A stretch of 64,000 nucleotides of DNA from Eudorina sp. 2006-703-Eu-15 (lineage: Eukaryota; Chlorophyta; Chlorophyceae; Chlamydomonadales; Volvocaceae). Below the pieces are notes generated by a model, which ran no database searches, had not been told where the DNA came from, and saw only the letters and a program-made list of their open reading frames with translations. A program made the position numbers and the translations under genes. Position 1 is the stretch's first letter; each line of letters opens with the position of its first letter. The stretch is taken from assembly GCA_003117195.1 (NCBI GenBank), contig BDSI01000039.1, positions 192,001 to 256,000 of the forward strand. Reading direction: 5' to 3'. This document shows, piece by piece, positions 1-64,000 of the stretch.

Positions 1-600
1 AGCCTCCATTATGTCACGGGATTGTCGGGGTTGAGTCAAGCCCGACGCTGAAGCGTCGCTCGGGCCGTTGGTGCCGTTCGATTGTGCCTGTCGCACCATC
101 GACCGGAAGGCAGGCAGGCTCCATGTGCGCGGAGCGCGGACGGACTTCGGATGCTTCGCGTAAGTTATACATCGCGTATCTGGCCCGGTGCAGCTCGGGC
201 CTGCATGACGCAGACCGTTTGCCCACATCGCCGAAACTGAACTGCGATGTCCGTCTGCAGGGCGTGAGGATGTACGTCTCAGTGCAGCGCGCAAGCTGAT
301 ATATGTACCAATTTCGTGGCGACCCAGCAGCTGGTTAGCTTCCTGTGAGTCAGCAGCTCGCTGACGGAAATCCTCTACAAAGCACAGATGAGACAGAAAT
401 AATTGTTTTACCCGATACTAAAGGTACAGAATGCAATTTTGGGATCATGTTAGATGGATTATGCCCGTGTCTTTCTTGGATTGGACGCCGGAAGCTGACT
501 AACTGCCGCGTGACGCTCAAAAGTACGTACGTACTACAAAACGCAGAGCACGCAAATCCTTGAAGGGACTCGTTGCTAGATCCACGTGCACAAATCAACA
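1..600. other. Intergenic sequence, nothing recognised
   Basis: I see no gene in this stretch. The open frames on both strands are short, have no family motif and no splice sites linking them. A partial gene entering from the left edge cannot be excluded but nothing supports one. Confidence 0.4.
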
Positions 601-639
601 CCGCGCCGGAGCGTGGGGGGACCGTAGCTTCGACGCCTA

Positions 640-1160
640 TGTCCGGTCGTCAATGGATGGGTGGATGGATGGATGCATGGATGGATGGGCGAGACAGCCC
701 CCCTTCCCCGCCGCTTGGGCACTTGGATGTTGAGGATGGACGGAACAGCCCTACCGGGCACTTGGATGGGATGCATGGGCGAAAAAGCTCCCCCTCCCCG
801 CCGCTCGTGCCGTTGGATGGGACGGATGGGCGGAACTGCCCCCCTCCCCCCGAACACATGGGATGTTGAGGATGGGCGGAAGCGCGGAACAGCTCATCAC
901 CTTCCCTCAGGCAATTGGAAGGATGGATGTGCGGCACAGGCCCCCCTCACCTCCCCTCGGGCACTTGTGATGAGAGTGATGGGTGGAGCAGCCCCCTTCT
1001 CCCCGGTCACATTGATGGATGGATGGCGGAACAGCCCCCCTCCCTCCAGGCACTTGGATGGGATGGACGGATGGGCGGAATAGCCCCCACTTTCCACTCG
1101 GGCACTTGGATGGGATACGTAGATGGGCGGACCAGGCCCCCTCCCCTCCCCTAGACTGAT
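640..1160. repeat. Degenerate minisatellite, units of roughly 50-60 bases
   Basis: Phrases such as GGCACTTGGATGGGATG and GGGCGGAACAGCCCCCCTCC recur about eight times with drift in length and sequence. It opens frames on both strands, which are therefore not evidence of coding. Confidence 0.8.
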
Positions 1161-2369
1161 GGGGAGTCGCACGTCCTACACATGTTAGCCATTTGCATGA
1201 CGGCTGATTCAGGAGCATATAATCTGTTCAACACAGCTTTAACATACACAGTTCATCACCCGATTTGGCCGGATACGGCAAACGAGGGATAGCCTTGAGA
1301 ACTCTCCACAAGAGCATCAGATGAGCTGTACGGCATTATGATAAGCAAGCTGGTTCGCAATTGGCTTCAGTATCTCAAAGATTCTCTCACATTAGAAAAG
1401 CTTATGAAATATCTTTATCAAAGTCACTGAACGTGCACATAGATGATCTCGCCTGGTGCATTCTGTTTAAAACCGAAGTGATTGTGTATGGGGTAGTCCA
1501 ACCACAATGGCGGCGTCTTGGCAGTATCAGAATGACTTTCTCGTCAAGGTAGGCGGCCTGCGCAGAGCCTTCTGCGCGGCGAGTTCAGTTGGTGTGGCCG
1601 CAACTACTCACCGACTGTGCATGGTCGCTTAATTTTCTCCTTTATCAATTACTGTTCCACTCGATATTTCCTGCAGGACTTCCATGCATTCTTCTTGAGG
1701 TCCGACACCCGGTGACAAGGATCGCGCAACGGACCCCGCAACGCGGGAGCTGGTTTATGTATTTTAGGCGCTCTTAATATGTATGAAATGACATGGTTTA
1801 TTGACATACAATGCCCGCATAATGCTGGGCATGGCCTTTACTGCGCCACTCATCGATGCTTCAAAACCGGTCAGAAGGGCTTGGTGTTTGCGAGCTGAAT
1901 CGACTTAGGGATTCGCAGTACGGAATTAGAACTGCGAACCGTGAGCAAACCGTGTCTCAAACTGGGTGACCCACACGCGATACTCAAATGGGATCAGTCG
2001 TGTCTGCATAGCGCCGCAACAGAGAAATACTTCTGTATCGATTGGTGGCAAGACGGAGATCGCCCGCGTGCTGTTATATTTTCCTTACGCCTGGCGCATG
2101 TCCCCTCCACTGCATTTCTTCCCTCCACACAGGTCGAAGGCGCCGCTTCCTGGGAATTAATCGCCGGGGGCAGTTCCCCCAGGGACTACTTCGAGAGCAT
2201 CTATCATCATACGAATGTCCAAGACCATTTACGATGTCATACCAAGGACATGAACAAGGCCATTTACGAGAGCAGCCGGAAAGGGGATGTACAAGGAATC
2301 TTTGAGAACACAAGGGCAACTGGTCGGTTGCGAGCCGATGCGAACTCAGAGCACCTAGGTGCGAAAGTA
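1161..2369. other. Intergenic sequence, nothing recognised
   Basis: AT content is higher than in the flanking repeats. The longest open frame (1941-2375, +) runs into the downstream repeat and shows no motif or signal peptide. No gene is called. Confidence 0.35.
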
Positions 2370-2592
2370 ATGTAATCCACGGGTAACTGCTTGGATGGCC
2401 CCGAGGGGGGAAGGCGGTGTGATCCACGGGTAATTGCTTGGAAGGCCCCGAGGGGGGGAGGCGGTGTGATCCACGGGTAACTGCTTGGAAGGCCCCTAGG
2501 GGGCAAGGCGGTGTGATCCACGGGTAACTGCTTGGAAGGCCCCGAAAGGGGGAAGGCGGGTGATCCACGGGTAACTGCTTGGAAGGCGCCGA
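2370..2592. repeat. Minisatellite of about 47 bases, five copies
   Basis: The phrase TGATCCACGGGTAACTGCTT recurs five times at about 47-base spacing, each copy followed by GGAAGGCCCC and a G-run. One copy reads GGTAATTGC. Confidence 0.85.
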
Positions 2593-2890
2593 GGGGGGGA
2601 CGCGGGGGTCGGGTGCCTGGCAGAGAGGGTCGCGGGGGTCGGGTGCCTGGCAGAGAGGGTCGCGGGGGTCGGGTGCCTGGCAGAGAGGGTCGCGGAGGTC
2701 GGGTGCCTGGCAGAGAGGGTCGCGGGGGTCGGGTGCCTGGCAGAGAGGGTCGCGGGGGTCGGGTGCCTGGCAGAGAGGGTCGCGGAGGTCGGGTGCCTGG
2801 CAGAGAGGGTCGCGGGGGTCGGGTGCCTGGCAGAAAGGGTCGCGGGGGTCGGGCGCCTGGCAGAGAGGGTCGCGGGGGTCGGGTGCCTAG
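2593..2890. repeat. 30-base minisatellite, about ten near-identical copies
   Basis: Direct reading shows about ten tandem 30-base units made of CGCGGGGGTCGGGTGCC followed by TGGCAGAGAGGGT, with only single-base changes (for example GGGGGTC to GGAGGTC). The unit is a multiple of three, so it opens long frames on both strands (Gly/Arg-rich on +, Pro/Arg-rich on -); these are artefacts of the period unless transcript data say otherwise. Confidence 0.9.
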
Positions 2891-2896
2891 GGAGAT

Positions 2897-3272
2897 TTGG
2901 TTGGTTGTCATGCGCCGCAGGGCGGGAGGGATGGAGGGTGGGTTGTCATGGGCCGCAGGGAGGGAGGGGGGGAGGGGGAGTTGTCATGCGCCGCAGGCAG
3001 GGAGGGACGTTGGGTGGGTTGTCATGCGCCACAGGGAGGGAGAGACGTTGGGTGGGTTGTTATGCGCCGCAGGGAGAAAGGGAGGGAGGGACGTTAGGCG
3101 GGTTGTCATGCGCCACAGGGAGGGAGGGACGTTGGGTGGGTTGTCATGCGCCGCAGGGAGGGAGGGAGGGAGGGAGGGACGTTAGGCGGGTTGTCATGCG
3201 CCACAGGGAGGGAGGGACGTTGGGTGGGTTGTCATGCGCCGCAGGGAGGGAGGGAGGGACGTCGGCTGGGTT
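2897..3272. repeat. Minisatellite of about 38-60 bases, about nine copies
   Basis: GGGTTGTCATGCGCCGCAGG alternates with GGTTGTCATGCGCCACAGG, followed by variable GGGA runs and GACGTTGGGTG or GACGTTAGGCG. The alternation suggests a higher-order two-unit repeat. Confidence 0.85.
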
Positions 3273-4590
3273 ATTAAGGATGTTACAGCGGACCCCGCGG
3301 GTCATGGGTGACAGCCAACGGCGACAGCCGAGGCTTCCTCACCATACACTGCCTACATGAACTGGCGCCACCATGGCGCTCCGGACAGGCTCCACAAGTG
3401 CACCGAAACACGCCCCGGGCCCACACTACCAGGGAACCACCCCGTTCCTGAGAACCAACCATGGCAAGGGATGACGCCCGCTCAGGGGGAGTTAGCCACC
3501 AGGGCGCCCCTATTAGCTAACCACCACCCCAACCAAGGCGGGGTCACTTCAGCGGTGGCCCGTTGCATGAAGCTACGGTGATAGTAGTTTGCAACGCGTC
3601 TTCGTCATTTAGCTAGGTACCTGACGGTTGCGCAGGTGCCGCGGGCTGAGTTTCCGCAACACGTTACAGGAGACAGCAGGAGGTCAGGAGCGCCCACGCA
3701 ACAAAGTTCGCCAATCCACTCCGACAGCACCCACACTGTCAGGGTCCTGCATGCCCCGCGCTCTCCTTTGCATATATGCTGCCGCAGTGGTTCTAACCGT
3801 GCGCCTCCAGGTGCCTGCTGGCCACCTGCCAACGCTGTCACTCCTGCAATGACCGAATCCATCCATCACAAAGGCCAAAACGAATGAACCAGGTTCCTGC
3901 AGGTTGTTACAGTCATCCAGCCAAAACGGATCATCGGATGACATCGGATCTTCGGACGACGGCCGAGTCCGATACATGGATGCGGGTCTCTCAAATCGGG
4001 TCCCATGATTTGATCCTAATCCCATCGAGGCACGCGGGCCATTACTGCGGGTCACTACTCTGCCACTGCAAGTTTGGCATTACGGTACGGTACGGCACGT
4101 GCGCTGTGACGCGGAACTTTATTCGCGTCCGCAACCCTCGTTCGTCCCCGCGGGTGCCATGCCCGCGCACCGCTGCGTGACACACAAACACTCGGTTTCT
4201 GTAAGTCCTTTCTTGCAGGTGACATGGAAAGTATGTCTGCACCTGGGTTCGGTCGATCGGGTTCCCTTCTTCCCTACTTATACTCACTCGCGAGGCTGCC
4301 GGGCAGGTCTCCTCGCTATGAATACACCCGGAGGTGGGCTTCTCATTAAACACCCGCAGGTGGCTCGGGCGGTCTTGCCCCTCACCCGCCCAACTGGAGG
4401 CCACCTGCGCCACCCCAGAACACGTCCCACGCCAAAGTGGGGAGGGGTTACGTTTCCAGACACACCAACACGACAACTGACGCCTCTGGCCGGGCGCAAC
4501 GACGACAGCGGCCAAGTTTGCCCACTCCCACCCCCAAACACCCGCCATCTGATTTGGGTTGTCCCGCCGCCGCCCACACCCACCACGCCA
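3273..4590. other. Intergenic region downstream of RAD9
   Basis: No coding sequence is supported. It presumably contains the 3' untranslated region of the minus-strand RAD9 gene next to 4590; no clear polyadenylation signal was identified. Confidence 0.4.
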
Positions 4591-7466
4591 TCAGCCGGCC
4601 TGATCTGCAGCTGGCGCTCCCCCGAGACCTAACACACCCGCCCCCATGGACCGTGTCTGCTGCTGCTCGGGCGGCGTAGCCGGGACCTCATCGTCGTCAT
4701 CGTCGTCGTACTCCACGGCGCCGCCGCCGTACCCCGCTTCGTCGTCTTCCTCCCCGAACAGATCCGCGTGGTCCACCACCGGATGCGGCTCTCGGCCGGG
4801 GCCCGCCTGCTGCTGCGCATACTGCTGTGCGTGCTGACCCACATGCCCTGCATTTTTAGGGCCGCGGACCGCAAAGTCGGGAAGGATGGCAAGCGAAGAA
4901 TAAAATAACGGGTTTCTTACGAAGCCGACCTTGCTTGGCGTCAGCAGCGAAGAATGCGGAGGGAACCCCAGGGTCATATGCACGCCAAGTTGAGGGTCAT
5001 ATGCACGCCATAAACCCCGCCTGAGGCGCGTTTGTGTGCCTTCCCCCGTCCCCCTCGTTCCCCTCGTTCCCCCTGGTTCCCCCATGCCTGCCCCCGTTCC
5101 CTACTCCCGACGCTAGCCAAGCTTACCGCCCCAGCCCCCCTTCCCCCCCATGATGCGCCCACCTGCAGCCCAGGACGAGGCGGCCGGACCGGCCGGGATT
5201 CCCGGGGCGCCGCCGATTGCGACCCGCGGGTCAGCGGAGCCGTGACTGCCGAAAGCGCCCACAGCCGGCGCCTGCCCGTGTCTCCCGTACGGCGATCTGC
5301 GAGCATAATCAGCGAGCGACGCAGCGTACGGCAGCAGGTTGCCGTAGTGCGTCACCCGGAAAGTGTGACGCCAGCCAACATCGCCCCATTCACCATTCAC
5401 GCAGCCGCAGACCGACCCGACCCGACCCGACCCGGCCGTCCTTGCCGTCCTTCCCAACAAAAGCCCAGTGCACAGGGGCGCCGGTCGGTCGCCCGATCGG
5501 CCTGTGCCCCAGTCCTCGTTGGGACGCGGCCCTCAAGCAAGCGCCACTTCTTATTGCGCCGCAGCGAGTCCCGGCCACACAGCAAGTCCGCCCCGAAACC
5601 AGGTCCGGCTCGACCCGGCTCCTTGTCATCACCGCAAGCAACGTCAGCAGCCCTGACGCCCCCCGAAAAGCCCCCAAAGCTCCCCCAGATCCAGATCCGG
5701 ATCCAGATCCAGGTGCCCCACCTCATGCCGGGCAGGATCTCCGGGTCCTGAGAGTCCTCGGCCGGCGCCCCCGCCTCCACGGTCGCGTCCGCTGCCGCAC
5801 CGGGGCCTGAGCGCCAACCATACCGTGTTGAGGGGGGGAGCGGGGAGCGGGCTGAGGAAAAGAGCGCACAGCGCTCAGTCAGACACTGTGCGCGCAGCCG
5901 CACTGTTTGTGTGTGTGAAAGAGAAGAAGAGAGTGTGTTTAACAAGAAGCCCACCCAGAGAGTGTGTAAAAGATAACCCAGATTGTGTGTGTGTTTAGAA
6001 GTGCAACCCGCCCGCCCAGATTGTGTGTGTGTGTGTGTGTGGCGAGGAGGCCTCTTCGTCCGTCTCCGTTGGCCCGCTCGGGTCCCCCGCCAGTCACCGC
6101 AGGTCCATTCCGTGAGGCCGCGAAGGGGCAGGGCAGGTCTATCCAGCTTTTGCTGCTTGCCGGGTTCACAGCCCGTGTGCAGCAGTGCATCCGCTAAGTG
6201 GAGTGCCCGCAGCCGACCCACCCGACCGTAAGGGCCGTGACAGACAGGCCAGACAGGCGATCAGGCAGACAGACAGACGGGCAGGCACATATGTCAGGTA
6301 GTATTGTATTCGCCCCGCTGCCAGCATCACCACTGTCACCTGTGCCTCGGGGGAACCGGAGGTACTGCTGGTCCGTACCAGCACCAGCACCAGCACCAGG
6401 ACGTGCGGCGGGGCCGACCCGCGGGTCGTTCGGCAAGCCGGTGGGGTGCAGGAAGGATGCGTCCCCCGCGGCCGCGGCCCCCGCACCGCCGCCGCCGACA
6501 CCCACATCGGGCGTGGGGCCCACAGCACACGCACCCGCACCCGCACCCGCGGCGGCTGCGTACTGGGCGGCGAAGGCGGGGCTGACCGGGTCGTAGCGGG
6601 GGGGCCGGCCGATGCGGCGGGCGGGGATGTCGTAGTCCCCACCTGGTGGGCGGTAATGACGGGGGGCGGGCAGTACGGCGGCGGGCGCGTGCAAAACACA
6701 CACGGTAGGGGCGGATTCCTTCGCTAGGGATACCGGTACGCGGAGTCACCATCACACGAAAGGCCCCACACGAGGGCCGGAAGGGCGGCAGCAGACGACT
6801 GGCACGGCGGCCTGACACGGCAACAGCGATGCAGAGCCCAGATTGTCGGTACCCCGCCAGAGTGTCCGGCATGGCTACAGCTCGGCGCCCAGCCCGAGCG
6901 CCCCTCCGCCCCTGCCCTGCCCTGCCTCTGGGTGGGCGCCTTGGTCAGCCCAGCTCAGCGCAACACGAGGCGAGCCAGGACATCCGCTGCACCGCCCCAC
7001 CACGCACCGTCCGTCGAGCCCTCGGCCGCTGTCGCCGCCGCGGCTCCCGGCCAGCCCCCGGGCCCCGGCGCAGCGGCCCCGGGCAGCAAGCCGGGCCCCG
7101 CCGCCGTCCCTGCCGCCCCGCCCGCCGCCATGGGGAGCCCCTCCGCCGCCGCCGCGGCGGCGTAGGCGCCGTGGGCCGCCCCCGCATCCGGCCGCTGCGG
7201 TAGCCTGCGCCGGCCCCTGCCCGTCGTCCCGCCATCCGCCCCGCAGGTCAGCGGCGCCCCTCCGCCCCCGACCGATACCTCCGGGGCACCGCCGCCGTAC
7301 GCTCCGAGACCGCCACCACCCCCCGTGGCGACGTACGGACTGGGCGGATCAGCCGCCGCAGCAGCAGGAGGCCCGGGCTGCTCCTGATCTAGGCCGGACG
7401 GGTGGTGCTGGCGCTGCTGGGGTCGCTGGGGCTGCGGGGGCGCTGGCTGCTGGGGCTGCTGCACCG

Positions 7467-7501
<35 letters not shown>

Positions 7502-9544
7502 CCCTCCTCCAGGCCCTCCTGCTGCGCCAGGTGCTCGGGGCCCAGCTGGGAGTCGGTAAGGGTGGACAGCACCAGCATGGCCTGGAAGTCGGTCTCGGAG
7601 CCATCCTGCAGGGGCGTGAAGTGACCCGCGGGTCGCTTACTGCCCGGGAAGCTGCGGCAGCCCCATACGTTACCCGCCCGCGCCGGTGGGGAGGGCTCTC
7701 GTCGAGCGCCAACGGCGGAACCCACCGCTCAACCGGGGACATCGACGCCGCCGAAGAAGGTCAGCCCCTAGGACCACACCCGCCCTGGGCCCTTCGCTGG
7801 CGAGCCCCTGTTGGCTGGAAGAACCACTGCGCCATCCGCGCTCCGCCCTTCCCCATGTCCCTGCGCGCTTCGCGCTTCCTAGCTCTCTCCCTCCCGAGCC
7901 CCACCCCTTATGACACTTTAAGACAGCGAAACCGCGAACAAAGTCACCGGATGAGTACTTGTTGCCCGGCTGCCCGCGCCCCACCCCTACCCATCCGGGC
8001 CCCGGGGGCACCCACCCGGAGGCCCCGGAAGTGCGGTTCCACCACCAGGGGCGCCCCCGCCGCCTCCAGCCGCAGAGCCACGTCAGCCCCCAGTGCCGTG
8101 CACAGTGCCGTCATGGCCCGGAAATCCTTGACGTTGAAGGTGACGTCGGCGGCCAGGGGCGAGGAGTGCGAATATGAGGTGAAGACGGAGCGGGTGTCCA
8201 GAGTCAGGCTGGTCAGCAGCGCGGACTCCTGGCCGGCTGGGGGCGCCAAGGGCCGGGGGGCAGGGAGGGGCGGGGCGGTGCCGGGGGAAGGGGCAAGGCG
8301 AGGGCGGGGCCGTTGTCGTCAGGGCGAGAGGGCAGTCGGGCGTGGTTCCGGGTACGAGCAGCCTGTGGCGTGGTTTTGTTCTTCGATCGGGGTCGCAGGA
8401 AGGTCCTGTCAGAGGGGCAGGGGCCCAGCGGCGGAGGGCGGCAGACGGCGGAGGACCCCGGCCGCACCTTTCAACGGGTCGACGAAGCTGCGCATCTCGC
8501 AGGCCTTGTGGCCGTTGGCGAGGGCCGCTGCGGACAGGGGGTTGGCGATCAGCGTAATCTCGTCCAGGGTATGTTGGAAGGAGGATAGCAGCCTGTTTGG
8601 TGGGGCGAGTGGGTGGGTGGGTGGGCGGGTGGTCGGTTGGGGGTGGGGCAGAGGCAAAGGGTGGATCGAGGAATAGGAGGATGACGCAGGGGACGTGGGC
8701 AAGGGATTAGGCGTAGCATTGTAAAGCTTGCGCCAACCCCAATCGCATCGGTTGGTCCTTAAGGCGCGCTTGGTACATTAGGTGAGCAGCACGGCAGGAT
8801 GGTCGATGAAATTCAGTACATGCCTCTTAGGTATGTACCCTTCAGGGCAGTCATAGAGCTGCATGGTGGGATACGACATGGATTACCCACTTCTCCAGCT
8901 CGGACGCTTCGGCGATGACAACTGTCGGGTATGCCTCCCGGTCGACGGTTGCCTGCAGCACCTCTCCATCCAAGCAGTTGAAGGCATAGCGCTTGATGAG
9001 TCCTATTGCAGCAGGTTGGACCTGGTTAACCTCGGGCAGATAGCATCTGAGCAAGAACTCAAACAAGCGCACCTTCGTCGGTATGTACCGTCGCATACAG
9101 CTTAGCAGCCTCATTGTCGAGTTTGAATTCAATTTGCGAAATTTTTTGTGACCGAAATATTGCAAGCGCATTCTGCGAATGGGAAGAATTGTTGGAATTC
9201 CGAACCGCGGGCATCTGCACCGATTGCCTGCGTTGCCTGGGCATACCTTTGCCAACACTACAGTCTGAACCACGGTAGTATCGTAAATCTCATAGCTGTC
9301 AAAGAATCGGCTAAAGTAGGTGACGGAGAGGAAAGCCGATTTAGCAGTGTTTATGCTCCGCAGGACAAGCTGCGCACAGAGAATCACTCAGAGCTGTTTC
9401 ACATGTTAAAATTAACCAAGAGTTTTGGTCCACCTGTTCAGGCACAGCTTCGACTAGAAGTTCTCCGCCGATTTTATTCAGGGTGTTGAGCGCTGTCTTA
9501 AAATGCTTTATTTGGGCGCGGCCCAACGAGAAGCGAAAACTCAT
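4591..9544 (-). CDS. RAD9: RAD9 checkpoint clamp subunit (9-1-1 complex)
   Basis: Rad9 pairs with Hus1 and Rad1 to form the clamp loaded at damaged DNA, where it helps activate ATR. Exons, in transcription order: 9544-9434, 9369-9247, 9172-9073, 9002-8891, 8592-8468, 8236-8016, 7605-7008, 6642-6340, 5806-5722, 5296-5163, 4847-4591; all phases agree, giving 722 residues. The N-terminal PCNA-like fold is recognisable: MSFRFSLGRAQIKHF, then LVLRSINTAKSAFLSV, then FFDSYEIYD. The second half has ADVTFNVKDFRAMTALC and FQAMLVLSTLTDSQLG, matching the known Rad9 order. After the fold comes a disordered tail of about 400 residues with a nine-Gln run, an EDSQDPE site (possible ATR/ATM target) and a DDDDDDE run. 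The start is the Met that aligns with the family start. Only 252 bases separate it from the ClpR2 stop upstream on the same strand. Tail exons are less certain than the fold. Confidence 0.9.
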
Positions 9545-9796
9545 TGTTAGCGTTTGCTGAAGATGATGGAAGAACTCATCGGCTAGCACTAGATCAGAGT
9601 CGCGTTCCCGGGCTTCCGCATTACCGTACAAGGATACCACTCCTCGCGTACTTGTGTTCCGGGCATTTGCTCCACTCATTAGCAGCACGCGGTAATACCA
9701 GACAAGATGAGCCAAGCTTGCCAGCGACTCCTGACTCCACCTTGCCCAGGCCCTGCCAGGCCCCATACTCGTCCCACATCAACCCTCTTCCGCTCC

Positions 9797-12688
9797 TCAC
9801 AGTCCCACCAACTCGTCCCCCTTGCGCTCGAACTTGAACGACGGCCCTGACGGCATCTTGGGCATGGGAGTGGTGAGCACCTTGTCAATCATGCCGTACT
9901 CGATGGCCTGCTTGGGGTCCATCCACTTGTTGCGGGACAACTCTCGAATCACCTGCGGTCGAGGCAAGTGCCGGGCAGTGGGCCCCAATGACGTACGCGA
10001 ATTTCAGTTCAATGAAATAAACGAGACAGCACCTACGCACGGGCCACACAACGATATCATCACAGTGCTGACACAATTGGAAACTCCTCCAAGCCCAGTG
10101 AGACACCTCACCATTTCCCTGGCATCCCATCACCTACGGCCCCGACCCAGGTGATCTCCAGGCCACCGGCTCTGAAACCCGTTCGCCGGCGGGGTCCTGA
10201 AGGGGTCGGCCTCCAGTGCCCTCGCCCCATCCGACCCCCTTCTGGGCCGCACCCAGCCCAATCAGTACTCAGCACCCACCCTGTCGTACGGTTGCCCCGT
10301 GGAGTTGGACACGAGCAGCGATAGGTAGTCGCGCATGCGGACCAGCTCTCGCGACTCGATGTGCATCTCCGAGGCCTGCCCCCGGGATGCGCCCGAGGGG
10401 TGGTGCATCATCAGGATGCTGTGGGGCATCGCGAACCGGTAGCCCTGCGGGAGAGGAGCGTGTACGGCGTGTACGGCATGTGTGTCATGGCATCACTTAG
10501 CCACCAAATGCCGAGTTGAGCAGGGGGTGTGGGTTTGGACGTGTGTTTCTAGGTGGCAAGGCAGAAGCGCGTGTCATGCTGGGGGGGGCACAGCTGCATC
10601 CGGAATTTGTCCGTGGGTTTGTACGTGTGTGTACGCGTGTGTTGGCGGGATGGGTTTATGGACAGGGAGATAGGAAAAATCACGCGTGGCGTGCGGAGAC
10701 ACAGATCAGCTGAGCCCTGCATTGCCTGGTGGCTCGCATGACCCGTGGGACAATCCACATCGGACGGATGGGCAGCCATTCGGTTTGCCCGGGGGATCAG
10801 CTCCAAGCGATTGCGTGGTGGCTTGCATACCTTCCGCTACCCCCAGGCTGGCGCACCAAGCCAATGTGTGTGGGTGCAAGATTAACCCCGCACGGGATTG
10901 GATCGAGCTCCAATCCCATCGCGTCTGAAGGGCCTTGCCCACTGGCGCCGCGAGGTGCTGGCCTCGGGCCCATTGCCCCTTCCGCCACACCTCGCATCCC
11001 TGAGCCCTCCCGTCGTCATCCCTGAGCCCTCACCTTCTCGCCTCCCGTGGTCAGCAGGAAGCCGCCCATACCCAGGCACAGCCCATAGCACACGGTGGCC
11101 GTCTTGCTGCGGACGTACTGCATCGTGTCGTACAATGCGAGCGTCGGTACCACCTGGCGGGCCATAAGGCGGGGGGACGGCAGGTCGCCATCAGCCGCAT
11201 GTGTAGTACGGCACCATCGAGGTGTCTGGCAGCTGTACGGCCACCGGCCGACCGATTCACAACAGGAACCGCAGCGGAGGCGCAAACCGCAGCGACGCTT
11301 CCGAACAACCGGGACCGCTGCTGCTGTTTATGTACCTGCATGTCTTGACCAGGGAACCCCAAACCTGGCACAACGCGCACGCATAATAGGATTCTGTTGC
11401 GGTTGCTGTTGAGCTTTCCAACGGCTTGTTGCGGGCCCCTGCTTGTTTTCGTGGCCGTACTGTGAACCCTACAGACCCACACTGTGCAGGACCCAGCGCC
11501 CCTTCGCCATCCCGCGGGGCCGTAGGGGTGAGGCGGTGCCGCCCACAGGCCCCACCCGCCTTGCCGGCTGAGCGCATAACCGCTTGCGATGGCTGCGGAT
11601 GGCAAGCGGGTCCCATCCTCGCGATGGTCCAGGCCCCGCGGCTACGCGCGTTGCGCTTGAGTACAGTATACACCATATCCTGAAGACACACCGTCACCTG
11701 AGCTGCGAACAAACCCTAAGGCCCCGCAGCACCTCAGGCTCCTTAGCCCGTGTGCGGTACAGCCCTGGTATCCGGCCCGTCCGCCGGTCCACCTCCCGAC
11801 CCACCTCTCCACCCGGGCAGTTAAGCCAGTAGTAGATGCGTTTGTTGTCCAAGGAGTCCAGGTAGAGGGTCAGGGCGATCATGTTGTTGGCAACCTCGTC
11901 GGTGATGGCCTCCTTGATGAAGACCACCTTTTGGTAGGTCTGTGCGGGGGTGCGGGGCGGGGCGGGAGGGAAAGGAGGACCGCGTGTGGGGAGGAAATAT
12001 AGGAAATCGGTGGACATTTCAACCTGCGCTGCTGCCCGAGCGACGGTGTAAGGAGGGAGGGCTTCGGGGCCAGAGTGGGAGTGCAGCACCGTGCGCCGTG
12101 CCGTGGGCAGCGGGGCAGGCAAGGAAGCCCTCGGGTTGGTGGTGAGTGCGGCAGGTTCGCTTGTAGGTTAGCTCGGCAGGGAGGTGCAAGCAGAGGCTTT
12201 CTGTTGATCCTGAGCCCCATGACCAACCATCCTTAGGCAGCTGGGGCCAAGTAAATCATTGGCATCGGTGAGACGGCCCATCCGATGGGTGGTGCACATG
12301 TGCTAAGTGATTGCGTCCCCGGCACCGAGCGAGTAACATATGTAGACACATGGACTTCCCCTTTCGGCCCCTGCCGCGGGTGGCTCGCCCCTGCCGCAGC
12401 ACGACTCACGTAAGCTTCCCAAAGGTCCACCCACTCCATCTGCTTTTGACCAGGTGGCCGCACCAGCACCTTCGGTACCGACACCGGCATCATGGTGGTC
12501 ACTTTGCGCTTGGGCGCGCCCGAGCGCCTGCAAGTAAGCCACACCCAATCAGCTTACGCCTGCTTGTCATTGATGGGGCCAGTAGACGGTATGCGTCGAA
12601 CCCACTTGGCGGAGCTTATCTGCTGGTGAGTGACTTCCCAAAAGCCCTTCGGCTTGCTCCGACCTACACCAGCAACTTTGCCTGCCAT
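9797..12688 (-). CDS. CLPR2: ClpR2-like non-catalytic subunit of chloroplast Clp protease
   Basis: ClpR proteins are ClpP relatives that sit in the plastid ClpPR core without cutting. Exons: 12688-12558, 12527-12410, 11939-11805, 11153-11034, 10444-10280, 9952-9797; 274 residues. The MEWVDLWEAY block, VFIKEAITDEVANNMIALTL, LYLDSLD, RGQASEMHIESRELVRMRDY and DPKQAIEYGMIDKV fit the ClpR2 branch better than ClpP. The catalytic serine position, normally GxxASMGA, reads GLCLGMGGFLL, so Ser is Gly; a His is kept in LMMHHPSG. Exons 2-6 are firm. Exon 1 depends on a 30-base intron (12528-12557) and lacks an obvious Ser-rich transit peptide, so the true 5' end may differ. It could be another ClpR paralogue, but the WVDLW and PKVLVRPPG motifs favour ClpR2. 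Confidence 0.9.
11996..12043 (-). mobile_element. Intronic element copy, sense, ClpR2 intron 2
   Basis: Read on the minus strand it has GGGCAGCAGCGCAGGTTG, then AAATGTCCACCGATTTCC. It ends about 56 bases upstream of the 3' splice site at 11940. Confidence 0.6.
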
Positions 12689-13348
12689 CCAGAAAGTAAT
12701 AATGTTTAGTACGACTGCGCCAATATGATCACATTAAGCGGGGTAGCGCATACCGGCTGGCTTGACGCCTATGTAGCCTGTCGCGCTGTTCATGACAGGC
12801 GCCGCCCTGCATATCACGCCCGATATGCCATCATTACAGAAAATATATGATCCGATAGGTAGTAATGGGCTAGATCTATTGCTCCGCCTCACCGCGACCG
12901 GGCATGGAGGCCCTGCATCAAGCTGTTTTTGTGGTTCGCAGTAAGTGAACAGTAGTAAAAGTCAAAAGTATCGGATCCGTTTCCCCTGGAGACGCTCCAC
13001 GTCTGAGCCCAGGCCTGTCGATGAGCCGCCAAACAATCCTGGTGTGTTTCGATGGCTCACTCAATACACGAAATCAAATAACGTTACGAATGCTGAACGT
13101 TGTGTCATAGTCCCTGGCATAGGGTTGGACAAGGCTGCGTGGCTTACGTGCGATCAGACGTATGTACGGAATACATGAAAAAGGACGTAACGCGGCAGTT
13201 CCCCGTTTAATCAGTATTGCCCCTGGCTTCTTACGCTGTCCATATTTCAACGAAATTGTGATGCATTCTGAGAATGTTGGGCTCAACTGCATAGCATAGG
13301 GAGACGCTAGATTACCGGCCCCATACCGACGCTTCGAAGTATTTCCGA
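12689..13348. promoter_or_regulatory. Putative bidirectional promoter, ClpR2 / coiled-coil gene
   Basis: This 660-base gap lies between two divergent start codons and holds no supported gene. It is AT-richer than the coding flanks. No TATA box or specific element is claimed. Confidence 0.4.
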
Positions 13349-15105
13349 ATGTCGCAACCCAAGGGGTCGCCGGCCCCAAGTCGGCTTCCAACTGGCGCAA
13401 CTACATCCAGTTCAAGCACTAGCCGGCCAAACACGAACGCGACGACACCTCTATTACCGCCCATCCTTGAGCCCCACTATTATTATACCACGCCTGCAGT
13501 TAGTTCCTCTCTTTTGTCTGGTTCAAATGCTGTTGGTCCTGTTGAAGAGGCGCGCCCATCGGGGGTGCGTAAAACTTCCACCCAAATTAATAGTCGGTTA
13601 GGCTTTTTCTCAGCGCCTGACGAGCCACGATCTGTGGGATCGCACGGGTACATCAGTCCGAGCTACTCAGACTTGAGGCCAGTCGCGCCGGGCCCCAGAG
13701 CCTCCGCCACCACCAAGCCGCATGGACCCAGTGTTTCGGGCCTTCGGGTGCAACGCTCTAATGGCACATCGCTCCTATCTGAGAAAGACCTGAAGTTTCT
13801 AAAGGAGCGCGATGAAGAAAACAAGCAAGTTTTCGATGTCTGGAGCCAACGCAAGCACTTGGAGCAGCAAGTGGAGAAGGAGGAGCTCGAGCGGTAAGTG
13901 GCAGCCCCTTTCCCGATTGACTTAACGGCTTCGGGTCACGGATGTTTCCCCAAGGCCCTGCTCAACGGGCTCTCTGTTTGCAGCACCGCACCTCTCCTGC
14001 CCCCTTCCACCGCCCTGACCGTGACGCCAGCCGCGGGGTCCCAGCCGTCGTCCCTCTCGACTTTGATCTACTCCCACGTCATCGTAATCGCATATCCCCC
14101 TGGCGCTTTCCCCTGGTCGCAAAGAAGCTGCCCGCCATGGAGCCCTCCTCTCAATTGACCGTGTGTCTGGGCTAATTTCACTGCAACCCCTCACCGCCAA
14201 CCCGACCCATGGGTCCCCGCCGCCTGTACGGCCACTGTGCGCCCTCACCGGCCCCCCCCCGCAGGCGCAAAGCCGAAGCACAGGCCCGATTTGAGGCGCG
14301 CGAGCAGCAGATCTTGGAGCAGAACCAGACGGCTGTGAAGCAGTGGGAGCAGCGCAAAGTGAAGCAGCTGAAGGCGGATGCGGAGGACAGCTACCTGAAG
14401 CAGATCAAGCTGCGGGCGCTAGCGGCCTACCATGATCGCTTGTGAGAAGGGCCGCAGGGGACAGGAGCCGCAGGGGACAGGGGCCGCAGGGGAGATCTGC
14501 CTTGCGGGGATTTGGTACTCTTCTTTCGGGGGAGGGCGGCCAGGGGGGCCCGGGAGTTGAGCCGTTGGACGAAAGAGACCATGCTGCGTTCTCAGCTTAC
14601 ACCAAGAAATGGTGCGTGACAGGGAACGGAGGTACGAACCCCGGGTGGCCCACATCGGGGACGCGCAGGTACCATCTTTCACACTCGCACGGTCTGCCAC
14701 ACTCGGTTCTGCTTGAGCAGATACCATCCGCAGTCAACGTTGTCGCGACTTGCTGTCTGTCGTTGTCGCCGACAGCAAGGAAAGTCGTCATGGCGTCTGA
14801 GACTGTCCGGCCCCCGGATGCGCCCCCTCCCCCAACCCGCCGTCCGGCCCCCGGATGCGCCCCGCAGGAACCACGCCTACGAGGCCAAATGCAAGAAGCG
14901 CGAGGAGGGCTTCGCGGTGCGCTCGGGCGTGGCGCACATCCCGCCCTCCTTCGACGCTTTCCGCGCGCAGCAGCGGGCCGCCCGGACGGCCGCCCAGCAA
15001 CAACTCGCCAACGAGAAGTCGACGACTAGCTACAGGTGCGTGGGCTGTGTGTGCGCACGGCATGCGGATGAGGATTTGTGGATGTGTTATTGTGTGTGTG
15101 TGTGG

Positions 15106-15184
<79 letters not shown>

Positions 15185-18030
15185 CAGGAAAGAACCCGCC
15201 CGACCCAGCCCAGGCGTGGATATACTAAGTCCGGTGCGTGTGTTGGAACTTGTGGGACTTCTGGATGAGGGGCGAAGAAACGGCGGCATGGCAGCCCCAC
15301 ATGCGGGCGGTGTGCGAGGGGCCCTTGGGGGCCGGGTTCGGGTGTGGGTTTGGCTCGGTGGGCTGTCGGGAGCTCGGGGGGCCCGTGGGGCCGCAGGGCG
15401 CCACCGAGCAGGGACTGCTACACGCTGGGCTACCCGGTCCCCTGGACGGCTCCATGCCATACCCCGCAATCCGTCCACTCATGGACCTGTTCACCCTCAC
15501 AGCAGCCTCGTCCCCAACGACCCCGACCTCCGCCGGGCTGGGTGTGTCTGGGCTGTTTTTCTTTTTGACCCCGTCCTCCCGGGCGAACCCGCCCTCCCGC
15601 ACTACGGCTCGGGCAGCAGCGCAGCTTCGAAATGTCTACCAATTTCCTGTACGCTTTACCCCATCACGGCCCTCCCTGCCGCGCTTACACCACGGCCCTT
15701 CCCCACCCTCCCGCCCTCCCTCCCGCAGGTCCCTGCTCGAGGAAGCCGACCGGGAGGGCGATCAAGAGGCTGCTCTGATCGCCATGATGGGCGGGACACA
15801 CCCCTTGGTGGCCGTCGCCCGACAGAAGAGCGGGGGCGACATGGGGGCCTCCCCGACCGGCGTCGGGGCCCCCGCCCTGGAGCCCAGCTTCGCGTCGGCG
15901 GCTCGGAACAGCCCCGGCAGCGCCGGGCTGCCGCCGCTCGGGCAGCACCTCGTGTCACCGACGGTCCTGGCGCAGTACCTGCCGCCGCCGCAGAGCTCCA
16001 GGGGGGCCTTGGGCTCGGAGAGCGGCGGCGGGCTGGGGCCGGAGGGCAGCGGCGTTGTCGCGCGGGGTCGCTTCAGCGGCGACGGCGACGACGACGACGA
16101 GGGGGATGCGTCCGAGTCGGAGGTGGAGCCGCCGCAGGCGATACTGCCGCCCAACATTACCAGCATCTATGCGCCGCGCGAGGTGATTGGAGCAATCTGC
16201 CAGGAGGAGCGGGACGAGGCGCAGGAGGCCTTTGCGCACAAGCTGCAGGCGGCGGCGGAGGAGAGCATCAGCAAGTTGGAGGCGGCCTACCACCCGGTGC
16301 CGCCCAGCAGCGCGGCGGCGGCGGAGGGGACGTCGGAGGGCGGCATGACGGGCGTGTCGGCCGACACGGCGGCCCTGCTGCACGTCTCGCCCGCGTTCCT
16401 GAAGGCCTACAGTACGGGCACGGGCGACGGCGCGGGCACGGGCACGGGCACGGGCACGGGCGCGGGCGCGGATGCCAACGGCGGGCGGGGCAGTCCCACT
16501 TGGGACGACGACGGGCGCCCAGACTCGGGGCAGCGTCGGGACAGCGAGCGCTACAGCAGCCGCAGCAGCAGCGGGACCGGAGCCGGCGCGGGCGTCGGCA
16601 TCGGCAGCGGCAGCGGGTCCAAGCGGGAGACCACGGCGAGTGGGTACAGCCGCAGCGCGAGCGGAAGCGGCCTAGCGCAGCTACCGCCCATTGCGGCGCA
16701 GTCGTCGTTCAGCCGGCGCGAATCGGGCAGCAGCAGGGCCTCGGCCGCGGCGGCGGGCGGCACAGAGGGCCCGGCGCGGAAAGACTCCAGGGTCAGTCGA
16801 GGTTCCTCGGATGCCCCGGTCTCGGAGCCCGTGCCCGATGTGCCGTCGGAAGCGCGGCCCAGTCGGCGCGACTCGGGCCCCAGCGGTGGCTCCGGGTCCG
16901 CTGGCAGGGGCTCGGGTCCGGGGGCAGCGGCGTCGGATGTGGCGGCCTCCGAGGCGGGGCCCAGTCGGCGGGAGTCGGGGCTCGGGCGCCCGTCAGAAGC
17001 GTCGGGGGCGCCCCTGCGGCGCTCCTCGGCGTCTGAGGGGCGGGCCAGTCGGCGGGAGTCGGGGCTCGGGCGCCCGGGGTCGGATGTGTCAGCCGCGCCG
17101 GCGGGCGTGGAGGACTCGCCGAAGGCGCCGCCCAGCCGGCGGGAGTCGGAGCTGAGCAGATCGGGGGTGTCACAGGAGGCGCCCAGTCGGGGCGGGTCGG
17201 CGGCCAGCAGCGGCAGCCGACGGGGGTCGACGGGTGCCGGCGGGACGCCGAGTCGGAAGGCGTCGGCGGCCAGCGGCGCGGCGCCGTCAGCGATCTCGGT
17301 GCCTAGCCGGTGGGAGTCCTCCGTCAGCAACGCCGTCACGGACAGCCCCGGGGGGTCCGCGGCCGCGCCCGCGGGCTTCACATCCGCATCCGGGTCGGAG
17401 GCGGGGCCCAGCCGGCGGGACTCCGGGCTCAGTGCGGGCAGCGCCCGCCCGCCGCCTGCGGCGGCGGCAGCCGCACCGGCAGCGGCTGGCGGCGGCAGCA
17501 GCCCGTCCATGTCGGGCAGTGAGATGCCGGCATTTGAGCCCGCGACCGCGAGCACCTCCCGGCCGGGCAGCAGCATGTCCGGCCTGTCGATACCGCAGTC
17601 GGAGGGCGCGGGCGGGACGTCCACCAGCGGGGCGGTTCCGTCGGGAGGGGACGCGGCGTCAGGCGCCGGGTCGTCGGCCGCGCGGCGCTCCAGCAGCCCG
17701 GTGCTTCCGGAGCCGTCCCTGGGGCTGCTGCCGCTGACGCCGGTGGCGGCGCAGGCGGGCGGGGAGGGGGGCAAGGAGGGGGTGAAGCCGAGCCGGGAGA
17801 CGGGCGAGGGCGGCGAGGAGACGGAGGAGGAATCTGAGGCAGGGCCGCCGGAGGAGGAGGACGAGGAGGAGGAGGGGCAGGAGGACGACGAGGTGGAAGC
17901 GCGGGAGGCGTCTGTGTCCGGGTCGGAGGAGGAAGAGGCGAGCAGCTCGGGTAGTGAAGAGGAAGAGGAAGAGTCGGAAGAGGAGGAGGAAGAAGACGAG
18001 GAGGGGGAAGAGGAGGAAGAGGAAGAGGAG

Positions 18031-18062
<32 letters not shown>

Positions 18063-18096
18063 TGCGCCCGCCACTGCCGACAAATCGAAGGATTAA
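13349..18096 (+). CDS. Coiled-coil protein with RRxS repeats and acidic tail
   Basis: I do not recognise the family. Exons 13349-13893, 14265-14441, 14868-15035 and 15729-18096 join in phase to 1085 residues. Residues 1-130 are Ser/Pro/Thr-rich and disordered. Residues about 140-290 form a charged coiled coil (LKFLKERDEENKQVFDVW, then KHLEQQVEKEELE, then FEAREQQILEQNQTAV), ending in HAYEAKCKKREEGF and SGVAHIPPSFDAFRAQQ. Residues about 620-865 carry seven or so SRR[ED]S or SRRGS motifs, mostly as PSRRESGLGRP-type units, plus degenerate PSRKAS and PSRWES copies; RRxS is the consensus for cAMP-dependent kinase. The last 110 residues are almost pure Glu with Ser and end near KSKD. Intron 3 carries a long GT run and one copy of the shared intronic element. 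Cytoskeletal or ciliary scaffolding would fit, but this is inference from composition only. Confidence 0.8.
15095..15182. repeat. (GT)n microsatellite in intron 3 of the coiled-coil gene
   Basis: About 85 bases of nearly perfect GT dinucleotide repeat. It keeps two plus-strand frames open and makes spurious Val/Cys-rich ORFs that extend into the real last exon. Confidence 0.95.
15183..15228 (+). repeat. TTTAG/CCCGCCCGACC repeat next to a GT run
   Basis: AAAGAACCCGCCCGACCCAG followed by GGCGTGGATATACT resembles 52915-52960 in the armadillo-like gene and, more loosely, 5990-6040 in RAD9. In each case it adjoins a GT run inside an intron. Confidence 0.5.
15608..15654 (+). mobile_element. Intronic element copy, sense, coiled-coil gene intron 3
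   Basis: GGGCAGCAGCGCAGCTTCG followed by AAATGTCTACCAATTTCC. It lies 75 bases upstream of the 3' splice site. See the finding on the shared intronic element. Confidence 0.6.
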
Positions 18097-20288
18097 CTTC
18101 TTAAGGCAACGACGGGGCGCCCGGGGTACAGCTTGCTATCTCACAGCCGACGCTGGCCAGCTGACAGCCAGCGTCGGTGTTCCAGATGTCGTACAAGTAC
18201 GGGGCGGTACCGGGCGTGTTGGTGGCATCGCGGGGCGGGGCGTGCGTTGAGTGTTGCAGGATGGCTTGATGTGTGTTAAGATGAAAGACCCGATGTGTCA
18301 GTTTGTGTGTCTGGGGGGATGTTGTGGGGCGGCCGGTCTGCATGACTGGGGAATCTGCATTGGTCGGGGATCGGATCGGGAGTTGGCGGTTGCTGCGCGC
18401 CGTTGTTGCTGTGGACCACTCGCTGCGCACCGAGTGTCTCTCTCCTCTCTCTCCGGTTTACACGTTGCTATAGCCGCAGCGACTGCGGTTGGAGTCTGAT
18501 CGGATTCAGATGTCTCCTCCGAAACGCACGAACTTGGTTTGCTACCACGTCCGTGTTCGCCTGTGTACTCCGTTTCCGTTTCCCAAGGGAACACAGTGTC
18601 TCAACACGTCCTACGCAATGGTCAACTATGGTCCGTCGCTAGCGAGGGGGACCGTAGCGGGCAGCTACTGCAGAGTTTAGGGGGAACGATTGAGAAGTAC
18701 GATCCTGTACGATGGAATGACAGGCACAGTTGACGACGCGCGTTACTGTTGATGGTCTTGCTGGCTGAGGAGGAAAGAACATTCCAGGAACAGACCGGGC
18801 TATGCCGTACCTTAGGACGGCAAATCTGGAGCACAACGCCTCCGCAGTTGCAGCCCGCGTGACCACCACCGAGCCTTAGTTTTGGTGTTGTCAGTTGGGG
18901 AACTGTAGTATTGTGCACCGCTTTCCTTACATCGGGCCAAGCCTCGGGGAACACAGACGGGCCGGAGTGGGCCGCCCGTGCACGATAGGGCGGCACCGGA
19001 GGCCGAGAGGGGGGGGGGAACGGACTGGTCGCAGGTCAGGGCCTGCCGACTTAAGAGTGTGTGTGTCGTTGGCAAGGCAGGCAAGGCAGAAGTGATGTGC
19101 GTCGAGACGGAGAAACCCGCCCGTCACATGTGTTGTGTGCAGAGCTGTGTTGTGTGCACCGCGATGAAGAGAAACGCAGTGTAGGGCACAGGTGCATTGG
19201 CGGTTGCATTGTAGACAAGAACCAGCCAATCGCCCTGCGGCACGACGCGCTCTCTCCCTGCAGGTCCACGTGAGGGACCGGCAGGAGCAGCTGTCGTGGG
19301 CGGCTATGCGCTCCATCCATCAATATTCAGCCATCCATTGTTCCTGCACCACCAAACTCCCGTATGGCCGTATGTATGCGGGCGCGCAACCTACGCCATA
19401 TCCCGGCCGCGCCTGGACCTCCCGGCGACGAGCACTGTTCCTTCAAGTCACGTGAGATCAACATCGGCATCGCGTTCTCAACAACACGAGTAGGGGGCAG
19501 AACTGCACGGCCGCAACATACTCACCCGAACGCCACCAGACAGAAAGTCACAGACACCAAAGCTCCAACGAACCGTAACGAACCTTAACTGACAGTTTCT
19601 TGACAAATCCAACAACATACCGTATAGAGAGCTTAACAAACCAAGTCACCATCATGTACAGCACGTACGTACGTCAACAACGAAAGATAGCGACAACAGA
19701 TCGGCCCCGGCGGCGAGAATCCACGGCCTAGCCCGCTGCCGCCCCACTCAGATCCCAAAAACGCGCGTGACCTGACCTCATCGCACCACAACCCCTTCTT
19801 TCCGACCGCACCAACTCCGAGCATTTATCATCTTCAGTCCCAACGTACTGAGCAGGTATGCTTTTCAAAACCAAGAGGATGCCCCGGCGCCCTCTCCGCA
19901 TCTATCGCGCATCGGCGAAAGAATGCGTCGCGAGGCCTCGCCCACAGCCCCTGACACCACCGGTCAAAATGGTGTCAAAACCAAATAGTTGGGCGCTTCC
20001 GGTTACCTTGACACGTGCGCACCGCCTCTGCGCGGGCCCTTCCTCCTGACAAAGTCGGCCTTGCCGGTCTCGGCTCCGGTCGCGTACACCCCCCAGGCGC
20101 AAGCACAGGTCCAGGTCTTGCCCGCACGGGCCAGCGGGCCAGCCGCGACATGCCGCCGGCAGAAGACTTTCCCCCGGCGGGGAACCGTGCCACCGGTCTC
20201 ATCCCCACCACCACCACCACCACCACCAGTACCACTGCCACGGCGCGGCGCATAGCGCTGACACCCAGCCGGCCCCCGGGCCCGCCCC
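18097..20288. other. Convergent intergenic region
   Basis: This 2.2 kb separates two gene ends facing each other, so it holds both 3' untranslated regions. Open frames here are short, overlap on both strands and lack motifs; no gene is supported. A short CAC repeat, (CCA)n, lies near 20206-20228. Confidence 0.45.
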
Positions 20289-23200
20289 TCATGGCCTGCC
20301 GCGCGCCTCCTTGTTCCTGGCGTCCTGCATGAAGTTGGATATGGTGATGCTGTAGTTGTTGTCGCCCCAGCCTGCCACACTGACCAGCAGCTCCTGCAGG
20401 TTGAACCAGTCCAGCTGCTGCCGCTCCAGCTCCAGGCACAGCCGCGCCGCCCAGTCGGCGCGGCCGTACCAAACCTGTACGCGTGCGGCCGGGGCCGGAA
20501 ACATAGGCAGGACGGGGTCTCATCACGCGCGCCACGCGGACGGCCTGATGGTACCACACGCGCGGCACCATCAGGAGGAGGCTCCATCAGCGGGTGCCGT
20601 CGATGGCCCCGCAGGGGCCACTGTAATCTGATTCATTCAACGTGTGCAAGTGCATCTCGTGGGCCGTTTGAAGTATGAGGGTGACCCGCATCCATGCCGG
20701 ACCGCGTACCGCCCTGCTCACCACCGCGGTGTTACGTTCCGTTCCGTCTACAGAGTCTCACGCTGAACAGACACGACGACGCTCGCACGCTTGGGTACAG
20801 TGTATCCGCATGCGGGCAGTTGTTGGGCACTGCTGTGCCGCTCGCATTCCACGCGCTCCTCCTCTGCCTGCTACACAGCTAGTTGAGCTGGCTAATGGAC
20901 TATCAGGTGGACGCAGTCCTGCGACGATTACGGTAGGCGGTGAGTACCCCCCTTCGATGGGCGGTACAGTGTGGACTAAGTGGATTACGCCCCTCCTCAT
21001 CAGAGGAGTGCTTCGGCGGTCTCCCGAATGGGGCGGGTTAGCGCCCCCGGCCAGCGTCGGCCCGGCAGATATGTAACGATACACACACACACACGCTTCC
21101 CATTAAATACACACACACACGCTTTTTGCCGAACAGGAAGCTGACGCACCATCTGGGTCAGGCACCACCCGAGGACCGAGTAGTCGTACTCGCCGGCTCC
21201 GGCTTCGATCTCCTGTACACAGAAGCGCAGGCAAGAGAACCCACAAGTGAACCCAACACCCCACCCCGCGATGCGACCCTCAGGATGGCCTCAGGATGGG
21301 ACTTCGCAGCAATCCAGCCATGAAGCGAATGCCGTCCTCCGTTGCACACAGTGCCGCTGCACACAATGCCCCCGGCCCCTTGGCCTGGGCACGCCTCCCT
21401 GGCGCGCCTTGGGACGGCCCCACGCCCTTCCGCAACGGCGTTCTTAACACCGGGCTCTGCCCGCTCCCTGCCGCCCTCCCTCCCTCCCTGCCGCCCTTAA
21501 ACCTCAGTTGCGTTGCGTTAACCACGCTGCAGTGCTTCATCGCCATTCTGCGCCCCGCTGCCGCCACCCACACCACACGACCGGCTCCGGACGCCGCCTC
21601 CATGTCACACGACCGGCCCCGGACGCCGCCTCCGCACCACACGACCGGCACACCACACGACCCGCCCCGGACGCCGCCTCCGCACCTCGAGCGTCGTGTA
21701 CATGAGCTGCTTGCTGAGCTCCACCGCCCAGTCGGCCCGGCTGTGGTCCAGCAGCGTGCCCAGGATGAAGGGCACCAGCGTCTGCGAGGCGGCGCTGTCG
21801 TCGCTGGTGTCGCTGGAGTAGAGCGCGAACAGGACACGGCCCGCCGAGTCCGCCGCACCGTCCGGCACCATGGACCCGAGGATGAAGGACACGTCTGGAC
21901 CACCCAGCCGCGACGCGAAACCCCGCAGTGACGCGAGGGAAAACCGGGAAGGGGGTTACAAAGGAACCCCAGAACCAAGGGGGCATAGGAAGACATATTG
22001 GTGGAGATATTTACACTGCGCTGAAGCAGAACCAAGGGGCCAGTCACGTGAACGGACAGGCAGGTGGTGCGCATACCCAGGAGTAGCCCGGATTTGGAGA
22101 TAGAGGCTGGCAACAGCCGGGCCCCGGCGCAGCACTGCGTGGCGGGTGGGTTTTCAAGAGCGGCGCTGTCGGGGAAGGCGCGGCCGGGCCAGCGGCATGC
22201 GTGGGGTGGTCCGGCCACGCCACAACCGCAAGCCGTACAATGATACATCCGACAGTACGGCAGGTCAATACACCGGGATTGCGGTCCAGGGCGTGCTCCC
22301 CGCGAGCAGGCCCCCCCCCACGAAACTCCATTTGGGCGGCGACGTGCCGCCGTCGGGCAGTGCGTCTTGCATGTCGAGACAGTCCTCGTACTCCCTTTGG
22401 AAGAGTGTCCCACGCGAAGCCCTGACCTCGCACCCTGCACTCCTTCCGTCCCGCATTGCGCAAGCCCCGCGCCCTGCAGCCGCTATCGCTCAAGCCGCGG
22501 GTAACCCCTCCACTGGTGTGCTCTGTCGGCGGAGGCGTGGTGCTCCCCTGCCTGCCCGCAAGACCGATGTACACGCGCACGTTGCAGGGCGCGAGCACGG
22601 TGCGAGCTGTCCACACCCAGCCCACCCGCGTAACGCTCTCGGGTATGCCGCCCTCTTCTCCGCCACCCGCTATCAGCCCTCCCAGGTGTGACTTTCTGGG
22701 GCCTAAACTGCGAGCTGATACGAGGGAACATGTCCGCGAAACATGTCACAAGGTGCTTCCAGTTGCATGGCGGGCCCCGCCTGCAATGCGAGTCGCATGT
22801 GGCATGTCGTACCATAGCAGTCGAGCATCTTGCCCCGGCCGCTGTCAGTGTCGCGAGCCACGAGCATGAACTTGAGCAGGTCTTGCGCCTCCGAAAGGCT
22901 GCCCAACTCGATCATCCTGTGTGGAAAGATGCAGATTAGTTCACAGCCCACAGCCCTGACAAAGGGTTTCCAACTGGAGGGCCTTTGCGTGCGTGCGTGG
23001 GCGGCGCAACGCTAGGGATACGCGGCGCGGCCGTGAAGATGAGATTTGTCATCTCCGATTCAAAAGCTAGCAGCCGCATTCCAGTATCGGCCTTTACAAC
23101 GTGCCTGTTGAGGACCCTCCCGGCGAGCGCGTAGTCCAGTGAGTCTGACTTGGCACCCGCCGCGGCGGGAGCAGCACCATTGCTCGGGCTGGTGCCGTTC

Positions 23201-23460
23201 TGAGCGCCCGCGTCAGAGCTCGCGACCTTCGGAGGTGTGTGGGCCATAACTTGGCGCAGGCAGGCAGCGGCCTTGTCCGGCGCCCCGGCCTCAATCAAAT
23301 AGCTCAGAGCGTCGGCAACAGTGTCGTTGTCCCCAGATTTGGCCATCTCCACGAGCATCTGGATGGAGGGGGAATTCAGGTCGTTGCTTCGGACTTCCTG
23401 AAGTAGCAGCTCCACGAAGGAGTCGCCCTCGGAGCCACCTCCATCCGCAGCTGGCTCCAT
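20289..23460 (-). CDS. Unrecognised 326-residue protein
   Basis: I do not recognise this family. Exons 23460-23150, 22916-22813, 22434-22327, 21894-21686, 21212-21150 and 20474-20289 have agreeing phases. The N-terminal 75 residues look helical (SFVELLLQEVRSNDL, QMLVEMAKSGDNDTVADAL, YLIEAGAPDKAAACLRQVM), reminiscent of a TPR or armadillo helix pair, then comes an Ala/Ser linker. The C-terminal half is well-formed soluble protein: VLFALYSSDTSDDSAA, LVPFILGTLLDHSRADWAVE, EYDYSVLGWCLTQM, WYGRADWAARLCLELERQQL and ITISNFMQDARN. The phrase RADWA occurs twice (SRADWAVELSKQL and GRADWAARLCLEL), which suggests an internal repeat. There is no signal peptide or membrane segment. The donors of exons 1 (AA|GTCAGA) and 3 (A|GTTTCG) are weak and were chosen by phase; the last three exons are firm. 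Confidence 0.72.
21986..22031 (-). mobile_element. Intronic element copy, sense, unrecognised gene intron 3
   Basis: On the minus strand it reads CTTCAGCGCAGTGT, then AAATATCTCCACCAATATG, a diverged copy of the shared core. It lies about 90 bases upstream of the 3' splice site. Confidence 0.5.
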
Positions 23461-24111
23461 GACGACTCCGGTAGGTGCCTACGTCAAAGACCGGCCGCAG
23501 AACTTGGGCAAGGCTCCGATACGTAAAGCCTAGCTCGTCAAAGTTCTTGCAAGTTGGCCGACGCAAAAGTTGGTTACGGAACTTGCCCGTTACGTTACCT
23601 ATGTCCCGATACAACTCAAAATTGCACGTAACAAAGCAGGCGACAAAGGCCCAGGCGAAGGCCACGACCGCGCACCGGTTGCAGATGATCTGACTCTTGA
23701 TGAAGGCACGTTTCCATTAGTTAAATACGTCTATTAGGCGGTTATGGTGAACATACCGTCTGAGTTCCGAGCAGACATGCCCGAGCAAGTTTCATGCCGT
23801 ACCTCTTCTCTTGCAGTAACGTGAGTACATGACACCAGGCTCTGTAACATTTCTGCAACACTTGTCAGTTCATGTGTTTATCATAACATTTAGTCCTGAT
23901 CTATTACATCAAGCTCGTTATTGCTTCTTGCGTTCCGGTGTGTTCACACCCTGCGTGACACACTCTGGGGGCCACCCGCCTTTGTGGAGAATGTGCATTT
24001 AGGTTCTATCTGCTCAGGGAGCAGCACCGCTCCCGCTCAGTTCTCACATATCGCGGGCTTGGAGTTACCGTCCAATCTTGACGTCTCAGGCGGCGGCGTC
24101 AGCTCGTGGCA
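23461..24111. promoter_or_regulatory. Putative bidirectional promoter, unrecognised gene / RS protein
   Basis: 651 bases lie between divergent starts, with no supported coding sequence and a relatively AT-rich stretch around 23690-23960. No specific factor site is claimed. Confidence 0.4.
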
Positions 24112-27100
24112 ATGGGTTTTTTGAAGAAATTTAAGGAACAGAAGCAGGTGCGGTATCCTAGCAACAGGACGCTTTTTTTGGCCGAAGGATGGCGGGATTT
24201 GTGTTGCGTGAATCCTTAAGTCATACTGCCCGGCCTCGTTTGACATTTGTAATGTACAGGACGGCCCGGATCCTACGCCGGAAACTGGACCAGTTACCAC
24301 GCAACCGAGCATCGGGCCCGAGGATTTCCTCCCGCCGGAACCTGTGCCGCGCACTACAAGGTCAAGGGCAAAAGCGTCCACTGCAACACCTCCTGCACTT
24401 GTCGATGTCGCAACTCCTGCGAAAGCTAAGGCTGCAGCCCGCAGCAAAGGCAAAGAGCCGCAGCAGCAACCCGCTGCGGAGGCTAAGCCAACTGCGGTAT
24501 CTATTGCAACGCCCAAGGCTGCTAAAGGAAAATCAGGCCAGCAAGCCTTGGGCAAGGCGACGACTGGCAGCAAGGCAGCCGTTAGCAAGGCTGACGACGA
24601 TGCAGTGAATCACCAAGCTCCTTCGGGAGCAACAGCCACAGCGGCTGTGCAGGAAGATGTTGCAACTACTTCCAAGGCTGCAAGTGGTCGGTCTCGTGCG
24701 ACGTCCAAGGCCGCGCCGTCCCCGAGGAAGGAAACACGCGGCAAGGGCGCTCAAGCACAGCCTGATGCTCCGAAAGGCGGGGCGATACCAGAAGCGCCTC
24801 AGCAAATGGATTTCAAGGAGCAGCAGTTGCCGGCAGGTGCGTATGCTTTACCGACGTCTAGGTTTTCTTGTCGATCTGTCCTGATACCGTGCCACAGCAT
24901 TGCGCACGCATGGCGACACCTGCCAGCGTTTTTCATTTGGGTAGGACAGGCTCAGTATGTGAGATACGAACGTGCATGTTGATTCCGCCGGGCTCGGGAA
25001 CTGCCTGTAGATCTACCGATGGAGAAGCTCCAGCCGGCGACTGGCGGCACTATGGACCCTCAAATAGACCGTGGGGCAGCTACTGCGGTGCAGCCGGAGC
25101 CTGGGATGCAGGTGGGGACCGGCGTTGTGCGCGCTCTGGTATTCGGCATTACCGCAGCTCCCTCGGCCCCATCGACAGCTGCACAGGCAGGCGGTGCCGG
25201 GCAAGCCGCTGTGGTTTCGGAGGCAGACTTGCCACGCGATCCACGTAAGCGCCACCGCGCACAGGCGGCAGACACTGCCACGCCATCCACCGAGCGGCAG
25301 GATGCGGGCACCTCCATGTTGCATGTCCAGGCAACTCCTACGTCAACGGCAGCATCTCCCAGGGTGCCAGGTCGGACGCAAAGGCAGCCGGAGACGCAGT
25401 CGCAGCCGCAGCCGGAGGCACAGCCGCAGCCGGAGGCACAGCCGCAGCCGGAGACACAGCCAGAAACTTTGTCACAACCTGCATCAACACCCCAGCGGCG
25501 TTCACAGCCCTCGGCACAGGCGCCGGTGCAGGCACAGCCCCAAGGTGAGCCGCACCCTCCGCAGCAGCAGCCGGACGGTAAGCAGTCTTCAAGCCACCAA
25601 GATGCAGCCGCACCTGCAGAATTGAAGCCAAATCAGGAGCCTAACAGCAAGGTAACCCGAAGAGAAGCGGCCGTTGCGCAGCAGACGATAGGGACAACAG
25701 AGGCAGCTTCGGCCAGCGCGCGGCCTGCAATATCCGTCGAGCCACAGCCTGCGGCAGACAGCACAGTGTTGCCGCCAGCCCCGCCTCTTCCGCCGCCGCC
25801 GCCCTTGCCTCCGCACCTGGCGATCTCGCACGGGCAGTCCCAGGGCGGGGCGCCGAGTGCAGGCCCTTCGGCAGGTCGGGAAGACGCGGGCGCACGGTCG
25901 GCGTACGTTATGGTGGGCCTGCGCGAGTCAACGACAGCAGCAGGGGTCGCGACAGCGGCAGAGGTTGCGGGCAACGAAGGCGTGGGCTCTGACCGGGACC
26001 GTACACGGGATCGGCAACGGCACGAAGCGGACCGCAACCGAGACCGGTCAGATCGGGATCGCTCGGAGCGCGACAGGGACCGCTCTCGTCATCAGTCTGA
26101 AGCAGGTAATTGGTCGCGCAGGGAGCTGCGCCACCCCGGGTGCAGGGTAGGTCAGCGCCGCAGCTGCGGACCATCATCCGGGGCGCTGGCATGCATCTTC
26201 CGGCGTCAGTTGCCATGTCACGTCGCTGCGGCTCGGGGGCGTTAGGGCGCTCGCCAGCGCATCGACATCGCGGTCGTTGGCCATCCTTGAGCGCAGCCGG
26301 CTGCGCCGCAAGCCCCTGGGCTGGCTGCGGCGAGCGGCTGCATGTCTCGGATGAGCCGGCAATTTTCTGAGGCGGTGCTAGAGCGCAGGCATAATTGTCA
26401 ACGGCGACATCTTCAGCGGCACAGTAGCAGCAGCCCACCATGTGCGCGGTAGCACTTGGCGGGTGGCGTCGCGCGAGGCGTGGAGTGCAGCGGCAGCAGC
26501 GGGGCACGGGGCACGTGCGCACGAGGGTTCATCATCCACCGGCATGGCATTGAGCATTCACTGTCACCCGCATCGGCTGCGCGCCGGACTAGCTGCTTGG
26601 AAGGTGGCGGAACATGACAGAACGCCTGCAGGATCACTTACGCCCCCAGTCCAGGCCTACACGATGACATGCGCGTGCGGATGGAAGCAAGCGTTCGGGT
26701 CGGTCGGGGCAGCCCTTTCAAAAACGCGCTGCTGCTGCTGCTGCTGCTGCTGCTTCTGTTGCTGCCTCAGTGCAGCTGCGTTCACCACAGCAGCAGCAGC
26801 CTTATAGCGCAGGAAGTTCCGAAACATGCGCTTACAGCACGTGGACTTCTTTCGGAGCACCAGGAGAGCCGTCTCGGTGTTGGCAAGCATGCGTGTCCAA
26901 TGCGAGCGGTCCTGTGGCGTTCCCTGATCCGGAAAGCAACCCGACAACCTCGAAGGGCAGCAGTTTCGCGCAGCGGATTGGCAGTCAGCGGGCGGCCGAT
27001 GCCGAGCACTTGCGGCTTCTTGGAGAGAGCTTGAAGTCCCGGTGAACGCGGCGGCAGCGGATTGCTGCGCCTCAGCCGCAGCAGCGGCTGAGGCGTGCAG

Positions 27101-30100
27101 GCTCCTGCGGCAGCAGTTGCATCCTGCCGCTGTCCCCGCTGCAGCTGCATCTGTTACTGCTGCACACGCCTTCCTTTCCGGTCCGGAAGCGCAGCAGTCG
27201 ACTGGCGGTGGTGGGCCCCGGATCCGAGCATGCAGCAGCAGCAGCCTTCTCGAAAGCACGCCCTGAGGTCCCCATGTCATAGACCGGCAGTTGCCAGGCT
27301 GCAACCGACAGGCCCAAAGACGGTGTGTCATGACCCGAGTTCTTCGCACGGCTCTCATGTTCATGCTTGCCGCTATCCCACGTGCCTGCGCAAAGTATCA
27401 AGGCATGCACATGCAAGCCGTGCATTGTGTGTTTACGAGCGTGATATCCGCCTAGAGAAGGTGGCCCTGCCACACAGGTGCTAGTACTGCATGCAACTGT
27501 CAACCTGGAGTGGAAATGCCGGTCTCTTATGTTGCTCGCATTGTGTGGGTACTTTGCGTTGGTTTGAATCCCATTCGTGGTGCCCGACTTGCAGGCAGCA
27601 AGCGCACCGGCACGCGCGGCGTCGACGGACGCGCCAGCAGTCCATCCAGGCGCGACAAGGATCGTGAAGGCGGCCGCACTGACGGCAAAGCCTCCACTCG
27701 CAGCCGGAGCCGCTCACGGGACCGCGCATCCAAACCCGCTACCACCGCGGACGTCAAAGACAAGGACAGGCAGCGGGATAAGGAGCGGGACGCTGGCCGG
27801 TCCGATAAGGACAAGGACCGGGAGCGGGAACGCGCCAGGGAGAAGGAGAAAGAGCGGGAACGAGAACGGGAGAAGGAGAAGGAGCGCGAGAAGGAGCGGG
27901 AAAAGCAGCGAGAGCGCGAGCGTGGGCGCGACAGGGCGCGGGGCAGGGAGCGGGAGAAGGACGGCAAGGACAGAGAGCGGCCCAGCGACGCGACGACCAC
28001 TAATAAATCACCAGATGGCGTCGCCATCGCTGGCGGGCAACGTGGTGGTGGTGGCAACGACCAGCCCGGAGGCAACGATCAGCAGAAGGGCGCCAGCGGG
28101 CGGGATGAGCCGGTTGTCCGCAGCCGAAGCAAGTCGCCCAACGTAAAACAGGAGCAGGCTGGGGAGGACAAGCCAGCCGCAAAGGCTGCGTCTGCAGGCG
28201 CGGCGGCAGCGGATGCAACCATTAGTGGTGCTGCTGCTGCGGCACGCAGCAGCCTGGTCGGCCCGACAGATAATGGTAGCGGCGCGCAGCATACGGGAGA
28301 CGGTGAGGACACGAAGGCCACTGAGCAGACCGCGCGAGCATCCGGCGAACCAGAAGCTTTAAGCCAAGTCGACAGGCATGCGAGCGCCGAGCAAGGTTCA
28401 CACGGCCTTGTTGCTGCTGCGGAAGGTGCTGCAGCGGGGAGCGCAGCTGCACACGAGCAGGGGCAGGCTGCCACATCGGGCAGCGCACCTGGTGCCTGCC
28501 GCGCGAAGCGGGAGCCCATTGTGTGGAACCCGCCGGCGCTGCCGTCGCCGACTGGCACTAAGAGCACATCTGCGGCGACGGTGGCAGCTGGCGGCGGCGA
28601 GGAAGCGGCAGCCGTTGACCAGGAGGCGGAGGAGGGGCGGGTTCCCCTATCGCCTTCACCCCGCAGGACATACAGTAGCGCGGACTCGGAGCCCACCCGG
28701 TCACGGTCCCGTGGGTACAGCAGCAGCGATGACGAGGACAATGATGGATCTTACGGCCGACGAAACGACCAAGCGGAGGGCGGCGCGGACGGCGGGTTTG
28801 ATCACGCTGATACCGAGCATGAGGACGTGCTGGTTGACGATTACGATTTTGACCTGATGGAGGCGGACCTCATGGACGAGCATCTGGACGAGCACGTCAG
28901 AACGCAGGACGACGGCAGCGGCGGCGGCGGGGCCGGCGGCGCGGCGGCGGGTGACGGTGCGGGGACACAGGCCACCTATGGCGATCAGGCTGCTGCTGCC
29001 GGGGGAGCGGCGCGGGTCGACGGGGGCAAGGAGGATGGCAAGGAGGCCGGCGGCACTGGGCGTGGGCGGAACGGCATCACGCTGACTTCCACAGGACGGG
29101 TCGCGTACGAGGACATGGGCGCGCCGGGCCCAGATCTGCCGCGAATGCAGCAGGTGGAGCACGTGACGGCGGGGCTGGTCGGCCAGGTCGGCCCGGACAT
29201 GCTGACAAAGTTGCGCAAGCTTCTGCATGATATGGGTAAGCGAGCCACCGGGCGAGTATCAGGGACACGGTCGTTCATGAAGCATCTGCTGGCATCTCTT
29301 ATTCTCTTTATATCATTTCCGGTCTGGGCCGTTTGTCGATTGGACGACGTTCTCCTGTTTTATGTGCGACTGCCGTATTTTGGTTTGTGATCATGCATCC
29401 TCGCCATCGGAGGTGTGCCAGCATTGTTTCATTTGCACCCCCCCTCCTCGTTCTGGCCGCAGCGGCGCTTGACCTCTCCACCGTCCGACCCTGGGCGTTG
29501 CGCTCTCTACTTGCTATTAATGACGATGATGCGCGCTGGAGGGCATCGCAGGCGCTGCTTTCGGTAAGGGCAAACGTGCGAGCAGGGGTAGAGCAGGGGC
29601 CCCGCTGTCGTGAGATGACATGCAACGTTTCCTGCGTGGCGTAAAGTGCCAAGAGTCCATCAAACTACCGTTCAGAACAAAACTTTGGTAATTGAAAGCG
29701 CACTTCGACAAAATCATATCATGCGTCGCCCCCGCCTCGTTTTTCTGGCTTGAAGATTGAGTGGAGCACGGCCAACAACCCTGGAGGCGTCTTGCACTCG
29801 CGGCTGCAGCGAGCCGTGGAGATGGAGCGCATGGCGTTACTGCGGTCGGGCCGCCTGTCACGAACAAAGCGCGCCCGCAGCGCCAGCCCCGGCGGTGCGG
29901 GCCCATCGGCCAAGCGCGCAGAGCGGGCGTCAGGCGAGGCCAAATCTGCGCGTGGGACCTCAGCCGAGGGACGCCGACGCCGCAGCCGGAGCCGCAGTCG
30001 TGAGCGGGAGGGCGCACGTAACCGGGACGCCAGCAGCAAGGAGCGAGGCCGCAGCCGGGAGCCGCGCGAAGGGCGGGACGGCTGCAGCAGCCGGGCCAAG

Positions 30101-32275
30101 TCCCGCGACGGAGACGAGGAGCGACGGAGGGACAGGGACCGAAAGCGGGGGCGCAGCAAGGACCGAACCGCCGAGCGGGAGGGCCGTGACAGGGAGCGCG
30201 ACCGCGAGGCGCGGGACGGGGGACCGTCGCGGGCGTCTCTGCGTGAGCCGGACTACAAGTCAGGGCGGTGGGAGGACATCATGAGGGCCACGACGCGGGG
30301 CTGCATCGTCAAGCTGCCTCGGGCATTCGTCGAGGACGCACGGCGAGTGCTGTACGACGTCGGTGAGTCTGTGATGTACCTTGGAGGGCTGTGGGGGGCG
30401 CTTCGATCAGTAACCTCGATTAATCTTCAGTGCTGTTGAGACCAGGCCTGGCCAACGCCACAGCTGGCATCGCGGGGCAAGTCTCTGGGGATCCTGTTGC
30501 AGAGCTGGGGTTGGGTGATTCCCGTCCAGGCCAGCCTGCCTTCCCGCCTGCTCATTACGCTACGACGGACTTCGGAGCCTGGCAGCCTATGGCCTGTGTC
30601 GCGACTCGGTGCGTGGCGGTGCGTGGCGCATCTTTGCTGCCTGACATTCAAATCTGGCCGCAACAACCAGGCGGCAGCTAAGCCGTCGGGAGTCTTGTGC
30701 GGGTGGTCACGGATGTACCTCCCACGGCTACGCCATGTCTTGTGTCGCGACTGCAGAGGGCCTAGACTGCTCCCAGATTGACGCCAACGCGTGGGACCCG
30801 CTGCTGCTGCTTCCCAACTGTGAGGTAAGGAGGGCTCGTAACCATGGAGAAGGGGTCTATGAATGGCTGCGCCTCGTGTCTTTGCGGTGCTGCGGACGAG
30901 CGAGGAGGTTCACCCGACAGTTGCAAGGACTACCTGCGATTTAATAATGATACTGTTAATGTTGATGCAGGGTGTGATGATTATGCAGGTAACATTTGTT
31001 GCTGAAGGGCGGCAATCTGTGCAGGCCTTGCGCTCTGCTTTGCGGGGTGGCTGCTCCTTCGGCCTCATGTCGTTGCCAGTGGACACGCTTGTGCTGATTT
31101 CCCCGTCACCTCCGCGCCGCCCGCTCCTTCCCTTCACGTGCGATCACCATATGCAGCAACGGCTGAACGCCCTTCGAGCTCTGCGCAACATCCGCTGGAA
31201 GGAGCGCTTCAACGTCAGCGCAACCGTAAAAGGCACGCTGCTGCGCTGCGCTGAACAGGTGCAGCGCGACATGCAGCGCCGCGAGATGATGCGGCCCGGC
31301 ATGTCCATGATGCCCCTGGGTCCACCGGGCCTGCTGCCTCCTGTCGCTGGTGTGGGCATGGGTGTCGGTGTGGCCTCGTTTGCCGCTCGTCGCGGCGACG
31401 CCCGGTATGTGCCTCTCGGCGCCCTGCCGGGGCCGCCCGCCCTTCTCGGCAGCCGAGTCCTTCCGCCGCCGCCGCCACTCGCCGGCGGTAGCGCGCTGGG
31501 TGTACCGGCGTCGCGATACCCACAGCTGCCGGAGCCAGGTCGCCTAGGCAGCGGCATTCCTTCACGAGAGCGGGGCCGAGACCGGGACGACCGCGGTAAG
31601 CAAAGAACCGGCGGGCGCAGCCGGAGCAGGAGCAGGAGTCGCAGCCCCAGCAGGAGTCGGCGGGGCGCCGGCGGGCGCAGGAGCCGCAGTCCTGCCAAGG
31701 GCCGTAGTGGGAAGGGCCGGAGCAAGACCCGGAGCCGCTCAGCTGCTCCGCGACGGACTAGCCGCAGCAAGTCCAGGTCGCGCAGCAGGGGACGGCGAAG
31801 CGACAGCTCCAAGAGCCGCGGCAAGAGCCGGAGTCCGGCGGCTGAGACCCGGGGGACAAAGCGGTCGCGGAGCTCCAGCCAGGCGGCGGGGGAACCAGCA
31901 GCTGGCGGCGACGAGGTTGCGGCGGAGGGAGGGAGCGCTGGTGCGCTGCGGCCTCTCTCCTCCGAGTTTAAGGACCGAATGTACAAGTACTTGAAGAGCT
32001 TTGGTAAGCTAGACCTGTCGGGAGTGGACGACAAGGTGTTTGAGTGCCTTGGTCGGCTGCCCGATGACAGCGCGCGGATGGATTGCCTGCGACGGCTCAG
32101 CGGTGTCCAGTGGCATGCTGTCAGCGGCGCGCAGGAAACCCAGAAGCGGCTACAGGCGCTGCTTGAGCGCGGCACCAACGAGCTGCTGAAGGGACATACT
32201 GCGCTTTCGAAGAAGGGCTACGCGGGTGGTAGCAAACGGCGTGCCGGCGGCGGGGGTGCCAGTGGGCGACGTTAA
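24112..32275 (+). CDS. Large RS-rich nuclear-type protein with three copies of a helical module
   Basis: Exons 24112-24147, 24260-24836, 25011-26105, 27595-29235, 29463-29563, 29756-30362, 30757-30824 and 31157-32275 give 1747 residues with all phases agreeing. The start MGFLKKFKEQKQ is chosen because it splices in phase into the first long exon. The protein is Ala/Ser/Gln-rich, then has RDRDRS and KEKEREREREKEK stretches, and RS dipeptide domains near 29980-30140 and 31610-31840; such RS domains are typical of splicing-related proteins and act in the nucleus. Three related modules of about 65 residues occur near residues 1103-1172 (LDLSTVRPWALRSLL), 1344-1415 (LDCSQIDANAWDPLLLL) and 1646-1715 (LDLSGVDDKVFECLGRL). 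They loosely resemble the acidic N-terminal domain of hnRNP Q/R, but no RRM was seen. The 26106-27594 interval may hide another exon (see rejected list). Confidence 0.78.
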
Positions 32276-34547
32276 GAAAACATCTCTTACCGCTGAGCAA
32301 AATAGTGTCTGACGGAAGGCCATGGGTTGACAACACTGCAGCGAGCACCGAGTTGCGCGGCTGTTCCTAGGGGAGGGGGAGCAGGGAAGAAGCAGGACGA
32401 GGGTAAGGTGGAGGGGTAGGCTGCGCGCGAGTCGCACGGAACAGGTGCTTACATTTGAGATAAGAGGTAGAGGTGCGGGCTTAAGCATTCTAGCGCGGTG
32501 CAACATTTGTAGTCGTGCTGCTGTCGTGGCACACGATGCCTTGCGGCGGTTTACCTCGTGGTGTTCTGTCGGATGCACCGGTCGTGAGTCGTAACAGCCA
32601 TCAACCCAAGCCCTTCAGGGGAGAAGTCCTCTGGAAGAAATGAGCGCAGACCGAAACTGACGCTGTGTTCTAGAGAATGTTGGTTTGGAAGTGGATGTCG
32701 TTTGTTGTTTGTCGTGCCGTGGTTGTGTTTGGCCCCTCTTCATGTGCACATGTGTGTCTTGGCTGCGTGTGCGCGTGTGGAAATGCTTACATTCATGATG
32801 CGGGGCGCGGAGGGGCAGACCGGACTGCAGTTACCCCACAGCAGGATCGGGGTCCCTGCGTCGGACCGCAACCACTGTCTCCAACGGCTACGCTCGACAC
32901 CTGGTTGAAAACACCGCTGGTTAGCGCGACGCGGGGTCGTGCGAGCTTCGTCGTACATACTGCAGTAGCTGTAGCCTGCTGGCATTCGTTGACCGCTGGT
33001 CCTGTTTTGTTTGACAAAGTCCGCTGACTGACTGCTTTGTTCAAAAGCACGCCGCTGCCCAAATGAACTGACAAATACGACGCACTGACGAAATGGGTGT
33101 GTCTTCGACTGGTCGGTGTGGGGGATATCCTGGGGGTCCGACTGTCGGAACGTATTGCACTGCATCCGCGCAAGGTGGAACGGTGCTGCAGTGCCGTCCG
33201 GACGGGGTCGTCGGCTGTTCGACATGCGGTTGCAGCCGACCTGGCAGGGTGCAAATCGCGTTGTGGGTGAGCGGTGGGTGAGCTGCCGTCTACCGGGAGG
33301 AGGCGTCGCGTGCCCGCTATATGCTGGTGTCTTGGTTTGAAAGCGGCGGCGGATTGCCCATGCTTACCAATCGGGCAGGAAAGGTTTGTGGCAGCAGATA
33401 TGCAATTGTGCGCCGGGCTGGCCGAGGAGGTTTTGCCCACGTGAATTAGATCCTGGTGGCCAGGAAGATTGCACGTGAGTTATCTTGTCAGATGCGAAGG
33501 TCTGGAGTTGCCAAATGGTCACTGACTGGGCTTCACCCTGCGCAACCACACACGACGGCGCGGTTGTTGCTGTGTAGTATCGCGCTACGCAGGTAACGAC
33601 GTGTCTGACCTCGCTCGATGCGGCCGTCGCGTTGCAGTTGTGCCGTGGCTGCAAACGTGTATTGGTCGAGCAGCGCGGGCGTGAAGATAGTTAGATGCTG
33701 GCACTCAGTGCGGCCATGCTTTTCCAGCACGACACGGCACGGTATGACGATGATGCGGCCATACGCCGCAGACAGTCTACAGTAATGAGGATAATGCGCC
33801 CCAATGGACACGTCCGAGGTAATGCTGTCGGACGTCTCTTAGACAGACGCGCTTTCGGAAAAAATAAGAATCCAAGAGGACTTGCTATGACTATGCAACT
33901 ATGCTTCAAGTCCATTCGAGCGACTTTCCCACCGGTCACCCGACAGCTATACATGCCGGCAGGTGCCCCCGAGGGACAGGACCAACGCGATGTGAAGGCG
34001 GGCCCTGACAATGGAGCTCAAGCTGAACACCGCCGCCCTCAGCACCTGGGCGCCACACGCCCGCGGCGAGCCCAGCAATCCATGTTCAGCAACAATGCGG
34101 TTGGACGAGGCACCCCGTTCAGGCAAACATATCATAGAATCCGACGTGGATAGCGTGGGCCAGTACACGTCGAATGGACATCGAAAGGCCCCCAATCCGG
34201 ACGGCGCACAAACACACACACACCCGAAGATGCTTCTCTGACGTACCCGTTCCTCTGGAGGACTGCGCCCGACCCGTTTTCTCACACCGGACCAACTAGG
34301 TCCACGAAACGCCCGACCGAAGAAGACTGCTGTCCCCGTCGAGTGCAACACAAGGTGCACTCGGCACCTGACACAAGGACACACGCTGGGCCCCTGCTGG
34401 GGCCAACAGTTTTGGTCATGAACTGCTTAAGGCACCGCCGGATACAGTCCAATCCTCAATCCATGCACCCTTCCCCAGAGCTTCCCTGACACTGCGCAGC
34501 ACCGCTGACCACATATCCGCGTTGCTGCGCCTCCTCCCGAGACGCGG
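32276..34547. other. Convergent intergenic region
   Basis: It lies between the end of the RS protein gene and the end of a small minus-strand gene. No gene is supported. It contains no large tandem repeat; the open frames are short and lack motifs. Confidence 0.4.
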
Positions 34548-35111
34548 CTAAAGCATCGATGGACGAGCCGCCCCACCCTCCGGTGCTGGCGGTTCAATGT
34601 TGAGGTACATCCTGTGGGCAGCAGACACGGATTGCAAGGCCTCCCCATCAAACACATTTCGGCAATTACTCCAACGCGATCACCAAAGACAGGCAATCAA
34701 TGGCAAAATGTAAGTCGCGGGGGCCCAGCGCATACCGCACCACAACAGCCTTGGCAGCCGCGTGAGACAGAATCGGGAATCTCAGGAAGATGAAGGCCAA
34801 ATCCTTCCTTGGGAACGGACCGCCATGTTGGGTGGGGCCCCGGGCACACGACCCGCACACGGTCAAGAGTGGATTTCAGTGACGTACCTGTGTACGAAGT
34901 AGATCCAGGTGAAGCTGAGAAAAAGGATTAGCCCGAGCCCGACGAGGATGCTGTCCTTATGACCGAAGCTCTTTGCAGGCTCGCTCCCTGGCTTATTTGG
35001 CGCATGTCGAACAGGTATAACGACCTGCCGTGTGTCGTGCCCTTCAGCCGCCTTCATCTCCCCCTGGCTGGGGCACGGTCGTAGGCTGGCCAGGAGCGCG
35101 ATGACGGCCAA
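34548..35111 (-). CDS. Small single-pass membrane protein
   Basis: Family not recognised. Exon 1 35111-34888 and exon 2 34611-34548 join at a good donor (ACAG|GTACGT) and acceptor (CCCACAG|G) to 95 residues. Residues 54-73 form one membrane span, SILVGLGLILFLSFTWIYFV, followed by HRMYLNIEPPAPEGG and a short tail. The N terminus (MAVIALLASLRPCPSQ) is weakly hydrophobic and might be a signal or targeting peptide, or the true start may be the Met at residue 19. Its promoter is shared head-to-head with the type I membrane protein at 36070. An organelle or secretory-system assembly factor is possible; I cannot say more. Confidence 0.6.
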
Positions 35112-36069
35112 CGGTTGGGCACCAAGCTGGAGAGGTTGCTATGCGTGGCACGCCGATACCCAGACGCGAGAGTGCCCGTCGCGTTCAGACTCGGTTGAGT
35201 TGTCACGGCCACATGTTGGCGAGGGGGTGCAACTCCGCGTACCACAGGACTTCTTGGGGACCACGGCCGGCCTTCTGCAACCAAGGGGAACGAGACCCTC
35301 GCGGGTGTTGGTTTTCACAAACACCTTAAGCGTGTGTGCGCAACTGATGCCAGGTAAAAGGCATCCCCTTGGTGCCTTACAGCACATGTTCTCATCCGAC
35401 TGCACCGTGCAACGGAATGGGACGCAAGTCCAGTGTTGAGTTGATTTCTTGACTAGGTTGGGACAAACGCACACCTGGTGAAAGAGGGTGGAGGGACACC
35501 GATACTGTACCGAAAGGGCTCAACTTTCCACGATCCTACAGCACTGCAACGCTCTGACTGGCTGTTATTCTGCCGTGTTGAATAAACATGCACTGTTTTC
35601 AAGGAGAATTCAGACAGTGATCATCGGCTATCGGCAGTTGTGAAAACACACGTCTGTGAGGAAAAACGCGTTAGCACATGTGTGGCTTGTATGTAATGGG
35701 GTGAAAAACAAAGAACTATACCCCAACCGCTTAACTGCAATCTATTCTGCCGTACAGGCAGCAGGGACCTGACACCTAAGTCCGCACTCGGCACACACAC
35801 ATTCTCCTTTGGGACTTGTGCTTTTACCTTTCTCGTATGTTCTATTAAGCATGCAAATTCCTATCTGCTGTATAGATTGCGGCAAAGTTGAGCGACATAT
35901 GACACGTCCAAACTCATACCCCGCATAGCATAAGCTAATTTATAGGAAGCGACTAACATCACCTGCTCTCGCGGACTTGGAAGCCGTGTGAAACGGTTGC
36001 CACTCTAGTCAAATACGCCATCCGCACGTAAATTGTCCCCAGTTCATGAAGTTTCAGGTTCAGCACTGC
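35112..36069. promoter_or_regulatory. Putative bidirectional promoter between two small membrane-protein genes
   Basis: 958 bases lie between divergent starts, AT-rich from about 35450 to 36060. No gene is supported inside. Confidence 0.35.
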
Positions 36070-37446
36070 ATGGCCACCATGCAGCGTGCTTTCCTGGTGT
36101 CGGTCCTTGCCCTGCTCGTGTGCTCGTCGAGGGCATCAGCCGGAGCAGGTAAGGACAGCGCAACCGCGTTCTTGTCAATCTGAATTTAATTGTACCATTT
36201 TGGTGCATTTTTGGCTCTGCGGCGCAACATTATGGCGCTGGGACCTGGCTGCTCATCCTGTTTTGCATACACGTTCAAGCAGGTGGTGCATCGCGGTGGC
36301 ATTCACGGCAGTTACAGCAAGCGGCTCCTGCGGCAGCGCCTCCGTCGACAACAAACACGACTGCGAACGGCACGTCGCCAGCCCCGGGGAACTTGACGGC
36401 AGCTGGTAACACCACTGTAGCAGGGAGTGAGACACTGCTGCCGCCCTCGGCAGCGCCGCCAGCATCTCCACCTTCTGAGAAACAGAAGGAGAGCATATCA
36501 GAAAAATGGAAGAACCTCGAGTCGGGTAAAAGTCCGGCGGAGAAGGGCATCGCCATCACCGTGGGCGTGCTTATGCTTCTCAGCATCCTTACATGCCTGG
36601 GTAAGTGCACACGGTTTGGGGTCCCGATGGTCGCCTGCGGGGCGTGTGAGGTGTGACCCGAAGCGTTGTTTGGCCGACCCGGGGATCCGCAAGGGGCCTG
36701 CCATGCAGAAAACCTTACCGAAGGGGCGGCCTATAACCACCGTTGTCGTGGCGGCAGCGACTGGCGCATGCATACCTTCGCCAAAGTCCACGGACCGGCA
36801 GAGTCGCGTACCCTTCGCACGAATATTACCGAATATTACCGAATCGGAATCCTTGCGTGCTTATAAACGTTGCAAGCCATGTCCGTACCTGGTAGTGGCA
36901 CTAGTAACAGCTGCAGAGGTCTGAAGCCCCGACAAGGCGGGTCAACCCACACGGGCCAAACGAGCCTAAGACTGACCCCAAGGAAGACAGATCACCCAAC
37001 CCAGCAATGCAGCCCATTCAGACGGTGCAGATGACATCAACCCTCTTGACAAATCGAAACTCAGATTGCTAGGCAACACATCCCCCGAAAGAAGACACGG
37101 CACGGGTGGCAGCCGAACCTGCGGCTCCCTTTGATTGCCTTTCGGTAAACCAACGCAGCGTGAGTCCTACCTACCCGTCTGCGCATTTCTTTCATTGACT
37201 CATCGAACCGCTGCTTGCTTGCATCGGGGACCCAATCCCAATGGATTATCATCGCCTCACTGCCCCTGACATGGACTTTGTGTACTGACCGGGATCACCC
37301 GAATCCCCTCCCCCCATCCCACAGTGTGCTGCGTGTTCCGGAGAGGCGGCCAGTGGCGTGTCCCGGGGCTGCAGTGGTTCAAGAAGAAGTTTGGGCCCAA
37401 GGACAAGTACCAGCGGTATGTGGACAGCCAGGACGATGGGTTCTGA
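36070..37446 (+). CDS. Type I single-pass membrane protein
   Basis: Family not recognised. Exons 36070-36148, 36283-36600 and 37325-37446 join in phase to 172 residues. The first 26 residues are a clear signal peptide (MQRAFLVSVLALLVCSSRAS), with likely cleavage near ASAGA. The lumenal part is Ala/Pro/Thr-rich and has several N-glycosylation sequons (NTT, NGT, NLT, NTT). KEKWKNLE-like charged residues precede one membrane span around residues 114-132 (GIAITVGVLMLLSILTCLG). The tail of about 40 residues starts CCVFRR, is basic (FKKKFGPKDKYQRY) and ends DSQDDGF; the juxtamembrane cysteines could be palmitoylated. The second Met, three codons on, is an equally good start. A cell-surface or endomembrane glycoprotein is inferred. 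Confidence 0.72.
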
Positions 37447-39183
37447 ACGCCCGCACGAGGAGGCGGAGCACGTTTTCTCGCCGTGTCGCCGCGGCGGGAG
37501 TCCGGGCGGGCATGGCCCCGCCCACGCCAGTAACCTCCACCGTGTCGGAGGTTTTGGAGACCTTTGATGCCCTTTCTATGATGCCCGGCACTGGGTCACG
37601 GTGTCGAGAGACCGCGATGCACGATTTCTGATGTGGGTTTGGCTTTTGATCTGGGTTTCGATCTCGCCCACCGTGTCCAGTAGCAGGTCGAATTGCAGAT
37701 TACGCGCAACGACGATGGCGTCGCGCCTGCTAGATCGCCTGTCGTCCAGGGCTGCAGCCGTTGAGCACGCGTGACGCAGGGAGCTCGTGGCTGGCGACGA
37801 GGGGCCCGTGGGGATCACGCGACTTGAAGCCTTAGCGGGTGTTCACGTACAGCGAGAATCGTTCCGGTGAATGAGAGCGCGCGGTTCCCGTCAGGTGCGT
37901 CAGCACACCCGCTGCAGTCGTGTGAAGTGCCAGTGGGGGACACATTTTCTGCGACTTGATCCCACCCGCCATGTGATCCGACGTCGTGATGGGCCGCCTA
38001 GCATGGCACGGTTCTCTATGCGTGGGTTGTCCTTTTTACGTGGGTCGTGGGAGTGATTTTCTTTCGCCGCGTGGGAGGCGTGTTGGCTGGGCGAGTGGGG
38101 GGCAGACATGACCGCGGTGAGGAGCGCGTAGACGTCGGTGATCCCTTGTTTAGCAGCGACGGGTTACGTGATCGCAGCCTTTCAGTCCGCAGCCGCCGCA
38201 TCTGCGAGCTGGGTCAAGGACGGGCTCAGAACTTCTGAGTCAGAAGTGTGAGAGGACGGGCGAGGGCGGGGCGCCTCGTCGTCAAGGTGATGATGACGGT
38301 GCCGCTGACGGTTCTCGAGGTGGCGGCAGTGCGTCTGGGTGCTGCCCACGGTAACCCCTTAGTGCGCAGGATGCAGGTGCCCCTTTCTGCCATGTGTTGG
38401 CTTCCCTTGCCAAAACCCCGTCTCAGGAACACGTCTTGACCGACTGAGTGGCAGATTATGTGGCACCCTCCCCCCCAACCCCCCACCCCGACCGCGGGTC
38501 ACCGCTCCATTCCACCGCCTTCTGTGCGCCTGTCAGGGCCTCGCCACACACACCGCGGACGGCGCTGCGTGCAGTCAGCGTCCTACAGGAGTCCACCGGA
38601 CAGGTGTAGAACGGTGTGATCCGCCGCGTGGTGCGCAGCAACCCCCACCCCACACAGCCAGGAGCAACAAGGGACCGGGTGACACGTGGGCGGGGAGGCC
38701 AGCGAGCCCCGGCCTGGACTGCGGCAGTGGTATTTGCGCACCTGGCAATGCTGCGGCTGTCAGAGACGACGGCCAGTGCTTGGATGAGGGGCTCGTGCGC
38801 CCCAGCTCGTCAACAATAGACGTCGGCATACGGCAGCCCGTACATGACTCCCGACGACGGCCGTACAACACACGGCGAAGGGCGCTCGCCGTATGAGAGA
38901 CTGAGGGAGTTAGATCTTACATGCAAAGTGCACTATGAACCTGTAGTCACAACTTCGCTCACCTTCGAGGACTGGCACAAAACGCGAGGACCTCATTCCC
39001 AAACCTCCGCGTCCCTAAAAGCCGAATCATCAGAACCCCGCCCGCCTCCCAAGGTCCCAAGCTGCCCAGTCCGCCAACCAGACGAACAGCCCCCCCTGGC
39101 GGCAACGGGGTTGAGTCCCCCCCCCCCCACGTCTCCTGACTCCTGTGCCACGTATCGGTTCCCCAATCCATACCCCCCACGTC
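37447..39183. other. Convergent intergenic region
   Basis: It lies between the type I membrane protein gene and the 3' end of ribonuclease J. Nothing in it resembles a gene; the open frames are short and overlapping. Confidence 0.4.
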
Positions 39184-40640
39184 TCAGCCGTAGTCCGGGT
39201 CATCGAGCTGCGAGGGCTGGTCACGGGGGTTCCGCCGCCGGCGATCCTGGATGACCCGTGGGTCCAACGGCCGCAACGGCGGCGGCCCGCCGCCGCCCTC
39301 GTCCTTGGCAGCCGCGCGCGTGCCCCGTGTGCCCACTGCCGCCCTGCGCGCCCGCAGCATCCGGCCCAGGCTGCTGCCGTCGTCTGCGACCTCCGCCGCC
39401 TCCGCCTCCGCCGCCTCCTCATCCGAGGCCGTCGGGGACGTGCGGCCGCTGGTCCCGGCAGCCCCCGCCGCGCGTCTCCGCGACGAGCTGGCCGCCGCCG
39501 GGCCGTCCTCCGCCACCACCTCCTCGTCGTCGTCATCAGCGTCCGTGCTGTCGGTGATGGAGATGATGTCCTCCGGGGGGGCGGCACGTCGGCGGGTTGA
39601 GGCCTTCGCCGGGGAGCCGACTTGAGGCTCCGCGGCCGCCGCCGGCTCCGCCGGACGGGGCAGGCGGGTCCGCCGGGCGCCGCCGCCGGGCACCAGCGAG
39701 CCGGCGGCGGCGGCGCCGTCATCGTCGGCTGGCCGTACGGACGACCCGGCGGCGCCGGCCTCCCAGGGACTTGGCCGGGTCCGGCGGGGCGCAGCGGAGG
39801 AGGGGCTGGGACCGCCCTCTGCGGGGAGAGGGGCGGGCGAGGGGGACACAGCGCCGGGCGTGGGGGATTGGGGGGCGGGCACGCAGTACGGCACACTCGT
39901 ACACGTCCGAACGGCCGACGCCGACTGACGGGCCCGCTGCGCCCTCCGGGAGCGCCCTATAGGGGGCTAGGGGGGTGGCATACTGCGATCGGGATAGTGC
40001 CGTACTCAACCTGTCCGCCCCCGATGGAGGCGCCCCCTACCCACCATATCCTGGGGGCCGGCAACGCGCATCACCCTGCTCCTCAGGTACGTACGGCAAT
40101 GGTACGACAGCTGGACAACAGTAGAGACAGCCATCAGCATGGGCAACGACACCACCAAAGGCAACCCTAGGGTGTCACCGTGTCAGCCTGCCCCCCGTCC
40201 CTCCCTCCCTTCCTCCCTCCTGTACCGTACGGCAGCTCTCTTATCACACATCACACTTGCCTGGCCCTGACCGCGTCCCGGCGGCGCCGCCGCGCCGCGC
40301 CTCCGTCACCGACGCCAGGTGCGCGTCCCGCGGGTCGTGTTCGTAGGCGATGGCGATGACCTCGGGGCGCTTGCTGTTGAAGGCGACGCTGCACCGCTTG
40401 GCCGCGTCGATGGTGACCCGCTCCACCTCCACCAGGCTGGCGGTGCCGGGCAGCCGCAGCACCGCCGTCTCGATGGCCTGAGGCGGGAGGTGGACGCGCG
40501 GCGGGCCGGGGTTGGGGTGGGGGTTGGGGCCGGGGTCAGGGTTGGGGTGAGCATAGCCGCCTCCCGCCGCAGTGAGCACCGCGGGATGGGGAGACAGACA
40601 GGGGGCCCAGAAGGGAGGCCCCAAGACGGGCAGACAGACG

Positions 40641-40671
<31 letters not shown>

Positions 40672-41360
40672 GGGCAGACAGACAGACAGACAGCGGTCCG
40701 GCGGAGACCAGGCAGCGGGGCCGCCGTACAGATAACGGCCGGGAAGGGGGAGGAGAGGAGAGGAGAGGAGAGGAGAGGGCGCTGCGCACTTCACAACAAC
40801 CAACTGCGGCAACTCACCCGCGGCCCTCTTCGTCCACCCCACCCAGCCCCATTCTGGGCCCGAGCCCGTGCCGGTGCCAGCGCCAATGCCAGGGCTTCCC
40901 CGGGGGGGGGGCAGCGATGACCCGGGCTGGGCTGGGCTGGGCTGGGCTGGGCTGGGCTGGGCTGGGACAGCCCCCCCCCGCCCCCGCCTCCAACCGCCTC
41001 TTCCCCGGCCCGGCCCTTCCCCCCCAGCCGTCCGCCCCCCCATACACACACGCACCTGCGACAGCTCCTGCAGCAGCCGCCCCTCGCCCGTCCACAGCCC
41101 CCGGGAGGTGACCCGCACCCGGCAGCTCAGGCCGTACGCCCCGGCCCCCGCGCGGATGACGTCCACACCCGCCACCACCACACCCTCAGTCGACATGGTC
41201 GCGCGCATGTCCAGCTCCATCTCCTGAGAGGGGTGTTGGGGGGGGGGTACAGGGTTGTTTCGCGATTTCGCTGTCTTTATTGACAAAAAGGGGGGTATAG
41301 GACATTGGTAGACTGGGGTCGAGGGAGGGGAGACAGAAGGGAGGACGGATTAGATTGGCG

Positions 41361-41398
<38 letters not shown>

Positions 41399-44300
41399 TT
41401 GGCGGACAGACAGACAGGAGGGCAGTTAGGAGGACACGACGCGACGACGTCATCTCGGTAGGCGTCATCTCCCTCAGAACACATGCATCTCCCCTGGATT
41501 GGATACCCCCCCGCGGATCCACAAATCACAATCTCCTGCCAGAGGCCCATACGTCCGATGCACACACACACCCCTGCTCCCTCTCTTCCCCTCCCGCCAC
41601 AACTCCTGCCCCCCTATACCCCTCCCAACCCTGCCAACACGGTACACCCACGCAGCTCCCCCTCCAGCCCCCCCCCAGTCCCCCCTCCTGTCCCCCCACC
41701 CCCCGCCACCCACCGTCCGGGTGCCGGTGCCCTTGCCGCCGTCGTTGAAGTAGTAGGTGGGCTCCTCGCCCTCGTATTTGACCATGGTGGGCTCCTCCCG
41801 GCCGGACGCCACCCGGGCCGCCGCCATGCTGCCCAGCGACACGGTGTTGCGGTTGCGCCGCTCCCGGACCGCCAGCATCTCACCGTTGCGGATGACCTGC
41901 GAGGCGGAGGGGGGGAGGGGGGTTGGCGGGTGAGGGTGGGTGGTAGGGGTAGGGCAGGTTGAGGTGGTGGGGAAGTGGCGTGGGAGGGCGACACACAGCG
42001 GTCGACAAACACACACAGGGCGGGTTTCTCGATGAGCTCAAACACGCAGGCATCCCTCCCTGCACCACCCCGGTCTGCCACTGCCCCAGGGCTTACATCC
42101 ACAAAGTTGACCCCGGCCCGCTCCTTGGCCAGCAGCGCGTGCTCCGTGAGGAAGGCGTACTCGCCGTGTACGGGCAAAAAGTGCTGCGGCCGTACGGACT
42201 GCAGCACCTCCACCAGCTCCTCCTGGTAGGCGTGACCTGGTCGGGGGGAGGGGGCGAGGGGGAGGAGGGGGAGGTTAAATTGAAAAAAAAAACCCGAAAA
42301 ACAAGGGGAGGGTATAGGAAAAATTGGTCGACATATCCAAACTGCGCTGCTGTCAGAGCAAAGGTCCGGCGAAAAGAATCAACTGTGCCAGGAGGGGGAG
42401 CGGAGTAGTCGGCCAAGAGATAACGGGCACGTCAACACTTCGTACACATTTGCCGGATGGTGCCGTACATGTGCTGTACGTTTGGCTGCTGTGCATTTGA
42501 TGATGAACGTCACGTGACGTTCATCACCTTGGCGAACACAAGCGGCAGCAGCAGCAGCAGCAGCAGCAGTGGCGGTTGCTCACCCGAGGTGTGCAGGTTG
42601 TCGCCCCTGCTCTGCCGCACCCGGGCTCCCTGGGCCGCCAGCGCGTTGAGCATCTTCGACACCTTGCCCTCGTTGCCCGGGATCACCTTGGCGCTGTACA
42701 GCAGGAGATCCTGTACGGCGGCAATGAAGAACCAGAGTACAGTCGGCGCCCGTACAGTCGGCGCCGGTACACCACAGGGCCGCCCAGGCACGACCCGCCC
42801 TGATGCCACCACCACCACCACCACCACCACCACCACCAATGTAAACTGCCCCTCGCTTCCCCTCGCTACCCTCTCTCCCTCCCTCCCCTCCTCCCCTTGC
42901 CCCAGGGGGACCCCTCCCGCCGCCACCTCAGTATAAATTTGCCTACCAATTTTCCCATACCCTCCCGCCCCGTCCCCGTCCCCCGTCCCCCTCCCCTGCC
43001 CGCCCCACTCACGTTGGGCAAGATCTTGAGCATGGCCGACTCCTCCCGCGCCGCCATGGACAGCTGCGCCCGCGGCTCCCCCTGCGACCCCGTCGTCACC
43101 ACCAGCACCTGGTTGGGGTCCATGTGCCGCATCTCGTTGGGCTGCACCAGCTCCTTGGGGTCGAAGGGCGCGCGGCCGTCGCGCCAGGAGGCCTCCAGGT
43201 AATGCGACAGTGAGGCGCCCACGAAGCAGATGCGGCGGCCCGAGGCGTCCGCGGCGCGCTTGATGGCGTAGAGGCGGTGCACGTTGGAGGCGAACTGGGT
43301 GCAGATGACGCGGCCCTTGCCCTGGTGCTGCAGGACCTTGTCGACGATGGAGTCGTGGACCACCTAAGGGGGGAGGGGCGGGGAGAAGGGGGGAAAAGGG
43401 GAGGGGGAAGGGAGGGGGGAGGGGAAAGGCCAGGGATTTTAAAGGGGGGGGTGGCGCAGCCCCCCACACTGAAGAACCCGTCGAGGAATGGATGGAGAGA
43501 GGTGCAGTGCGCAGTTGGGGGTCCACGACAGGATGGGGGAGTGGGGGAGGGACGTGGGCGCGGTAACGAGGGGTTACGCTGGGGGTGTAGGCGGTCGCTG
43601 CACAGACATGTCAGCAGGAGTCCGCGACGGATGCACCGATCCGGCAGCACCCACCCACCCACCCAACCACCCACCCAACCACGCCCCCTGACCCCTCCCG
43701 CCTCTCCTCCTCCGCGCCCCCCTCCCCCCCCAAACACACACACGCACCCCCACCCCCACCCCCCACACAGACCCCACCTGCTCGCTGAGTGTCCTCCCCG
43801 GCGACAGCACGTTGGTGGAGTCGCTCATCATGAGGGACACCGGCTCCGAAGCCAGCGCCATGAACAGCTCCCGGTCGAACTTCTCACCGTCCAGGGGCTG
43901 CTCGTCGATCTTCCAGTCGCCTGGACACCACAACCCCAGATCCCAGATCCCAGATCCGAGATCCCACCCGGAGGCGGCAGAGAGAGGGAAGGGGAAGGAG
44001 GGGGGAGCAAGGGAAGTGCTAATTGGCGGGCAACGGCGACCGGACTGGGATGATGAGGGGTCAGTGGTTACGGGGTGCGGACAGCTAGGTCGGCAAGGAG
44101 GTCACCCCCTAGGAGACCCCCCACCCCCACACCCCACCCTCCCGGCCAACTAGGTTCCCTGCCCCGCACCCCATTCCCGCCCCCCCGCACCCCATTCTCG
44201 CCCCCCGCACCCCGGCCCCCCCCGCACCCCATCCCCCCCCCCGCACCCCGTCCCCCCCCTCGCACCCCCCCCCGCCACCCCTCCCCCCCCCCCCCCGCAC

Positions 44301-44576
44301 CCCCGCACCCCGCACCCCCCCGCCCGCACCCGTGTGCACGATGGTCCCCTCGTCACTTCGCATGATGAGCCCACAGCAGTCGGGAATGGAGTGGGTCACC
44401 CGGATGGGCTCGATCCTTTTGGGGGGGAGGGAGGGGATGGGGAGGGGGGTTTAGGAAATTGGTAGACATATAGGGGGGGGAGAGAGGAGGAGCGGGAGCG
44501 GGAGGGGAGCGGGGGAGGGGTGTAGGAAATTGGTAGAGGGGTCGAAGCTGCTGCTGTTGCAGTTGGGAGAGGGGGG

Positions 44577-44625
<49 letters not shown>

Positions 44626-47238
44626 AGAGAGATACAGCGGAGCACCGGAGAGCGTTGGGCGCTCCAGTGAAGCGATGGCGGTGGTGGTGGTGGTGGAAGG
44701 CGGCTGGTGGTGGTGGTGGTGGTGGTGGGGTGGTGGTGGTGGAAGGCGGCTGGTGGTGGTGGTGGTGGGTGGTGGTGGTGGAAGGCGGCTGGTGGTGGTG
44801 GTGGGGTGGTGGTGGTGGAAGGCGGCTGGTGGTGGTGGTGGTGGGGTGGTGGTCCGCACTCACTCGAAGGGTCCGGCCTGGAAGCGCTTCCGCATCTCAA
44901 ACGTCTTGAACCTCTTCTCATCCCACAGGCTGTACTCGTTAAGCCGCTTCTTGACCAGCTCCATCACGAAGGAGGAGGCGTAGATGGGCGTGCTGGGGTC
45001 CAGGGCGGGAACCACCTGTGCATGGCGGGGAGGGGCGGGGAGGGGGTTGGGTAGGGGTGGGGAGGGGGTTAAGAGATAAACAGGGGAGGGGGTACAAGAA
45101 ACCGGTATAGAAACTTGGTCGGGTGGGGTGGGGTGCGGTGGGGTGGGGTGGGTTCGCACCTCTTGACCACTTCCTGCAACCTAGGTCCCCCCTCACCCCT
45201 CCCTGGAGATCCCAGGGCACTGTACCGGACGCCAATCGGCCTTTTGCCCTGGCAGCAGCGCAGCTTCATTCCGTCTACCCCTTTCCCCTAACCCCACCAC
45301 CCCACCCCTCCCTCTTAGCGGAGCGGATCCTCCCCGTCCCCCCCTCCCGCAACCCTCCCTCCCCCCCAGGCCCCCCACAAACCCCACACACCCCTCTCCA
45401 ACCCCACCCGCCCCCACCCCCTCGCACCCACCCAGGGCAGCGCCCCAATGTGGTCCTCGTGGCCGTGGGTGATGATGAGCGCCTCTATGCGGTCCTTCCA
45501 CTGGGCCAGGAAGTCCGTGTCGGGCAGGATCTTCTGCATACCCAGGTCGGAGAAGCTGGGGGAGGGGTGGGGGGAGTAGGGGGTATAGGAAATTGGTAGG
45601 AACCGGTAGGCATTGGGGGTGGGGGTGGGGGTGTATAGGAAATTGGTAGACATATTTTTACTGCGCTGCTGCCAGAGCGAAATGGGGTGGGGGTGGGGGG
45701 ACGGGGACGGGTTGGGGGGGGGTTCGGGGCGCGCAGCGGTTAGGAACAGAACGGCATACGGCTGAAGGTACGTGGCCGGAGGATGTGCCCGAGGGCGCTG
45801 ACAGGGCACCCGGGGAGGGGCTGCCTAGCGAGCCAAACCCCCGCCTCTGGCTCTGCTGCGGACGATCCGGGTGTGTTTGACGGTGTGGGTGTGGGTTTGA
45901 CGGTGTGGGTGCGGGTGTGGGTTCGGTGGTGACGGTGTGGGTGTGGGTGCAGGGAAACGGGTGTAGCTCCCGGCCGTGTCCACCCCAGTGCCGCCCGCCC
46001 CCGGCCCGCTCTGTGACGGAGCCCCAGTTGTACCCACCATCAGGGCCGCCTCGCCCCCAAACCCCGGCCCCGCCGGGAGCCCTGCCGCACCCCCACATCC
46101 GCATCGTTACGACACACCTACACCCCACCCAGCAACGCCTCTCCCCAACCCAGCATCACCCCGCCCGGCCACACACACATCCCCGCCCTCCCCCCTCCGC
46201 CCTCCCCTCCCTTCCCGGCCCGTCTGTCGTACTCACTCGGGAAACATAAGCCCCGCGTCGATGACGACGTAGCGGTCCCGCACCCCCACCATCATGCAGT
46301 TCATGCCGATCTCGCCCAGGCCGCCGATGGGCAGGATGCGCAGCGGGGGACCGGTGCCGGGGGGCGGCCCCGGGAAGGGCTTGAAGTGCCGCTTGGCGAT
46401 GGCGCTGCCCAGGTGCTCCTGGCCATCGCTGGACTTGTACTCCTTCAGCCGCATGCCCGACTCGCTGACGTAGGTACGGGGCCGCCGGTTGGAGCCCCCG
46501 CCTGGAAAGGGAGGATAGGGGTGGGGTGGGGTGGGGTAGGGGTGGGGGTTAAATTGAAGTAAGAGATAAACCCTAGAAAGACACGCGCAGGCAGAGGTGA
46601 GGTGGGGTGGCGGGTGGCAGGGTTGGAGGGGTGGCGGGGGGGGGGGAGGAGGGGGAGAGGAGGAGGGGGAGGGCGGGGGCGAGGCGCGGACGGGGCGGCG
46701 GGCGGGGGAATGCGGCAGCGCGGGCGGGGGAGGACCGCCCGAACCGATTGCAGCAGCGGGGGAGGCAGAATTGGTGGGGGAGGGGGGGCCGGCCCTGCAC
46801 TGGTTACGTGCAGTCCCCCGGGAGCACCAGGGCGGTTGGAATGGGAGGGCTTCCAGACGTCGTTGCATTGCGGCTTGTGGGCAGGAGTTCCTCGCCGCGC
46901 CGGGTGATTTCGGACAGCAGCAAGGGTTTTACACTGAGCCCGTCCCGTTCGCTGTCGAAGCTGGTTGCGGATATGCCGCATGCGCACATTTTGCCGTGGA
47001 AATAGAACTGCAGGCTGCAGGGTGACATGTACGTACAAACGTCGGCTGACCGCCACAATGGGCAACAAAGCTCACCCTGTCCCCGGCCGCCCCCGCCTTT
47101 GTCGGAGCGCGGCCGCCATCGCTCCGACTTATCCGCCTGTGCAATAATATACAGCTTACTGCGCCCATGCTTCCGGAAAGCCGCCGGACCTGGCGCTAGG
47201 GCCGTCGTTCCGAAAGTAAGAGCTCCGGATAGAGACAT
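39184..47238 (-). CDS. RNJ: Chloroplast ribonuclease J
   Basis: RNase J is a metallo-beta-lactamase/beta-CASP nuclease that matures and surveys plastid RNA. Thirteen exons (47238-47076, 46501-46237, 45555-45432, 45015-44864, 44415-44330, 43920-43778, 43363-43013, 42710-42584, 42236-42097, 41896-41714, 41223-41056, 40477-40261, 39818-39184) agree in phase and give 917 residues. The N terminus ([20 protein letters not shown]) fits a plastid transit peptide. Motifs in order: [13 protein letters not shown], the metal-binding [54 protein letters not shown] and PVHGEYAFL, all as expected. The C-terminal 230 residues are low-complexity, Ala/Pro-rich with [14 protein letters not shown] saw no convincing GT-1 domain like that of land-plant RNJ. 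The last intron begins AG|GCAAGT, a GC-AG intron chosen because only it keeps phase. Several introns carry the shared intronic element. Confidence 0.93.
40257..40262 (-). other. GC-AG splice donor of the last ribonuclease J intron
   Basis: On the minus strand the exon ends CCAG and the intron starts GCAAGT, matching the usual consensus of the minor GC-AG class. The nearby GTGTGA would shift the frame of the last exon. Confidence 0.6.
40618..40693. repeat. GACA microsatellite in a ribonuclease J intron
   Basis: Imperfect (GACA)n with GGCAGACAGACG interruptions. Confidence 0.8.
40918..40970. repeat. GGGCT pentanucleotide repeat in a ribonuclease J intron
   Basis: About ten copies of GGGCT in tandem, followed by C-runs. 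Confidence 0.9.
41359..41420. repeat. GACA microsatellite in a ribonuclease J intron
   Basis: (GACA)n in two blocks separated by GATTGGCG. Confidence 0.85.
42311..42362 (-). mobile_element. Intronic element copy, sense, ribonuclease J
   Basis: On the minus strand it reads TCTGACAGCAGCGCAGTTTG, then GATATGTCGACCAATTTTTCC, about 74 bases upstream of the 3' splice site at 42237. A T-rich tract (complement of TTAAATTGAAAAAA, 42276-42300) follows. Confidence 0.65.
42501..42526. promoter_or_regulatory. Perfect 26-base palindrome with a CACGTG core
   Basis: TGATGAACGTCAC is followed directly by its exact reverse complement, inside a ribonuclease J intron. The centre contains the G-box hexamer CACGTG and two ACGT cores. 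It may be a bZIP or bHLH binding site or a hairpin; function is unproven. Confidence 0.5.
44155..44332. repeat. CGCACCCC-rich tandem tract in a ribonuclease J intron
   Basis: Repeated CCCGCACCCCATTC and CCGCACCCC units with runs of up to 16 C. The minus strand (transcript sense) is correspondingly G-rich and could form G-quadruplexes. Confidence 0.75.
44450..44473 (-). mobile_element. Intronic element partial copy, sense, ribonuclease J
   Basis: The minus strand reads ATATGTCTACCAATTTCC, 34 bases upstream of the 3' splice site at 44416. A second partial copy at 44521-44562 has CTCTACCAATTTCC preceded by CAGCAGCAGCTTCGA. Confidence 0.55.
44577..44622. repeat. GGCA microsatellite
   Basis: About eleven copies of GGCA (read as AGGC) in a ribonuclease J intron. 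Confidence 0.95.
44674..44850. repeat. GGT-rich minisatellite, four units of about 44 bases
   Basis: Runs of GGT alternate with GGAAGGCGGCT four times. It produces Gly/Val/Trp-rich spurious frames on the plus strand. Confidence 0.9.
45247..45290 (+). mobile_element. Intronic element copy, antisense, ribonuclease J
   Basis: The plus strand reads CTGGCAGCAGCGCAGCTTC then ATTCCGTCTACCCCTTTCC. The gene is on the minus strand, so this copy is inverted relative to transcription. Confidence 0.5.
45632..45682 (-). mobile_element. Intronic element, best-preserved copy, sense, ribonuclease J
   Basis: The minus strand reads CTCTGGCAGCAGCGCAGTAA, then AAATATGTCTACCAATTTCC, then TATACACC. It sits about 76 bases upstream of the 3' splice site at 45556. 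A shorter copy (ATTGGTAGG) lies at 45583-45600. Confidence 0.65.
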
Positions 47239-48193
47239 GTTAATGGATCAGGGCTAAGCAGGCAAGAACATTATCGCAATATGGCACACCCCGGTGGATG
47301 ACGTCCCCTGCAGTGGTATCCGCGTTCACCACAAACACTACTGAAAAGATATGGTCTGCACGCGGGACACCATCCATGTTACAAAGACAAATTGGAACAT
47401 CGTTACTGGTAAGTTTACGGAAAGGACGACATGACCGTACATATTTCCTTGCAGAGGTAGGAATTGAGGACGAGCCTCAAAAACGGAGAAGTATTGCGAA
47501 GCAAGCATGTGTATAGCATGACTTTTATGTTAATACAGTAAAAAATGTGCATCCCCTTTGAACTCTTTTTTTAAACGCTTACATGAAGTTTAGACTTTAT
47601 GGAATGAAACTGAAGTATGTATTGCACGGGTTTAGCATGATTGGGGACGGGGTGCGCGATGTGGCCTTGGAGTCGGTTATGTTTCGCTGCTAGATTTCAC
47701 AGACAGCCTTGCTGGAAATCAACACGTGAGGGAAATACACCGCAACGGCTGGTCCTATCTCAGATTTGAGGTGCGCGGCGGGCTATTCGTTTTCCGTAGA
47801 CGAGACTTCGGAGGAATAGGGAAGCCACGTACCCAACCTATACGACATCGAATGAAGTTCCTTGAAGTCGCCGCGCGCATAGCAATTGCGGAGACGACCG
47901 CTTTCGGACGGGAAGTTATGAAACGGCACTCACCAGCCGTTAACTGAACTTCTGCGACGACTGCCCTGAACTGTATGCCCCAAGAGCTCAGGATGCCCTC
48001 TAAAACTTTTGCGCCTTTGCTTGGTCATGTAACTGTCAGGAGTCCCAAGCCTCAGAGCGCGCTTTGCGCCGAACGCATCCGGCATCGCGGCTCCCACCCG
48101 TCGTCCACGTGGCCCCCCTAATACCCCCCCTGCCCCTCCCCCCGCAACCTTCCCTCAGTCGGCGGCCCCAGGACCCTATCCCAACACCTTCCG
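47239..48193. promoter_or_regulatory. Putative bidirectional promoter, ribonuclease J / armadillo-like gene
   Basis: 955 bases lie between divergent starts, notably AT-rich at 47380-47640. A 73-residue frame at 47726-47947 has no motif and is not called. Confidence 0.4.
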
Positions 48194-50798
48194 ATGGCTC
48201 CCACCGGCGACGGCGCCACCGCAACAGGGCGCGGCAGCGCCGAATTCGCCCCGGCTGCAGCTCCCGGCGCCTCCCCCGCCCGCACCGACACCGCACTAGC
48301 ACCGCTCTCCCCCTTTTCCTCCGCAGCACCGCTCTCCCCCGCCCCCTCCACCTCCACCTCCGCCGCCGCCGCCGCGGCGTCTCCGCCCTCTCCCGCCGCT
48401 CCCGCCGCCGCCGCCGCCGCGCTGCCGCCCAACCCCGCGCCGGGCAGCGTCAAAGCCGCGCTGTCCTTCGTGAAGCGCATCACCACCAACTCCCCCGCCC
48501 GGAAGCCGCTCCCCGTCATCAAAACCGAACCGACCGCGGCGGGGGGTGCTGACGCAGACGGCGGCGCGTCGGGCGCCGGCGGCGGCGGCGACGCCGCCGC
48601 CGCCGCCGACACGCCGCCGCCGGCGGTCGTCACAGAGACGGAGGTCATCGAGACGGCGGCCCCGGGCTCCGCCATTGCCCAGGTGGCGTTCGAGGACCCC
48701 CTGGAGTCGATCGTGGCGCCGCCCTCCCTGGAGCGCAGTACGGTGGTGGACTATGTGGCGGCGGCTGAGAACTGGCTGATGACGGATCGTATGTTGGAGC
48801 AGCACGAGGAGTTCGTGGCGAGGGGGCTGCTCATGGTGCGGCGGGGGGAGCGGGGTGGGGTGGGGTGGGGTGGGGTGGGGGGGAGGAAGTTGGTTGACAG
48901 TTGGCAAGGGGGAAGGGAAGAAGGGGTGAAGTTGACGCAGTGCGGATAGGTAAGGTGAGGGCGAGGGCGAGGGGCAGCGGCAGGGGGCGGAGGGGCGGGC
49001 CGAGGGAGGGGAAATTTGGTTAAGACATATTGAAAGGGGGGCGGTCGGTGGGTGGTGCACAGGCGGGGGGGGAGGGGGCTGCATGGGCCGAGGTGGCTGT
49101 GCCGACACTGAGGGGGTCATGAGAGTGAGTGTGCGGCTGGTGGGGGCGTGACACGGACAGCCCCGACCGCTCCCCTTCCCCGCCCCCTCCCCCTCCCCCT
49201 CCCGCCGCCCCCTCCCCCTCCCCCTCCCCCTCCCGCCGCCCCCTCCCCGCTCCCCTTCCCCGCCCCCCTCCCCCCCTCCCTAACCCCCTCTCTCCCCCTC
49301 CCGCCCTCCCTCCCCGCTCCCCTTCCCCGCCCCCCTCCCCCCCTCCCTCCTTCAACTTAATCCCCTCTCTCCCCCTCCCGCCCTCCCTCCCCTCCCCCCT
49401 TCCCCGCCGCCCTTCCCCCCCCCTCCCTCCCTCCCGCCCCCCTCCCCCGCCCCTCAGATCCGCAACGTGGTCCGCAACGAGCCCCGGTATGCGGCGCAGG
49501 AGTCGGAGAACTGGCTGCCGGTGGTGCGGGACAGCCTCAACAGCAAACACGGGTGGGTGGAGAGGGGGGGGTGTGGGGGTGGGGGTGGGTGTGGGGGTGG
49601 GGGAACAGAGCGCGGCCAACCAGGGCAATGCACCCTTGAGGTCCCCCTATAGGCCCACACGCCGCTCCAACCCGCCGGGTGCCTTCCTCCCGTCCCAGGC
49701 ATCCCGCCCGGAGGGTGCCTCCCCAACACACACACACACCCCGCCCCCAATTCCCTGTCCCCCCCCGCCCCCAGCAGTATGAATATGTCTACCCATTCCC
49801 TATACCCCGCCCCTCCTCCCCCTTCCCCCCTGGGCAGTTCCTTATTTACGCCCCCCCCGTCCCCCGCTGTCCTCCTCTGCCGCAGTCTGATCCGCGCCGC
49901 CGCCGCCAGCACCCTGGCCGCCTTCCTGGCCAGCACCCCGGGGCGGGAGGCCGTACACCGAGATGCGGCAGTGCTGCCCAAGCTGATGCAGATGCTCATG
50001 TGAGGGGGGGGGAGCCGGGGGCTGAATTGAAAAAAAGAAATAAATCCGAGGAACGAACCCGGGCACACCCAGCATGACTCAGTATACTTACGTGGGGCGG
50101 TACCTGCATAGCAATGGAAAGATAGAGACCGCGCGCGGGCGCGTGGCGGCGCGGCCGCGCTGCCGCCGGTGCAGTAGCAAGCAAAATACGAACCCGGCCC
50201 AACCCGGAAAGGACAGATACTTTACCGACCTGTGGTGGTAGGAGGAGTAGCCGCGCCACGAGCGATGTCCAGGGCCATGGCGATGCAGGGAGGGAAGCCG
50301 AGGAACGGAGTGCGTGGGCGCGGCGTGAGGGTGGCAACGACAGTTCGTAACGACAAAAAGAAACATCAAAAGAAAGCAGTATGCGAGAATGGCGGGGCGG
50401 CAGCGCGGCGCGAAAGAGGACGGGGCAGGCTAGGGGGAGTGGGATATGGGACGGGAGACGGTACGACATGTACGGCATGTACGACAGGGGGAGCAAACAT
50501 GGCCCAGGGGCGCGGATACGGACGACCGGGTGGCGGGCCAAGTTCGGGGTGTGGCTCCCCACCGTGCCCGGTCGTAGCGGGGCAGCCCCGGAGCTGGGGG
50601 CGGGCCGGGGGGGGGGGGCCGGCGGGGGGAGGGATCGACATGGGGGGGGTTATGATAATTCGGTAGAGGGGGCCTGGAGGGAAATGGGAGAGGGAGGCGG
50701 CCCATGTGCGGTGCGTGTGTGTGTATGGGGAAACGCGTGTGCGTGGATGAGTTTTGATGGCGGACGGACGGACGGCCAGGCAGGCAGGCAGGCAGGGG

Positions 50799-50829
<31 letters not shown>

Positions 50830-53800
50830 GGGCAGGGGGCAGGGGGGCAGGGGGGCAGGGGGGCACGGATACACATTTTCCGCAGGTGACAGGACAAAGC
50901 GAACCCCCTCCCCCCTTACGCCAACACACACATTAGCACACAACCAAACTCCCCCTCTCCTCCCCCCCCTCCCCCCGCCCCACCCCCACACACAGGACCG
51001 GCCTCATGTCCGGCGGCGACAACAACGACACGCAGTACGCCTGCCTGGCCCTCTCCAACCTCGCCCTCAGCGCCACCAACCGAAGCCCGCTCCTGCGGTA
51101 CGGTGTACTGCAGCGCGCCGCCGACGTGTTCAAAGCGGCCATCCGCTACTTCGACAACCCCCCACACGGCCACGGCCATGGTCACGGACACGGCGGCGGG
51201 GGCGGCGGCGGCGGCGGAGGGGGTGTGGGAGGCGGCGGCGGAGGCGCGAGGCTGAGCGCGACGGGATTCGCCAACGCCGGCGGGGGGGCCGGGGGCGGGG
51301 GCGGGGGCGGCAACCGCGGAGGTGGTGGCGGGAAGGGCGGCGGCGGAGGCGGAGGCGGCGGGTCGGGTTGTGGCGGCGGGGGTGTCCGCCGGGGTAGTCC
51401 GGTTCTGAAGGCGGCGACCTACATGGCGGCCCTCATGACCAGCTGGGCGGTGGAGCCGCAGGGGCGGGTGCAGCTGCTGCAGGTGGGGAGCCAGGGGGTG
51501 GGGAGGTTGGGCGCGTGTGTAATAGATAACTGAGCCGCGAGAAGCGAAGTCCGGGCGGGTGTTAGCAAGGAGAAAAGCTGAGCCGCGAACAAGCAGAACC
51601 GTGTCCAGCAATGCAACCGACGACTGAGACCGAGACCAGAGTTACCAATATGCCCGGGCGAAGTACGTCGACCATAAGTAGTCCCAAGGTGGTGTAGTCC
51701 GTGATGCTGTAGCGCCCCGTATCGTTGTCGAGCGCCGGTGGGGTGTGTGTGTGTTGTGTGTATGTGCGTGTGTGTGTAAGGAGGGGTATAGGTTATTGGT
51801 AGACAAATTTATATTGCGCTGAGCGAATATCCGATAGAGACTCGACTGTGTAAGGAGGGGGGGCAACGGGGAGGTATAGGAAATTAGGACGGGGAAGGGG
51901 GGCGGGTGTACAGCACATCGGTAGGTCCAGGGGGGGCCTGAACGTGCGGATATGGAGTGGGACCCCCCCGCACGTGCCTGACCCTCCTCTCCGCGCCCGC
52001 AGTGTTTGAATATGTCTACCAATTTCCTGCATCCCTCCCCTCCCCTTTAAATACTGTACGTCTACCCCTCCCCTCCCCCCCCTCCCCCCCTCCCCTCCCT
52101 TCCTCTCCCCCCGCCCGCCCGCCCGCCGCAGCACGAGATCCCCCGCCTGGCCGGCGAGCTGCACGAGCGCAGCTGCACCGCCCTGGGCGAGGAGTTCCCC
52201 TCAGCCGCCGACTGGCCCTCCTCGCGGACACCTCCTCGGCGGTGGAGCTGCTGATGGAGATCGCGGAGGCGGGGCCGCTGGGCTGGGAGGGGGAGCGGGA
52301 GGTGAGGGGGCGGGCAGGGGGGGGGGCGGGGCGGTGGAGGGGATGTGGGAAGTTAAGCGCACCGATGGAGAGGTGGGTAGGCGGGGGGTTTGAGGGAGGT
52401 AGGCCGGCGGGGGAGGGGAGGGGGTAGGCCGGGGGGGGGCGTGAGGGGGTAGGCCGGCAGGGGAGGGGAGGGGTAGGCCGGGGGGGGCGTCAGGGGGTAG
52501 GCCGGCAGGGGAGGGGAGGGGGTAGGCCCCTCCTCCCCCTCCCAGTGTACATATGTCTACCAATGTCCTATATCCCCTTCCCCCTCCCCCGTCCAATCCA
52601 TCCCCAGGCCTGGTCACAGGATTCAGAGCACCAGGGCCCGGGGGCCCCGCACCTGCACCCGGGGGGGTCGTCGGCGGCGGCGGCGCTGCGCGGCGTGTCG
52701 TTCGTGGAGGGCGCCAGTCGGAGCATGGCCCGCGCCTCCGCCGCCATGAACTCGCTGCACCGCCTGGTGGATCTGGAGGCGGCCTCCCCGGGGGGCACCG
52801 CCACGGGGGCGCCGCCGGCGGGGGGCGGCGGAGGGGGGATGGGCGGCCTGGTCAGTCGGAGCGTGTCGAGGAAGCAGCTCGGTAGGTTTTGCAGGAGGGA
52901 GGGGTTTTGTGTTTAGAAAACAAGCCCGCCCGACCGAACCCAGGCGCAGATATACTTCAGATATAACCTGGGGTTGTGTGTGTTTGGGGGGGGGAGAGAG
53001 GGGGAGGGTAGGAGAAGTTGTTTGTTTCGGGGGAGGGTGTGATGGGGGAGCTGCAGGGGGGAGGGTAGGGCAAGGCAAGAGGGGTTAAATTGAAAAAAAG
53101 AAATAAACCCGAAGAACGATCCCGGGCACACCCAGCATAACGCAGTATACGTGGTGTGGTATACGTGGTATACGTGGTGTGGTAACGCAGTATACTTACG
53201 TGGGGCGGTACCTGCATAGCAACGGAAAGATAGAGACCGCGCGCGGGCGCGTGGCGGCGCGGCCGCGCTGCATAGCAACGGAAAGATAGAGACCGCGCGC
53301 GGGCGCGTGGCGGCGCGGCCGCGCTGCATAGCAACGGAAAGATAGAGACCGCGCGCGGGCGCGTGGCGGCGCGGCCGCGCTGCCGCCGGTGCAATAGCAA
53401 GCAAAAAGCGAACCCGACCCAACCCGGAAAGGACAGATACTTCACCGACCTGTGGTGGTAGGAGGAGTAGCCGCGCCCCGAGCGATGTCCGAGGTCATGG
53501 CGATGCACAGAGGGAAGCCGAGGAACGGAGTGCGTGGGCGCGGCGTGAGGGTGGCCACGACAGTACGTAACTACAAAAAGAAACATCAAAAAAAGCAGTA
53601 TGCGAGAACGGCGGGGCGGCAGCGCGGCGCGAAAGAGGACGGGGCGGACGAGGGGGAGCGGGATATGGGACGGGAGGCCGTACGACATGTACGGCATGTA
53701 CGACAGGGGGAGCAAGCATGGGGCAGGGACGCGGAGACGGACGGCCGGGTGGCGGGCCACGTTCGGGATATGGCTAGGGGGGAAGGGGGTTGGACAGGGG

Positions 53801-56800
53801 GTTGGGGGGGGCGTGGCAGGGTGACAGGTCCAGACAGAGCCGACCGACCCCCCGCCCCACAGGGTGAGGTAATGGAGGGCGTACTCGCGCCTGGGAGGGC
53901 GGAGTACTCGCTCAGCGGTGTCCAGGGCAGCCGTCGCGCTGGTGGGCGGGGAGCTGATGATTAGCGGCTGGGGGGTTAAATTGAAAAAGGAAAATATATA
54001 TATACAAGCTGCGCTGCTGCCAGAGCAACAGTCCTGGGGCGGGCGGGGGGAGGGTCATATGAAATTGGTGGACATGGGGGGCGGCGGGGGGCTCCAGGCG
54101 AATGCGGGGCGAACGCTGACGTGGTGGGTGTCCGTGAGGGTGCCGGAGGAGGGGCGCGCCGGCCTAGCTGGGGTCATTCTGACACCCCGCTCCTGCCCCC
54201 CGCCTGCCCCGGGGCTTGCCCCAACCCTCTTTCTTCCCCCCGCCCGGCAGCATCTCAAATCTCGACAGTGGGCAGCCTCTCCCCACCCGCCGGCAGCGCC
54301 TCGCAAGGCCCCGCCGCCGCCATCACCTCCCCCGCCTCCCCCACCGCCGCCGGCGCCGCCACCACGACCACCATCACCGCCACCACCACCAGCACCGTCC
54401 CCAGCACCACCAGTCTCTCCGCGCTGCTCTCCCCGCGCGACGTACCCGGCAGCCTCGGCACCTCGCGGGCCCCCGGCAAGCTGCTACACGGCCGGGCCTC
54501 CCAGCCCGGCCTGCCGCTGACGCCCTCCTCGCCCCTGACCGCCCTCGGCTCCGTCACCTCCGGCCAGCTGATCTCGCCCTTCTCCCAGCAGCAGCAGCAG
54601 CAGCAGCAGCGGCAGGCGACCCTCTCGGACACGGGCTTCCAGGCGCTGGGGTCGGGGGGCGCTGGGGGGGGCCTGGGGTCGCCCGCCACCTCGCCGCACC
54701 AGCAGCACCCGCAGCAGCAGGCGCAGGCGCAGTCCTCCCCGGTGTCCCCGGGCGGGAGCATGCTGGGGCTGCACTTCTCGGCCTCGATCTTCATGGAGGG
54801 TGAGAGGTGCCAGCGGGGGGGGGAGAGAGGTCCAAAGGGGGAGGGCGTGAGGACAAGCGACGAGGGAGGGGGAGTACGGATTGAAGACAGACAGCCCTAG
54901 ACCCACCGCAAAAACCCCAACCCGCGTCACGAATGTGACTCGACGGACCTCGTGAGTGGTACGATGTCCCCCGTTCGTTCCTGGTGCCCCTGTCCCTGTC
55001 CGCGTTCCCTCCCTGGCCGCGCCCCTCACCCCCGTGCCCCTCACCCCCCCCCCATCCCCCTCATCCCCCTCACCCCCAGCCGCGGCTGCGACGGGCACCG
55101 GCCGCGGCACCACCGGCGATGAGGACGCGGCGGGCGGCCGCGGCCGCAGCGTCTCGGCCTTCCTGAGCAGCCTGCACTCGCACTCGTCCTCCTCCAAGAA
55201 CCTGCGACTGCCGTCCGTGATGGTGAGTGGCCGGGGCCGGGGCGGGGGGAGGCGGGGGCGGGGGCGGCCGGGAGGGTAATTGGTTGGAAACTGCCCAGAC
55301 TCGAGCGGGCGAGAGGGGGACAACCGCAGAGAGGAGGACCCGGTGTGCGGAAGAGTACGCCTGGCGTCTGTGAGGTTGGAGCGACCCAGTGCGGCGTTGG
55401 GAAGAACCCGACCGTTGTGCGTCCGTCCGTCCGTCCGTCCGTACGTACGTCCGTACGTACGTCCACGGCCGCACGTGCGAGTGGCCTTGCGTGATCCGTA
55501 GCCCTGTGAATCCAGTCCGAATCCAGTCCGAATCCAGTCCGAATCCAGTCCGAATCCAGTCCGAATCCAGTCCGAATCCAGTCCGAACTCAATCGTGTGT
55601 GCGTGTTTAGAGAAGAGACCCGTGTGTGTGTGTGTGTGTGTGTGATTTCCCGATCTCCGTGCGGCCGCGCAGAGCGGCAAGGTCGCCGCCTCGGCCGAGT
55701 CGGCGCCGCTGGCGGGCAGCAGCTCTCGCAGCATCAGCGGCAGCCCCCTGGCGGTCGGTCGAGTGCAGGAGGCCCACCTGCCCTTCCACCTGGTGCGGCC
55801 CATCCCCACCATATCGGCGTCCACAGGTGGGGGAGGGGCGGTGTGGGGGGTGGGGATATGGGGCGAGAGGGGCCGAGGGGGCGCGCGTGTGTATGTCCAG
55901 CGGTCTGGGAGGGTCTGGGAGGGTCTGGGAGGGTCTGGGAGGGTCTGGGAGGGTCTGGGGAGGTCTGCCCATGCACATGATGGTACCTGGCAAATGGGGG
56001 CGGGCCACGACGCGCGCGCGTTGGAGCCCCTGGTGCGGTTGTGTGGGGGTATGGCAGGGACGGTTCACCTGGCCCGGGGGACGGGGGGAGGGTAATGGTG
56101 GCTTCCAAGCTCCGGGAACCCCCTCCTGGAGCTGCCCAGGGGGTGGGGGGCAGGGCCTGGGCCTGGGTGGCGCCAGGGGGTGGGGGGCAGGGCCTGGGCC
56201 TGGGTGGCGCCAGGGGTTGGGGGGCAGGGCCTGGGCCTGGGTGGCGCCAGGGGTTGGGGGGCAGGGCCTGGGCCTGGGTGGCGCCAGGGGGTGGGGGGCA
56301 GGGCCTGGGCCTGGGTGGCGCCAGGGGCTGGGGGGCAGGGCCTGGGCCTGGGTGGCGCCAGGGGGTGGGGGGCAGGGCCTGGGCCTGGGTGGCGCCAGGG
56401 GTTGGGGGGCAGGGCCTGGGCCTGGGTGGCGCCAGGGGGTGGGGGCAGGGCCTGGGCCTGGGTGGCGCCAGGGGGTGGGGGCAGGGCCTGGGCCTGGGTG
56501 GCGCCAGGGGTTGGGGGGCAGGGCCTGGGCCTGGGTGGCGCCAGGGGGTGGGGGGCAGGGCCTGGGCCTGGGTGGCGCCAGGGAGTGGGGTAGTCGACGG
56601 GCACTTGCGGGGACTCGTCCGGCGGGGTCAGATGGGGTGAGGGCAGCTGGGTGGGGCGGAGGGGGCGGGCGTAAGAGCGACGTCCCTCGGGCCCCTGTCT
56701 GCTTGGCCCCGCAGGCAAGGTCTCCCGCATCAACGCCGCCTACGGCCAGGTGGCGAACTCCCGGCAGCCCAGCAACAGCGGGGTGCACCCGCTGCACACC

Positions 56801-56830
56801 TACCCGCGAGGCTACACCAGCGAGCTCTGA
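48194..56830 (+). CDS. Armadillo-like repeat protein with low-complexity regions; one-base frame break
   Basis: Family only partly recognised. Exons: 48194-48835, 49458-49552, 49886-49999, 50996-51482, 52132-52301, 52608-52881, 54251-54799, 55080-55222, 55673-55826, 56715-56830, about 914 residues. All junction phases agree except within exon 5. The N terminus is Ala/Pro/Ser-rich. Then come helices typical of armadillo/HEAT repeats: IRNVVRNEPRYAAQESENW, LIRAAAASTLAAFLAS, QYACLALSNLALSATNRSP, LQRAADVFKAAIRYFD, VLKAATYMAALMTSWAVEPQ and LADTSSAVELLMEIAEAG. A GHGHGHGHG run and a 60-residue Gly tract interrupt it near residues 340-410. The second half is Ser/Thr/Gln-rich with SRSVSRKQL, SVSAFLSSLHSHSSSSK and HTYPRGYTSEL at the end. 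Exon 5 is 170 bases between two phase-0 introns, so one base is missing near 52190-52205: HEIPRLAGELHERSCTALGE is in one frame and the rest in another. A scaffold role is inferred only from the repeats. Confidence 0.8.
49180..49457. repeat. Pyrimidine-only tract, armadillo-like gene intron 1
   Basis: About 270 bases of CCCTCCCC-type sequence with hardly a purine, ending at the 3' splice site. It could form an H-DNA triplex or i-motif and is far longer than a normal polypyrimidine tract. Confidence 0.8.
49774..49808 (+). mobile_element. Intronic element copy, sense, armadillo-like gene intron 2
   Basis: GCAGTATG then AATATGTCTACCCATTCC then CTATACC, 77 bases upstream of the 3' splice site. 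Confidence 0.6.
50021..50565 (+). mobile_element. Long intronic repeat, copy 1 (armadillo-like gene intron 3)
   Basis: About 540 bases that match 53085-53765 closely: it begins GAATTGAAAAAAAGAAATAA, continues GAACCCGGGCACACCCAGCA, and contains GGAAAGATAGAGACCGCGCG and ACAAAAAGAAACATCAAAA. No open frame of note. The A-rich start could be the end of a retroposed element read in reverse. Confidence 0.75.
50768..50862. repeat. GGCA and GGGGCA microsatellite
   Basis: (GGCA)n followed by (GGGGGCA)n in armadillo-like gene intron 3. Confidence 0.9.
51786..51828 (-). mobile_element. Intronic element copy, antisense, armadillo-like gene intron 4
   Basis: The plus strand reads ATTGGTAGACAAATTT then ATATTGCGCTGAGCG. 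It is inverted relative to the sense copy at 51998 in the same intron. Confidence 0.5.
51998..52032 (+). mobile_element. Intronic element copy, sense, armadillo-like gene intron 4
   Basis: CCGCAGTGTTTG then AATATGTCTACCAATTTCC, 100 bases upstream of the 3' splice site at 52131. Confidence 0.6.
52543..52577 (+). mobile_element. Intronic element copy, sense, armadillo-like gene intron 5
   Basis: CAGTGTACATATGTCTACC then AATGTCCTATATCC, 31 bases upstream of the 3' splice site. Confidence 0.6.
53085..53765 (+). mobile_element. Long intronic repeat, copy 2 (armadillo-like gene intron 6)
   Basis: This is a direct copy of 50021-50565, about 95% alike by eye, but enlarged by a triplication of a 56-base unit (53215-53270, 53271-53326, 53327-53382; unit starts CATAGCAACGGAAAGATAG). 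A second small GTATACGTGGT repeat precedes it. Confidence 0.75.
53985..54078 (-). mobile_element. Intronic element copy, antisense and split, armadillo-like gene intron 6
   Basis: The plus strand has CTGCGCTGCTGCCAGAGCAA at 54007-54028 and ATGAAATTGGTGGACATGG at 54057-54076. The two halves are rearranged relative to the other copies. Confidence 0.45.
55508..55590. repeat. 11-base repeat CAGTCCGAATC, about seven copies
   Basis: Perfect tandem array in armadillo-like gene intron 8, preceded by CGTCCGTCCGTACGTACG-type simple sequence at 55420-55470. Confidence 0.9.
55898..55958. repeat. 11-base repeat GGTCTGGGAGG, about six copies
   Basis: Perfect tandem array at the start of armadillo-like gene intron 9. 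Confidence 0.9.
56135..56585. repeat. 37-base minisatellite, about twelve copies
   Basis: Units of GGGCAGGGCCTGGGCCTGGG then TGGCGCCAGGGGTTGGGG, with small length variants, fill armadillo-like gene intron 9. They open long Gly/Ala/Trp-rich frames on both strands that are not coding. Confidence 0.95.
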
Positions 56831-58520
56831 GCGGCGGTCGGGGGTGTGAGGTGTGAGGTGTGAGGTGTGAGGTGTGATGTGGGGAGGTACCGAACGGAAC
56901 GGACGTGCACACACCCGGGTGCCACCACTCCGACCTGGATGCTGACGGACCGACTGACGGACGGACGGACGGACCGACAGACCGACGGACATGAGACGAC
57001 GACGTGTCTCGCGACTAAAGGGAGCGGCAGCGGCGATTCGACAGAGCTTCAGGTCACCCCTGGCGACGGTATATAACTATCTATGTTGAATGAACATATG
57101 TGTGTGTGTGGGTAAAAAAAGGAGTGGGTGACCCCCGTTGATGGGCCGATGTGTGTGTTGTGTGTGTATGTGTGTGTGTGTGTGTGTGTGTTGGGTGTCG
57201 GTTTCAGCCATCGGGACGGACAGTTTGTCGTTCTCCCGCCGGCCAACTGCGGCGCGGGAACAAGAACACCTTGCACTTGACGGCTCGTGCCCCTTGCCCG
57301 CCCCTGCTCGGACCCGGGACCCTGGACCCTGGGAGAGGTGGTTTGAGTCCGCGGCAGCCGTCCCCGGGTCGCGGTGGATGTGCTGCCCGTCCGTGTCTGT
57401 GACCATATGGGTTGTCCCGCTGGCGCACTGTGCCCCCCGTTGCGCAGTTCAGCAGGGAGCGCCTCGCCCTCCACCGCCCCCTGGCATTCATCCATCCGTA
57501 CATACCTACCCGCGTGTGATGACCCGGCAGCCTGCGTGTCCTGTCGTACCAGGGTGCCGCGCGCGTGTGCCTCTAGAGATAGATGCACACGCAGACCTGG
57601 ATGGTTCGTTGCCTGCATGTACGGTACCTGCATGTGGCTGGACCCTTCCTTGGGCAGAAGCCGCACCGGGTGGGGGCGTGTACGGGACCCGCGCGCACAT
57701 CACAGCGACTGCTGTTGCTGCTACTCCTAGACGGTACATGCTTTTGATACGTTCAGAATTGTACAGTACTGATTGAGCCGCTGATGGGACGGTACTGCGA
57801 CGTACTGACACCACCACTAATCCAACCCGACCGCCACAAGCGGTTGAGGTGAGGTTTGGTGATGAGGGGGCTCTAAGTGTGGAGAGACGTGAACCAGCCC
57901 CCAACAACAAGGATGTTGATCTGGCGACGTGCGATGGGGAACATGATTTACCTTGTGGTACAGCGTGGGTTGCACGATGTGGCGGGTCTCCATGATTTCT
58001 GGTTGGTTGGTTGGTTGCTCCTCGTGTTTTAGATGTTTGTTCGTTGTGTGGCTTATGGATTTCGCGTGCAAGGTGTTCAGGAAAGGCAGGAAGCACACCG
58101 TGTGCGCGTGTGCATGAGGATCACATATGGTGCTGCAGCGACTAACCCTCACGGCAATGTCGTTACAAGTCACGGCCGCTGCGGGTGGCCGCGTATGTAA
58201 GAGCGCACACACCTCTACCCCGCCCCACGACCCACTGCGTCGCACCATCATCGCTCGGGCCACACCCCCTACGTCGCCTGGCTGCACCCCTCTCCCCACC
58301 GGGAACTGTAGGCACACCTCCCTAGCGAAAAAACACACATATAGCCGCACGTGGGGCACTGTCCTCGGCTTGTTGGGCCTACACTACAAAGCTGCTAATG
58401 ATGGCCACCCCCAAATCCCCCCCAAAAAACAAGCACCGCGCTGGATAAGCCGTGGCACGTACCACGTGCCGTTGACGAAATATTTTGCATCTGCCCAGCA
58501 AGCAACGGCCACGAGCGGCC
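56831..58520. other. Convergent intergenic region
   Basis: It contains the 3' ends of the armadillo-like gene and the small minus-strand gene. There is a GACGGACG-type simple repeat at 56940-56990 and a GT run at 57150-57192. No gene is supported. Confidence 0.45.
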
Positions 58521-59024
58521 TCAGTAGTCGTGCTTGTATGCGTAAGGCGTGCTGAAGAAGCCCCGCCGCACGTAGAGGCAGAAGAAGACCAGGGCCCCGA
58601 TGTATAGCGTGCGCGACGGGAAGTAGTACGCGTCGTTCAACCAGTAAGCAAAGCCCATCACGAGAACGTTGAGGTAGTAGTTCCCACCCAGCGAATTCGG
58701 CTGGTCTTTGTCAAAGGATGCGCGGAGCTCCTTCCAGTTGTCGATTGTGTTGCCCGGCACATCGGGCTTATAATCGCCAGCAAAACGAACGGAGTTCAGC
58801 CCGCATCCATCGGAGACTTTAAGACCTGACAGCAGTGAAGGCCGGCAAATGGGCGAGGGCAGAGCCGAGCTGGAACCAGCGCCGCAAATGAGCGAGCCAA
58901 CTGCAGCTGTTCGCTGTAGTGATGCCTCAAGGCTAACTGCGCCACCAGCGCAGGTGCGTAAAAGAGAAAGGGAAGCCCGCTGCATTCTCTTCCCAAGGCC
59001 CGAGGCCGGAGTTTCAAACGGCAC
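58521..59024 (-). CDS. Small membrane protein, probably mitochondrial
   Basis: Family not recognised with certainty. A single open frame of 167 residues; translation may instead start at Met14 (MQRASLSLLRTCAGGA), which looks like a mitochondrial presequence rich in Arg, Ser and Leu, giving 154 residues. The mature part has RFAGDYKPDVPGNTIDNW, then one or two membrane segments (YYLNVLVMGFAYWLN and RTLYIGALVFFCLYV), then RRGFFSTPYAYKHDY at the C terminus. The size and the tyrosine-rich single-pass layout resemble accessory subunits of respiratory complexes I or IV, but no diagnostic motif was found. A short intron inside the N-terminal third cannot be excluded. It is head-to-head with the actobindin-like gene. 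Confidence 0.6.
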   Translation of the reverse strand: MPFETPASGLGKRMQRASLSLLRTCAGGAVSLEASLQRTAAVGSLICGAGSSSALPSPICRPSLLSGLKVSDGCGLNSVRFAGDYKPDVPGNTIDNWKELRASFDKDQPNSLGGNYYLNVLVMGFAYWLNDAYYFPSRTLYIGALVFFCLYVRRGFFSTPYAYKHDY

Positions 59025-59887
59025 AGGGACTTACAGGCACGGTTATTATACAAAGGTTTGACCAACATATTGCATTAGGTTCGCTTCTCTCTCTTTCGGA
59101 ATGGTACGACAGTCCGAGTTGCGGCAGCCCCAAGTGCCAAGTCCTCTGATCCAACCTAACACTGGCGACAAGTTGAGACATGTCCTACATCACCTCCTCA
59201 CCAGTCAAAAGGCCATCCGTGATCGATTTGGACTTGTTGGGTGGCGCGGGGTGGCGCGGCCTCCTCCGGGAAACCTCTCTTGAACTGACCTCGCCCGTGC
59301 GCCTAGGCGCGGCCAAACGACCTCATGTATACCGCTTGATAACAACACACAACAACATGGATCACATGCCTTACGTGTATACTGCTGTCTGGACGCGATC
59401 CTATGTGTACAGGTTCGTGTGCTTTGGTGTGCTCAAAGCCAAAGGGGATTGGACGTCGCGGCAGACGAAACAGTTATGTAGAAGAATACTGGGGTGCTGA
59501 CAGAGCCCTCACACCTGTACCTGTTCCTGCTTGCCCGAAGGGACTCTCATTTCGGCCATTTCGGGCTTGTAGCCTAAAAACTTGCACCGACCTGGGTTCA
59601 CAACACTGTGCACGGACCAAGCTACAAGATAAATTTCACTATTCTGTTGTAAAAATGTGAATGAGAGACGCGTGCTCGAGCCAGGAACCCGGATACCCGG
59701 TTTCAGGGGACGGTGCCAACGTACAACGGGACCGTTGGACCTACGATTGGATTCAACATAAAGGCCCCGACTCCGACAACTCTCTGCCTCAGAAATCTTG
59801 ATTTTTGCCCCTTGGATTATCCACACTGGACTCTCTGTGTTATTCCGTAACGGCGTTTGCGACCTCTTAAACTTTTCCGTAACGCCA
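59025..59887. promoter_or_regulatory. Putative bidirectional promoter, small membrane protein / actobindin-like gene
   Basis: About 860 bases lie between divergent starts. No gene is supported. Part may be a non-coding 5' exon or leader intron of the plus-strand gene. Confidence 0.35.
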
Positions 59888-61810
59888 ATGTCTCTCGACA
59901 ACTGCCTCTTCGAAATGACACATGAAGGAGCTGGGCGTCAGCTAAGGCATGTTGAGAAAGTTGCTGATCGATCAGCACCAAGCATAGAGCAAGGTGACGT
60001 AGAGAACCAGTCTGTGCAACTCAGGTTGTTCATACAACGTAACCTTAACAGCCGCAGCTCATTTTGTATCCTGTAGGGACTCAGGTGCACCGTTGGGATA
60101 AAGGCGTCTTATTAAAGGAAATTGAGTCAGGTGAGTTCCAGTCAGTTGCTGCCGAGACTCATAACCGTTTTTGCCAAACGGCAGAAAGCCGCTTTTTAGG
60201 ATGAAGACAAATTTTCGCGTATAATGTTACTTACCTTGGTTGCTATGAGACTGAATTGTACACGCACTGTCTTTCGCACCCACTGTCACCGCTCCGATGC
60301 ACGCACGCAGGCATCACGTTGAAGCACGTCGAGGACACCCAGGACCGCAGCAGCCCCCGCGTCGCCGGTAAGCTCTCCCACACTCCCACGGGTTGGTTTC
60401 CTGGGCCCCGGACGGCAGCCACCGTTTGGTGTTCAGTGTTTATTCCGCGAAGCCGCACAGCTCACATGCCGTCCGGCACACAGCAGACTCCGGTGAACAT
60501 GTGAATTAGGGAGTGCGCGTGAAGGCACCCAACCGACTGGTTGCGCCTGTGCAGGAGTGCAGATGCATCCAAATGAACGCCCTGCCCTCCTGGCGGAGGT
60601 GAAGGCCGTCGGTGGCCATCACGCTTTGGTCAGTGAAATCAAGGCGGGCGGCGTGGCGCTGCAGCACGTGGACGCACCAGCCGATCGCAGTGCGCCCGTC
60701 GTGGACGGGGCCCAAGTCGGCAAGGTAGGGTGGTGCCGTGGCGAGGGGCAGAGGGGTTCACGCTGCCGGTCTGAAACGGTCATCGAAATATCGACTCGGC
60801 TCGGGCGTTTTGATCATAAACCTGCGAATCCTAACCCGCGCGGGCGTGGCAGGAGCATTCGTCTTTGAATGTGTCACGAACCAAGGTTGCGGCACCTGCG
60901 AAAGGTTGTGGCGCGCGGGATTGCGGCTGAGGACCGCTGGTTCTAGGAAAGCTGCCTGACTGCCCACCTCGCGTCGCCCTGGTACCGGTATTCGCTGACA
61001 TGACCTGATCGGCCGCTCTCACTCGCCCCAGTGGGACAAGAACGCTTTCCTGCACGAGATTGAGGCGCCGCACAAGCTCAAGCACGTGGAGCAGGTGGCG
61101 GACCGCTCAGAGCCGCGAGTGGAGCCAGACATCCAGGTGGGCTTGCTGGGCTGCCGTACAGGATCGTATACATACGCCAGCATCAGCGTGGCGTCCAGGT
61201 GTTGTGTCTTCCAGACGCTTCTTTGACTATCGGCTTTCAAGGCCATCCTTGGGCCGGCCATCTGCTTTTGGTGAACTGCATGCTACATGCTGTGCGTAAT
61301 TAGACATGGGTTCGGGATAGCAATCCGAAACAGCATGGGCTCATCAAAGAAAGTTTACGGCGGCTCGTGCGCGGACGCCCTCACTTAGCGGAGCCTGCAC
61401 CGGGCTCAACGGCCGGGTCGCCCTCGCAGATCAAGCCCAACAAGCACGGTGATCTGCTGAAGGAAATCCAGACCACCAACTCCAAGCAGCAGCTTCGACA
61501 CGTCGAGGTGGGTCTGAGCCTTACAGCTCGGTTGTCTGTGGTGATGTGGTCAGGCTGGGCGCACTGCGCGTTCGGGTGTCTGTACCGTATTCGGGTTGCC
61601 AAGGAATGGTTATCAGGCACCGAGCGCCCTTGACATCGAGCGCTGGACTCACCGGTCTTCTGGACACGACCCAACCCCCGAAGCACTTCTTGACAACTGT
61701 GGCGACTGTCGGTTGTGCGTCTGCTTTCTCCTACCCAGGACGTTGATGACCGGAGCCAGCCCCAAGTGACCCAGACGGCGGCGCTCCGGGTGCACAGCGG
61801 TCAGCTGTAG
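59888..61810 (+). CDS. Actobindin-like protein with five beta-thymosin repeats
   Basis: Beta-thymosin/WH2 modules bind actin monomers; actobindin of Acanthamoeba has tandem copies. Exons 59888-59993, 60077-60130, 60311-60367, 60555-60724, 61032-61136, 61430-61507 and 61739-61810 join in phase to 213 residues. The five modules share [LF]xxEIxxxxxLKHVExxxDRSxPxV: QLRHVEKVADRSAPSI, then LLKEIESGITLKHVEDTQDR, then LVSEIKAGGVALQHVDAPAD, then FLHEIEAPHKLKHVEQVADR, then LLKEIQTTNSKQQLRHVEDV. The LKHVE core corresponds to LKKTE of thymosin beta-4 and LKHAE of actobindin, and the following DRSxP matches DKSxP. Spacers start WDK, as in the actobindin linker. No signal peptide, so cytosolic. The first module lacks a good EI helix; the start Met is the first one in frame, and an upstream exon is possible. 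Confidence 0.85.
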
Positions 61811-62387
61811 CCCCAGTCGCTGAGGTGAACAGAGCTCTTCAGGATGGGAGCCCCGCCCGTCGGGGCAGAGTCGCTGCGCGGCGCACGGCATGCAGCGTAT
61901 CGAAGCTGTCGAAGAACGCAGATAAAGCCCGGATCATTTTTAATAAGAGTTGAGACGGCGAGGTCGTGGCAATGATGTAGGTTGGTTGATCAGGCTGCGG
62001 CCGATGCCACCACTACAACACATGCATGGCCGGAGTGTTGTTGGCATGTCATCTTTCCATAAGTTTTGGTATTGAGGACGCTGTATGTATCGCCGTTTTT
62101 ATACGGTTGCCATAGTGCCCACGGTGGCGCGCAGAAAGCACGACGTAGATTGCATCGCAGTTACACAGCACCCAGTCGAGGCCATGTCGCAATTTTATCA
62201 GCATCACCACTGGATAGTACTCGAGAAATACACGCAAGCAGTGTCCTCTCTGTTGATCTCTGTCTCGCGCGTCGCTTTGCCATCCGCACGCGTCTTAAAC
62301 TGCCGTGGCTCCGTCTCTGATCCGGCAACAAACCTCACCACTCCTCCGACGGTGCCGCGAGCCCGACGCGGCGCTCACCGCGCCCTT
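61811..62387. other. Convergent intergenic region
   Basis: It lies between the ends of the actobindin-like gene and TVP23. No gene is supported. Confidence 0.45.
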
Positions 62388-64000
62388 CTATACCGCGCCG
62401 GTCGCCTGGCCGAGCTTTTGCTTAATGGCCCCTTGCACAATTGAGTTGGACGTGCTGTTGATGTAGCCTTGGAGATCAGCCTGCGCCTCGCGGCTGCACT
62501 TGAAGTAGCCATACAGGTTGCTGCCGCTGAACAGCAGCCCCATGATGGCCACGATGATGTAAGACGATAAACCGAAGAGCGCTATGATGCACGCCAGGAT
62601 CCAGTGCGCTGCGGTCAGCAGCATCGCCAGCCAGAAGAACCGCTTCTCGCGCGGCAGCACGGTCCGAACGCCCTGCGACACCGACAGCAATGTCAGACCG
62701 AGATCAAACATAAGTAGGTGACCTCTGGAGTCGTTACTCGTTAGGTGTCGGAAAGGGAAAGACAGCCCACGCCGCCTCATCATCAGACAAGACCACACGG
62801 GTGAAGTGGCCAGGTGCCACAAGCGCCCCAAAGCGCCACATACCCCAGACAAGCATAAGCGGGCCATGGTCAGCATACAGTTGTGCAGCATTCCCCGTTG
62901 AAAGGGTGGCAAACCCCGGCGAAAATTCAGGCGTGGCTGAGAGTCGCCATAGCTACGTTTGTTCAATTCGAAACCGGTGTGATGGACTCGCCACGGACGT
63001 GACAACCTAACGCCAACAGCTAGTTCTGTGTAAATGTAGAATCCAATACGACAGTTCAATCGCCGCTTGCAAAGCAGGGTTCCTGTTGGTATACGGCCAT
63101 GTGATATCCATAATGCTAGCGTGAACATGAACCTCCCCCTGCGTTTGGAGGAAAGGATGCGATGACTCCGTGTACGCTTGTCCCACGTCCGCCAGACCTT
63201 AAAGCAAACCTTCGGCAGTTGATCTGCTTGGCCCAATAGCCCCTCATCAACTCAATTAACATGCTCAAGGCCGTACGGAATCGACAATTACTACCTGCGA
63301 GCGAGCAGCTAAACAGCTGGTCCCCCTTGTAACATTGCTTCCTCATGACTGGCTGCGTGTGCTTTGCGCTGCGCCATGTGAGATCCCTTTGTGGGATTCA
63401 TGGGTCGGGTTGGGCCTCGCGGCTTTTAGGGTCTGGCCGCTCAGCCTTGCAGCGTTCGGATCCCTCAACGTCCCGCGAGTATTGCGGCCTAATCCGCTTG
63501 ACGAACTCTTGAACTATGTGGGCAGTCGACACCCCAAACCAGACGCCTATGCGGGGGAAACACAGCTTCAGTTCCAACCCCGCTCCCGGACCCTGTGCCG
63601 TACCTCCGGCAGGGTTTCAAACCGCCACGCGGACCCTGTGTCGTTCGCCTCGTTCCACCATCGCAGCCCCACAAGGAGACGTCCAGTGATGTTCTTAGTC
63701 TGCAGACCCGCGAGGGACAATGTACTTTGCAAGGGCCAAACCCCCGGTCAACTGCAAGCAAGGGCTCACCACCCAGAAATCTAGCGCCAAGAGTACAATG
63801 CAAACAACGAAGTTAGCCACAAAGGAGTCGCTGACGATGGTGCAGATCCAGTACCAGACGATTGACGCAACCTGCAGGAGGCAATCCGCTTGTCGAACAC
63901 CTCATACAGGCTGCGCAGCAACAGGCGGTACGGACCTTGAAGAAAGCATGAAAGAATACTGCTACGTTGTGAGAAGGTGCTGGCGGAGCTGGGGGCTCTG
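62388..64000 (-). CDS. TVP23: TVP23 family Golgi membrane protein (N terminus beyond window)
   Basis: TVP23 proteins are conserved multi-pass membrane proteins of the late Golgi involved in vesicle trafficking. Exons: 64000 (edge)-63936, 63871-63770, 63699-63604, 62672-62388, all in phase. Motifs in family order: [32 protein letters not shown] followed by [38 protein letters not shown]; then [40 protein letters not shown] and [14 protein letters not shown]. Four hydrophobic segments are visible, as expected. The visible part is 182 residues; only the short N-terminal cytosolic region is missing. The 930-base intron at 62673-63603 holds no other exon that I could support. This is a confident family call. 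Confidence 0.93.

What the first reader, a model, noticed from the sequence alone, without database searches (positions are those of the whole stretch)
11996..54078. A short interspersed element sits near the 3' end of many introns in unrelated genes
At least ten introns of five genes (ClpR2, coiled-coil protein, 326-residue protein, ribonuclease J, armadillo-like protein) contain the core AATATGTCTACCAATTTCC, usually preceded by CTGGCAGCAGCGCAG and followed by TATACC. Sense copies: 11996, 15608, 21986, 42311, 44450, 45632, 49774, 51998, 52543. All nine lie 31-100 bases upstream of the acceptor. Antisense copies: 45247, 51786, 53985. A fixed position and mostly fixed orientation in unrelated genes is what introner-like elements (intron-generating transposons) would give; a SINE-like repeat with a useful splicing signal is the alternative. 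The internal GCAG just before the core could even be a decoy 3' splice site.
Basis: partly seen in the sequence, partly recalled or inferred. Interest (0 to 1): 0.85.

Follow-up and report, generated by a model that had tools for sequence, protein, structure and literature searches.

The report
Jumping element beside intron ends
In this green alga a non-coding, retrotransposon-like sequence has pasted thousands of mostly tiny copies into cytosine-rich stretches next to exons, so it looks like an intron-making element but is better explained as one that lands inside existing introns.

Summary
The repeat is real. Its core is the 3' end of a non-coding interspersed element, about 1.18 kb at its longest: 5,195 genome matches at up to 3 mismatches, against 19 for the reversed pattern. 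Copies share the 3' end (TCTACCAATTTCCTATACCCC), are 5'-truncated at many points, and carry duplicated C-rich target sites of roughly 10-17 bases (permutation 0 of 5,000). These are marks of target-primed retroposition. They are not introners: element-bearing introns resemble each other only at the element's end (430 of 1,326 pairs at the acceptor, 5 of 1,326 at the donor), and no element spans an intron (0 of 82). Copies that were not the search target lie in introns (57 of 60). Sense copies point at the acceptor and antisense copies at the donor, with a median gap of 81 bases in both. C-rich tracts are distributed alike, about 15 times denser in introns than between genes. Target choice explains location and direction. 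A twofold sense excess is unexplained. The core is not specially conserved, so a splicing role is unsupported but open. The enzyme that moves it was not found. Best filed as a C-tract-targeting variant of non-autonomous retroposon.

The parts
11997..12043 (-). element copy, sense, in intron 11940-12463 of the Clp protease gene
   Evidence: profile hit model 326-373; core 62 from acceptor; PF00574 in the predicted protein
15607..15652 (+). element copy, sense, in intron 15036-15728
   Evidence: profile hit 328-373; core 81 from acceptor
21981..22016 (-). diverged element copy, sense, probably in an intron that the gene model missed
   Evidence: 26.8 bits; sequence read by eye
41295..41320 (-). 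core-only copy, sense, in ribonuclease J intron 41224-41713
   Evidence: 14.0 bits, 76 from acceptor
42310..42393 (-). element copy, sense, in ribonuclease J intron 42237-42583
   Evidence: profile hit 296-375; 82 from acceptor
42936..42960 (+). element copy, antisense, in ribonuclease J intron 42711-43012, 3' end 58 from the donor
   Evidence: 37.6 bits
44450..44475 (-). core-only copy, sense, in ribonuclease J intron 44416-44863
   Evidence: 28.4 bits, 38 from acceptor
44520..44560 (-). second sense copy in the same intron
   Evidence: 26.0 bits, 109 from acceptor
45201..45292 (+). element copy, antisense, in ribonuclease J intron 45016-45431, 3' end 145 from the donor
   Evidence: profile hit 287-374; 37.1 bits
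45582..45606 (-). core-only copy, sense, in ribonuclease J intron 45556-46236
   Evidence: 22.8 bits, 32 from acceptor
45632..45681 (-). element copy, sense, same intron, with a 16-base C-rich target-site duplication
   Evidence: profile hit 325-374; 82 from acceptor; duplication
48885..48903 (-). weak core-like match, antisense, in intron 48836-49457, 49 from the donor
   Evidence: 11.2 bits
49774..49807 (+). element copy, sense, in intron 49553-49885
   Evidence: profile hit 342-375; 85 from acceptor
51783..51850 (-). element copy, antisense, in the intron that starts at 51483; 11-base target-site duplication CCCCTCCTTAC
   Evidence: profile hit 302-376; duplication; 308 from the donor
52003..52035 (+). 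element copy, sense, same intron; acceptor at 52131 by eye (about 104), 220 by the gene model
   Evidence: 45.6 bits; sequence
52543..52576 (+). element copy, sense, in intron 52302-52607
   Evidence: 46.6 bits, 39 from acceptor; listed with 5' and 3' flanks
53996..54034 (-). element piece without the core, antisense, in an intron of the gene at 48027-56830
   Evidence: profile hit 320-358, E 7.4e-4
54060..54078 (-). weak core, antisense, 5 mismatches
   Evidence: under 6 bits
298..316 (+). possible decayed copy outside modelled genes, 4 mismatches
   Evidence: under 6 bits

Best explanation
The repeat is the 3' end of a non-coding, non-autonomous retroposon that spreads by target-primed reverse transcription into C-rich tracts. 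Shown here: a fixed 3' end, many different 5' truncation points, target-site duplications that begin at the element's terminal CCCC, C-rich flanks on both sides, and a position and direction in introns that follow the C-rich tracts (C-rich before acceptors, G-rich after donors). Inferred: an endonuclease nicks the G-rich strand at a G run, the RNA's terminal CCCC pairs with that GGGG end and primes first-strand synthesis, the enzyme usually falls off within about 100 bases, and the second cut 10-17 bases away makes the duplication. Such tracts are about 15 times denser in introns than between genes, so insertions collect in introns, pointing at the nearest exon: sense ahead of acceptors, antisense behind donors. 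The enzyme would come from a reverse-transcriptase element that I did not identify. The introns were there first.
For: Core: 5,195 genome matches at up to 3 mismatches, 19 for the reversed pattern. A 19-mer 95 bases upstream of the core: 180 against 18, so only about 3 in 100 copies reach that far. Long copies share the 3' end with 5' ends from -799 to about +350. Target-site duplications: 87 of 92 listed copies tested (5 tandem units dropped), mean match 8.39 against 6.39 (s.d. 0.15) for swapped flanks, 0 of 5,000 permutations as high; 33 with score 10 or more against 6.0 expected. Flanks are 55% C (5') and 62% C (3') over 20 bases. Median distance from the 3' end to the faced exon is 81 in both orientations (61 sense, 31 antisense intron records); C-tract positions in copy-free introns have medians 63 and 105. 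Tract density in copy-free random blocks: 2.1% of intron strand-bases against 0.14% outside modelled genes, ratio 15. Copies that were not search targets: 57 of 60 in introns, 11 times the rate outside modelled genes; tract density predicts an intron share of 0.90 (random blocks) to 0.96 (all sets).
Against: The sense excess (61 to 31) exceeds tract availability (2,351 to 2,676 positions; p = 2e-4). No reverse-transcriptase hit lies within about 25 kb of a listed copy (compared by eye), though only 150 of 1,052 candidates were scored and the copy lists are capped. The 80 kb of random blocks hold no copy although the genome mean predicts about 2.3 and they are 30% intron. Tract density in copy-bearing loci includes the elements' own flanks, so only the random-block figure (two blocks) is free of circularity. 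Gene models are ab initio and checked by homology in one gene only.
Confidence: 0.85

Rival explanations
1. Introner-like element: each insertion of the repeat creates a new spliceosomal intron, which is why copies sit at a fixed place in introns of unrelated genes.
For: Many copies in introns of unrelated genes, mostly in sense, close to the acceptor.
Against: Among 52 introns with only sense copies, 430 of 1,326 pairs match at the acceptor end but 5 of 1,326 at the donor end, near the rate of copy-free introns (24 of 10,153). 0 of 82 elements have both ends within 60 bases of the splice sites, and median coverage of the intron is 11%. Duplications flank the element inside the intron. A third of intron records are antisense, at the other end of the intron.
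Confidence: 0.03
2. Splicing exaptation: the element is scattered more widely, but copies near acceptors are kept because the core supplies a branch point and the duplicated C tract a polypyrimidine tract.
For: Sense excess over tract availability. In 39 introns with a sense core within 100 bases of the acceptor, the acceptor is the first AG after the core in 35, an AG stands within 14 bases upstream of the core in 30, and a YTRAY motif follows the core in only 4. So a branch point upstream would put the element's own CAG first in line.
Against: The core diverges 5.6% from consensus against 7.4% for the 250 bases upstream, within the spread of other 19-base windows (0.6% to 13.7%); sense and antisense copies do not differ (4.2% and 3.5%). 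Antisense copies show the same spacing to donors, where the core can have no such role. The core has no good match to YTRAY (by eye).
Confidence: 0.1
3. Ordinary retroposon with random insertion; only intronic copies near exons survived selection.
For: It is a retroposon by its structure; the absence of copies from modelled exons fits selection.
Against: Sequence outside modelled genes, where selection should be weakest, holds 3 of 60 copies although it is 93 of 249 kb of the intron-plus-outside sequence examined. Flanks on both sides are C-rich at the insertion point.
Confidence: 0.02

Closest known systems
Non-LTR (LINE) and SINE retroposons of green algae, such as SINEX-1 to SINEX-6_CR with RandI/Dualen or L1 tails (PMC3747384, passages seen)
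   Same: Non-coding, interspersed, shared 3' end, 5' truncation, target-site duplications.
   Different: Table passages of that paper list (A)n, (ATT)n, (CTTT)n, (CA)n and similar 3' repeats for green-algal SINEs and LINEs; no C-run end appears in the passages I saw. Here the 3' end is TATACCCC running into the duplicated site. No tRNA head found. No LINE with this tail identified.
Zepp and Zepp-like LINEs of green algae (PMC8226300, passages seen)
   Same: The passage describes target preference plus frequent 5' truncation that leaves mostly 3' ends.
   Different: Those target their own copies and build centromere-like clusters; this element is dispersed through gene introns.
Introners (PMC9860276, passages seen)
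   Same: Many related sequences in introns of unrelated genes.
   Different: Introners are whole introns whose ends are the element's ends or recruited next to it; here the element is a small insert in otherwise unrelated introns. Volvox, Chlamydomonas and Eudorina are not mentioned in the main text.

Membership tests
Introner | Whole introns in non-homologous genes resemble each other at both ends | tested here: not met
   430 of 1,326 acceptor-end pairs but 5 of 1,326 donor-end pairs among 52 sense-only introns
Introner | Element ends coincide with or adjoin the intron ends | tested here: not met
   0 of 82 copies with both ends within 60 bases of the splice sites
Introner | Intron absent at the same position in relatives | not testable with these tools
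   The genome has no relatives in the held set
Target-primed (non-LTR type) retroposon copy | Common 3' end with variable 5' truncation | tested here: met
Target-primed (non-LTR type) retroposon copy | Target-site duplications of variable length | tested here: met
   0 of 5,000 flank permutations as high
Target-primed (non-LTR type) retroposon copy | A reverse-transcriptase element with the same 3' end in the genome | tested here: inconclusive
   RVT_1 is abundant (1,052 candidates, 150 scored) but none of the scored hits lies near a listed copy; 3' ends of those elements could not be fetched
SINE | Head derived from tRNA, 5S or 7SL RNA with an internal pol III promoter | tested here: not met
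   No tRNA in six loci; no Rfam match over its gathering score in eight source entries. A promoter as such was not tested.
SINE | Short, non-coding, high copy number | tested here: met
   5,195 core matches; no long frame in the 3' 1.2 kb of five copies; the longest form, 1.18 kb, is long for a SINE
DNA transposon (MITE) | Two fixed ends with terminal inverted repeats | tested here: not met
   5' ends vary from copy to copy; inverted repeats were not searched for separately
Penelope-like element | RT with GIY-YIG endonuclease, pseudo-LTRs | not tested
   Considered only because L051 carries a 66-base direct repeat

The most novel reading that the evidence does not exclude
A retroposon whose terminal C run primes on G runs and so homes to the pyrimidine tracts of introns, and which on landing rebuilds the 3' end of the intron: it brings an AG, then the only candidate branch-point adenines, then a duplicated C tract, so that thousands of introns now use a transposon-borne branch point.
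Probability: 0.2. Interest if true: 0.8.

Novelty: new variant of a known kind. Interest (0 to 1): 0.5.

Why it matters
It shows how an element can mimic an introner (fixed place, mostly fixed direction, unrelated genes) purely through target choice, so position and orientation alone should not be taken as proof of intron gain. It also offers a natural experiment with thousands of insertions tens of bases from splice sites, the region where mammalian transposons are described as hazardous (PMC3088655, listing and start of abstract only), to test how far such insertions are tolerated and whether they change branch-point use.

Tried and rejected
Tried and dropped: Rfam for the element: all matches far below gathering scores. 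tRNA search: none. Long reading frames in the 3' 1.2 kb: none, so no coding part seen. Walking upstream: three long copies share one 5' boundary at about -800 and no gene appears beyond it in the 1.6 kb fetched for one of them. Reverse-transcriptase partner by coordinates: none near. Self-seeding (an insertion attracts the next): 11 extra copies in 40.5 kb of introns that hold the ascertained copy against 22 in 49.5 kb of other introns, p = 0.22, not supported. Core conserved by selection: not supported. Decoy CAG eroded in sense copies: the opposite trend, 1 of 105 changed sites in sense and 6 of 63 in antisense, p = 0.012 on small numbers. First gene-finder settings over-predicted small exons and were replaced; one earlier attempt failed to run. 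Literature: ten searches answered; none of the listed titles or abstract starts describes a retroposon that targets pyrimidine tracts of introns; most subscription journals and all preprints are outside that library.

Rows dropped: nine of the first 68 loci as overlapping others (L001, L016, L027, L030, L032-L036); five tandem units of L031 from the duplication test; locus L031 from the rate counts; L047 from the flank list because it was the query. The weight matrix did not score the long copies in L051, L055 and L066. One of the 82 copies in the coverage count (L054) extends beyond its modelled intron.

Full report
Observation. A weight matrix built from the 3' 47 columns separates copies cleanly from noise: 123 copies of at least 6 bits against 1 in the reversed sequence over 330 kb. 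The whole assembly (181.2 Mb, 3,033 contigs) holds 587 perfect cores (reversed control 0) and 5,195 at up to 3 mismatches (control 19), nearly equal on both strands.

Organism. The ribonuclease J protein of the window is 83-85% identical to those of Volvox africanus, Pleodorina starrii, Gonium pectorale and Chlamydomonas schloesseri, so this is a volvocine alga.

Anatomy. Searching with the flank of one copy showed that the core ends a longer element. Copies share the 3' end ...AATATGTCTACCAATTTCCTATACCCC and begin at many different points. Three copies (L047, L051 and one in contig 193) begin at the same place about 800 bases above the 376-base part, which suggests a full length near 1.18 kb. 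No long reading frame was seen in the 3' 1.2 kb of five copies, no tRNA in six loci, and no Rfam match over its gathering score. Truncation is extreme: a 19-mer 95 bases above the core has 180 matches (control 18) against 5,195 for the core. A 19-mer still further up has 231 against a control of 160 and is uninformative at 3 mismatches; 33 of its listed matches have at most one.

Insertion marks. For 87 copies the bases before the 5' end match the bases after the 3' end far better than swapped flanks do (8.39 against 6.39, s.d. 0.15; 0 of 5,000 permutations). The match often starts at the terminal CCCC of the element and is 10-17 bases long in the clear cases. The signal holds for long copies (34) and short copies (53) alone. 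Both flanks are C-rich (55% and 62% C over 20 bases). This is what target-primed reverse transcription leaves when a terminal C run pairs with a G run.

Context. A two-strand hidden Markov gene finder was trained on the window, 80 kb of random blocks and the fetched loci. In the ribonuclease J gene 10 of 12 junctions lie inside ungapped alignment blocks against six algal proteins, and Pfam finds the expected domains in that protein and in the Clp protease (two other predicted proteins gave no family). In the fetched loci 102 of 106 copies lie in modelled introns, 70 sense and 32 antisense; in the window 15 of 17. Leaving out the copies that were the search targets, 57 of 60 are intronic, 11 times the rate outside modelled genes.

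Direction. One record per intron and orientation gives 61 sense and 31 antisense. Sense copies end a median 81 bases before the acceptor; antisense copies end a median 81 bases from the donor. Uniform placement would put 11.3 of 61 sense copies within 100 bases of the acceptor (36 seen) and 6.3 of 31 antisense copies within 100 of the donor (18 seen). So in 86 of 92 records the element's 3' end lies nearer to the exon it faces than to the other one. In copy-free introns C-rich tracts on the matching strand have the same distribution (medians 63 and 105), because introns here are G-rich after the donor and C-rich before the acceptor. In the random blocks, which hold no copies, such tracts cover 2.1% of intron strand-bases and 0.14% of bases outside modelled genes.

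Not introners. Introns with only sense copies resemble one another at the acceptor end in 430 of 1,326 pairs and at the donor end in 5 of 1,326, against 24 of 10,153 for copy-free introns. Those with only antisense copies show the reverse: 75 of 231 donor pairs, 2 of 231 acceptor pairs. No element has both ends near the splice sites (0 of 82).

Splicing role. The case for one is the sense excess (p = 2e-4 against tract availability) and the AG pattern: in 35 of 39 sense copies within 100 bases, the acceptor is the first AG after the core, while an AG stands just upstream of the core in 30. An upstream branch point would then meet the element's own CAG first. Against it, the core has not been kept better than the rest of the element, and antisense copies are equally close to donors. 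The C-rich gap is also poor in AG for plain reasons of composition. I therefore leave it as an open possibility.

Weak points. Gene models lack RNA support. The random sample is only 80 kb with no copies (about 2.3 expected). The partner enzyme is unknown: of 1,052 candidate reverse-transcriptase places 150 were scored, and none of those lies within about 25 kb of a listed copy (by eye), but 3' ends could not be fetched. The sense excess is unexplained.

Verdict. A real, abundant, 5'-truncated non-autonomous retroposon with a preference for C-rich tracts that places it beside exons. It works like a LINE-mobilised SINE, but SINE membership is not established. New variant of a known kind.

Noticed in passing
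L031 1459-1728 (contig 3, about 1723230-1723501): Seven cores at about 42-base spacing within one modelled intron, a tandem array that grew after insertion.
   Followed up: partly
window 2340-2890: Two G-rich minisatellites with units of roughly 40 and 30 bases, seen by eye.
   Followed up: no
L051 (contig 8): A 66-base direct repeat, 88% alike, lies at the 5' boundary and again about 837 bases downstream in this long copy, perhaps an insertion next to an older copy or a pseudo-LTR.
   Followed up: partly
copies listed with starts at 326-328: A second subfamily with ...CGGACCGTTGCTCTGG in place of ...CGGATATTCGCTCTGG upstream of the CAG, so some '326' starts are alignment ends rather than truncation points.
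   Followed up: no
introns of the window, random blocks and loci: Introns are G-rich after the donor and C-rich before the acceptor even without copies (175 introns).
   Followed up: partly
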